Origin: a virus
IMG/VR virus record: IMGVR_UViG_3300032289_002394
Span: 1 to 39,369 of that record
Direction: 5' to 3' (one strand)
DNA length: 39,369 nt
Shown here: in pieces, positions 1 through 39,369 of the stretch
Numbering within the stretch: position 1 is the first letter of the stretch
Layout: the number at the start of each line of letters is the position of its first letter
The notes under the pieces: generated by a model
What the model saw: only the letters and a program-made list of their open reading frames with translations
Told to the model about the DNA's origin: nothing
Database searches by the model: none
Made by a program: the position numbers and the translations under genes

Positions 1-2
1 CT

Positions 3-125
3 TGGACCAAGGCGATGCTCTCTGGCTATACGGTCCACCAAGAGGGTATAATCAAGGTTGCTCGGAGTCGCTGGAGCAATAAGGTCTACATCCAAGTCCC
101 CCTCGTGGGTTGGGTTAGGGTCTAG
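3..125 (+). CDS. C-terminal 40 residues of an upstream gene (partial)
   Basis: An open frame enters from the left edge and stops at TAG 123-125. The last residues read VYIQVPLVGWVRV, a basic and hydrophobic tail. No family is recognisable from this fragment. It is followed at once by a perfect hairpin, which fits the end of a transcription unit. An internal ATG at position 15 could give a tiny ORF instead, so the call as the end of a longer gene is an inference. Confidence 0.4.
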   Translation, partial: WTKAMLSGYTVHQEGIIKVARSRWSNKVYIQVPLVGWVRV

Positions 126-137
126 CTGCATTCTTGA

Positions 138-168
138 GAGCCCCTACCCAGTAATTGGGTAGGGGCTT
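138..168 (+). terminator. Perfect 11-bp hairpin, possible terminator or processing site
   Basis: GCCCCTACCCA (140-150) pairs perfectly with TGGGTAGGGGC (156-166) around the loop GTAAT. No T-run follows, so it is not a textbook intrinsic terminator. It may be a transcript-end stabiliser for the gene ending at 125. The segment CTTGAG occurs on both flanks (133-138 and 166-171). Confidence 0.45.
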
Positions 169-205
169 GAGAGAGCTAAATCAAACTAATTGTTTTTTTT
201 ACATT

Positions 206-397
206 ATGAAAAAAACTATTCTGTCATTGTTTGTTCTCTTTGTGTTGCTATTTCAGTTTGCGGTTAACGCTTCTGACCGCAATCCATTTGAGAAAAAGTA
301 TCGTTGCCCGATCTGCGGGTTGGTTCAGGTATATACCCTTCCTGGGATACATGAATGTCCCAATGATAAAGCAACTATGTTGGAGGTAATACAATGA
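206..397 (+). CDS. Small exported zinc-ribbon-like protein (63 aa)
   Basis: I place the start at ATG 206 because it opens directly into a classic signal peptide: MKKT, then a hydrophobic core to about residue 20, with likely cleavage after the Ala-Ser region (VNAS). The mature part of about 40 residues carries CPICG and later HECPN, a rubredoxin-like or zinc-ribbon pattern that could bind Zn or Fe in the periplasm or on the membrane. The stop overlaps the start of the membrane protein at 394 (ATGA), so the two are probably translationally coupled and may work together. An upstream in-frame ATG at 155 would bury the signal peptide and is less likely. No specific family is recognised. Confidence 0.6.
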   Translation: MKKTILSLFVLFVLLFQFAVNASDRNPFEKKYRCPICGLVQVYTLPGIHECPNDKATMLEVIQ

Positions 398-936
398 AAC
401 AAATAATGAAAGTTCTACATCCGTACAAGCTCACAGTTAACTACATACTTTACAGTATGATGTTGACCTTCATTCCGTCAGTAATTCTTTTTGTCGCATT
501 TACGATGTGGCACAATTTGGGAATTACTGGAGAAAACAGTTTCGGCATCATGCTTTCAGCTATGATGGCCGTTATGTTTACCATTCTTCTATTGGGTGGG
601 ACAGCAATTGTCTTTGCACTACCTGAGCTGCTGGTCTTTTGGGTAACCAAAATTATTCAAAAGCCTGTAACTTATATAGAACTAGATAGTAGGATGGATG
701 ATCTTGCTAAACTGGTTCGATGGGGATTTGCAACGATTGGCCTTGGCTTTTGTGCCAATGCCCTCTTGCCTATTCTCCTAGGAATGTATTGGGGTGCATT
801 CGGATTGATCCTTGTCGGCCTTGTCTTGCCATTAGTCGGACAATTCACGTATAACCGCATGTTCCATCTAGTCGACTCGTTCGATTATCGGATGAGGCGG
901 AAGCGTGGTACTAGGATGAATCGTGCGACGGTGTAG
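394..936 (+). CDS. Polytopic membrane protein of unknown function (180 aa)
   Basis: The protein is strongly hydrophobic, with about four membrane segments at residues 15-38, 50-84, 110-132 and 134-152, and a very basic C-terminus (RMRRKRGTRMNR) expected to stay in the cytoplasm. The start is supported by a good Shine-Dalgarno site, TTGGAGG, about 8 bases upstream, one of few in the window. It overlaps the small exported zinc-ribbon protein by 4 bases. A terminator follows directly, so these two genes close a transcription unit. A role in lysis or envelope modification is possible but unproven; I see no holin signature. Confidence 0.65.
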   Translation: MKQIMKVLHPYKLTVNYILYSMMLTFIPSVILFVAFTMWHNLGITGENSFGIMLSAMMAVMFTILLLGGTAIVFALPELLVFWVTKIIQKPVTYIELDSRMDDLAKLVRWGFATIGLGFCANALLPILLGMYWGAFGLILVGLVLPLVGQFTYNRMFHLVDSFDYRMRRKRGTRMNRATV

Positions 937-944
937 CACAAATC

Positions 945-980
945 AAAACGACACACTTAATTGTGTGTCGTTTTTTTTTT
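945..980 (+). terminator. Strong rho-independent terminator
   Basis: AAAACGACACAC (945-956) pairs with GTGTGTCGTTTT (963-974) around TTAATT, followed by a run of T to 980. The A-run before and T-run after could make it work in both directions. It separates the two-gene membrane unit from the SFLPK/RNA polymerase region. Confidence 0.85.
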
Positions 981-1002
981 AGCTACTGGCTATTTTGATA
1001 AT

Positions 1003-1044
1003 ATTGTATACTTTAAACAGTCAATTGTATGCTTAAGGCAGTCT
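1003..1044 (+). repeat. Imperfect tandem direct repeat upstream of the first long gene
   Basis: Two 21-base units, 1003-1023 and 1024-1044, begin with ATTGTAT and share CAGTC near the end; 16 of 21 positions match. They sit between a terminator and the first gene of a long + strand block, where a promoter and its control sites are expected. They could be operator half-sites or parts of a phage promoter. This is an inference from position and repetition. Confidence 0.45.
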
Positions 1045-1073
1045 ATTAATTTTTGCTGTTAAAGTTTTCGTAA

Positions 1074-2981
1074 ATGGTTCAAAATTACTCTGGTATGCCA
1101 TACTCTAGCGAAGCTCAAAGAAAGTACTTTAATGCCAACAGAGAAAAGCTGGAGGCTGAAGGCGTTGATGTAGACGAATGGAATCAGTCTACCAAGGGAA
1201 AGAAGTTGCCTTTAAAAGCCAAGAAGGAAGAGCCAAAATCTAAATTATCTAAGAACGCACAAAATATCCCCCTTGACCTTGATCTATATCAAAAAGCAAA
1301 AGATATAGTGTATAAACAATACCCTCAACACTCTGCGTACCGCTCAGGGATGCTCGTAAAAAAGTATAAGGATATGGGGGGAACTTACAGTGGAAAAAAA
1401 ACAAAAAAGGGTCTAACGAGATGGTTTAAAGAAGAATGGAAAAATATCGACCCCGAAGCAAAAGACGAATCATATCCAGTATATAGACCAACAAAAAGAG
1501 TATCGAAAGAAACTCCTCTATTGATGTCAGAGATAGATCCTGAAGATTTGAAAGAGAAGATCAAACAAAAACAATTAATAAGGGGGACAGCAAATTTAAA
1601 GCCATTCAGGAAAAAAGGTACTCAAGATGATACTAGCGTATCTTTCCTACCAGATTATACCCCAGAACAACTTAAGGAAATGGGTGTGTACAAGGAAGTC
1701 TATGGTACTAAAGATGCTCCAAGACTAGCCAGCCTTCCTGAATGGCCAGCACACTGGTATAATGAAGCTGATCCTCATGGATGGCTTCAATGGTATGATC
1801 GTCATTCCAAGGGACGCAGGATAGAGGATGATAAGAGACAAATCAAAAGGTGGATATCTTTCAAGGCTAGGCATGGCGGAAAAGCCTTTAGAGAAAATCC
1901 CACCCCCAGGAGAGCCTTTGCTCTCAGGAATTGGGGAATAGATCCAACCAAACTTGTGGATGATCCTGAAGCTTTAAAAGCTGTGATGGACGAATATAAG
2001 GAAAAACAATATAGTAAGAAGATGGAAAAATTGAGTTTTTTGCCAAAATCAGCTAAAGATGGCAGCAATTTGAAGCCCAATAGTTTTTTACCCAAAACAG
2101 GTGCTATTATGACGCCGACCTCTAGGAGGTCTGCTGACGCATTTTACAATTTGGCCGATAACGTAAGTCAAAAAAAATATGATCCAATGAAGGGGCTTGA
2201 TACATATATACAGGATGGATCAAACTTGATGTCAGAAAAGCTGATGGGTAAAAAAATGTCTCCTGTAGACATTGTAAAACTTGTTAGAAAAAGTGGGTTG
2301 GCAAGTGCAATAACAGGCGACTTTGATTTGATGAAGTGGGACCCAAAGTCACAAGCTCACTACGATGCCTTTAGTTCTGGCCCTGTCTCTGCATATTCGC
2401 AATTCCTAAAAGAAAAGAACATTGATAATGATTCTGTGTGGAGAGATTCTTCTGAAAAACTGACGCCTAGTCTAAGCGATAAAATGGCACCTGGATTTGC
2501 AATTTCAAAGGCTACGGGTCGTGCACCGTGGGGATATGCGGCAAGAGTAAGAGATACCGCATCAAGGGGCGCGGATTTGTATGAACCAGTTGGAAGGCAG
2601 ACATATAGGGATCCAATAAAAAGAGACATGCTTACTGATGATTCAATGGATAAAGTTTGGCAGACAGCAACGTCTTTAAGTAGTCCGTTAAATCCTGGTA
2701 AAACCATGACAGACATTAACAATGAACTTTCAAAGTATGTTGGAACGTCTGATCACAATTCAATTCCTACGGAAGGTCAGACTAGAATGTATCCAAAGTT
2801 TGATAATTATCTCAAGTGGAGAAACCCAAATCTACATAGCAAGAAACAGATTATAGATTTTGACAACGGAATGATTCGTGTTCCTGATGCAGTTACTTCA
2901 TATAAGCCATTAATTAGCGCAGTGAGTTTTTTAGACGACACTCTTTATCCAGCTAACCAAAACATGATAGCTAAACAATAA
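1074..2981 (+). CDS. Multi-domain basic viral protein with SFLP linkers (635 aa)
   Basis: The N-terminus (MPYSSEAQRKYFNAN, residues 8-22) is a short motif common at the start of phage proteins of unknown role. Residues about 67-125 (LYQKAKDIVYKQY, then VKKYKDMGGTYSG and W..EEW) look like the DUF5872-type domain known from large DNA viruses. Residues about 223-268 (HGWLQWYDRHSKG, then DDKRQIKRW) match another short domain I associate with giant viruses. The motif SFLP recurs at bases 1641, 2034 and 2082, close to domain boundaries. The C-terminal 290 residues are unrecognised. The protein is Lys/Arg rich. It has no Shine-Dalgarno site and is followed 9 bases later by a related SFLP protein. 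Family names are from memory; DNA binding or virion packaging is inferred. Confidence 0.6.
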   Translation: MVQNYSGMPYSSEAQRKYFNANREKLEAEGVDVDEWNQSTKGKKLPLKAKKEEPKSKLSKNAQNIPLDLDLYQKAKDIVYKQYPQHSAYRSGMLVKKYKDMGGTYSGKKTKKGLTRWFKEEWKNIDPEAKDESYPVYRPTKRVSKETPLLMSEIDPEDLKEKIKQKQLIRGTANLKPFRKKGTQDDTSVSFLPDYTPEQLKEMGVYKEVYGTKDAPRLASLPEWPAHWYNEADPHGWLQWYDRHSKGRRIEDDKRQIKRWISFKARHGGKAFRENPTPRRAFALRNWGIDPTKLVDDPEALKAVMDEYKEKQYSKKMEKLSFLPKSAKDGSNLKPNSFLPKTGAIMTPTSRRSADAFYNLADNVSQKKYDPMKGLDTYIQDGSNLMSEKLMGKKMSPVDIVKLVRKSGLASAITGDFDLMKWDPKSQAHYDAFSSGPVSAYSQFLKEKNIDNDSVWRDSSEKLTPSLSDKMAPGFAISKATGRAPWGYAARVRDTASRGADLYEPVGRQTYRDPIKRDMLTDDSMDKVWQTATSLSSPLNPGKTMTDINNELSKYVGTSDHNSIPTEGQTRMYPKFDNYLKWRNPNLHSKKQIIDFDNGMIRVPDAVTSYKPLISAVSFLDDTLYPANQNMIAKQ

Positions 2982-2990
2982 TTTAAATAT

Positions 2991-3551
2991 ATGAATAAAG
3001 TAAGCTTCTTACCAAAACTAGCCAAAGACGAAAAGCCAGGTCTTTGGGCAAACATTAGAGCTAAACGTAAAAGAGGTGAGCCACCGGCTAAACCTGGAGA
3101 CAAGGCTTATCCTGACAAGGAGCAGTGGAGTGACTTAACAAAGAAAGAGGCGGGACGCTGTTGGGATGGCTACGAACCAGTTCCTGGAAAGAAGCCATAT
3201 GCACCAGATTCTTGCCGCAAGAAATCTAAGAAAAAAGATAAATCAAAGAAAGCTGATTTGAGCTTTCTTCCCAAGCTTGCTAAGTCTCCAGCATGGCAAA
3301 GATCTGAGGGTAAAAACTCTGAGGGTGGATTAAATGCAAAAGGTAGAGCTAGCTACAACAGAGAAACTGGTGGTAATCTTAAAGCTCCAGTTACTGAAAA
3401 AAATCCTAGCGGAAAAAGAGAAAAGAGGCAGAATAGCTTTTGCTCTAGAATGTGTGGAATGAAAAAAAGTAGAACTAGTGCCGAAACAAAGAATGATCCA
3501 GACAGTCGCATCAATAAGGCTTTGAGAAAGTGGAGATGTCGTTGTAGTTAA
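2991..3551 (+). CDS. Basic SFLPK-linked two-domain viral protein (186 aa)
   Basis: The protein has two modules, each introduced by SFLPKLAK (residues 5-12 and about 91-98). The first contains GLWANIRAKRKRGEPPAKPG, a motif widespread in phage and algal-virus proteins. The second (about 100-185, with SEGGLNAKGRASYNR and DPDSRINKALRKW) resembles the DUF6321-type domain found in phages and large eukaryotic viruses, and keeps Cys residues near NSFCSRMCGM and the C-terminal RCRC. It is very basic, suggesting nucleic-acid contact. The identical linker also occurs in the preceding gene, so the pair looks like one family of modular cargo or DNA-condensing proteins. Biochemical function is unknown. Confidence 0.6.
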   Translation: MNKVSFLPKLAKDEKPGLWANIRAKRKRGEPPAKPGDKAYPDKEQWSDLTKKEAGRCWDGYEPVPGKKPYAPDSCRKKSKKKDKSKKADLSFLPKLAKSPAWQRSEGKNSEGGLNAKGRASYNRETGGNLKAPVTEKNPSGKREKRQNSFCSRMCGMKKSRTSAETKNDPDSRINKALRKWRCRCS

Positions 3552-3564
3552 ACTAAAGATCAAA

Positions 3565-6500
3565 ATGTCAGATTTATTTGAATCTCTGTTTCCAGGATTA
3601 ATCAAAAAAGCTAATCCAACGGGCCCCTCCTATCTTCCTGCCATGAGGAAGGGAAAGGTTGGCTATGCATCTCCTGATGAGATTGAATACGAGATTTTAT
3701 CTCCCAACCACATCTATACAGATTCAATTAATCTAGCTCCAATGTTTAGCACCATGAAGGGTACTCGTGCTTTCATGGCTGGAAAATACTTTACTCAAGC
3801 ATTGCCAATGACAGAGCCAGAATCTCCTTTGGTTATGTCTTTGGATGAGGATAGCGAAGACAACTCTCCACTTGAGGTAACTCTTGGCAAGAAACTTGGA
3901 GTTCTTTCTGCGACAAGTGATGCGATAGTTAAAAAAGTAGATAAAGACAGAATTGTTTTACAGACTCCCGACAATAAGACAACTGAGGTAGAGCTTAGGA
4001 ATTACTATCCACACAACCGAAAAACTTTTACAACTGACTTTCCGATGGTGAAGCCAGGAGACCAGGTGAAAGCTGGACAGGCACTTGCACACTCCAATTA
4101 TGTGACACCTCAAGGGGAACTAGCTCTTGGAAAGAACTTAAAGGTTGCATTTATGCCAGGTAAAACTGGCGGAACGTTTGAAGACTCTATAACAATTAGC
4201 GAGGGTGCGGCTAAAAAATTAACATCATCACATCTTTACGGTTTTGATGTAGAAAATAAACAAGGAACGGTATCCAGTAAAACCAAGTTTATGCAATTGT
4301 TCCCCAATAAATATACAAAGGAACAATTAGAGAAAATTGACGACAACGGAATGATCAAATCAGGGGTAGAGCTTAACCCAGGTGATCCTGTATTTCTTTC
4401 TTTGGCTCCAAGAACTTTAAGGCCAGAAGATCGAGCAAAAGGCAATCTTCACAAGATACTTAGAAAATCATTTATTGATAAAAGTCAGACATGGGAAAAA
4501 GGAGTTAATGGAAAGGTAGTTGATGCAGTAGAAACTCGCAACGGATTGTCTGTAAATATTGCTGCAAACTTTCCGGTTAAGCCTGGTGATAAATTATCTT
4601 CAAGATTTGCTGCCAAGGGTGTTGTTGGTCGTATTATTCCTGATGATAAAATGTTTAAAGATCAGGACGGCAATACAGTTGATATTTTAATTAATCCAGC
4701 AGCTATGATTGGTCGTGTTAATCCAGGGATGGTTTACGAAGCTCTGCTTGGCAAGGTCGCATCAAAGACTGGAAAAAAGTATGTATTACCATCTTTTTCA
4801 AATGACTCATATCATGAATTTGTTAAGCGCGAATTAGACGCTAATCAAATATCTGACGCAGAGGATTTGTTTGATCCTGAAAACAATCGTACGGTACCTA
4901 GAGTTCTTACGGGTATTCAAAACTTTTTAAAGCTCGAACATACGGCAGACGCTAAGCTGAGTGCCATTGATGAGGGCAACCCCGATCAAAATGAGCAGCC
5001 AGGAAAACCAGGTGGATCTGAGAGTGCCAAGAGGGTTGGTCTGTTAGACACAATGGCTTTGTTATCTCATGGTGCAGTAAAGAATTTGTCAGATATTCAA
5101 AATTATAGAACTGGAGCTAATGTTGATATGTGGAGAGCCATTAGACTTGGCCAACCACTACCTGCTCCAAAGATTCCGTTTATTTACGAAAAGTTCACTA
5201 ACACTCTGAAGGCTGCTGGTATTAATCCCGAGAAGAGGGGGCCAAATATTACCATCAAAGCTTTGAAAAGGGCAGACATTGAGCAGTTAGTGGGTGACAG
5301 GGAAGTCCAGAATTCTGAAACAATTAATATAAAAGATAATCAGCCAGTTTCTGGTGGACTACTGGATCAAGGACTTCATGGAATAGATGGCAAGCGTTGG
5401 AGTTATGTCAAATTAGATGAGCCAATGCCAAATCCTATTCTTGAGGAATCTTTGCGAAAAATCCTCAACTTAACGGAACCCAAGATGCGTGACATTTTGT
5501 CTGGCAAAGAAACATTGGATGGTAGAACTGGCCCAAAGGCTTTGAGCGATGCGTTCAGCTCTTTGGATTTAGATAAACTAGAGGAAGACTTGAGGTCGAA
5601 GGTAAGAAATGGATCAAGGACCGCAAGGAACGATGCCGTTAAAAGAATTAATATTATTTCTGGAATTAAAAAACAGGGTTTGAATGCTGAAGACTTTTTC
5701 ATGGAAAAAGTTCCAGTGTTACCTGCTAGCTATAGACCGGTTTCGATGATGGGCAAAGTAATGCTCAGTGCGGACGCCAATTATCTCTATAAGGATTTAA
5801 TGACAGCTAGAGACCTTCACAGACAGTCTCTAAAAGAGTTTGGTGATAGTGAGGCCGGAGAGGAAAGACTGGCCGTATACGACTCCCTCGCTGCAGTGAT
5901 GGGGCTTGGAGAACCACTTCACCCAAAGCTTCAGCAAAAGGGAGTAAAGGGATTCATTAAATCTCTGTCTGGGAGTGGTGGACCAAAGACTGGCATGTTC
6001 CTCTCAAAGGTTATTGGACATACCGTCAATACAGTTGGACGAGGCGTGGCGATTCCAAGCGATGAGCTAGATATGGACAGTGTTGGACTTCCACTTAAGA
6101 TGGCTTGGAAGCTTTATTCTCCGTTCGTCATGAGACGAATGGTTAAAAATGGTATGCAAGCATCTCAAGCAGCCCAAAACATTGAGAGAAAGACAGATTA
6201 TGCTAAGCGCTTTCTTTTGGAAGAAATGGACACCCGTCCAGTTATGTACAATCGTGCACCAGCTTTACACAGATATAATATCATGTCTGCTATGCCCAAG
6301 CTAGTTACTGGAGACTCGATTCAGGTAAGCCCATTGATCGTTAAGGGCTTTAATCTAGACTTTGACGGTGACCAAATTAACATTCACGTTCCTGTCTCTG
6401 ATGATGCGGTTGAAGAAGCTAAAGAGAAGCTCTTACCATCTAAAAATTTACTATCAATTAAAGATAGAAGAGTGTTTTATACTCCATCACAAGAGTTTGT

Positions 6501-6633
6501 GCTTGGACTGTATAACACAACTGGAATAGACAAACGCAGGCCAACTACTAAATATAAGGATGCTTCTGAAGTGATCGCCGCTTACAGAAGAGGCGAAATA
6601 TCAATCGACAGTCCAGTAGAGGTTAGTGCATAA
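3565..6633 (+). CDS. RNA polymerase: C-terminal beta fused to N-terminal beta-prime (1022 aa)
   Basis: This is a catalytic part of a multisubunit RNA polymerase. The beta part begins near the position of E. coli beta residue 640. It contains GKNLKVAFMPG and FEDSITISE (about residues 190-212), GDKLSSRFAAKG (about 341-352, with the two active-site lysines K343 and K351), and the beta C-terminal region GLLDTMALLSHGA. From about residue 600 it becomes beta-prime: VLPASYRP, the switch region TVGRGVAIPSDEL, and the Mg-binding loop NLDFDGDQ with all three Asp (D932, D934, D936). It ends soon after, at YTPSQEFVLGLYNTT. The beta N-terminal half is absent and must be encoded elsewhere; the beta-prime C-terminal half is the gene at 10077. 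phiKZ-like phages split both subunits near these points but, as far as I recall, do not fuse them this way. The N-terminal leader (LFPGLIKKANPTGPSYLP) precedes homology and could be a packaging tag. Confidence 0.93.
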   Translation: MSDLFESLFPGLIKKANPTGPSYLPAMRKGKVGYASPDEIEYEILSPNHIYTDSINLAPMFSTMKGTRAFMAGKYFTQALPMTEPESPLVMSLDEDSEDNSPLEVTLGKKLGVLSATSDAIVKKVDKDRIVLQTPDNKTTEVELRNYYPHNRKTFTTDFPMVKPGDQVKAGQALAHSNYVTPQGELALGKNLKVAFMPGKTGGTFEDSITISEGAAKKLTSSHLYGFDVENKQGTVSSKTKFMQLFPNKYTKEQLEKIDDNGMIKSGVELNPGDPVFLSLAPRTLRPEDRAKGNLHKILRKSFIDKSQTWEKGVNGKVVDAVETRNGLSVNIAANFPVKPGDKLSSRFAAKGVVGRIIPDDKMFKDQDGNTVDILINPAAMIGRVNPGMVYEALLGKVASKTGKKYVLPSFSNDSYHEFVKRELDANQISDAEDLFDPENNRTVPRVLTGIQNFLKLEHTADAKLSAIDEGNPDQNEQPGKPGGSESAKRVGLLDTMALLSHGAVKNLSDIQNYRTGANVDMWRAIRLGQPLPAPKIPFIYEKFTNTLKAAGINPEKRGPNITIKALKRADIEQLVGDREVQNSETINIKDNQPVSGGLLDQGLHGIDGKRWSYVKLDEPMPNPILEESLRKILNLTEPKMRDILSGKETLDGRTGPKALSDAFSSLDLDKLEEDLRSKVRNGSRTARNDAVKRINIISGIKKQGLNAEDFFMEKVPVLPASYRPVSMMGKVMLSADANYLYKDLMTARDLHRQSLKEFGDSEAGEERLAVYDSLAAVMGLGEPLHPKLQQKGVKGFIKSLSGSGGPKTGMFLSKVIGHTVNTVGRGVAIPSDELDMDSVGLPLKMAWKLYSPFVMRRMVKNGMQASQAAQNIERKTDYAKRFLLEEMDTRPVMYNRAPALHRYNIMSAMPKLVTGDSIQVSPLIVKGFNLDFDGDQINIHVPVSDDAVEEAKEKLLPSKNLLSIKDRRVFYTPSQEFVLGLYNTTGIDKRRPTTKYKDASEVIAAYRRGEISIDSPVEVSA

Positions 6634-6645
6634 TAGTTTTAACTT

Positions 6646-7263
6646 ATGGCTACTCAAATAAAAAAGGAAGCACAAGCCACAATAGTCAAGAAAGCGTTAA
6701 GTCCATTCATGGGAAAACTATTGACTGGGTTGGGCACAGGATCAGCTTTAGGAGTTGGTTGGGATCAAGCAACTTATGGTGATAGTGGTCTTAGTGGTTC
6801 AAGAGCAATGAACTTTGCCAAGAACTTTGGAATGGGAATGGCTGCGCCATATTTATGGAACAAATCGCCATCACTTGCGGTTTTAGATATTACCGCAGGT
6901 CCCCCACTTACTAATGCTGCTGCAGAAAGTGTTAAAACTCAGATAGCCTATCAAAAAGCAAATAAGAATATTTTTGAAAAATTTAATGATCTTACGCCAA
7001 CCCAGAAAACATTGACAGTCGCCGCCACTGGATTAACAGCTGCATTAGCAGTTCCTGCCTTAATGAATTTAAGTGCTGCAGCAAAAAGACTTGCCGACGG
7101 CAGAGCAGTGAGATTAAGTACCAGCATTAGAAAACGTAGAAACCAAGACAAGGACTTAGTAATAGGTGTTCAGCCACTTCCTGGAGAAAGCGAAGAAGCA
7201 CAGCCTGAGCAAACCGCACAATCACAAGAGTCTAAAGGATTCTTATCAAAAATATTTGGATAA
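6646..7263 (+). CDS. Glycine-zipper hairpin protein, probably virion-associated (205 aa)
   Basis: Two small-residue-rich hydrophobic segments lie at about residues 22-40 (LLTGLGTGSALGVG) and 62-72, and a third at about 120-140 (TVAATGLTAALAVPALM). They suggest membrane insertion or glycine-zipper packing. The N-terminus is basic (MATQIKKEAQATIVKK). The C-terminal tail is Gln/Glu rich and ends in a short amphipathic KGFLSKIFG. It resembles in style, not in clear sequence, the tagged glycine-zipper proteins near the capsid genes. It follows the polymerase fusion by 12 bases, so it is probably co-transcribed. No known family is recognised. Confidence 0.5.
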   Translation: MATQIKKEAQATIVKKALSPFMGKLLTGLGTGSALGVGWDQATYGDSGLSGSRAMNFAKNFGMGMAAPYLWNKSPSLAVLDITAGPPLTNAAAESVKTQIAYQKANKNIFEKFNDLTPTQKTLTVAATGLTAALAVPALMNLSAAAKRLADGRAVRLSTSIRKRRNQDKDLVIGVQPLPGESEEAQPEQTAQSQESKGFLSKIFG

Positions 7264-7273
7264 TTAACATATC

Positions 7274-7894
7274 ATGGCAGATCCGATTTTAGGTGAACAA
7301 CAGTTCATCCCAAACGCCTTAACTCCGTCTCACAGGACTCGTTTTTACAGAGATCCAGTGAGTGGTGTATTGTCGGCACAGTATTCAATTAATGGTGGAA
7401 CAAATTGGAAAGATTTTATTACTCAACCACCATCTACGGCAGCAGAAGGTTGGATTCCGACACTAGGTCCAAATGGAACTAGTATTGTCTGGAGACCATT
7501 TTCATCTTTTATTGGGTCTCAAACTACCTCAGGTGGATTATCAATGGCTTGGGCTGATTTTTCGTTTCCTGGGGCTTTATATACAGAGAAGGAATTTGGA
7601 TATTTTGTTGTTCCATCAGACACGACACTTTTGGCCTATGGTGCACAAATTTCAGCTTTTTCTCAGTCGGTTGGAAGTGACATTGTGGTTGGAATAGTTA
7701 ACGTCATAGAAAATACATCTCAAACAGCAAACCAGACCATTGTACTTGCAGCCAACCAGATGACATCTAGTATCTTTTTTGGACAGCCATTGATTATGCA
7801 ACCTAACAGTCAATGGAGATTAAAAATTCTTCAGGCAGGTAGTCAATCAACCGGAGAATATCTTTCTTGTAGGTTGTTATTTAGGCAAGCATAG
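7274..7894 (+). CDS. Probable beta-rich virion or fibre-type protein (206 aa)
   Basis: The sequence is rich in Ser, Thr, Gln, Gly and alternating hydrophobics, typical of a beta-sandwich structural protein, with few charged residues. The N-terminal half has a phage-fibre-like pattern (SGVLSAQYSINGGTNWKDF, then GPNGTSIVWRPF). The C-terminal half (about 95-206) looks like a jelly-roll (YFVVPSDTTLLAYGAQ, then IMQPNSQWRLKILQAG). There are no membrane segments or signal peptide. It could be a decoration, fibre or receptor-binding protein; the sequence does not decide. It sits between small virion-like genes and is followed by an AT-rich element with a possible promoter. Confidence 0.5.
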   Translation: MADPILGEQQFIPNALTPSHRTRFYRDPVSGVLSAQYSINGGTNWKDFITQPPSTAAEGWIPTLGPNGTSIVWRPFSSFIGSQTTSGGLSMAWADFSFPGALYTEKEFGYFVVPSDTTLLAYGAQISAFSQSVGSDIVVGIVNVIENTSQTANQTIVLAANQMTSSIFFGQPLIMQPNSQWRLKILQAGSQSTGEYLSCRLLFRQA

Positions 7895-7908
7895 TGTAAA
7901 ACTTTAAT
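7893..7908 (+). promoter_or_regulatory. Candidate phage promoter element AGTGTAAAACTTTAAT
   Basis: The element GTGTAAAACTTTAAT lies just before ATG 7911. Near-identical elements occur upstream of the scaffold gene (19660-19674) and the tagged gene at 24629 (24602-24617), the latter ending in a perfect TATAAT. Recurrence only at gene starts suggests promoter function. The evidence is three copies. Confidence 0.3.
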
Positions 7909-7910
7909 TA

Positions 7911-8372
7911 ATGATTATGAGAGACTTTGATTTAAATTTGTTGCAAGAGGTAATGGGTAAAGTTAATAAAACAGCTTTTGTTCCATCTCCACAGACCCAA
8001 GAGGCTGCGGCTATGGCACAGCAGGATGGGTTAATTCAGCCAACTGCTCCTGCACCTGGATCTGGAGATCAACCACAAATTGGGTTTAATGAAATCGCTC
8101 AAATGATTCAGCAAGGTTTAGAGGCATTGATGCAGGGCCAGCAACAGATAGCACAAATGGTTCAGCAAATTGCTTCTGAAGTTCAAATGATGAAAATGTC
8201 TGGAACGGGGACAGGAAAGAAAAAAAGCGTTGCAGAAAGACTTGACCAGCTAGAGAAAATGTTGCTACAAGGTAGCTCAATGACGCAAGACCCAGGTGCA
8301 ACAGAACAGGCGTCAACACCACAAGAAGAACAAATTCCACCAGAAGTACAACAGGCACCTATGCAGGCATGA
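7911..8372 (+). CDS. Gln/Met-rich coiled-coil protein (153 aa)
   Basis: After a short leader (DLNLLQEVMGKVNKTAFVP) the protein is dominated by Gln, Met, Ala and Pro. A likely coiled coil runs from about residue 58 to 125 (IAQMIQQGLEALMQGQQQ, then KKKSVAERLDQLEKML), and the C-terminal tail is disordered and Pro/Gln rich. Such proteins are frequent in phage virion modules as scaffolding, chaperone or cargo proteins. The start may be ATG 7911 or ATG 7917. Its stop overlaps the next start (ATGA), implying coupling. No specific family is recognised. Confidence 0.5.
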   Translation: MIMRDFDLNLLQEVMGKVNKTAFVPSPQTQEAAAMAQQDGLIQPTAPAPGSGDQPQIGFNEIAQMIQQGLEALMQGQQQIAQMVQQIASEVQMMKMSGTGTGKKKSVAERLDQLEKMLLQGSSMTQDPGATEQASTPQEEQIPPEVQQAPMQA

Positions 8373-8593
8373 GCCAAGACAATACCTTAAAAGTAGTTGT
8401 TAGAAAAAATCCATTTCAGCCTCCTCTTTTGGAGACTAGAGATGCTTCATCTGTTGAGATAAGAGATGGAGATGGAAACTTGGTTGCACTTGTGGTAATT
8501 ATTCCAGGACATCCTGTATTTATGCTTGCCAAGCCTGATGATGATGATTTTGAATCATTTGCCTCAAGTCTTGGTATAAAAATGAAAGAGTAA
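8369..8593 (+). CDS. Small conserved-type phage protein (74 aa)
   Basis: A compact acidic protein with a core VEIRDGDGNLVALVVIIPG, followed by HPVFMLAKPDDDDFESF and LGIKMKE. The pattern is that of a small beta-rich domain. I have an impression of similar small phage proteins but know no function. It overlaps the preceding gene by 4 bases and precedes the metallophosphoesterase by 4 bases, so it is firmly inside the operon. Confidence 0.5.
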   Translation: MSQDNTLKVVVRKNPFQPPLLETRDASSVEIRDGDGNLVALVVIIPGHPVFMLAKPDDDDFESFASSLGIKMKE

Positions 8594-8597
8594 ATTT

Positions 8598-9614
8598 ATG
8601 TCAAACAACAACTCAAAATGGGTTCACATAGAACGTGAATCAACAGCTAAGGCTCACGCACAAGAACTAAAAAACTATAAATCTCAGATTGATCTTTATT
8701 CTGAGTTAGTAGAACAGTTGCAGGGACAGCTTGATGTACTTGGAAAGCTTTCCCACCAACCCGTAACTACGTCCACCATCTCAATCCCCAAGAATCAAAA
8801 GAGTAGCGAGGCTACGGCATTTGCTGTTGCCTCTGACTGGCACATTGAAGAAACGGTGCATCCCGACACCGTCAATGGTTTAAACGAGTTTAATCTAAAG
8901 ATTGCTGAACAACGCATTGAGACATTCTTCAAGAGTGTTTTAAGACTTACTGAAATAGAGAGAGCTGGCACAGACATCGACAACCTTGTGCTTTGTTTAT
9001 TGGGAGATCACATCAGTGGATATATTCACGAAGAGCTCGTAGAAAACAACAGTCTTTCTCCGGTAGAGGCAGTCGTATGGGTGCAAGACAAAATCGTTAA
9101 AGGAATTAACACCTTAAGAGCTCATGGTAACTTCAAGAAAATAGTTATCCCTTGCTGCTATGGCAACCATGGACGTACTACGCCAAAATCTAGAATATCT
9201 ACTGGAGCAAAAAATTCTTTTGAGTGGTTGATGTATAAGTGGCTTAGCCAAGTCATCACAGACGGAGTAGAGTGGCAAGTTGCTAGCGGCTACCATACCT
9301 ATATCGACGTATATGGAAAAACCATTAGACTTCACCACGGCGACGGACTTAGATATCAGGGTGGAGTTGGAGGATTAACTATCCCCGTAGAAAAAGCCAT
9401 CTCCTCCTGGAACAGGGGAAGGGTCGCAGATCTTGATGTATTTGGACATTGGCACCAGATGCAGCAAAACCCCAAATGGGTCAGCAATGGATCCATCATT
9501 GGATATGGACCTTATGCATTAAGCATCAAGGCCCCTTATGAACCACCACAACAAACCTACTTCTTGTTCGACTCAAAGAGAGGCAGAACCGGAACATGGC
9601 CAATATTCGTATGA
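8598..9614 (+). CDS. Calcineurin-like metallophosphoesterase (338 aa)
   Basis: The signature motifs of the two-metal phosphoesterase superfamily appear in order: D-x-H in SDWHIEE (D80, H82), GDHISG (D137), GNHGR (N190, H191), HHGDG (H246, H247) and GHWH (H284, H286). This superfamily cleaves phosphate esters, including nucleic-acid ends, cyclic nucleotides and phosphoproteins. The first 70 residues form a separate, probably coiled-coil, segment (ELVEQLQGQLDVLG). Phage homologues occur, but the substrate cannot be read from sequence. It lies between the two polymerase genes and overlaps the next gene by 4 bases, suggesting a role in nucleic-acid handling. Confidence 0.88.
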   Translation: MSNNNSKWVHIERESTAKAHAQELKNYKSQIDLYSELVEQLQGQLDVLGKLSHQPVTTSTISIPKNQKSSEATAFAVASDWHIEETVHPDTVNGLNEFNLKIAEQRIETFFKSVLRLTEIERAGTDIDNLVLCLLGDHISGYIHEELVENNSLSPVEAVVWVQDKIVKGINTLRAHGNFKKIVIPCCYGNHGRTTPKSRISTGAKNSFEWLMYKWLSQVITDGVEWQVASGYHTYIDVYGKTIRLHHGDGLRYQGGVGGLTIPVEKAISSWNRGRVADLDVFGHWHQMQQNPKWVSNGSIIGYGPYALSIKAPYEPPQQTYFLFDSKRGRTGTWPIFV

Positions 9615-10045
9615 ACAAAACTAACTGGAAAAAAGTACACGAAAAGATATTAAATAAAACACACCAACCACCACACGGTTGGGATTCTAGAGAATATGTA
9701 GCGTCTCAGCTTCAGTGCTCTCCAGATAAAGTTTCTCAGGTTCTTGGACCTGGAATTAAGGCTGGAGAAATTGAAGTTAAAGTATTTTCCATCTGGGATA
9801 AAAACATCAAAAGAGTCGTTCAAAGAACTTTTTACAGAGAAAATGGAATTCAAACCGTTGAGGAAGATTTACCTCAAGTTAATGTAAAAAAATTTGACAA
9901 CGACTCTGGTAGAAAAGTTTTTTGCAGAAAAAGAAGAATTCAGGGTATTTACAGGGCAGATGGTTCTGTTCTTTGGGACAATGGGAAGGTTTCATTTCCC
10001 TCCAAAAAAGCTTTCAAGAAATGTGACGTAAAGTTCATTTCTTGA
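9611..10045 (+). CDS. Small basic protein, likely winged-helix DNA-binding (144 aa)
   Basis: I choose ATG 9611, which overlaps the stop of the phosphoesterase gene as ATGA; a longer in-frame start at 9596 would overlap more. Residues about 20-70 (SREYVASQLQCSPDKVSQVL, then IKAGEIEVKVFSIWD) have the helix-turn-helix-wing pattern of a small winged helix. The C-terminal half is basic (RKVFCRKRRIQGIYRADG) and has no clear family. A DNA-binding or regulatory role next to the polymerase genes is plausible but inferred. Confidence 0.55.
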   Translation: MNKTNWKKVHEKILNKTHQPPHGWDSREYVASQLQCSPDKVSQVLGPGIKAGEIEVKVFSIWDKNIKRVVQRTFYRENGIQTVEEDLPQVNVKKFDNDSGRKVFCRKRRIQGIYRADGSVLWDNGKVSFPSKKAFKKCDVKFIS

Positions 10046-10076
10046 AAAATAAGTTTTATTAGGGCAACATTGAATA

Positions 10077-11933
10077 ATGGTTACAACAGTTGCCAGGCTT
10101 ATTTTTAATTCTATCGTCCCTGAAAAATTCAGGGCCGATATTTCTGACGATAAGCCTATTGGCAGCCACGAGGTTCAAACCATATTGCAAAGGGTTGCAG
10201 AAGAGCAGCCAGAGTCTTATAAAGATATTTCTTACAAGCTCCTAAGGCTTGGATCAAAAGGTGCAGTAGAAACTGGAAGTTCTTTTTCTATGGATGACTT
10301 AGTTTCTCCCATAGATAAAAAAGAACTTATGCAAGGGGTGGAAGACGAAGAAAGATCTATTTTTTTAGATCCCAAGCTTACATCTGAACAAAAAGAACAA
10401 AAGTTAGTTTCACTTTACTATAAGTATTCTAAAAAAATGCCAGAGATGGTTTACGATGCCTCAATTCGTAAGGGATCGAACTTGGCAAAAATGGTTGCTT
10501 CTGGTGCCAGAGGAAACAAGAGTCAGTTAAATAGTAATATTGGCGCAGACTTCTTGGTTGTTGATCAGACAAATACTCCAGTTCCTATTGGGATTAAGTC
10601 CTCTTATACAGAAGGGATGTCACCTGCTGAATATTTTGCCGCAAGCTACGGAACAAGAGCTGGGCTTATTGCTACAAAGTTTTCTACACAAAATTCAGGG
10701 TTCCTTGCCAAGCAAATTAATGCTGCAGCAATGGATTTGATGGTTACAGAAGATGACTGTAAAACGGGACTTGGAATTCCTGTCAGCATAGATGACACAG
10801 ACAATGTGGGATCTGTTTTGGCTAAGGGTGCGAATGGCTATTCAGCTGGTACAATTCTTACACCTAAAATTATTCAAGATCTTAAAAAATCTAACAGATC
10901 CAAGCTTGCAGTTAGGTCTGCTTTGACCTGTGAATCTCACAATGGTATTTGTAGCCGCTGTGCAGGCGCTAGAGAGCGCGGAAGACTTCCACACCTTTCA
11001 GATGCCATCGGCCTTGCCTCTGCTAGTGCATTGACCGAACCGCTCAGTCAAAGCTTGCTTTCCACTAAGCACTCGGCTGGTGTAGCGAACGCATCAAAGG
11101 TGACTGGATTTAAGGCAATTAATTCACTCTTTCAAGTTCCAGAGACATTCCCCGATAAAGCCTCTTTGTCTGAAATTGATGGGGTTGTCGACAGGATAGA
11201 AGAATTGCCTCAGGGCGGATTTAATGTGTGGGTAGGAGAAAAAGAACATTATGTTTCCCCATCTCACGAGATCTTAGTCAAGCGTGGCGATAAAATAGAA
11301 CCAGGCGATAGGATATCGAGTGGTTTAATTAACCCATCTGAAATTGTTAGACTGAAGGGGGTAGGGGCCGGAAGATTATCATTACTGAAACAAATACAAG
11401 ATACCTTTAAGGAGAATGGAATTAAAGTATCCAGAAAGAATGCTGAGGTGGTGGCAAGGGCGGTTGTAGATCATGTTAGGGTTGTAGATGGAGATGAGAC
11501 ATCTGAATATCTTCCTGACGAGGTTGTAGAATATAGCTCTTTTAGTAAAAGCTATAAACCAAGGGAAAGCTCTGCACTATCGACTCCTAGCAAAGCTCTT
11601 GGTAAGTATCTTGAGAAACCAGTATTACATTACAGTATCGGAACAAAAATAACTCCTAGTATTGTTAAGGAACTAGATGACATGGAAGAAAGAGAGGTCA
11701 TGGTAAGTGATATATCTCCATCTTTTGAGCCAACCATGGTCAGACTGATGGAGAATCCATCTTATGATCAAGATTGGATGTCTCAGCTTGGTACATCTTA
11801 CGTTCAGAAAAATTTAAAAAAGAATGTTATATCTGGAGATGTAACCTCAAACATTCATGGAACTAATCCGCTTCCAGCGTTGGCTTATGGTCAAGAGTTT
11901 GGTAAACCACCAAAAGGAGTCATTGGCTACTAA
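10077..11933 (+). CDS. RNA polymerase beta-prime, C-terminal half (618 aa)
   Basis: Clear beta-prime C-terminal features appear in order: SGARGNKSQ (about 142-150), the bridge helix (MSPAEYFAASYGTRAGLI, from about 181), the zinc site with four Cys (C228 in VTEDDC; C285, C292 and C295 in CESHNGICSRC), and the trigger-loop region (EPLSQSLLSTKHSAG, about 321-335), where the catalytic His aligns with H332. In the trigger loop the usual Met-Arg pair is replaced by Leu-Ser. The remaining residues to the end cover the beta-prime C-terminal clamp region in reduced form. With the fusion at 3565 it completes beta-prime; the beta N-terminal half is not in the window. Location among virion genes suggests, but does not prove, a virion-packaged polymerase. 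Confidence 0.92.
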   Translation: MVTTVARLIFNSIVPEKFRADISDDKPIGSHEVQTILQRVAEEQPESYKDISYKLLRLGSKGAVETGSSFSMDDLVSPIDKKELMQGVEDEERSIFLDPKLTSEQKEQKLVSLYYKYSKKMPEMVYDASIRKGSNLAKMVASGARGNKSQLNSNIGADFLVVDQTNTPVPIGIKSSYTEGMSPAEYFAASYGTRAGLIATKFSTQNSGFLAKQINAAAMDLMVTEDDCKTGLGIPVSIDDTDNVGSVLAKGANGYSAGTILTPKIIQDLKKSNRSKLAVRSALTCESHNGICSRCAGARERGRLPHLSDAIGLASASALTEPLSQSLLSTKHSAGVANASKVTGFKAINSLFQVPETFPDKASLSEIDGVVDRIEELPQGGFNVWVGEKEHYVSPSHEILVKRGDKIEPGDRISSGLINPSEIVRLKGVGAGRLSLLKQIQDTFKENGIKVSRKNAEVVARAVVDHVRVVDGDETSEYLPDEVVEYSSFSKSYKPRESSALSTPSKALGKYLEKPVLHYSIGTKITPSIVKELDDMEEREVMVSDISPSFEPTMVRLMENPSYDQDWMSQLGTSYVQKNLKKNVISGDVTSNIHGTNPLPALAYGQEFGKPPKGVIGY

Positions 11934-12025
11934 AACATTTCTGGATCTTTTGTGTTGATTCTGTAATATTAAGTAAAAACTTCTTTTCTTATTGAACATA
12001 ATAAGACAAAATAATTCATAAAATT
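11934..12025 (+). promoter_or_regulatory. AT-rich intergenic gap with weak promoter-like sequence
   Basis: This 92-base gap is very AT rich. It contains GTGTTGATTCTGTAAT (11952-11967), a distant match to the GTGTAAA...TAAT element seen at three other gene starts. No hairpin terminator or Shine-Dalgarno site is visible. The following gene starts after AAAATT. Confidence 0.25.
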
Positions 12026-14272
12026 ATGCCTAATCCATTGCAACAGGTTGAACAGAATTTATCAGAAATTGCTGTAGCACAAGTCTCAGAAAAAAACCCT
12101 AACCTTTTAAGTTACTACCTCGGTTTTGATATAATCGACAAGAATGATGATGGCACAAGAGCGGCTGGCATCATGGGATTTAAAATTGGCGGTCAATTAA
12201 TTTACATTCCCGTATTTTTCCTCAGTGGAAAAATTAAAGGGATGGAAGTAATGTATCTTAAAAATTCTGACACGTTTGTGGCTAATAACGAGCAATGGGT
12301 AAATTATATTTCTAGTCAAAATCCTTCAGACATTGGCGAGCCAGTTTCCAAAGAAGTTCAAAATTCCCAGGGTGAAATGAACAATTCTCTGAGAATTTTT
12401 TCAAGACCTCCTGCTAGTGCGAACAGCAAGGCTGCTTCAACGGAGATTCATGAATTGTCAGTAGAAGACTTCATTGACACAAAGATTGCGTTAAATGAAT
12501 CATCCAAAGACTTTGTTGATTTTATTAAGGAAGCTGGACATGAAGTTTCATTAAACTTTGCAAAACTGGCATCAGAGAAGCCCGAGATTCTGGAGATTGT
12601 TTCTAGAATTTATGATCTTGATGAAGTTAAGCAGGCAATGGAGGAAGCTAAGGCAAATTCAAAGATCAAGGAGCCCAAAGAAGTAAAAGCTGAAAAAACT
12701 TTAGAGCTTATCAAATCTGAAGATGTTTTAGAGGATCCATCATCTTTCCCCAATTTATCAAAAGATAAAAAAGAGAAGATGATGTCTAAGGGGTATGCAG
12801 TCAAAGACCTTAGAAACGAAGAAGACAAGAGCGATGTTTATGTTGGTGATTATAAGCAAGAATTCTCACAGGTAACAGACACTGGTTATTATGAGATGCT
12901 TAATTGTTTTGGAGACCTTAGCAAAGTTGTGGTGTTCTCCAAGGTTAATAGGCTTGGAGACAAAACCCCGCATAAGAGTAGTGGCTATGAACCACAAATG
13001 GTTTTTGATCCAAAGTCTAAAAATATATTTTGGGCTAAAGAGCCTGTATACGTCAAGGGTGGCACAAGTTTAATTAAGGACCTAGATGAAACTGAAAAAA
13101 CAGAAGTAATTAAAAACATTGGCGGAACAGTTGCTGATGCTCAGGTAAACAAAGAGTACATTGCCTTAGACAGTCAAATGTCTGCCTATGGACCATTCAG
13201 GGTCACTAACAAGACTAAGGACGACAACAGAATTACCCTCAAGGTTGAACAATGTTACGTGCCAATGTCTAGCAGTCCAATGATGAAAGACGATGGGAAC
13301 TCCGATAGCTTAGACTACTCGAGAGGATGTGATCACCACAATCGTGAGTGTTTCTACGTGAGACAAGTTTCCAAAAAAACTTCAGTTCCTGAGTTTATTG
13401 GTAATGCGATGTTTGTTGGATCAGGAGTCAAATTTGTCGAAGTTAAGCAATACGATGATTACCAGTCTTCAGAGAGCACGGAAGAAAAAGAGCCAAACTC
13501 AGTTTTAAATATTATGCCAGCGAACAGCAAAACGCTTGATGCTGTTGTAACTGCCAGAGGTGGAAACAAAGTCATTGTAGAGAAATCAGCAATGTTCGAT
13601 GTCAACGTCTCAATGTTTGGGGAGACCCTCAGTTTCAGAGACAGAGGAGAGGTTGTAATTGATTTAATGCAAAGAGCAAGCCTCTCGGAAGATTCAGCAG
13701 AAAAAGTTGCTACTGAAATTTTTGAGTTATCAAAGCGTCGTCTTGTAGCTTGGTCAATTCCAAGATCAAAGAAGGCTAACTACCCAAACATTGAGTTACC
13801 TTCAGGTGCTGCAGGTGTTCACAGAGATGGAACTCCCATTCAAGTTGAACAATACGAGAAGGCTGAAATGATGCCAGCAAGTCCTGGTCCACAAAACGCA
13901 ACAGACATGGAAATTGGTATGTGGGACCAAATTTCAGAAGATGACATTAAGTTTCTTGAAAGAGCAAGCGACAGCAATGCTCGCCAAGTTTTTGATCCAG
14001 CAATGATTGGGGTCATGGTAAGAACTTCCAGATCTCAATCTATTGTTCAAGAATACATCCCTGAGTTAGTAGACAACTTAGATAGAATGTGCAGATTGCT
14101 TCTGCTCTTCTATTGGCACAACTCAGAATTTGCCGAAGAATATGGTATTGACGAAATGGCAGACTTTGAAGATCTGATTTTGTCCACCATTAAGTCGACC
14201 TCAAAGGTTGTGTTGTTCCTTAAGCAACGTGCCGTAGAGAGTTCAACTGGGCAAACGGATGTTCTTGGCTAA
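12026..14272 (+). CDS. Large probable virion protein, function unknown (748 aa)
   Basis: A long soluble protein without membrane segments or signal peptide. Residues 25-95 contain hydrophobic beta-type segments (IMGFKIGGQLIYIPVFFL). An acidic/Lys-rich linker follows near 205-245 (AMEEAKANSKIKEPKEVK). The C-terminal 90 residues are helical (YIPELVDNLDRMCRLLLLFY). I considered a portal, but the pattern of portal proteins is not evident. Its size and position among structural genes suggest a virion component. It ends with TAATG shared with the next, tagged gene. No family is recognised. Confidence 0.5.
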   Translation: MPNPLQQVEQNLSEIAVAQVSEKNPNLLSYYLGFDIIDKNDDGTRAAGIMGFKIGGQLIYIPVFFLSGKIKGMEVMYLKNSDTFVANNEQWVNYISSQNPSDIGEPVSKEVQNSQGEMNNSLRIFSRPPASANSKAASTEIHELSVEDFIDTKIALNESSKDFVDFIKEAGHEVSLNFAKLASEKPEILEIVSRIYDLDEVKQAMEEAKANSKIKEPKEVKAEKTLELIKSEDVLEDPSSFPNLSKDKKEKMMSKGYAVKDLRNEEDKSDVYVGDYKQEFSQVTDTGYYEMLNCFGDLSKVVVFSKVNRLGDKTPHKSSGYEPQMVFDPKSKNIFWAKEPVYVKGGTSLIKDLDETEKTEVIKNIGGTVADAQVNKEYIALDSQMSAYGPFRVTNKTKDDNRITLKVEQCYVPMSSSPMMKDDGNSDSLDYSRGCDHHNRECFYVRQVSKKTSVPEFIGNAMFVGSGVKFVEVKQYDDYQSSESTEEKEPNSVLNIMPANSKTLDAVVTARGGNKVIVEKSAMFDVNVSMFGETLSFRDRGEVVIDLMQRASLSEDSAEKVATEIFELSKRRLVAWSIPRSKKANYPNIELPSGAAGVHRDGTPIQVEQYEKAEMMPASPGPQNATDMEIGMWDQISEDDIKFLERASDSNARQVFDPAMIGVMVRTSRSQSIVQEYIPELVDNLDRMCRLLLLFYWHNSEFAEEYGIDEMADFEDLILSTIKSTSKVVLFLKQRAVESSTGQTDVLG

Positions 14273-14745
14273 TGAATAAATACGCAAAAGAGTATATCAA
14301 GTCTTTCGTTGGTGCAGTTAAACAAAAGACTGCGGTAGAACCCAAGAACGATATTATAGGGGACTATATAGTAAAACCTATTATCAATAGTTTTAGGGGT
14401 GCATATAGCAATGCAAGAGACGCCAAAGATCTGTATGCAGCGGGTCAACCTGATGCGGCAAAAGCAAAAACCTATCAAGCTGTCGGAAATTTGGGGATGG
14501 GTGTGGGGTTAGCACTCCCCGTAGGAAGGGGAATAGCTTGGGGAAGTAAAATGATCACGGGTGGGGTTAATACAGCAAGACCACTGCTTCGCACTTTATC
14601 TAATGCAGCAACAACGGGTGGTCTTTTTGGTGGGGCAGCTTTAACTGGATATGGATCTAATAAATATGAAAAATACGAACTATCTAAGCTCAAACCCCAC
14701 CTAGATGTTCTTGGAAAAATGAGGTCTGGATATAATCCTGAATGA
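14272..14745 (+). CDS. MNKYA-tagged glycine-zipper protein (157 aa)
   Basis: The protein begins MNKYAKEYIKSFVGAV, the tag shared by at least six other modules in the window. Two Gly/Ala-rich hydrophobic stretches follow at about residues 75-95 (NLGMGVGLALPVGRGIAWG) and 110-128 (ATTGGLFGGAALTGYG), which could form a membrane hairpin. The C-terminus is charged. The start overlaps the previous stop (TAATG) and the stop overlaps the next start (ATGA). By analogy with T4 internal proteins I infer a packaged virion protein that may enter the host membrane on ejection. Confidence 0.6.
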   Translation: MNKYAKEYIKSFVGAVKQKTAVEPKNDIIGDYIVKPIINSFRGAYSNARDAKDLYAAGQPDAAKAKTYQAVGNLGMGVGLALPVGRGIAWGSKMITGGVNTARPLLRTLSNAATTGGLFGGAALTGYGSNKYEKYELSKLKPHLDVLGKMRSGYNPE

Positions 14746-15641
14746 GTCAGATAAAACAATTTTCTAGGGATTTTAGTGAAGACCCTGATTATTCTCCATC
14801 GTGGAGAGCAAATCAGGCTATGGAGTATCGTCGTGTGTACAGAGACTTAGTTTCTCGTGGAGAGGAAAACATTGTTGTTATTCCACCAGAAGAAAGTGAT
14901 GAATACATTATAGACTATTTTTCTTATTTAATTCATGGAGCTTGCCACTTTTCAGAAATTAAATATGCACACTCCTGTTTTAACAGCAACCACGTAAGGG
15001 GTTTTGGAACACAGATACAGGCAATGTTCCTTGGACAAAAAACGGTCTCAGAGATTGCAGAAAGCTTTAAAACGAAAGAAAAAAACATTGAGTGCTTTCT
15101 CAAGATGTTTTTTGACGTATCTAATTATTTGGATTGTGAAAATTTAATATATTCTTTAATTTCTCCTTATGATAGATGGAAAGAGACTCCACTTGATGTT
15201 GTAGCTAATTCAATATGGATGGGACTTTCCTATGAGTTTGGCTGGGACACTGCAAAATATATCTTACAAAGACGACTTCAAGTTACAGAGAAAATTGCCG
15301 AAAAATTAAGCAATGCCATGAAGCAGTCTCTTTCTTTACAGGCCAGTGAATATGTATTAGGTGTAAGATTAGTGAATCATGCAAGACCTAGTGACTTTGA
15401 AAGACATATTGCGTATACTAATGCTTTAAGCTTTGCTGAAAAAGATAGAGATCAAGGACCTTTCAGTAATGGTGATTTATTTAGAAATGCCCTTTGGGCA
15501 GGAATTACTGAAACTTCGGTAATGTTAGATAAAGGCGACCCAGTTAGAAAAATGATCGGAGAAAAAGAAAGAGAAATGAGAAATATTGGAAATACTGTAG
15601 AGATTAAAGAATTGACATATTCTACTCCACAACCATTATAA
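14742..15641 (+). CDS. Unrecognised helical protein with possible HTH (299 aa)
   Basis: The protein is mostly alpha-helical with aromatic-rich segments. Residues about 99-125 (GQKTVSEIAESFKTKEKNIE) look like a helix-turn-helix of the kind used to bind DNA. The early part contains VVIPPEESDEYIIDYFSYLI, and the end is a charged helix. It is located between tagged and coiled-coil virion genes and overlaps the previous stop (ATGA). Possible roles include a virion protein or DNA-binding packaging factor; neither can be shown. Confidence 0.45.
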   Translation: MSQIKQFSRDFSEDPDYSPSWRANQAMEYRRVYRDLVSRGEENIVVIPPEESDEYIIDYFSYLIHGACHFSEIKYAHSCFNSNHVRGFGTQIQAMFLGQKTVSEIAESFKTKEKNIECFLKMFFDVSNYLDCENLIYSLISPYDRWKETPLDVVANSIWMGLSYEFGWDTAKYILQRRLQVTEKIAEKLSNAMKQSLSLQASEYVLGVRLVNHARPSDFERHIAYTNALSFAEKDRDQGPFSNGDLFRNALWAGITETSVMLDKGDPVRKMIGEKEREMRNIGNTVEIKELTYSTPQPL

Positions 15642-15660
15642 TTTAAGATAATATATTCAT

Positions 15661-17079
15661 ATGATTTACGAGCGAATTGAAAAATCACTTAATCAAGCGA
15701 TTAAATTACACAACTCTGGAATGGGAGCAAACGATAGCATCATTAAAGTTGCTAAAGACAATGAGCTCAATCCGGAAACAATTTGCCGTGTAGTCGAGGC
15801 ATTCAATATTGCTAAGACCAAGGCATACGTTAAGGTGGCCGAAGACAAAGCTGGAGACTTTGACGTTGCCGATAAAAAAGAAGTCATTAAGAGAGTCTTT
15901 GAAAACTCTTCAGTCGAGCCTAAGACTGCGTCTGTGGTCGATGATTTGTTTGGGGAAAGAGATAATTTCAAGTATGAGGAGTTTGATGGAAACTACATCG
16001 AAGAGAACATCAAGGTCTCTAGCACTTCTGAGGTTTCTTTAGACGATAGAATCAAAAAAGCTTATCAAGCCATTGAAGAACAAGATAGGGAGATTGAAGA
16101 ACGCAAAAAGGAAATTGTTTTAGTGAAAGAGGCTTTTTATACATCGCTCAAACAACTGACAGATTCACTTTCCTACACTGAAGAACGCGAGAAAGTTGCG
16201 GATGCAGTTGCTGAAGTGTTCTACGAGCACGGGGAAAACAAACGTGCAGGCAAAGTTCTCCATTTAATTTCCAAGTGCGCAAATCTCAAGTTTGATGAAA
16301 TGACAGAAAAGCTTGGAGGAGCACACTCTCCGACCACTGGGACATTTGTTTCCTGCTTTAATTCTTTGGTAGAGTCTGATGAAGAGTATTCCAAGTTAGC
16401 AAAAGAGTTTAACGAAACATTAAAGCAAGCTAAAGATGGCCAAGAAGAATTAATGAGTTTAGTAAAGAGGGCTGGTGGAATTAACTCTAATCAAAAAGCT
16501 GCCAAGCTTATTGGTTCCAAGAAGTCTCAAAAACTTGCTAAAAATGAAGATCTCCCTGAAGATCTTTTGAATGATGTCTTGGGATCTTTATTTAAGGATA
16601 AAAAGGCTCAAGAAAAGCTTGAGAAAAAGATCGCCTCTACCAGTTTCTTGAAGATCTCTAATGCCGGAGGTAGTGCAAAAATTCCTGGCGCTTTTGACCC
16701 ATCCACTTACAGTACGCTACAGTTACCAAGTGGCAAAGACTTATGGTCTAAGGGGTATGAGCTTCGTCTAAAAAAAAAGACTGACCCAATGGGGGACGTT
16801 GAAACATCTAGGGAAATAGAGGGAATCAAAAGACAAACTATCTTAGCAGAACTCCTCAACGATGAAATTATTTCTCAGCAAAATCCAGAAGACGTCATTA
16901 GTGCATACAATACGATGATTCAGTTGGCACCTAATGCTAGCTTGGTTAAGGATGTTGCAAAGTCTGTGCTTCGTCAAGGAACGGCACAAGTTATTGATCC
17001 ACATTTCGCTAGTACGTTAACTGAGCTAGAGCTCAGCTTACTGAAGACACAAAACTTTACTCCAGGACAAAAACAGTGA
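15661..17079 (+). CDS. Long helical/coiled-coil probable virion protein (472 aa)
   Basis: The N-terminal 60 residues form a helical domain (NQAIKLHNSGMGANDSIIKV). Residues about 125-165 (RIKKAYQAIEEQDREIEERK) form a coiled coil, and a second helical domain follows. A Ser/Gly-rich region near 325-350 (TSFLKISNAGGSAKIPG) links to a C-terminal domain. KLA/KVA-type motifs recur (YVKVAED, QKLAKNE). Highly helical proteins of this size between tail and head genes can be scaffolding or internal proteins. No family is recognised. Its stop overlaps the GTG start of the next gene. Confidence 0.45.
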   Translation: MIYERIEKSLNQAIKLHNSGMGANDSIIKVAKDNELNPETICRVVEAFNIAKTKAYVKVAEDKAGDFDVADKKEVIKRVFENSSVEPKTASVVDDLFGERDNFKYEEFDGNYIEENIKVSSTSEVSLDDRIKKAYQAIEEQDREIEERKKEIVLVKEAFYTSLKQLTDSLSYTEEREKVADAVAEVFYEHGENKRAGKVLHLISKCANLKFDEMTEKLGGAHSPTTGTFVSCFNSLVESDEEYSKLAKEFNETLKQAKDGQEELMSLVKRAGGINSNQKAAKLIGSKKSQKLAKNEDLPEDLLNDVLGSLFKDKKAQEKLEKKIASTSFLKISNAGGSAKIPGAFDPSTYSTLQLPSGKDLWSKGYELRLKKKTDPMGDVETSREIEGIKRQTILAELLNDEIISQQNPEDVISAYNTMIQLAPNASLVKDVAKSVLRQGTAQVIDPHFASTLTELELSLLKTQNFTPGQKQ

Positions 17080-17441
17080 AAATTAGAACATACAAATATA
17101 TTGCAGATCAAAAGTTCTTTGTTGAAATCAGGACAGAAGAATTTTCTCAAAGCGACCTAGATTTAATGCAGCAATTCGGTGAGCCAGAGATCAATGTAGG
17201 TGGACTGTATGGCGACACTGTTGGGCCAACATCCACTTGGATAGCTCCAGATAAATTTTTGCGTGTGAAGCAGGGCTTTCAACCATTTAAGGCTTTCTTT
17301 GATAGCCGAACATTTGGCAATGATGCTGATGACAGAGCTAATGCACTAATCTCAAAGATAATTCAAAGGCTACAATCTGCGATGACAACCCTCAGAGCTA
17401 AACAGGATACTTTCACTAGCGAATCCGTCACTAACGTATAA
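17076..17441 (+). CDS. Small unknown protein with GTG start (121 aa)
   Basis: The start is GTG at 17076, overlapping the previous stop (GTGA); no better ATG exists nearby. The core (KIRTYKYIADQKFFVEIRTEEFSQSD) is predicted beta-alpha, followed by EPEINVGGLYGDTVGP and a C-terminal helix (ANALISKIIQRLQSAM). It is compact and soluble. It sits inside the pre-capsid gene block and probably contributes to the virion or its assembly; no family is recognised. Confidence 0.45.
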   Translation: MKIRTYKYIADQKFFVEIRTEEFSQSDLDLMQQFGEPEINVGGLYGDTVGPTSTWIAPDKFLRVKQGFQPFKAFFDSRTFGNDADDRANALISKIIQRLQSAMTTLRAKQDTFTSESVTNV

Positions 17442-17445
17442 TTTT

Positions 17446-18324
17446 ATGAACTTAAAGTCGCTGGCCCAAAAAATTGAACAAAAGATCGCTGCTTCTTCAG
17501 ATCTAGAGCTTGCCTTGCAAGAGTATGATGCTGAGGTGGGGCAAATGGCCATTGATTGCCTCAAAAATACAAAAATTGCAGAAGCCTCCATTTTTGAAAC
17601 AATTTTAAACAAGGCTAAAGACATCGCTCAACGTCCTTACGCAAATACTGGTGCACTAAGTGCCATTACGGGTTTAGGTGGTGCAGCAGCAGGTGGACTA
17701 CTTAGTGGAAATTTAGTATCAAAAAAAGAATTAGAATCTGAATCAGATTTCAAAAAAAGAAAACGTGATACAGCTATTATTGGAGCTCTTGCAGGCGGAG
17801 CACTTGGAGCTGGAGCCCCAGGACTCTTAAATGTCAGTGGAACACTGGGTTCTGCTCCAGCAGAGACCCCATCGCTTGGAGATCAAATTAGTCCATTGGG
17901 TGTGGGAGCAGGCGCTTTAACGGGCCAAGGGCTTTGGCGCTATGGAAAAGGATGGTTAGATAAATTAATTGATCCAGATTATGATAAACGCCTAAAAATC
18001 ATTGAATCTGTTGGGGAGCGAGGTAGTAAAGAATGGTGGGATATAAAGAGAAAGATGGTTCCATCGGTGTTTAATCGCGGTGATTTAGCTTTACCAGCAC
18101 CAGGACAAACTCCAGGTATTTTACAAAAAGTTAAAGAGTTTTTAATATCAAAAATAAAACCATCTTCGACATACTCAACCCCAGCATCAGCTCTAGAAAA
18201 GGGGATTGCAGGTGGTGTCCAAGTACCTAAAATAGTTCCTAAATCATTAAGAGTTGGAGCCGGATTTTTACCAGCCATTCTTGGTGGCTACGTTGGAAAT
18301 CAAGTTGCCGAAGCTGTAGAATAA
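17446..18324 (+). CDS. Glycine-zipper hairpin protein (292 aa)
   Basis: The N-terminus (MNLKSLAQKIEQKIAASSD) is a helical leader. Two Gly/Ala zippers (about 69-87, ITGLGGAAAGGLLSG; about 110-128, IIGALAGGALGAGAPGLL) flank a charged linker (KKELESESDFKKRKRDT), the same hairpin layout as in the MNKYA family. A third hydrophobic stretch near the C-terminus (VGAGFLPAILGGYVGNQ) could be another membrane segment. It directly precedes the maturation protease. I infer an internal virion protein able to insert in membranes; sequence alone does not prove this. Confidence 0.5.
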   Translation: MNLKSLAQKIEQKIAASSDLELALQEYDAEVGQMAIDCLKNTKIAEASIFETILNKAKDIAQRPYANTGALSAITGLGGAAAGGLLSGNLVSKKELESESDFKKRKRDTAIIGALAGGALGAGAPGLLNVSGTLGSAPAETPSLGDQISPLGVGAGALTGQGLWRYGKGWLDKLIDPDYDKRLKIIESVGERGSKEWWDIKRKMVPSVFNRGDLALPAPGQTPGILQKVKEFLISKIKPSSTYSTPASALEKGIAGGVQVPKIVPKSLRVGAGFLPAILGGYVGNQVAEAVE

Positions 18325-18332
18325 TTTGTTCC

Positions 18333-19655
18333 ATGAGAAAAATTGTATTCAACGACTCATTTGAGTATCCAGAGGCAGAATATCTGGTGAAAATTGTTGA
18401 CGATCCATTTGATCGTCGCAAGATTGCCAGTTCTGTCAGAGATAGCTGGGGAGACATTGAGCCAGTTAAGAATCATACCCTTATCCATTTAATTGCTCTA
18501 GGGTCATTTGAGAAGACTGGAAGCAATTTAAACTTTGATGCTTTTGAAGAGGAGACCTGCAAAAAGTCTCACGATACTTTTGTTAAAAAAGCAAAACTTT
18601 ATAGACATCACAACAGTAAGGTTCCTCATGAACAACGCGACGGTGATGTATTAAAATCTGCCTATAACGATAAGATGGGCAGAGTGGAATTGATCATTGC
18701 TGCCAATAATGACAAGTGCGCTGACTGGCTTGGTAAAATCGAAAAGGGTGGAGAAGCCAAATTTTCTATGGGGTGGCACTGCGATAATGATATTTGTTCT
18801 ATTTGCGGGAATAAGGCCAAGACAGCATCAGAATATTGCATGCACGTTAAAAAGGGTGCACAGCATCCTTATGGTAGGAATAAGATTCTCCCAGACGGCA
18901 GAAAATGCTTTGTTTACAACAGAGAGGGTTACTGGAACGATATCTCTTATGTTGACCGTGGTGCAGACATGATTGCCATGGATTTAGCAAAGATTGCTAG
19001 CCTTAGCTCAACTGAGCCAGTTGGGGGAGCAGAACTCGCTGAATTGTTTGAGCACAGAATACTTTCTACCTCGAAACTGGCTATTGCCGAAAAGCTTTCT
19101 AAAATTCAAAAATACATTCAAGCTTCAGGGGTGGCCACAAAAGCTAGAGATAAAAACGATCTTTCTGAGTCTGCCATCAGAGAACTTCAAGAAAAGAAGC
19201 CCCCTCAAATGTTTGGAGCTTTGGCTAAGAGTGGGGCACTTCTATCTTTTGACGTATTTTGTAAACTTTCATTTGGGTCTAAATACAAAGAGTTTGAATC
19301 TGTTGTTAAACAGGCCTCAGGGTCTTTTAACCAGTGCTTAGAACTCGAATTAATGGATAATGCATGTCTTGATAATATTGCATCAATTCATGACTTTGAT
19401 CCTGATACAGCTAAGAATGCTGGGTTAACCCAAAATACTATTTCTGAATTAATTAAATTTTCGATTGCCAACGAATGGCAGGACGAAAAAATAAAGATAG
19501 CTACTTTACAGAATGACATCTATGATTATTCAGAAATGGTGGTAACACCACAAGCGCGAGGATTAGTTCGTCAGTACTTGGCTTATAAGGTTGCTTTCTT
19601 AAACTTTATTGACGCCAATGAAGACATGATCTTTAATGCACTTGTTTTAAATTAA
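18333..19655 (+). CDS. Probable head maturation (prohead) protease with zinc knuckle (440 aa)
   Basis: The N-terminal ~220 residues match the pattern of phage prohead proteases: a His in KLYRHHNSKVPHE (H92/H93) and the Ser motif KFSMGWHC (S145), analogous to the His and Ser of the T4 gp21/herpesvirus protease fold. Inserted after the Ser is a metal-knuckle-like stretch CSICGNKAKTASEYCMH (C155, C158, C169, H171), followed by YWNDISYVDRGAD typical of this family. The C-terminal 220 residues are a separate, partly helical region with no known match; it may act as internal scaffold. It is followed by the acidic scaffold and the capsid gene, the usual order. It would cut scaffold and tagged internal proteins during maturation. 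Confidence 0.8.
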   Translation: MRKIVFNDSFEYPEAEYLVKIVDDPFDRRKIASSVRDSWGDIEPVKNHTLIHLIALGSFEKTGSNLNFDAFEEETCKKSHDTFVKKAKLYRHHNSKVPHEQRDGDVLKSAYNDKMGRVELIIAANNDKCADWLGKIEKGGEAKFSMGWHCDNDICSICGNKAKTASEYCMHVKKGAQHPYGRNKILPDGRKCFVYNREGYWNDISYVDRGADMIAMDLAKIASLSSTEPVGGAELAELFEHRILSTSKLAIAEKLSKIQKYIQASGVATKARDKNDLSESAIRELQEKKPPQMFGALAKSGALLSFDVFCKLSFGSKYKEFESVVKQASGSFNQCLELELMDNACLDNIASIHDFDPDTAKNAGLTQNTISELIKFSIANEWQDEKIKIATLQNDIYDYSEMVVTPQARGLVRQYLAYKVAFLNFIDANEDMIFNALVLN

Positions 19656-19659
19656 CATT

Positions 19660-19674
19660 GTGTAAAAATTTAAT
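19660..19674 (+). promoter_or_regulatory. Candidate phage promoter element upstream of scaffold
   Basis: GTGTAAAAATTTAAT lies 40 bases before the scaffold start and matches the elements at 7894-7908 and 24602-24617. The scaffold gene is preceded by a 58-base non-coding gap, a natural place for a promoter. Function is inferred from recurrence. Confidence 0.3.
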
Positions 19675-19713
19675 AGACACGATAAACAATAACACATAAA
19701 ATAAATCAAAATT

Positions 19714-21333
19714 ATGAGTAAAAGAAAAGCTCCCAAATTTAACACAGTTCTCGAAGATTTCCGTAAATTCATTGGTGAATCCAAAGAGGCTGAAGAATCA
19801 CAAGGTAAATCAGAGTCTTCTGTGGCCCTTGGAAAAAGCGACAGCGAAGTTGTTCAAGAACTTCCAGGTGGCGGAAAAACAAAGGGTGGACCATCCGAGC
19901 CCGTATCAAACAAGGGCGTTGATGCTACCCAAAAGCTTCCAGGTACAACTGAACCTTCAAAGGAGGAGCCCGCTCGCAAAGAATGCGCTCCATCATCTAA
20001 GGTTGCCGAAGAAGCTCCTTCAGAACTGGTCAATCGTCTTCTCTCAAACATCAAGCTGGCTGTAGAAGCCATTGAGGGTGAAGAGAAAAAGGAAACTGCA
20101 CCAGTTGAGACAAAAAAAGAACTCAAGGGTGACCAGAAAAAATTAGATGTAGATGACGATGGCAAAATTGACGGTGAAGACCTCAAAAAGCTTCGCGAAA
20201 TGAAAAAAACAAAATCTGCTTCTGATGAGTCTCAAGCTGAAGAAGCTGCCCAAACTGAAGAAGTCAAAGAGGAGTCAGCCGAAGAAGTGAAGGAAGCAGA
20301 AAGCTGCGACAGTGCTGCTTCAATGAGCGCCACAAAAGAGGAGACTAAAGAGGAGACTAAAGAGGAGTCAGAAGAAGAGTCTGAAGATGAAGAAAAGGAA
20401 GAAAAAGAAGAGAAGGCAGCTTTAGAAATCGATGAAGACAAACTTGCAGAAAAAATTGCTGCTCATTATCGTAATATCTCTGTTGGCTACGAACTTGGCA
20501 AATTTCTGTTTGGATCTTTAGGTCAAAAACAAGCTGAAGCCCCAATGGCTGAAGCCCCAGCTGAAGCACAGTCTGAAATTGAAGTAATTCTTCAGGCTCT
20601 CCAAGAGTTGGTTGCCGAAGGCGAAATTACAGAAGAACAAGCACAAAATGTTCTGATGCAACTTCAAGCTGCCGCTGAGGGTGGCGCAGCACCCGAGGCT
20701 TCTGCAACGGCAGAAGAGCCAAAGATGGCCAATGAAATTTTTAGCGAAGATCAAGTTAAAGAGATCGAAGCAAGCATTAATGCTAAAGTTGCTGAATGGG
20801 TGTCTGAAGGCAAAACTGATGCTGAAATTACAGACCTCATTAAGCAAGCTGCTGAATCGGATGCCAGCCTTTTGGTTGGATCAGTTCAGCAAGATAAGGT
20901 TGCTGGCGAGGCAGAACAAGTTGAAAATCAAATCATTGAAGCTGTTAATGCTAAGGTTGCTGAGCTTAAAGAAGCTGGAGCAACCGAAGAACAGATTGAA
21001 CAATATTTAACAGAGGCTGCAAAAGCTGATGCACAAGCATTGATTAAAGCAGCACAACAAGAAAAAATTGCTGCAGAGATCATGAACAAGGTTGCAGAAA
21101 AACGCCAAGAGAAGTTGGCTAATGTTTCTCCAGAGGTTCAACAAATTCTTGAGGCATTAGAAGCCCTTTTACAGTCGGGACAGATCACAGAAGAAGAAGC
21201 CATGATGGTTCTTCAAGAACTTGGTCTTGCTGGTGGCGAACAGGCCGCAGCTTCAGCCGAAGAGGCTCCAGCTGCACCAGCCGAAGAAGCTCCAGTTGCC
21301 CCACAGGCTGCAGATAAAAAAGAGGACAAGTAA
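19714..21333 (+). CDS. Acidic scaffold-like head core protein with EF-hand-like loop (539 aa)
   Basis: The protein is extremely Glu/Lys/Ala rich, with disordered regions (residues about 20-90 and 165-245) and helical segments, typical of capsid scaffolds. At 145-156, DVDDDGKIDGED fits a canonical EF-hand calcium loop (D, D, D, G, I, D, D at positions 1, 3, 5, 6, 8, 9, 12). The C-terminal half has mirrored repeats: an outer pair (IEVILQALQELVAEGEITEE; VQQILEALEALLQSGQITEE) around an inner pair (INAKVAEWVSEGK; VNAKVAELKEAGA). Many EK-[LIV]-A motifs could be protease sites. It lies between the protease and the capsid cluster. Identification rests on composition and order, not on sequence homology. 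Confidence 0.7.
   Translation: MSKRKAPKFNTVLEDFRKFIGESKEAEESQGKSESSVALGKSDSEVVQELPGGGKTKGGPSEPVSNKGVDATQKLPGTTEPSKEEPARKECAPSSKVAEEAPSELVNRLLSNIKLAVEAIEGEEKKETAPVETKKELKGDQKKLDVDDDGKIDGEDLKKLREMKKTKSASDESQAEEAAQTEEVKEESAEEVKEAESCDSAASMSATKEETKEETKEESEEESEDEEKEEKEEKAALEIDEDKLAEKIAAHYRNISVGYELGKFLFGSLGQKQAEAPMAEAPAEAQSEIEVILQALQELVAEGEITEEQAQNVLMQLQAAAEGGAAPEASATAEEPKMANEIFSEDQVKEIEASINAKVAEWVSEGKTDAEITDLIKQAAESDASLLVGSVQQDKVAGEAEQVENQIIEAVNAKVAELKEAGATEEQIEQYLTEAAKADAQALIKAAQQEKIAAEIMNKVAEKRQEKLANVSPEVQQILEALEALLQSGQITEEEAMMVLQELGLAGGEQAAASAEEAPAAPAEEAPVAPQAADKKEDK
20146..20181 (+). other. EF-hand-like calcium-binding loop within the scaffold gene
   Basis: These 36 bases encode DVDDDGKIDGED followed by LKKL. 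The acidic positions 1, 3, 5, 9, 12 and Gly 6 and Ile 8 match the EF-hand/dockerin loop. Only one loop is present, so it may bind calcium as a dimer or serve as a non-EF pseudo-loop. Confidence 0.6.
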
Positions 21334-21334
21334 A

Positions 21335-21733
21335 ATGGACAACACTATTGTAAAACAAATCATCGAAGACGCTGCAAAGCTTGCAGAGCAATCTGTAACA
21401 GCTTTTAAAGCACAAAAAAGACTCGAAGAAATTGAGCCACTTTTTGATAAAATTTCTAAGAAAGCCTCAGAGCTGGAAGAAACTACAAAAACAGCCCAAG
21501 AAGAGTTCAGGTCTGGCTTAGATAAAGTTGCCTCTATCTTAACAACTCGTGGAATTCTTGATGAATCCAATAAAGAAGCTTTCATCAATGCTATTGTTGA
21601 AAAACCAACAGAAGTATTCAACGTTGTTGAAAAGCTGGCCTCTGAATTAAAAGCTGAAAGCTTTGGTGGAGCTGGCTCACTTCCAGCATCTTCAGAGCTC
21701 GATCCCTTTGAAAAATTAGCTCTGGGCGAGTAA
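21335..21733 (+). CDS. Small coiled-coil, scaffold-like protein (132 aa)
   Basis: I place the start at ATG 21335, right after the scaffold stop and preceded by GAGGA; the frame is open further upstream but that part overlaps the scaffold. The protein is helical and charged (KAQKRLEEIEPLFDKISKKA, residues 25-44) and ends SELDPFEKLALGE. It carries three K-[LV]-A motifs (DKVASI, EKLASE, EKLALG). It is probably a second scaffold or core component translated together with the large scaffold. Confidence 0.6.
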   Translation: MDNTIVKQIIEDAAKLAEQSVTAFKAQKRLEEIEPLFDKISKKASELEETTKTAQEEFRSGLDKVASILTTRGILDESNKEAFINAIVEKPTEVFNVVEKLASELKAESFGGAGSLPASSELDPFEKLALGE

Positions 21734-21882
21734 TGAATAAATACGCTAACATATATCTTAATGGTCTCACAGATCTTTTAGGAATGGCGGCAAAAAAACA
21801 CACTCCTGAATTTTTTAGATCCGATACATTTGAACAAGGAGAAGGAAATCCAGTTTCTGCAAAAATGATTGGCACAAAATGA
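21733..21882 (+). CDS. 49-residue MNKYA-tagged microprotein
   Basis: ATG 21733 shares TAATG with the preceding stop, and the TGA at 21880-21882 overlaps the next ATG at 21879. It begins MNKYANIYLNGLTDLLGM, the shared tag, then KKHTPEFFRSDTFEQGEGNP and ends MIGTK. TPEFFR also occurs in the protein at 28111 (YTPEFFRDRNH), so it may be a shortened paralogue lacking the glycine zipper. It is flanked on both sides by coupled genes, which supports expression. If tags direct packaging, this is a minimal tagged cargo or a relic. Confidence 0.6.
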   Translation: MNKYANIYLNGLTDLLGMAAKKHTPEFFRSDTFEQGEGNPVSAKMIGTK

Positions 21883-22505
21883 ATAAATACTCTACAGAAT
21901 ATTTTGATAAACTTGCTGGTAGATTTACATTTCTTTCTAAATCTAAAGATGAATTAAGATCTTTAGTTGATGGATTAAAATCTTCAATCAAGCAAGTAGT
22001 TCAATCTGTTTCAAACTATAAGCCAGATAGCATGGAGAATGCCTTAACCAAGGCACTTCCAGTAGGCGCTGGAGCTGGAGCGTTATTGGGTGGAGCTTAT
22101 GGTGCCGTTTCTGATCCAGGAGTAGACGAAGAAGGAAATCCAAAAAGCAGGTTAAATAGAGCTTTAGGTGGAGCTGCAATCGGTGGTGCCGTTGGTGGAA
22201 CTGCCGGAGCTCTTTCCCCATTAGCATTAAGATCTGGAGTTAAACTTTTAGGTAAAGCCCAAGAGCGATTTGGTAACTTAGATAAACCAGTTGTGCAAAA
22301 CATTGGAGGAATGCAAATATCTTCTGCTCGTGGATTTAAAAACCCTCAAAGAAATAAAGAGATTATTCCTGGGGTGAGAGAGATCCCAAGCGTTTCAGCA
22401 TTAGCAAAAGAATTTACTGACAATAGACTTAATAGAATGCAAGATATGTCTGTCAAAGACATGCTTAAGCTTTTAGCGTCTAATAAATTAAAAGATAATT
22501 TTTAA
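21879..22505 (+). CDS. MNKYS-tagged glycine-zipper hairpin protein (208 aa)
   Basis: The tag (MNKYSTEYFDKLAGRF) is followed by two glycine zippers (about residues 62-78, VGAGAGALLGGAYGAV; about 95-112, LGGAAIGGAVGGTAGA) joined by DPGVDEEGNPKSR. The second half of the 28111 protein has the same layout (DPGTNEDGTPKSR between zippers) and a matching C-terminus (MSVKDMLKLL versus MSVSDFVNLV), so the two are paralogues. It lies between the scaffold cluster and the capsid genes. I infer a packaged internal protein that forms a membrane hairpin after ejection. Confidence 0.65.
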   Translation: MNKYSTEYFDKLAGRFTFLSKSKDELRSLVDGLKSSIKQVVQSVSNYKPDSMENALTKALPVGAGAGALLGGAYGAVSDPGVDEEGNPKSRLNRALGGAAIGGAVGGTAGALSPLALRSGVKLLGKAQERFGNLDKPVVQNIGGMQISSARGFKNPQRNKEIIPGVREIPSVSALAKEFTDNRLNRMQDMSVKDMLKLLASNKLKDNF

Positions 22506-22507
22506 TT

Positions 22508-22858
22508 ATGAATAAATACTCAAAAATTTATTTAGATAAATTAGCATCTATTAGTTTTGGTGCCAGTTATGAGGATGGAAAACCATCCTTGCTTGCAACC
22601 TTAATGGAAAAAATTCGAATGAAGAGTCTTCCTGATCGCCTTCAAATGGTTGTTCCCTCTGCTTTAGTCGGGGCTGGATTAAGTGGCGTTGGGTCTTCAC
22701 TTATTGAAGCATCTAAGTCAGATGAACTACAAGAGAGGGATAAAATGGAAGGCAAATCCCCAAGCAAAAATATTATTAATAGTATTCTTGGGGGAGCTTT
22801 AGGCGGGGCTACTGGTGGTGTAATGTATACTGCTGGACGTGATTCAACTCTTTTATAA
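22508..22858 (+). CDS. MNKYS-tagged short glycine-zipper protein (116 aa)
   Basis: It begins MNKYSKIYLDKLASISFGA. A hydrophobic segment (about 46-63, VVPSALVGAGLSGVGSSL) and a second (about 92-110, SILGGALGGATGGVMY) flank a charged, Ser/Lys-rich linker (KSDELQERDKMEGKSPSK). This is the same hairpin plan as its upstream neighbour, in a shortened form. It is the last gene before the structured leader of the capsid genes. No homologue by name is recognised. Confidence 0.6.
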   Translation: MNKYSKIYLDKLASISFGASYEDGKPSLLATLMEKIRMKSLPDRLQMVVPSALVGAGLSGVGSSLIEASKSDELQERDKMEGKSPSKNIINSILGGALGGATGGVMYTAGRDSTLL

Positions 22859-22912
22859 TTTTTAAAAAAACTATTGCCATTAATCAATAAACGTACAATA
22901 ATAAATACATAA

Positions 22913-22976
22913 TCAACTTAGACAAGAGTTTAGGTTGATCTCGTCAAGCTCACGAGACGATACCGTTAGGCGGTAT
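22913..22976 (+). ncRNA. Structured leader: three consecutive hairpins upstream of capsid genes
   Basis: Three hairpins follow one another almost without spacers: 22913-22938 (10-bp stem TCAACTTAGA with two G-U pairs), 22939-22957 (TCTCGT/ACGAGA), and 22960-22976 (ATACCG/CGGTAT, loop TTAGG). No T-run follows. The leader ends 36 bases before the decoration-gene ATG. It is probably the 5' leader of the highly expressed capsid transcript, stabilising it or binding a regulator. No known RNA family is recognised. Confidence 0.5.
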
Positions 22977-23012
22977 GAAGTAGGAGCAAAATCAAAAAAA
23001 AGATAAAATAAC

Positions 23013-23486
23013 ATGTCTCTCGAAGTAAATGTAAATATTCTGAAGGGTTGGCCAAATCCTTCAGTCGTAGAGAAAAGCCTTGCCGCTGCTTCAGGCGTGA
23101 CACTCTCACAGGGTGACATCGCCACAATGAATTCCAGTGGTCAATGGTCTAAACCTACTACGACAGCAATCACTGCTCTTCCATTCATCATCATGGTGGA
23201 TAGCACTGATCCATCAACATCACGTGGCGCTCACAAGTCTGATTACAGACAAGTAGCCTATGGTGCAATTCACGGTATCGCCTTCAACAATGCGCTTGAA
23301 ATCGAAACCGCAAACTATAAAACAACTGATACTTTCGTTATCGGCTCAGAACTCACCGCTAAAAACGGTCAGCTTTGTCTCGCCGCTTCTAACGAAACAG
23401 TTATCGGTACGGTTACTCGTGCCCCTTATTCAATGGGCAACAAGACCTACTTAACTTTTGTTCCTAGGGACAATCGCGTAAAATAA
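23013..23486 (+). CDS. Probable capsid decoration/head-stabilising protein (157 aa)
   Basis: A small beta-rich protein (SGVTLSQGDIATMNSSGQW, then ALPFIIMVDSTDP, then ETVIGTVTRAPYSMG) directly upstream of the major capsid gene, the classic place of a decoration protein. It has no membrane segment. Codons are strongly biased to CGT/CGC, ATC and TTC-type forms like those of the capsid gene, indicating high expression. It has only a distant GGAG in its leader. The order and composition support the call; sequence homology to a named family is not seen. Confidence 0.6.
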   Translation: MSLEVNVNILKGWPNPSVVEKSLAAASGVTLSQGDIATMNSSGQWSKPTTTAITALPFIIMVDSTDPSTSRGAHKSDYRQVAYGAIHGIAFNNALEIETANYKTTDTFVIGSELTAKNGQLCLAASNETVIGTVTRAPYSMGNKTYLTFVPRDNRVK

Positions 23487-23503
23487 TCACGGAGTAATTT
23501 AAA

Positions 23504-24535
23504 ATGAATACAAACATTCCAGCTAAACTTATTAATGACAAGTTCATGGAGAAAATTGCTACCGGCGATTTAAACAAGGCAGCTGAAGTCGCTACCGATT
23601 TCACACGCTTGACCCTCCGTGAAGAAGGCTTGCTCCGCAAGATTCTTCCTGCTTCAACAATTACCTCAGCAGAACTCGACAAACAGCTCGATACTGATGA
23701 GCCAGTCAAGATCGTCGACAAAGAAGTGTCGCAACCCCTCTCAATGAGCGTTGGTTTCGCAACTCTTCCTAAGAATCGCATCATGAAGGGCGACAGATAT
23801 CGTGTTGACTTCGCTCGCATTCTCAGCCCAAGCTACTTCCAAGACGTTCGTAGACTTGAGCAATACGATTACGACATTCGTAACGTGTTCAAAGAAAATG
23901 CGATCAAAGATCACATGACTGCTGAAGATGTTCCATTCTTCAACACTGTTGATTCAATCGTAACACCAAGCTCAGCCGCAACAGGCGGATCATGGGCCGC
24001 ACAAACGGGTGGCTCAAACGTCAGCCCTGTCACTGGCAAAGCTCAGTACTACGATTTCACAGTTTCTTACAAAAACCCATTGGGCTTAACCTCAGGGTTC
24101 ACACGTGAAGCAATTGTCGAATCAATGAAGATCATGTCGAAAGGGTTCACCCCTGGCTCAGGCACCCTCGGTGCTGAACAGACCCCTATTCGTCTGAATC
24201 CTGATCTCGTAGTCATGAACGTGAACACGGGTCGTGAGTATCTCAAGTTCCAGCACACGAACATCGGTGATCTTTCAACCGAAATGTTCAAGAACGGACT
24301 TGCTACTACAACCCTCTTGGGCCAAAAGCACCTGTTCACAATGAAAGACGATATCGTCAAGGACGGCGAAGCTTATTTCTTCGCAGCTCCTCAGTTCCTC
24401 GGTAAGTTCTATGAACTCGAGCAACCAACGATGTTCGTTGATCGTCGTGCCTTCATGGTCGAATTCTTCATCTACTCCTCAATCGGTGCCTCAATCGGTA
24501 ACCCATTCGGCGTAGCTAAAGTGAAATTCTTCTAA
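23504..24535 (+). CDS. Major capsid protein (343 aa)
   Basis: The protein has the size and gene order of a HK97-fold major capsid protein: protease, scaffold, decoration, capsid. After a helical N-terminal arm (KLINDKFMEKIATGDLNKAA), the segment FTRLTLREEGLLRKILP and a domain with VDFARILSPSYFQDVRRLEQ fit the family. The end is aromatic and hydrophobic (VEFFIYSSIGASIGNPFG). A GGAG site precedes the ATG. Codons favour CGT/CGC, CTC and TTC, unlike neighbours that favour AGA/AGG. N-terminal EKIATGD is a candidate maturation site. A terminator follows within 50 bases. Confidence 0.85.
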   Translation: MNTNIPAKLINDKFMEKIATGDLNKAAEVATDFTRLTLREEGLLRKILPASTITSAELDKQLDTDEPVKIVDKEVSQPLSMSVGFATLPKNRIMKGDRYRVDFARILSPSYFQDVRRLEQYDYDIRNVFKENAIKDHMTAEDVPFFNTVDSIVTPSSAATGGSWAAQTGGSNVSPVTGKAQYYDFTVSYKNPLGLTSGFTREAIVESMKIMSKGFTPGSGTLGAEQTPIRLNPDLVVMNVNTGREYLKFQHTNIGDLSTEMFKNGLATTTLLGQKHLFTMKDDIVKDGEAYFFAAPQFLGKFYELEQPTMFVDRRAFMVEFFIYSSIGASIGNPFGVAKVKFF

Positions 24536-24556
24536 GAATTAGGTTTCCATAATATT

Positions 24557-24588
24557 AAAAAAGGCGGGGAGCAATCCCCGCCTTTTTT
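24557..24588 (+). terminator. Strong rho-independent terminator after the capsid gene
   Basis: AAGGCGGGGA (24561-24570) pairs with TCCCCGCCTT (24575-24584) around GCAA, preceded by an A-run and followed by TTTT. The GC-rich stem and T-run make this the clearest terminator in the window. It closes the scaffold-capsid unit. Confidence 0.93.
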
Positions 24589-24589
24589 A

Positions 24590-24617
24590 TTGCTCAGTGT
24601 AGTGTAAAGGGTATAAT
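24590..24617 (+). promoter_or_regulatory. Sigma70-like promoter TTGCTC-16-TATAAT
   Basis: TTGCTC (24590-24595), a 16-base spacer and a perfect TATAAT (24612-24617) form a plausible host-type promoter just after the capsid terminator. Its spacer contains GTGTAAA, shared with the elements at 7894 and 19660. The expected transcript start (about 24624) leaves only around five bases before ATG 24629, so the mRNA would be nearly leaderless. Confidence 0.65.
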
Positions 24618-24628
24618 CGTTTTAATGT

Positions 24629-25327
24629 ATGAATAAATACGCATCACTTTATTTAACAAAATTAGCGGCAACATTAAATCCTGATGATGTTGTTGTACCA
24701 CAAAAAGACCGTGGCCTTTTTGGTGGAGTAGTTTCAGATTTTTTACTCCTCCCTGAGTCTCAAAGAAGGTCTGGCAGAATATCTGGAATGCAAGAAGCTG
24801 CAGGTATTGAGCCAACCATGACTCAGCGTTATCCTCTCACTGCAAGACTTCTTAAGACCTTTGTTGGAACAGGAATTGGGGCAGGATTAGGATCATTAAT
24901 TGGGTCTTCATTTTCTAACAACGACCCGTACGGGACAAATGTATTGTCTGCCTCTTTTGCGGGAGCAGGTATAGGAGGCACCTTAGCAAATGTTATTGAC
25001 GTAATACAAAAAAGAAGAGCAGAAGCAGAAGCCTTAAAGCAAGTTTCTGAATCTGATGATGTAAATCTTAGAAGAATTGAAAAGGGAAATATATTAGCTT
25101 CATTAGTTTCTGGTATGCATCAAAAAGGAAGGGGTGAGGTTGCGAAAGCTTTGTCTGGAGGTCAAATAAAGAAAGATATTAAATTTGATCAAATTCCAAT
25201 GACTGCTTCGTCATTTATTCACCCACTTCCTGTAGCCATTGGTTCTGCATTTAATTATGCCAAGTCCAGGAAAGAGATTGATAAAGCTAACAGAGTTTCT
25301 CCATTAAGCGTTCAGTTAACTAAATAG
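24629..25327 (+). CDS. MNKYA-tagged glycine-zipper protein (232 aa)
   Basis: It begins MNKYASLYLTKLAATLNP. Hydrophobic small-residue segments lie at about residues 75-92 (FVGTGIGAGLGSLIGSSF) and 105-120 (LSASFAGAGIGGTLANV), separated by NNDPYG, again a hairpin plan. The C-terminal half is charged and helical. It is the first gene after the promoter at 24590 and is followed by the tRNA cluster. An internal virion protein is inferred from the tag. Confidence 0.6.
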   Translation: MNKYASLYLTKLAATLNPDDVVVPQKDRGLFGGVVSDFLLLPESQRRSGRISGMQEAAGIEPTMTQRYPLTARLLKTFVGTGIGAGLGSLIGSSFSNNDPYGTNVLSASFAGAGIGGTLANVIDVIQKRRAEAEALKQVSESDDVNLRRIEKGNILASLVSGMHQKGRGEVAKALSGGQIKKDIKFDQIPMTASSFIHPLPVAIGSAFNYAKSRKEIDKANRVSPLSVQLTK

Positions 25328-25338
25328 AAATAATTTAC

Positions 25339-25412
25339 TGCGGGAACAAGCCTTGGTAGGCTAACCAGTCTCATAAGCTGGGGCAATGTGAGTTCAATTC
25401 TCACTCCCGCTA
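25339..25412 (+). tRNA. tRNA with CAU anticodon (Met or Ile2)
   Basis: The fold shows anticodon stem CCAGT/GCTGG around CTCATAA (anticodon CAT), T stem GTGAG/CTCAC around TTCAATT, D stem AGCC/GGCT and acceptor GCGGGA/TCCCGC. The first pair would be T-T, an unpaired 1-72 position reminiscent of initiator tRNA, but the three G-C pairs of an initiator anticodon stem are missing. It may be elongator Met, Ile (lysidine-modified) or initiator-like. No CCA is encoded. Confidence 0.8.
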
Positions 25413-25423
25413 TTTTTGCTTTG

Positions 25424-25452
25424 ACCTAGTGTCCAAAAGACACTAGGTTTTT
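25424..25452 (+). terminator. Intrinsic terminator inside the tRNA cluster
   Basis: ACCTAGTGTC (25424-25433) pairs perfectly with GACACTAGGT (25439-25448) around CAAAA, followed by a T-run to 25452. It separates tRNA-CAU from tRNA-Glu, so the latter two tRNAs must come from read-through or another promoter. Confidence 0.85.
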
Positions 25453-25458
25453 GCTTAT

Positions 25459-25530
25459 GTCCTCGTAGTGAAGCGGTCATCACAGCTCCCTTTCACGGAG
25501 CTATCACGGGTTCGATCCCCGTCGAGGATG
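25459..25530 (+). tRNA. tRNA-Glu (UUC)
   Basis: Anticodon stem GCTCC/GGAGC encloses CTTTCAC, giving anticodon TTC. The acceptor GTCCTCG pairs with CGAGGAT (one G-T pair) with discriminator G, as is usual for tRNA-Glu. The T arm ACGGGTTCGATCCCCGT is canonical. No CCA is encoded. Confidence 0.92.
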
Positions 25531-25537
25531 TAAAAAC

Positions 25538-25609
25538 AGAGCTGTAGTTCAATGGCAGAGCATCGCTTTGATAAAGCGAGGGTTGTAGGTTCGAGTCCTA
25601 CCAGCTCTA
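25538..25609 (+). tRNA. tRNA-Ile (GAU)
   Basis: Acceptor AGAGCTG pairs with CAGCTCT, discriminator A. Anticodon stem TCGCT/AGCGA encloses TTGATAA, giving anticodon GAT for Ile. The T arm GTAGGTTCGAGTCCTAC is canonical. It lies 15 bases before the GMP reductase start. No CCA is encoded. Confidence 0.92.
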
Positions 25610-25624
25610 GATAATACACAAACA

Positions 25625-26560
25625 ATGAAAACAGCATTAACGTACGACGACATTTATTTAGTTCCTAATTATTCAACATTAGACTCTAGGTCTAACGCTA
25701 GCACCTCTGTAGAGTTTGGTGGCAGGAAATTTGATCTTCCATTAATTCCAGCCAATATGGAGACAGTGATGGACTACGAGCTTTATTCAAAGCTTTCACA
25801 AAGAGGCATATTTTGCGTAATGCACAGGTTTGGGAATGACCCATTCTTTATGTTTGAGACGCAGAATAAAGAGGTATTTCCCTATAAGAGTATTAGCGTG
25901 GGGGTAAACGAAAAGGACATTGAAATACTCAAACGACTGTTTGAATTATATCAAATTCCAGACTATATAACTATCGACATTGCTCATGGTCATCATTCAA
26001 AGGTCAAAGAAACAATTCACCAAATTAAGGAATTTTTTCCTGAGCCATTTTTAATTGTTGGTAATGTGACAACCCCAGAAGCTGTAGAAAGTTTACAGTC
26101 TTGGGGTGCTGATGCAATTAAGGTAGGGGTAGGTCCAGGTAAAGCTTGTACAACTAGACTACAGACAGGATTCCATGTACCCATGTTTACTGCAGTCCAA
26201 GATTGCGCTGCAGTGGCCAAGGTTCCCATTATTGCTGACGGGGGCATTCACTACTATGGAGACATTGCCAAAGCCCTTGTAGCAGGCGCTACGATGGTTA
26301 TGTGTGGCTCCTTATTTGCCTCCTGCTCGGACTCTCCAGCACCCTCCGTGAATGGAAGAAAAATATATTATGGATCTGCTAGCTTTAAGGCTAAGAAAGA
26401 GAATCGACACGTTGAAGGAACATTGCTTGAGTTAGAGACAACCCTAACCACCGAAGAGAAATTAACCGAAATTAAAGAAGCATTACAAAGCTCTATTAGC
26501 TATGCAGGAGGACATGATCTATCTTGCTTCAATAGAGTTAACTATGTTATAAAAAAATAA
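25625..26560 (+). CDS. guaC: GMP reductase (IMPDH/GMPR family, 311 aa)
   Basis: The enzyme reduces GMP to IMP with NADPH and release of ammonia, linking guanine to adenine nucleotide pools. The TIM-barrel landmarks are clear: TYDDIYLVP at the start, IANM-type PANMETVMD, IVGNVTTPEAV, the catalytic loop GVGPGKACTTR with nucleophile C175, ADGGIHYYGDIAKAL, GATMVMCGSLF and the C-terminal LQSSISYAGG. There are no CBS domains, and the length fits GMP reductase rather than IMP dehydrogenase. It resembles the Bacillus GuaC type. It stands with the Dps-like and deaminase genes in an accessory group behind the tRNAs. An IMPDH-like activity cannot be fully excluded. Confidence 0.87.
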   Translation: MKTALTYDDIYLVPNYSTLDSRSNASTSVEFGGRKFDLPLIPANMETVMDYELYSKLSQRGIFCVMHRFGNDPFFMFETQNKEVFPYKSISVGVNEKDIEILKRLFELYQIPDYITIDIAHGHHSKVKETIHQIKEFFPEPFLIVGNVTTPEAVESLQSWGADAIKVGVGPGKACTTRLQTGFHVPMFTAVQDCAAVAKVPIIADGGIHYYGDIAKALVAGATMVMCGSLFASCSDSPAPSVNGRKIYYGSASFKAKKENRHVEGTLLELETTLTTEEKLTEIKEALQSSISYAGGHDLSCFNRVNYVIKK

Positions 26561-26566
26561 GTATCT

Positions 26567-27181
26567 ATGAATAATTTAAGGTATCCACCAACCCTACAGT
26601 CGTTAATTGAAAAGAAATCTTCTCTTAAGAACACTGTAGAAACAGACAACAAAACAACTCAAGAACAACAAGTCACAATGAGCGAAGTATCAGAAACAAT
26701 AGAAAAGGTAGCATCAGAAACAATAGAAAAGGTAGCATCAGAAACAATAGAAAAGGTAGCATCGGTAACCGACAACCCCGAGTCTTTAAAGGGGCTTGCC
26801 AGTCATTTTAGAGCAATGCAATTGCTTGCTCATAATGCACACAACTTGATTAGTGGACCATCATTCTTCTCTGATCATGACTTCTTTGGAGCTCTTTATG
26901 GAGAATATGAGGCTGCATACGACAGAGTTATTGAGCTCTTAATCGGCAACGGAGAAAAACCTGATCTAGTTGTTCTTCAAACTGAGGCAGTCGGAAAGCT
27001 TTCTTCTCTAAGTCAAGAGGATCACTTTAAAGCAGTTCTAGCCGCTGAAGAGCAACTTCAAAGCGCTATCGAAGAGTTTGCTAAGACAAATCCATCGCAA
27101 GCTGCCTTGAATATGGCTGGGGACTTGGGAGAGACGAGCAAGGTCAGGATTTACAAGATTCGTCAAAGACTCGCAGCCTAA
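26567..27181 (+). CDS. Dps/ferritin-like protein with repeat-bearing N-terminus (204 aa)
   Basis: Residues about 72-204 fit the Dps four-helix fold. H92 in HNAHNLISGPSFF, H104 in SDHDFFGAL, D119 and E123 in YDRVIELL have the spacings of the Dps ferroxidase residues (12, 15 and 19). The fifth ligand, Asp at H+4 in E. coli Dps, is Gly here. Dps proteins bind DNA and oxidise iron with peroxide, protecting DNA. The first 65 residues are an extension that contains three perfect SETIEKVA repeats. An internal ATG at 26678 could give a shorter form. It ends with TAATG shared with the deaminase. Whether it is packaged or acts in the cell is unknown. Confidence 0.72.
   Translation: MNNLRYPPTLQSLIEKKSSLKNTVETDNKTTQEQQVTMSEVSETIEKVASETIEKVASETIEKVASVTDNPESLKGLASHFRAMQLLAHNAHNLISGPSFFSDHDFFGALYGEYEAAYDRVIELLIGNGEKPDLVVLQTEAVGKLSSLSQEDHFKAVLAAEEQLQSAIEEFAKTNPSQAALNMAGDLGETSKVRIYKIRQRLAA
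26690..26761 (+). repeat. Three perfect 24-base tandem repeats in the Dps-like gene
   Basis: The unit begins TCAGAAACAATAGAAAAGG and encodes SETIEKVA. Copies start at 26690, 26714 and 26738 and are identical in DNA, indicating recent expansion by slippage. Each unit carries EKVA, a motif recurrent in the structural proteins. Confidence 0.95.
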
Positions 27182-27594
27182 TGAATAATCCTAGAATTTC
27201 TTGGGAGCAATATGCTCTTAAAATTGCAGACGTTGCTGCACTAAGAAGCGAAGATACCTACAGGAAAGTTGGGGCATGTGCCCTTAATCACTCTAATCGC
27301 GTAATTGCAGTTGCCTATAACGGTTTAGCTCCTGGAAAGTCAGTTGATTCAATTTTTTGGGAAGACAGAGACAAGAGAAGAAAATTTATGCTTCATGCAG
27401 AGATAAATGCTCTTTCTTTAATTGATAATGGAGACTGTAGACTTCTAGCTTGTACGCTTATGCCTTGTCCTGCCTGTGCTACAGCCATTGCTGCAAATGG
27501 AGTTAAAAAGGTTGTTTACAGAGATGAATATCAAAAAGAATCTTTAGAAATTTTTGATTTCTATGGAATAGAATATCAGCGTATAATCACCTAA
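27181..27594 (+). CDS. dCMP/cytidine deaminase-family enzyme (137 aa)
   Basis: The zinc-dependent deaminase motifs are present: HAEINAL (H72 ligand, E74 proton shuttle) and PCPACA (C96 and C99 ligands). The N-terminal YRKVGACALN and YNGLAPG segments fit the dCMP deaminase branch, which makes dUMP for dTMP synthesis. It may equally deaminate another nucleotide. It is fused in the transcript with the Dps-like and GMP reductase genes, fitting a nucleotide-supply role during infection. Confidence 0.85.
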   Translation: MNNPRISWEQYALKIADVAALRSEDTYRKVGACALNHSNRVIAVAYNGLAPGKSVDSIFWEDRDKRRKFMLHAEINALSLIDNGDCRLLACTLMPCPACATAIAANGVKKVVYRDEYQKESLEIFDFYGIEYQRIIT

Positions 27595-27595
27595 G

Positions 27596-28111
27596 GTGAA
27601 TAAGTACGCCAATTTTTACTTTTCTACAGTAACTCAAAAGTTAGCAGAAAATCCTGCTAATCACGGAGTTATTTTTTGGCCATTTAAGAGAACCCTTGGA
27701 AGGCCTAAGGGATTGTCTGATTATGCATTTGCTAAGATGCAAGAAAGGGGAAGATTGGCTAGTGGCATACTTCCAAGCATAATGGCATCTAATCCAATAA
27801 TGAAAATGTTTGGAAGACTTGGAGAAAATAGAATTGGTCAGTATTTTATAGATAAATATCTATCTCCAGGTGGAAGCTATACTGATTCTTTTTTAAAAAC
27901 ATTAGGATCTGTTGGAAACGACCTTGCTGGACCTGGAATGAAAAATTTGCCTGAGTCTGTGGCAAGATCTGCTAACTTATTTAAAAATATAACTAAGACT
28001 TTTACGGATAATAATGGCATGTGGGATTACAAAAAATCTTATGGATATAATATGCCACAGACTATTGAAAATCTTTCGGCATATCAAAAACAATTTGGAG
28101 GCGTATTATAA
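27596..28111 (+). CDS. NKYA-tagged protein with a domain shared with the last gene (171 aa)
   Basis: The start is GTG 27596, giving (M)NKYANFYFSTVT, the family tag. Residues about 37-171 share an extended match with residues about 65-200 of the protein at 38306: GRPKG...SDY, KMQERGRLASGI, IMASNP, SPGGS, DLAGPG..N and FGG. This shows duplication of one domain between a small tagged protein and a long tail-region protein. No glycine zipper is present here. Its stop overlaps the next start (TAATG). Function is unknown. Confidence 0.6.
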   Translation: MNKYANFYFSTVTQKLAENPANHGVIFWPFKRTLGRPKGLSDYAFAKMQERGRLASGILPSIMASNPIMKMFGRLGENRIGQYFIDKYLSPGGSYTDSFLKTLGSVGNDLAGPGMKNLPESVARSANLFKNITKTFTDNNGMWDYKKSYGYNMPQTIENLSAYQKQFGGVL

Positions 28112-28914
28112 TGGCTGACGAAGAATATTTTGACGAAGAAGAGGGAGAAGAACTGGAAGAACAAAAGCCAGGTCCTGTTCGTAGGTTTTTGCAAAACTTA
28201 ATCATTGGCTCAACCATTGGAGCGGGTGTTGGTGGAGCGGGGGGATATTATGGAGCAAAGTATTTAAGAGACTTGGCATTATACAGTACGCCGCCAAATT
28301 CATACACTCCTGAATTTTTTAGAGATAGGAATCACCCAATTGGAGCCACAAGAGCAATGACCGTTCCAGGTGGAATGGTGGTGGGGGGACTATTGGGGGC
28401 AGTTGGGGGTGCCACACTTCCATATATTTTTCAAAAAAGAGCTCACATGGAAAACAATAAATATGCCAATCAATTTTTCAGTAATTTAAAAAATGAAATA
28501 AAAAAGCTTCGTCCATTTGATCAAGCTGACGCCACTATGAAACTAATGCCACTTGGAGTGGCTGCAGGTTCTTTAACGGGAGGACTGGTTGGTGCCATTA
28601 AAGATCCAGGGACAAACGAAGATGGAACTCCTAAGAGCAGATCATCTTCAATATTAAAGGGAATGGCGATAGGTGGAGGACTGGGAGGATTTGGTGGGTT
28701 GGCTGTTCCAGCCGTGGGGGCTTTGACGGCTAAAACCGTTTTTCCTGGGATTGCTAGCAAGCTGCAAGAAAAATATAAAAATATGGGCACGGCAAAGTCA
28801 AATATAAACATTGCAGTATTGGAGGCTGCAAAAGAAACTCTTCCACGCGCTCTGCCACACATGTCTGTCTCTGATTTTGTTAATTTAGTAAAAGTATTAA
28901 AGGACAATAAATAA
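28111..28914 (+). CDS. Fused double glycine-zipper protein with internal NKYA tag (267 aa)
   Basis: The first unit has an acidic start (MADEEYFDEEEGEELEE), a zipper (about 31-50, IIGSTIGAGVGGAGGYYG), TPEFFRDRNH and a second zipper (about 88-108). At residue 113, MENNKYANQFFSNLK restarts the family pattern, and zippers separated by DPGTNEDGTPKSR follow, closely matching the protein at 21879. It looks like two tagged units joined in one frame. An internal start at ATG 28447 could still yield the second unit alone. It precedes the head-tail joining genes. Confidence 0.6.
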   Translation: MADEEYFDEEEGEELEEQKPGPVRRFLQNLIIGSTIGAGVGGAGGYYGAKYLRDLALYSTPPNSYTPEFFRDRNHPIGATRAMTVPGGMVVGGLLGAVGGATLPYIFQKRAHMENNKYANQFFSNLKNEIKKLRPFDQADATMKLMPLGVAAGSLTGGLVGAIKDPGTNEDGTPKSRSSSILKGMAIGGGLGGFGGLAVPAVGALTAKTVFPGIASKLQEKYKNMGTAKSNINIAVLEAAKETLPRALPHMSVSDFVNLVKVLKDNK

Positions 28915-28915
28915 T

Positions 28916-29362
28916 ATGCCTGCATTAGTTACACCACAAGATGTGCGATTCTTTATGATGGATCGTACTGCATCAGAAAACTTTCTTTTAGATAGTGTAG
29001 AATTTTCTGACGAAGACATTAATTCAGCACTTACGCTTTCTGTTGATAAATATAATTCTACGTTGCCAATGGTTGATAGTTATACCACAGAAAACTTTCC
29101 ATATAGGTACGAATTAATGTTGGGGGCTTCAGCCACTTTGCTGAGATCAAAGGGATTAAACTATCTAAGAAATAATTTAGATTTTGCCACAAAAGATGGA
29201 ACAACCATTAATGACAAAAGCAAAGCTGGAGATTATTTAAAGTTAGCTGATGTTATGATGCAAGAGTTTGATAATAGAATTACTCAAATTAAAAAAACTA
29301 AGAACGCCGAGCAGGCTTATGGTTTTGTTAGTGGTGTTTATGGTCGTAGGGTCCTTTGGTGA
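28916..29362 (+). CDS. Probable head-tail connector/adaptor protein (148 aa)
   Basis: A helical protein (VEFSDEDINSALTLSVDKYN, then YELMLGASATLLRSKGLNYL) with the size and helical plan of head-completion adaptors of the HK97 gp6 type. It is located between the capsid-side genes and the sheath. It contains no membrane segment. It overlaps the next ATG by one base. The role is inferred from position and helical pattern. Confidence 0.55.
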   Translation: MPALVTPQDVRFFMMDRTASENFLLDSVEFSDEDINSALTLSVDKYNSTLPMVDSYTTENFPYRYELMLGASATLLRSKGLNYLRNNLDFATKDGTTINDKSKAGDYLKLADVMMQEFDNRITQIKKTKNAEQAYGFVSGVYGRRVLW

Positions 29363-30144
29363 TGTCATTTCAAATCACAAAATTTAATGTTTTTCCTTCT
29401 GTTCTAACTGGTGACTATTACCTAGATTGGGACGGCAAGGGTAATGACGTTTTTAAATATGTAATTGAGTGGGGACCTAATGAGTCTGGTCCATGGACAT
29501 ATGCTGGAGAAGTTATTGGGGCCAACAATTTAGTTGTTAAAGTTCCAGAACGTAAGCTTTCAAATTCAGACGATCTATGGTTCCGTCTAATTGTTAAGTC
29601 TGGTCCAGCAACGGTTGCGGTTAGTACTCCTATTTCGTTTACGGTAGAAACAAACCGAAAAGAATACTTACAATATAGAGAAATGCTTAGGAGATGGAAC
29701 CTAGAGCTAGAAAAATTTATAGGCTCAACTGGATATTTACTTAGAGTTAAACTCTTTGGAGAAAAAGCAAAAAACGTTCACCCCATTTTAGGACAGCCTA
29801 TTGGAACTGAAGATGAAGAAAGTTACGGTCAATATTATAAGGGTGGATATTGGCCTGCAGTAAAAATGAAAGTCGCCTATACTGAAAGACCAGAAGAGAA
29901 TACTCAAAAATTTACAAACGAGGAGACGGGATTAAGCGAGCAATACATCACAAGGTTTATGACCATGCCTTTTCCAATATTTAGGGCAAACGATATTTGG
30001 GTTAGTGGTAACAGCAATAATAGATTTATTGTTAAGCAGGTTGACACACTTGACTTTAATGGATTAATGCTCAAACAAATCATAGATATATCGAGATTGC
30101 CGGTTACTGATCCTGTATATAAGATACAAATAAATAGATCATAA
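29362..30144 (+). CDS. Neck-region protein with N-terminal FN3-like domain (260 aa)
   Basis: I choose ATG 29362, which overlaps the preceding TGA; TTG and GTG codons just upstream are less likely. Residues about 1-98 (FQITKFNVFPSVLTGDYYLD, then IEWGPNESGPWTYAG and WFRLIVKSG) look like a fibronectin-type-III fold. A helical link (YREMLRRWNLELEKFIG) follows and then a C-terminal domain with VWVS- and IVKQVDTLD-type strands. It likely joins head and tail. No named family is recognised. Confidence 0.55.
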   Translation: MSFQITKFNVFPSVLTGDYYLDWDGKGNDVFKYVIEWGPNESGPWTYAGEVIGANNLVVKVPERKLSNSDDLWFRLIVKSGPATVAVSTPISFTVETNRKEYLQYREMLRRWNLELEKFIGSTGYLLRVKLFGEKAKNVHPILGQPIGTEDEESYGQYYKGGYWPAVKMKVAYTERPEENTQKFTNEETGLSEQYITRFMTMPFPIFRANDIWVSGNSNNRFIVKQVDTLDFNGLMLKQIIDISRLPVTDPVYKIQINRS

Positions 30145-30827
30145 TGAATCTTTCGCCGATACAATCTCCATCAGGGGTTCCACTTTATCCAATAAATCGT
30201 GATACGGGTCACAGGTTAAAAACGCCTATTTATATTCTGTCGGTATTTGTAGCATCTCTCAGACAATATTTTTCCACGGCTAATAGGATTGCTCTAGAGA
30301 CATCTTTGTATGTTTGGGATCCTGACCAATCTAAATCCAATATATGGATTAGCGAAGAGTATAGCTTTGACAGATCTGTACTAGGCAAGAGACCAGCAGT
30401 ATTAATTGGTTTTGAGCAACAGGCTTATCCACAGCAAACAATAGGAGATTTCTATTCACATGATATGCCAAACTCTACTTCTTATCTTTTTAATATGGTG
30501 GAGGGTGCTCTGAAATTTAGATGTGTATCTGAAAATATGTTATCAAGCTTAGAGCTGGCAACAGAGGTAAGATATTTCATTGCAGCCTTTAGGCATGAAA
30601 TAGAAAAGGCTTTTTGCTTAGACAAGATACGTCCACTACAAATGGGAAAGACACAAAAAATTGAAGAATATAAAGAATTCTTCGTGACAGATTTTGTGTG
30701 TGAGTTAAAATATCAAGAGATGTGGGGAGTAACTACAGAAAATCTTAAGGTTAAATCTGTTTTTACAAACTTGCAAATCGACCAAGATTCCGCAAAAAAA
30801 CTCTTGCCACAACAACAAATCCGATAA
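30144..30827 (+). CDS. Probable neck or tail-terminator protein (227 aa)
   Basis: The gene starts in TAATG with the preceding stop and ends 21 bases before the sheath gene, the usual site of the tail terminator. The protein is alpha/beta without a membrane segment (IYILSVFVASLRQYF, later LELATEVRYFIAAFRHEIEK and VCELKYQEMWGV). The pattern of a strand-helix sandwich near the C-terminus fits tail-completion proteins such as T4 gp15-type. The family assignment is inferred from gene order. Confidence 0.5.
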   Translation: MNLSPIQSPSGVPLYPINRDTGHRLKTPIYILSVFVASLRQYFSTANRIALETSLYVWDPDQSKSNIWISEEYSFDRSVLGKRPAVLIGFEQQAYPQQTIGDFYSHDMPNSTSYLFNMVEGALKFRCVSENMLSSLELATEVRYFIAAFRHEIEKAFCLDKIRPLQMGKTQKIEEYKEFFVTDFVCELKYQEMWGVTTENLKVKSVFTNLQIDQDSAKKLLPQQQIR

Positions 30828-30848
30828 ATAATTAGATAAATTAAACTT

Positions 30849-33620
30849 ATGGCTAGAAACAGAACATACTTATTACCACAGGTCTTAGTTCAACAGGACT
30901 TCGCCTCATTACCCGCAAGCGCAACACAAGAGCTCATTGCAGTTATTGTTGGTCCGCAAAAGTTGATCAGAGACATTAACGATCCCTCAGACCTGGAATT
31001 GGTTTCTTACGGAACCTTTGACACCTTAGTGGACAAAGTTTATACACTCAAAGGAGTTGACGATCTCGACGTAATTGAAAAAGACTCAGTCAATCTTCAG
31101 CTCAAAGATGTATTTGCAAAATATGCTACACTCAGCGGAACAACTCAAGTTACCTTGGGAAGCGCTCAAAATCTTTTGACATTAGCTTCAGCTCAAGCTG
31201 GCTTTGTAAAACACCTCAACGATAACGGAACTACTGCTTTTGCAAGAAACGCTTTCTTCAAAAACAGAGACGTTAAAGTTGGAGACGGTGTTATCGTAAC
31301 CGAAGGTGGCGTAATTAAATCTCAGTCAAGAATTGTTGAATTAATTCGTGACGTTGTTGCGCCAACTGCAGGAACAATTTCAGCAGACGCTAGCAACGTA
31401 ACGATTGCAGCTGGTACATCAGTATTCTCTTCGTCAGTTGTTGACGCTAAGGAAACCAATAGAACAGTTGCTGCTTCCGCAGTTTCTGGATCAGCCAACA
31501 ACTTTGCGGGAGATCTCGCTCTTGGCTATCTTGAGGATACATACACTATTGAAGTTGTAACCGCAGGTAATGCTACCAACGCTAGATTCCGTGTAACTAG
31601 CGTAAAGGGAGATAATGTTGACAACGTTGCAATCACAGGAACTTCCCCTAACCAAGTCTTGGTTGTTGGAACAAAAGGATCTGTAGTGGTTTTCAGCAGC
31701 TATACAGCAGCATTTGTCCTTGGCGAAAAATACACAGTTACTGCAAAGAAAGTATTCCCAGCCGTAACCCCAACAGCTGTAGACGCAAATCTTTATGGTG
31801 GACTTTTCAACACTGTCTATGAAGTTCAGGTTGTTCGTGGTGGTGTTTGGGCAGATTTACCACAGGTTGCAGTCACAACGACAAATGGTATCGATTATTC
31901 GTCACCACAAGTCGTTGAGTCTAATACAAACTTCTTCCTTGGCTCACTTGGCGTAAAAGCAAAGTTCGCTACTGGCGATGGACTTCGTCTTGGAGATAAG
32001 TTCTATGTTGTAGTAAATGCAGCTTCTTCGGGTGCTACAAAAACTATCAAGATTGCGGACCCACTCCCATCTTCAGTTACAAGCTCGACAGTCATCAGCG
32101 TTGATTTTTGCTATCGCGCTCCTTCATTGAACATCCCAAGAGTTGGATACCCAACAGCAGGATCAATGGCCTGGTCGCTCAATTCAGACGGAACTGAGCT
32201 GACATTGTCTAATGATGTATATGTTGTAAATTCTGAGTTTACTGAGACAAGCGGTCTTCCTCTTCAGATGATCGTAAAATCAGCAAACGTATTTGTTGGC
32301 TACAAAGCTCTTCAATTGGCTAAAGCTAATCAAATCAACACAATCAGCGACGCTGGACTTATTGAGTCACAAATTGGTAAAGTTGCTCCTGAAAATCCAG
32401 TCGCTTATGCTGTGTTAAAGGCTCTGCAAAATTCAGCAGGAACTAAAGTTTACTATGTTCCAGTCGACGAAGATTCGGTTGATGGATACAATCGTGCATT
32501 TGATGCTACAACCTATGACGGTTCGGCATACTACATTGTTCCAACCAGTGGAGATCAACAAGTACTTCAAGCTGCAAAATCGCACGTATTGGCTGCTAGC
32601 GCAGATGAGCGCGCTCGTGAAAGAGTTGCAATCATCAGTGAGTCATTCTCGTCAGTTATCGACCTTTACAGTAAAAAGTTAGATGGACAGGCTTGGGTGG
32701 GTTATGTATCAGCTGCTCCTGGTGTGAGCCCAGCTTTATATAATAGAGTTACAGTACCTGGAGCTCACTTCTTAACTGACGGAATCAGACCTGGAGATAT
32801 CTTCAGATCAGACTTCACGGTTAATGCATTTGGGCAAGAAGTTTATCAGTCATTCAGAGTTGTCTCTGTTAGCGACGAAGAAAACCTCGTTTTAGAGTCT
32901 CCAGCCTTTGCAACTGCGGTTGGTTCTGCAATCAATCCTCGTAGAGTTCAAGTTGTTAGAGCTCTTTCAAAGAGTGAGCAAGCTCTCTACATTGCTGGCA
33001 ATTCAGAAGCCTATGGTTCACGTCGTGTGGTCAATGTTTGGCCAGACTTCCTCCAAGAAGGAGATAAATATGTTGATGGATACTTCGGTGCTGCAGCCAT
33101 CGCTGGACTCAAGTCTGGTGTTGCTCCTCACCAACCATTAACAAACGTGATCTTAAACGGATTCACAAAAGCCGATAGATCAACCCCATACTTCACATTG
33201 AGCCAATTAAATACAATTGCCAATGGCGGAACATGGATTATCGACCAGGATCGTTTTGAGGGCGCTATTTACAATCGCCACCAACTCACTACTGATTACA
33301 CTGACGATAATATGGCTGAGATTTCAATCACGACAAACCTTGACTCGATTGCCAAGATTCTTCGTGAAGACCTCAAGTCATTCATTGGTCAATACAACAA
33401 TCATCCATATTTCCAAGAATTGATGAGAACACGCTTGGTCGACAGATTGACATTCTTACAGTCAAATGCTGTGACCTTAAAAGCTGGGCCTCAATTGATT
33501 GATTATGAGGTTGTTCAACTCGAAACTGATCCATTGATCAGAACTAGAGTGCTGGCTACAGTAAATCTTACATTGCCTTACCCAGTCAATGTGATTCAAC
33601 TCAAACTCAACGTAATCTAA
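30849..33620 (+). CDS. Tail sheath protein (923 aa)
   Basis: The C-terminal 110 residues (DNMAEISITTNLDSIAKIL, then FIGQYNNHPYFQELMRTRL) form the conserved sheath core that contracts around the tube and ends in the exchanged strand (LTLPYPVNVIQLKLNVI). The N-terminal half is an elaborate beta-rich insertion (residues about 100-450), making it larger than the ~660 residues of T4 gp18. It is followed by the tube gene, as in all contractile tails. It lacks a Shine-Dalgarno site. Codon choice shifts toward ATC, GTC and GCT, as in highly expressed genes. Confidence 0.9.
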   Translation: MARNRTYLLPQVLVQQDFASLPASATQELIAVIVGPQKLIRDINDPSDLELVSYGTFDTLVDKVYTLKGVDDLDVIEKDSVNLQLKDVFAKYATLSGTTQVTLGSAQNLLTLASAQAGFVKHLNDNGTTAFARNAFFKNRDVKVGDGVIVTEGGVIKSQSRIVELIRDVVAPTAGTISADASNVTIAAGTSVFSSSVVDAKETNRTVAASAVSGSANNFAGDLALGYLEDTYTIEVVTAGNATNARFRVTSVKGDNVDNVAITGTSPNQVLVVGTKGSVVVFSSYTAAFVLGEKYTVTAKKVFPAVTPTAVDANLYGGLFNTVYEVQVVRGGVWADLPQVAVTTTNGIDYSSPQVVESNTNFFLGSLGVKAKFATGDGLRLGDKFYVVVNAASSGATKTIKIADPLPSSVTSSTVISVDFCYRAPSLNIPRVGYPTAGSMAWSLNSDGTELTLSNDVYVVNSEFTETSGLPLQMIVKSANVFVGYKALQLAKANQINTISDAGLIESQIGKVAPENPVAYAVLKALQNSAGTKVYYVPVDEDSVDGYNRAFDATTYDGSAYYIVPTSGDQQVLQAAKSHVLAASADERARERVAIISESFSSVIDLYSKKLDGQAWVGYVSAAPGVSPALYNRVTVPGAHFLTDGIRPGDIFRSDFTVNAFGQEVYQSFRVVSVSDEENLVLESPAFATAVGSAINPRRVQVVRALSKSEQALYIAGNSEAYGSRRVVNVWPDFLQEGDKYVDGYFGAAAIAGLKSGVAPHQPLTNVILNGFTKADRSTPYFTLSQLNTIANGGTWIIDQDRFEGAIYNRHQLTTDYTDDNMAEISITTNLDSIAKILREDLKSFIGQYNNHPYFQELMRTRLVDRLTFLQSNAVTLKAGPQLIDYEVVQLETDPLIRTRVLATVNLTLPYPVNVIQLKLNVI

Positions 33621-33641
33621 AAATAAGAAAGGAATAAAAAT

Positions 33642-34079
33642 ATGGCTGATATTTTCGGAAGAAATCAACCCGTAGGAGGCGTACTCCTGTCGGATCAAGC
33701 TCTAATGACGGTTTCAGGAGCTGGAGACTTGGGTGTTGGTGCATTGGTTCAAAATCTTGAGCTCAATTACCAACAACAAGCTAACCAACTTTTTGAACTT
33801 GGTTCAAATAGAGTTTACTTAGCAATGGGACGTCCAACAGGACAAATGACCATTGGCAGAATCGTTGGAACATCGGAGTTCATGAGTGGTCTTTTCAACT
33901 CATGTGCTGGTGGTGGAACAGTTTCATTCTCTGGTACTTCTGGTGGATGTAACGGTGTTACAGGTTCTTTCAACAGAACTGCCCTCGGTGTATTCGTAAC
34001 AAACTACGGTTTCTCGATGAATACGCAAGAGCTCATGATCCGCGAAAACTTGCAGTGCCAATTCCAAGGATTGCTATAA
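33642..34079 (+). CDS. Tail tube protein (145 aa)
   Basis: Directly downstream of the sheath, with the size and beta-rich plan of phage tail tubes (QNLELNYQQQANQLFELGSN, then VYLAMGRPTGQMTIGRIVG). It has a clear Shine-Dalgarno site (AAGGA), one of few in the window, which fits the need for many copies. A strong terminator-like hairpin follows right after the stop, separating it from the spike gene. The Cys-containing loop (SCAGGGTVSFSGTSGGC) is an unusual feature. Confidence 0.88.
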   Translation: MADIFGRNQPVGGVLLSDQALMTVSGAGDLGVGALVQNLELNYQQQANQLFELGSNRVYLAMGRPTGQMTIGRIVGTSEFMSGLFNSCAGGGTVSFSGTSGGCNGVTGSFNRTALGVFVTNYGFSMNTQELMIRENLQCQFQGLL

Positions 34080-34098
34080 TCTAGTGCTTGACTAATCT

Positions 34099-34140
34099 GG
34101 GGCGGCGTGAAAAATATATCACGTCGCCCCTTTAGTTTTT
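34099..34140 (+). terminator. Strong hairpin between tube and spike genes
   Basis: GGGGCGGCGTGA (34099-34110) pairs with TCACGTCGCCCC (34119-34130), one G-T pair, followed by TTTAGTTTTT up to the spike ATG at 34141. The T-run reaches the start codon, so it can both limit transcription into the spike gene and block a ribosome site. Confidence 0.8.
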
Positions 34141-36693
34141 ATGGCTGCAAACTCTTTTCCAACGACCCCAAAAAATCCTGGCATCACTGCTGGGTATCCA
34201 ACTGTTAATGATCCTATTAATGGAATTGGAAGTGACCTTCTCACAAGAAGCCCCAATCTCCCCAGAATATTGTCTGGCATAGGAAGAGTTGTAGACGTAT
34301 TCCCTTTAAAAAGTTCTTGCTTAGTCGAAACCCCCTTTGAACTGATAATTTCTTGTACTTACTCTGCAGGAGCGGCAGCTACGGTAACTGGAACAATGTC
34401 TACTTATGCTCCATCAATTGGAGATAATGTAATCTTTGTTTATCATCATGAAACCAATAACGGAATGGTTATTGGTGGCGTCATATCCATGGCCTCTGCA
34501 TTGCCTGGGTCAGAGCCAATAGTTCCGACTTGGGGAAGCTATAAAGACTCTTTTTATTCAGTTTTAGATCCCGAAACATTCAAGTGCGGAAAGTTGGCGT
34601 TTGGAAATTCGGGCTCAATGGTTTGGTCAGATTTAATTTCTGGTGAAAACCAAAGCATGAGCGAAGCGCATGTGGGCACTGCGCACGGAAAACTATATTA
34701 CAGAATTCAGGCGGGTAACTTAGCGGCAATCAATTTTAACCAGATAGATAGTCTGGTTGATATGATCGCACATAACTTTAAATTTTTTAATTCTGGATTT
34801 AGTATTAATAGTTTTTGTGACTATGGTAGAACTAATACAGAAATTTTTACGTCTCCATCTCTTCCTTCGTTTGTTACAAATCAAAGAGATCTTCATACAA
34901 TTAAACTTTTTTCTGGTTGGTTTGCCTCAGGATTAGCGGTTCAAACAAACAAAGCCTCCGGTCAGTTAAGTTCAGAAGTTTGGAGTGACGAGCTTGGAAT
35001 AAATAGTACTAGGACAACTGTGTCTGCTTGGATAAGTAAACAAAACGGTATTTTTGTTCCCAAGCGAGTATATGAGGTTGATGATCCCCTTGGCGAGGGC
35101 GACAAAGAAATCAAGGAAGAGGCGAAAAGAATTGGATTCAAAATTGATCCGAAAGATCAACATCCAGCAGCGTTTGGGTGCATGGCCAGAGATTATGTAG
35201 CATGGCAAACCTCTGGGGGTTATAGATTTGAAAGATTTAATGCTTACAAAAAAGACTGGGAAAGGGAAGAACCACAAGAAGGGGGTGCTCCAAATATTGG
35301 CGAGGGTCAATATGGATCCTTCTTTGATGCTCAAAAAGCAGGCTCCCCACAACCCAACATATCAAAAGCAACTCAAACAATTGACGAAAATGGAAATCCT
35401 ACAACATCCATAGACGGAGATTATACCTACCACAGACAGGGTGAAGCTTTTATAGGGGTATTGCCCGATGGTTCTGTTCTTCTAAGGGACGCTTGGGGAT
35501 CTAGCATTGAGATGCGTGGAGGTAAAATTGTTATCACCAACGCAAAAGACACAGAGATTATTTCTGGACACAATACTGTGATTCTTTCTGGTAATGATGT
35601 TCATATAAAAGCTCAAAATTCTGCTGATATACACACTACCAATAAAAACGTTAGAATACGATCTGGAAGGCACACCCTAGTAGACTCAAAGCAGGGTTCA
35701 ATACAGTTAACTGCGATGAAATCTTATGCCCCCAAACTTAAGCCAGAACCAGGGGATCCAGAAATTCTTGGGGATAAATACAATCCGACTGGAATATCTT
35801 TTAGGACCAATGCTCAGGTAACGAGCATTGCTCCATCTATAAGTAATGTTACAGACGGAATATTTTCTGTTCTTGGCCCAACGGATGAGGGTAAGTTTCC
35901 ATTAATATTTTTTAAGTCTTCTGCAACTATAGATTGGAGCGGGGGGTTCATGAATTACCCCAACAGAGATCTGGACGGAAACTTAATCAAAGATTGGGAC
36001 AGAGCGCAGTCTACGCTTCTTGTAAGAGGAAACGTGATGGCTGGCTCAAGTGCCGTTTACGAGAACTCCATAATCTGTTATGAAATTATTTTAGCGGGTA
36101 GATTTTTGCTTTGTGGTGGATCTTCAAAGCCACAGGCAGGTACTATCGCAGGAAACGGACCAATCTTGTCACTCTGCTGTTCTCCTTTTGTGTTACCACT
36201 TCATCCACGATATCCAATTAGAATTCCTCCCACAGAACCAAAAAGGCGTGAGGGGGTTGATAAGTTTGGAAAAACAGTCATAAGTCAAGAGATGGTTAAT
36301 TCTTGCAGAGCTTTGTATCTTGCAGATGACACAGGAAAAGAAGAGCCGTGGAAAATATACAAAAACGTTTCATGGCACTACAGAAAGGTTGAGGAATATG
36401 GCACATCCAAGGAATTTGTATGGTTTGAAAATTTCTGGCAAAGACAATTTAAAGACTCTTTGGTTAAATGGGTTGGTGGCAATAGTGACATTGACGTAGA
36501 AAAAGAAACGGTTTACCCTGGCAAAAAATATATCTTGGAATCTGAGCCCTGTTACATTAAATATGAAGAGGCTAACGTCTATAAAGATGGTACGCCTAAG
36601 TCAGCAGAAGAACAAAAAGAAGAGGGTGGAGATTTTGAGAAAGATGAATATCTTGCCATGACATTCCATCCATCACTTGAAGAAACTGAGTAA
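34141..36693 (+). CDS. Baseplate spike/hub protein, gp5/VgrG-like (850 aa)
   Basis: The N-terminal ~120 residues have an OB-fold pattern (RVVDVFPLKSSCLV, then IGDNVIFVYHHETNNGMVIGGV). Residues about 430-530 are a beta-helix with repeated short strands (SVLLRDAWGSSIEMRGGKIV, then ISGHNTVILSGNDVHIKAQN), the hallmark of contractile-tail puncturing spikes such as gp5 and VgrG. The last 300 residues form extra domains that contain several Cys and Trp and are unrecognised. There is no lysozyme motif that I can see. It lies between tube and tail-chaperone genes. The start codon follows a hairpin with no Shine-Dalgarno site. Confidence 0.78.
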   Translation: MAANSFPTTPKNPGITAGYPTVNDPINGIGSDLLTRSPNLPRILSGIGRVVDVFPLKSSCLVETPFELIISCTYSAGAAATVTGTMSTYAPSIGDNVIFVYHHETNNGMVIGGVISMASALPGSEPIVPTWGSYKDSFYSVLDPETFKCGKLAFGNSGSMVWSDLISGENQSMSEAHVGTAHGKLYYRIQAGNLAAINFNQIDSLVDMIAHNFKFFNSGFSINSFCDYGRTNTEIFTSPSLPSFVTNQRDLHTIKLFSGWFASGLAVQTNKASGQLSSEVWSDELGINSTRTTVSAWISKQNGIFVPKRVYEVDDPLGEGDKEIKEEAKRIGFKIDPKDQHPAAFGCMARDYVAWQTSGGYRFERFNAYKKDWEREEPQEGGAPNIGEGQYGSFFDAQKAGSPQPNISKATQTIDENGNPTTSIDGDYTYHRQGEAFIGVLPDGSVLLRDAWGSSIEMRGGKIVITNAKDTEIISGHNTVILSGNDVHIKAQNSADIHTTNKNVRIRSGRHTLVDSKQGSIQLTAMKSYAPKLKPEPGDPEILGDKYNPTGISFRTNAQVTSIAPSISNVTDGIFSVLGPTDEGKFPLIFFKSSATIDWSGGFMNYPNRDLDGNLIKDWDRAQSTLLVRGNVMAGSSAVYENSIICYEIILAGRFLLCGGSSKPQAGTIAGNGPILSLCCSPFVLPLHPRYPIRIPPTEPKRREGVDKFGKTVISQEMVNSCRALYLADDTGKEEPWKIYKNVSWHYRKVEEYGTSKEFVWFENFWQRQFKDSLVKWVGGNSDIDVEKETVYPGKKYILESEPCYIKYEEANVYKDGTPKSAEEQKEEGGDFEKDEYLAMTFHPSLEETE

Positions 36694-36699
36694 TAAAAT

Positions 36700-37236
36700 A
36701 TGAACGAAACACTACAAAACACCAAAGAAGAAGTACAACAAGAGTTAGATATAAATAAACCTGGATATCAGCTTCCAAAGCTGTTCGTAACGGAAGAAGA
36801 TAGAAATCTTTATGCAGAAAGCTTAGCGACAGGAACACCATTTTCTCATTCGTTTGAGAATGGCCCGTTAAGGGTAAGATTTCGTGATAGAACAAAAAGA
36901 GAAACGGACATCATAGGAAGGCAAACAGACAAAGCATACAACGATGGAAAAATACTGAGTCCTGCAGAATATTCTAATCAGTTTAATCTTGGGTGCCTTT
37001 ACTACCAACTTGAAGATGTAAACGGGATTGCACAAATTAGAAATTATCCTGCTAGTGTTTGGGACATGAAAGATTTTGATCTATTCTCTGAAATAGATAA
37101 AAGCTACATTGGCACACTAACATCTTCTGTATTGTTTACGTTGATGGGGATGATGACACAATTCAATCAGAAGTTGTTTGATCTATCAAAAGAGGTTCTA
37201 AGCGGAAATTTTTCTATACCCGCGAAAGGTTTTTAA
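36700..37236 (+). CDS. Tail assembly chaperone-like protein, short form (178 aa)
   Basis: Located after tube and spike and before a long tail gene, where myophages encode the tape-measure chaperone pair. The sequence has the helical, charged plan of these proteins (LRVRFRDRTKRETDIIGRQT, then FNLGCLYYQLEDVNGIAQ). The zero frame stops at 37234-37236, 22 bases after a canonical -1 heptamer at 37206-37212, as in lambda G/GT-type systems. A frameshift would join it to the downstream frame. The family call is inferred from position, size and the slippery site. Confidence 0.6.
   Translation: MNETLQNTKEEVQQELDINKPGYQLPKLFVTEEDRNLYAESLATGTPFSHSFENGPLRVRFRDRTKRETDIIGRQTDKAYNDGKILSPAEYSNQFNLGCLYYQLEDVNGIAQIRNYPASVWDMKDFDLFSEIDKSYIGTLTSSVLFTLMGMMTQFNQKLFDLSKEVLSGNFSIPAKGF
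37206..37212 (+). other. Candidate -1 ribosomal slippery heptamer A_AAT_TTT
   Basis: In the zero frame (GGA AAT TTT TCT) the bases A AAT TTT form an ideal X-XXY-YYZ heptamer. The -1 frame is open from 37182 through 37712, so the slip yields a fusion of about 337 residues. The zero-frame stop follows 21 bases after the site. I did not find an obvious strong stimulating hairpin, though downstream pairing was not computed. Confidence 0.55.
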
Positions 37237-37712
37237 TTAGGCAGGTTTTTTTGCGGGGTTTAACTGCCCTTGGTAAAACCGATTGGGATATGCCCATCGG
37301 TTATGATAGATTGCGTATTAGAATGGCCACCCAAGGAATGGATCACGAAAATACCATAAACATTCTAGAGAACAAAATTAAGGTATTGGGGGGTATGAAC
37401 TATATCTCTGTAGACAATATTAATAAAGCTAACAAAAATAGGTCAGACAACTTTAATAAATTTATTTCTGCATCGTATCCGTACATAAAATCTAAGGCAG
37501 ATGAGGGTTCAGCTGCCACCGGACTAGATAAGCTAGTTCAAGATTACTATAAAATATTTGGTAAGCCAAAAAATGATGACACCACAACAAATGCAACAAA
37601 TGACACAAGCACAACAAATGGATCAAAATGTCCCCTTATCCCGTCAAGCAACGATTTATCTGGCAGGGCCAATGACGGGGTATCATCAAAGCAACTACCC
37701 AAAGTTCTTTGA
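37212..37712 (+). CDS. -1 frame extension of the tail chaperone (long form)
   Basis: This frame has no clear ATG near its beginning. It is open from 37182, entered by the slip at 37206-37212, and begins FYTRERFLIRQVFLRGL. Independent starts are possible at TTG 37251 (after AGGCAGG) or ATG 37290. The body is helical (MATQGMDHENTINILENKI, then DNFNKFISASYPYIK) and ends in a low-complexity Thr/Asn tail (TTTNATNDTSTTNGS). It overlaps the next gene by about 140 bases in another frame. This fits a G/GT-type extension that binds the tape measure. Confidence 0.55.
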   Translation, partial: FYTRERFLIRQVFLRGLTALGKTDWDMPIGYDRLRIRMATQGMDHENTINILENKIKVLGGMNYISVDNINKANKNRSDNFNKFISASYPYIKSKADEGSAATGLDKLVQDYYKIFGKPKNDDTTTNATNDTSTTNGSKCPLIPSSNDLSGRANDGVSSKQLPKVL

Positions 37713-38274
37713 TTTAGAGATAAAACTAAAAAACATGGGGTTCTTAAATATATTAAATCCCGCCAACAATCCCAAAGATGTGAACTCTCATTCTTGGGAA
37801 GAATTCATGAGGGATGCTATAAAATTAATAATAGACGCAGATGCCGTAATATTTCTGGATGGATGGGAGAAATCCCGTGGAGCGAATATTGAGTTAATTA
37901 TTGCACAGGCATTAAAATTAAAGGTTTTAGATGAAAACTTGAAAGAATTAAAAATCACTAATTCTTCTCCCGAGACTGTCTGCCAAGAAGCTGATAGGCT
38001 TGTTTCATTTGATAGGGGTAATGACTATGGACACCCAATAGAAGATTTTAGTAGAACTGGGTCATTGTGGGCTCCCATACTATCAGAGTGGGCAAAGATG
38101 ACTAATGGGGAAGATCCAATATCAGCAGAGCTTGTTGGTTTATGTATGATTGCACTTAAAATTAGTCGTGAAATTAATAGACCAAAGAGAGATAATAGAG
38201 TTGATATTGCTGGATATGCGAAATGCCTTGAAATGATAAATGAAAAAAGAATTTCTATGAATTGTGATATATAA
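37573..38274 (+). CDS. DUF4406-like domain fused to DUF6378-like domain (233 aa)
   Basis: After a Gln/Met-rich leader (MMTPQQMQQMTQAQQMDQN), residues about 24-110 contain IYLAGPMTG, SWEEFMRDAIKLIIDADAVI and GANIELIIAQAL, the pattern of nucleoside 2-deoxyribosyltransferase-like DUF4406 proteins. The second part (about 135-225, GNDYGHPIEDFSRTGSLW, then LVGLCMIALKISREINR) resembles the DUF6378-type domain common in phages. Both domains suggest nucleotide handling. Several in-frame ATGs (37573, 37576, 37591, 37600, 37618) leave the start uncertain. The conserved part begins inside the overlap with the previous frame. Its location in the tail block is unexpected. Confidence 0.72.
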   Translation: MMTPQQMQQMTQAQQMDQNVPLSRQATIYLAGPMTGYHQSNYPKFFDLEIKLKNMGFLNILNPANNPKDVNSHSWEEFMRDAIKLIIDADAVIFLDGWEKSRGANIELIIAQALKLKVLDENLKELKITNSSPETVCQEADRLVSFDRGNDYGHPIEDFSRTGSLWAPILSEWAKMTNGEDPISAELVGLCMIALKISREINRPKRDNRVDIAGYAKCLEMINEKRISMNCDI

Positions 38275-38305
38275 TTTTATAGATATTTAATGTATTCTTT
38301 AAGTT

Positions 38306-39369
38306 GTGTTAGACGCTCTCTCCAATATTCCACCAGGATTGAATTCCCCATATGGACCATATGGGGGAATTCCTTCTGGCAATATTGCCAACTCTGGATT
38401 TGCACCAGCATCAGGAATTAATACACAAAATCCAATTTTGGATTTAGTGTTAAACACCGTTTTGTCGGGGGTCATGGGAGATGCCCCTATGTTACGTACA
38501 TTTGGAAGGCCAAAGGTATCTGATTATTCTTATACCTCAATGCAGGAGAGACAGAGAGTTTCTGGAATTGTGACTCCAGATGTAATTGCATCCAATCCAA
38601 TGTTTGGGGCAAATATATCTGGCGATTTAGGTAAAAACAGATTTTTTCAGATGGCTGGCGATACATTCTTCTCTCCAGGTGGTAGCATGGGGGAGGCATT
38701 TAATACGGTCTATGGTAGATTTACAAAAGACCTAGCAGGCCCTGGACTGAGAAATGCTTCAACTAATGCAATTTTAGCGGCTAACATTGTTAAAAACATA
38801 GACAGAACATTCCTCGATGAAGATGGAATGTACGATTACAGAAAAACTTACGGGTTTGAAAGAGCTGAAACATACAAAAACCTAGATAACTATAATAGAG
38901 TATTTGGAGGATTTACTGGATTTGTGGATTCAAGGGATGAGGCCGATAAAGCTCTTGAAGTAGGATCTTTGGCGCAAACAGCACTTCAAGAAGCAGAAAG
39001 GCGTGGCGACATAACCCCAGAGCAAGCGCAAGTTCAGCGTCAAAATTTGGCTGCTTCAGAGGAGCAGTTACAGGCAACTAGAAATAGTGCTCCACAAGAG
39101 ATGGCTAATTTTGTTGGTCAGTCTCTTCAAGATATCGGGACGGGTCTTGGGGTAACCACAGAAGGCACCTTGAATGCTTCTACTCAGGCCTCAACATCAG
39201 ATGCTGTAACCAATACAGTAGATGGAGCTACAGATGTTCCAACTCAGGCAGAGAGACCTGAGGCACCCGAGGTCCCAGTTCAGACGGAGAGACCTGAGGC
39301 ACCCGAGGTCCCAGTTCAGACGGAGAGACCTGAGGCACCAATGGCCCCAGCTCAGGCAGAGAGACCTGA
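38306..39369 (+). CDS. Start of a long tail-region protein, possible tape measure (partial, 354+ aa)
   Basis: The frame opens after TAA at 38300-38302; GTG 38306 is the first usable start. It remains open to the window end. Residues 1-50 are Gly/Pro/Asn rich. Residues about 65-200 match the tagged protein at 27596 (GRPK, SDY, MQERQRVSGIV, IASNP, SPGGS, DLAGPG). A Gln/Ala-rich segment follows (PEQAQVQRQNLAASEEQLQA). Then four copies of a 12-residue Pro/Glu repeat begin, and the last is cut by the edge. Its place after the chaperone pair suggests a tape measure; the N-terminal domain is not typical for one. Confidence 0.6.
   Translation, partial: MLDALSNIPPGLNSPYGPYGGIPSGNIANSGFAPASGINTQNPILDLVLNTVLSGVMGDAPMLRTFGRPKVSDYSYTSMQERQRVSGIVTPDVIASNPMFGANISGDLGKNRFFQMAGDTFFSPGGSMGEAFNTVYGRFTKDLAGPGLRNASTNAILAANIVKNIDRTFLDEDGMYDYRKTYGFERAETYKNLDNYNRVFGGFTGFVDSRDEADKALEVGSLAQTALQEAERRGDITPEQAQVQRQNLAASEEQLQATRNSAPQEMANFVGQSLQDIGTGLGVTTEGTLNASTQASTSDAVTNTVDGATDVPTQAERPEAPEVPVQTERPEAPEVPVQTERPEAPMAPAQAERP
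39245..39369 (+). repeat. 36-base in-frame tandem repeats (QTERPEAPEVPV)
   Basis: Copies start at 39245, 39281, 39317 and 39353 (the last truncated by the window end). Each begins CAG(A/G)CGGAGAGACCTGAG-like sequence and encodes a 12-residue unit such as QTERPEAPEVPV. Near-identity at the DNA level indicates recent expansion. They encode a Pro-rich linker. Confidence 0.9.

Follow-up and report, generated by a model that had tools for sequence, protein, structure and literature searches.

A predicted capsid-loading leader with a Lys-x-Ala boundary on mostly unrelated proteins of a large phage head module

Apart from T4 and P1, little is known, to our knowledge, of how large phages select the proteins, RNA polymerase among them, that they pack and inject. 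Capsid targeting in T4, which involves IPI, IPII, IPIII and Alt as well as the protease gp21, relies on a short N-terminal leader, and the variable internal proteins are encoded near conserved head genes (PMC9026906, PMC7411985). Within IPIII, residues 4 and 7 govern targeting and residues 8 and 10 govern processing (PMC9026906). With regard to phage P1, the first 30 residues of DarB suffice as a packaging signal that directs a reporter to the capsid by itself (PMC9024508). Phages of the SPN3US/phiKZ type are large myoviruses with many protease-processed head proteins, internal proteins that include RNA polymerase and the prohead motif A-x-E; a common short tag is not reported in those sections of the publications that are drawn on here (PMC7411985, PMC10052503). 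For Salmonella phage Arash, 116 virion proteins have been listed with RNA polymerase beta as the most abundant one (PMC10585845); the coverage values in Table 2 of that report, which give 100% coverage with two peptides for many proteins, are left out of consideration.

The locus described here resembles each of these systems in part. As in T4, a short N-terminal leader precedes variable, putatively internal proteins that are encoded near conserved head genes, and the core proteins are rich in the predicted protease motif. Unlike the T4 leader, the leader found here, termed the MNKY tag, is longer, shows variable spacing, contains K-x-A instead of I/L-x-E and is attached to Gly-zipper-like cargo. 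Like that of P1 DarB, the signal would be N-terminal, but it is present on many proteins, whereas the Dar proteins lack a common sequence (PMC9024508). The predicted protease motif also differs from that of the SPN3US/phiKZ-type phages, to which the general outline of a large myovirus with processed head proteins and internal RNA polymerase would otherwise correspond. A related capsid protein and protease, split RNA polymerase genes and a K-x-A-rich head module are shared with Arash and Vibrio phages D69, D148 and D181 (PMC10585845), whereas the tag itself was not found in the stretches of Arash and D69 that were searched. On the evidence set out below, we interpret the MNKY tag, with a probability of roughly 80%, as a capsid-loading leader that is cut after Lys-x-Ala by the prohead protease, the bodies surviving as internal proteins.

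The window, i.e., the whole virus record of 39,369 bases analysed here, is a fragment of a larger phage genome, and the search of its own genome was confined to this stretch. Gene starts were called with simple rules, and the names portal, scaffold and decoration are based on position and relatives. RNA polymerase genes (3565-6633 and 10077-11933) are followed by a probable portal gene (12026), a tagged gene (14272) and the genes for a core protein (15661), a Gly-rich hairpin protein (17446), the head protease (18333), a scaffold-like protein (19714) and a small core protein (21335). Three tagged genes (21733, 21879 and 22508), a decoration-like gene (23013), the major capsid gene (23504) and another tagged gene (24629) come next, and three tRNAs, three metabolic or Dps-like genes, tagged genes at 27596 and 28111 and finally neck and tail genes complete the order. 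The probable portal protein (12026..14272, + strand) is enriched in K-x-A and was inferred from its position and its resemblance to Arash Gp218, with no family match. The major capsid protein (23504..24535, + strand) matches the PHROG major head protein (E 3.5e-5), is 33% identical to the major capsid protein of Arash and 81-88% identical to those of the three close relatives G001, G002 and G003. These relatives were taken in in full, together with the fragments G004, G005, G007 and G008.

An earlier note on this DNA had listed seven modules opening with a near-identical tag and had suggested a profile search. All seven are present (starts 14272, 21733, 21879, 22508, 24629, 27596 and 28447), the tag coinciding with the start codon of an open reading frame in six of the seven cases and lying internally at 28447, and they score 19-37 with a position-specific matrix; in shuffled proteomes, roughly one site per 112,000 residues scores above 10. 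The motif does not end at residue 9 as described in that note; it extends to about residue 17, where it ends in K-x-A, with the consensus MNKY-[AST]-xx-Y-[FLI]-xx-[LIV]-x-K-x-A. When 26 tagged proteins from this phage group were aligned from their starts, M-N-K-Y occupied columns 1-4, A/S/T column 5, Y column 8, F/L/I/M column 9 and L/I/V column 12, and the K of K-x-A was located at residue 11, 13-15 or 19. Column identity amounts to 0.78-0.92 at residues 1-4 and 8 and drops to a background of 0.04-0.10 past residue 17, just beyond K-x-A. This motif occurs within residues 9-21 in 20 of the 26 tags vs. 7 of 391 windows of equal length in other parts of these proteins; the six tags lacking it include those of the 28447 hairpin family. 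As tag codons vary synonymously among the tagged genes and no common ribosome-binding sequence was found upstream of the tags, the conservation of the tag lies at the protein level. Two defining traits of T4-type capsid targeting sequences are seen here: a short conserved N-terminal leader is common to otherwise unrelated proteins, and it ends at the motif, itself a predicted one, of the phage's own prohead protease. Homology to the T4 leader was not found, the boundary carrying K-x-A and no E, and the T4-like reading of capsid targeting combined with processing is well supported as a sequence-based analogy, not as homology. Searches with the tag pattern in other viral contigs yielded single matches in unrelated contexts that were taken as chance, the strings NKYLEKIA, KYFEKIA and KYLEKVA do not occur in the text of the literature searched, and a reading as bacteriocin leader, for which there was a single weak class II match only, was dropped.

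Directly 3' of the portal gene, the first tagged protein (157 aa; 14272..14745, + strand) carries the leader MNKYAKEYIKSFVGAVKQKTA with K-x-A at residue 19, followed by two Gly/Ala segments; a homologue of its body was not found in G001 or G003. The tagged mini-ORF (49 aa; 21733..21882, + strand), MNKYANIYLNGLTDLLGMAAK, has neither K-x-A nor hairpin and overlaps the next start, which belongs to a protein of 208 aa (21879..22505, + strand) with KLA at residues 11-13 and a Gly-zipper-like hairpin with the linker DPGVDEEGNPKSR. KLA at residues 11-13 and two Gly/Ala segments are likewise present in the fourth tagged protein (116 aa; 22508..22858, + strand) and in the fifth (232 aa; 24629..25327, + strand), which is encoded directly 3' of the major capsid gene. 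The sixth (171 aa; 27596..28111, + strand) starts with GTG and has KLA at residues 15-17. The last one, 28111..28914 (+ strand), joins a Gly-rich segment without tag to a tagged hairpin module that begins at 28447 with MENNKYANQFF; since relatives encode this module as a gene of its own (72213 in G001, 69177 in G003), 28111-28914 either is a fusion or contains an internal start. In complete agreement with the earlier note, two Gly/Ala-rich segments joined by a polar linker are found in exactly five of the seven (14272, 21879, 22508, 24629 and 28447); they are absent from 21733 and 27596. For the tagged bodies, Pfam and PHROG yielded weak low-complexity matches only. On the Gly-zipper-like proteins, the Pfam families Gly-zipper_Omp and Gly-zipper_YMGG stayed below the curated cut-off (16.6 vs. 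25 and 15.9 vs. 28.9 bits, respectively), and an AlphaFold model of the hairpin (pLDDT 48) was too poor for use.

The tagged bodies are mostly unrelated and fast-changing and reside in variable slots 3' of the portal and capsid genes. Between lineages, most backbone genes show 45-81% identity, whereas for the bodies of tagged proteins 14272, 21733, 22508 and 24629 a counterpart in another lineage could not be detected. The interval from the portal gene to the homologue of 14742 contains one to three tagged genes that differ by lineage, and the same holds true for the interval 3' of the capsid gene. It could be argued that the tag has been kept by descent alone, i.e., that recent tandem duplications were followed by divergence of the bodies and that the tag has no targeting role. 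The tagged genes do stand in tandem, and several hairpin members are true paralogues (21879, 28447 and G003_69177, 32-38% identity). We consider this reading highly improbable, since other bodies are unrelated or are common to untagged proteins: in 27596, the tag precedes a body that is paralogous to the start of the large untagged protein 38306-39369 (43% over 124 aa), so an existing domain can acquire the tag. Furthermore, descent alone fits neither the synonymous variation of the tag codons nor the sharp drop in identity at residue 17. Outside the head module, too, tagged genes are found, adjoining a metallophosphoesterase gene in G002 and G007; one of their products, G002_109938, shares 38% identity with the tagged protein encoded next to the portal gene in G003. 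Distant relatives keep the core of the tag on other bodies.

K-x-A was first noticed at the tag ends and then tested unchosen by ranking all 400 residue pairs at five spacings (2000 gapped pairs). It takes rank one in the head modules of the window (85 observed vs. 43 expected), G001 (75 vs. 37), G003 (83 vs. 47), Arash (41 vs. 20) and D69 (51 vs. 22), and is at expectation in the rest of these five records. Control patterns such as KA, KxxA, AxK, ExA and RxA show no enrichment. Over the five head modules, GxxxG comes second after K-x-A. Out of sample, 40 of 46 further capsid loci, not all of which are independent, have K-x-A at the top of the ranking, and among 37 protease loci K-x-A takes rank one in 14 and a place within the top five in 25. 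Weak enrichment is seen in the more distant protease relatives phage G, Pupper and I3. These statistics are drawn from related sequences and hence are not independent. As a control, the same scan was run on the head genes of T4 and ranked I-x-E first; I/L-x-E is the known cleavage site of T4 gp21 (see also PMC9026906). That K-x-A behaves like the cleavage site of a prohead protease is well supported by these comparisons, the putative P1 residue being Ala, preceded preferentially by Val, Ile or Leu and followed preferentially by Ser or Glu.

A candidate for this enzyme is encoded in the module itself. The predicted prohead (head maturation) protease (440 aa; 18333..19655, + strand) matches the PHROG head maturation protease (E 4.9e-6), the profile phrog_18299 matches five of five members of its family, and its relatives comprise Arash Gp222, a D69 protein, phage G gp19 and the "capsid maturation protease" of Gordonia phage Pupper. 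Its assignment is based on this profile match combined with its position between core and capsid genes. As candidates for the catalytic Ser/His of the phage/herpes protease fold, a His and Ser145 are conserved between the window and Arash; there was no match in Pfam and no credible one in a PDB profile search, and the AlphaFold model is poor (pLDDT 39). K-x-A accumulates in an acidic scaffold-like core protein located between protease and capsid genes (19714..21333, + strand; 19 vs. 8.8 expected), in a core protein (15661..17079, + strand; 15 vs. 4.3) and in a small core protein (21335..21733, + strand; 7 vs. 1.6). An N-terminal K-x-A is kept in three of three lineages by eight head or cargo families, i.e., RNA polymerase beta, 6646, 7911, 15661, 17446, the protease, the scaffold and 21335, and is absent in all three from 14 others, among them sheath, tube, neck, portal and decoration, these 14 including every tail and neck family tested. 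The RNA polymerase protein (3565..6633, + strand; Pfam RNA_pol_Rpb2_6, E 7e-41), which comprises multisubunit beta and the N-terminal part of beta', has a short leader ending in K-x-A (KKA, KNA and KEA in three lineages), and it is its homologue that predominates among the virion proteins of Arash (PMC10585845). The untagged Gly-rich hairpin protein (17446..18324, + strand) has KIA at residues 13-15 (KIA, KLA and KLA in three lineages), and three tandem SETIEKVA repeats, i.e., three K-x-A, precede the Ferritin/Dps-like protein (26567..27181, + strand; Pfam Ferritin, E 6.7e-7).

In the tagged bodies, K-x-A occurs 7 times vs. 36 expected, four of the seven being K-P-A, and the mirror pattern A-x-K occurs 42 times; K-x-G is found 6 times vs. 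39 for its mirror G-x-K. KxS and RxA are not depleted in these bodies, nor is any other residue comparable to A or G. Core proteins contain 152 K-x-A vs. 53 expected, tail and neck proteins 26 vs. 27. The major capsid protein has K-x-A at residues 17 and 25 only (none vs. 3.7 expected past residue 30), and RNA polymerase beta is mildly low (18 vs. 34 for the mirror, p 0.04). A purge of K-x-A from the tagged bodies is expected of proteins that meet the protease, enter the prohead and survive. On the other hand, K-x-G is depleted as strongly as K-x-A and yet is not enriched in the core proteins, which speaks against the proposed loading and processing, as do the six tags without K-x-A and the failure to find the MNKY tag in the stretches of Arash searched. 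Part of the K-x-A depletion may stem from segregated composition (KxxA 24/36, KA 27/36), yet the mirrors AxK and GxK are undepleted. In Arash, depletion was not found in non-core proteins with N-terminal K-x-A, so that it is the tagged lineages which show the cargo signature most clearly. All of this being sequence statistics, K-x-A or Y-[LF]-x-K-x-A might also be an uncut docking motif that binds a core or shell partner in the manner of a cargo-loading peptide; motif-rich core proteins would fit multivalent binding, and the bodies could avoid the motif because they avoid misplaced binding. We regard docking as unlikely, given that the cleavage site I-x-E of T4 shows the same pattern in the same scan, that the leader boundary lies directly after K-x-A, that a head-protease homologue is encoded in the module and that K-x-G avoidance as well as the residual K-P-A fit protease subsites.

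In the preferred reading of loading followed by cleavage, the first ~17 residues, probably forming one amphipathic helix (Tyr4, Tyr8 and the aliphatic residues 9 and 12), would bind the prohead scaffold core, and the leader would carry each tagged protein into the prohead. Tyr4, Tyr8 and K-x-A would be comparable to the targeting and processing residues of T4 IPIII. The prohead protease would cut after the leader Lys-x-Ala and free the body from the core, digest the core proteins at many K-x-A sites and trim the capsid protein near its N-terminus, and bodies devoid of internal K-x-A and K-x-G would survive as internal, probably ejected, proteins. Ejection is plausible because Arash packs many proteins, RNA polymerase above all (PMC10585845). 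In the least certain step, the many bodies with Gly-zipper-like hairpins could affect the membrane of the host while the DNA enters, a reasonable idea because translocation of a type VI secretion effector reportedly requires a glycine zipper (PMC10240207).

A leader ending at the predicted protease motif, purged bodies and a location in the head module all speak in favour of the shared capsid address that the earlier note had proposed; the tag is not homologous to the T4 sequence. The release into the host envelope and the membrane activity that this note also proposed are possibilities, the latter suggested only by Gly-zipper-like sequences, which are missing from about half of the tagged proteins. 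A wide occurrence of tags on cytoplasmic early proteins, which had been named as the observation that would contradict the address, is not seen, none of the tagged proteins being recognisably an enzyme. Alternatively, the leader could serve as an amphipathic helix that binds membranes or as a start that enhances translation, with the proteins acting at the host envelope late in infection, in lysis or superinfection exclusion, without ever being in the capsid. In line with this, the leader has a higher helical moment than other stretches of these proteins (0.40 vs. 0.26), and about half of the bodies have Gly-zipper-like segments. We nevertheless attach very little probability to this alternative, as it leaves the boundary K-x-A, the avoidance of K-x-A in the bodies and the location among core, protease and capsid genes unexplained.

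Profile searches reached 60 viral loci for the capsid protein and 188 for the protease. In distant loci, shorter tags recur, namely MNKYLEKIAS, MSNVYLEKIA and MKYFEKQAA, the first of them being carried by four to six proteins in each locus of about 20 kb. The 46 non-redundant short-tagged proteins from 18 loci have bodies depleted in K-x-A (45 vs. 75 expected), and Y-[LF]-x-K-x-A constitutes the core common to long and short tags. The loading system looks widespread because related phages use similar tags. Tentatively, and at somewhat below even odds, a large, mostly uncultured clade of ~100-226 kb phages may have a common loading code of Y-[LF]-x-K-x-A leaders in several lineage-specific forms, a K-x-A/G-cutting head protease and site-purged cargo; possible extensions are the loading of virion RNA polymerase and a Dps-like protein by related K-x-A leaders and a membrane conduit formed by the Gly-zipper cargo on ejection. 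Address, protease site and cargo list would then be predicted for a large clade down to the residue level, in a form that could be checked by reanalysing the virion spectra of a cultured relative, for instance Arash. A short tag could also serve to fill phage heads with proteins of choice that are to be delivered to bacteria, and the procedure of ranking gapped pairs in head modules and then assessing cargo depletion, which recovers the T4 site, might suit other phages. From the first Tyr to the Lys, the distance is 3 in short tags; in the window group it is mostly 7, 10 or 11, spacings that on informal inspection resemble helical turns.

Two Gly-rich hairpin proteins of the window (6646-7263 and 17446-18324) lack the MNKY-type N-terminal leader and retain in three lineages an N-terminal K-x-A, the predicted cleavage motif of the prohead protease. 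These proteins are probably additional head cargo or core components. The Ferritin/Dps-like protein encoded at 26567-27181 carries in its N-terminal part three exact repeats of SETIEKVA, each providing one K-V-A site; it may bind DNA and be packaged inside the head. A homologue was searched for in the close relatives G001 and G003 and found in neither.

Distant relatives of the protease are carried by phage G and by actinobacterial myoviruses, the loci reached being those of phage G (L213), Gordonia phage Pupper (L214) and Mycobacterium phage I3 (L215). K-x-A is weakly enriched at all three (z 2.3-2.7), and on account of this weak enrichment the cleavage specificity of these proteases may have shifted. 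The capsid family has a 36% identical member on a 3.2-kb contig of an archaeal genome bin (L212, JAJYTP010000063.1), which is likely a phage contig inside that bin.

Leader-bearing genes also occur beyond the head module, namely in the close relative G002 (109695-111227) and in G007, a fragment of a relative (54730-55912), where they adjoin a metallophosphoesterase gene in a replication/nucleotide region. Within the window, a paralogous domain occurs both in a small tagged protein of the head module (27596-28111) and at the beginning of a large protein on the tail side, whose gene is truncated where the contig stops (38306-39369).

Genes for tRNA-Met, tRNA-Glu and tRNA-Ile (25339-25609) are flanked by the tagged gene that follows the capsid gene and by an IMPDH/GMP-reductase-like gene. 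Amid the tail genes, a single ORF (37558-38274) that overlaps 37251-37712 in a different frame joins DUF4406 (nucleoside deoxyribosyltransferase-like) to DUF6378. A multisubunit RNA polymerase is split over 3565-6633 and 10077-11933, with the end of beta fused to the start of beta' in a single ORF and the remainder of beta' located 3.4 kb apart; in the close relative G003 the first of these ORFs is longer than in the window, at about 1,670 aa.
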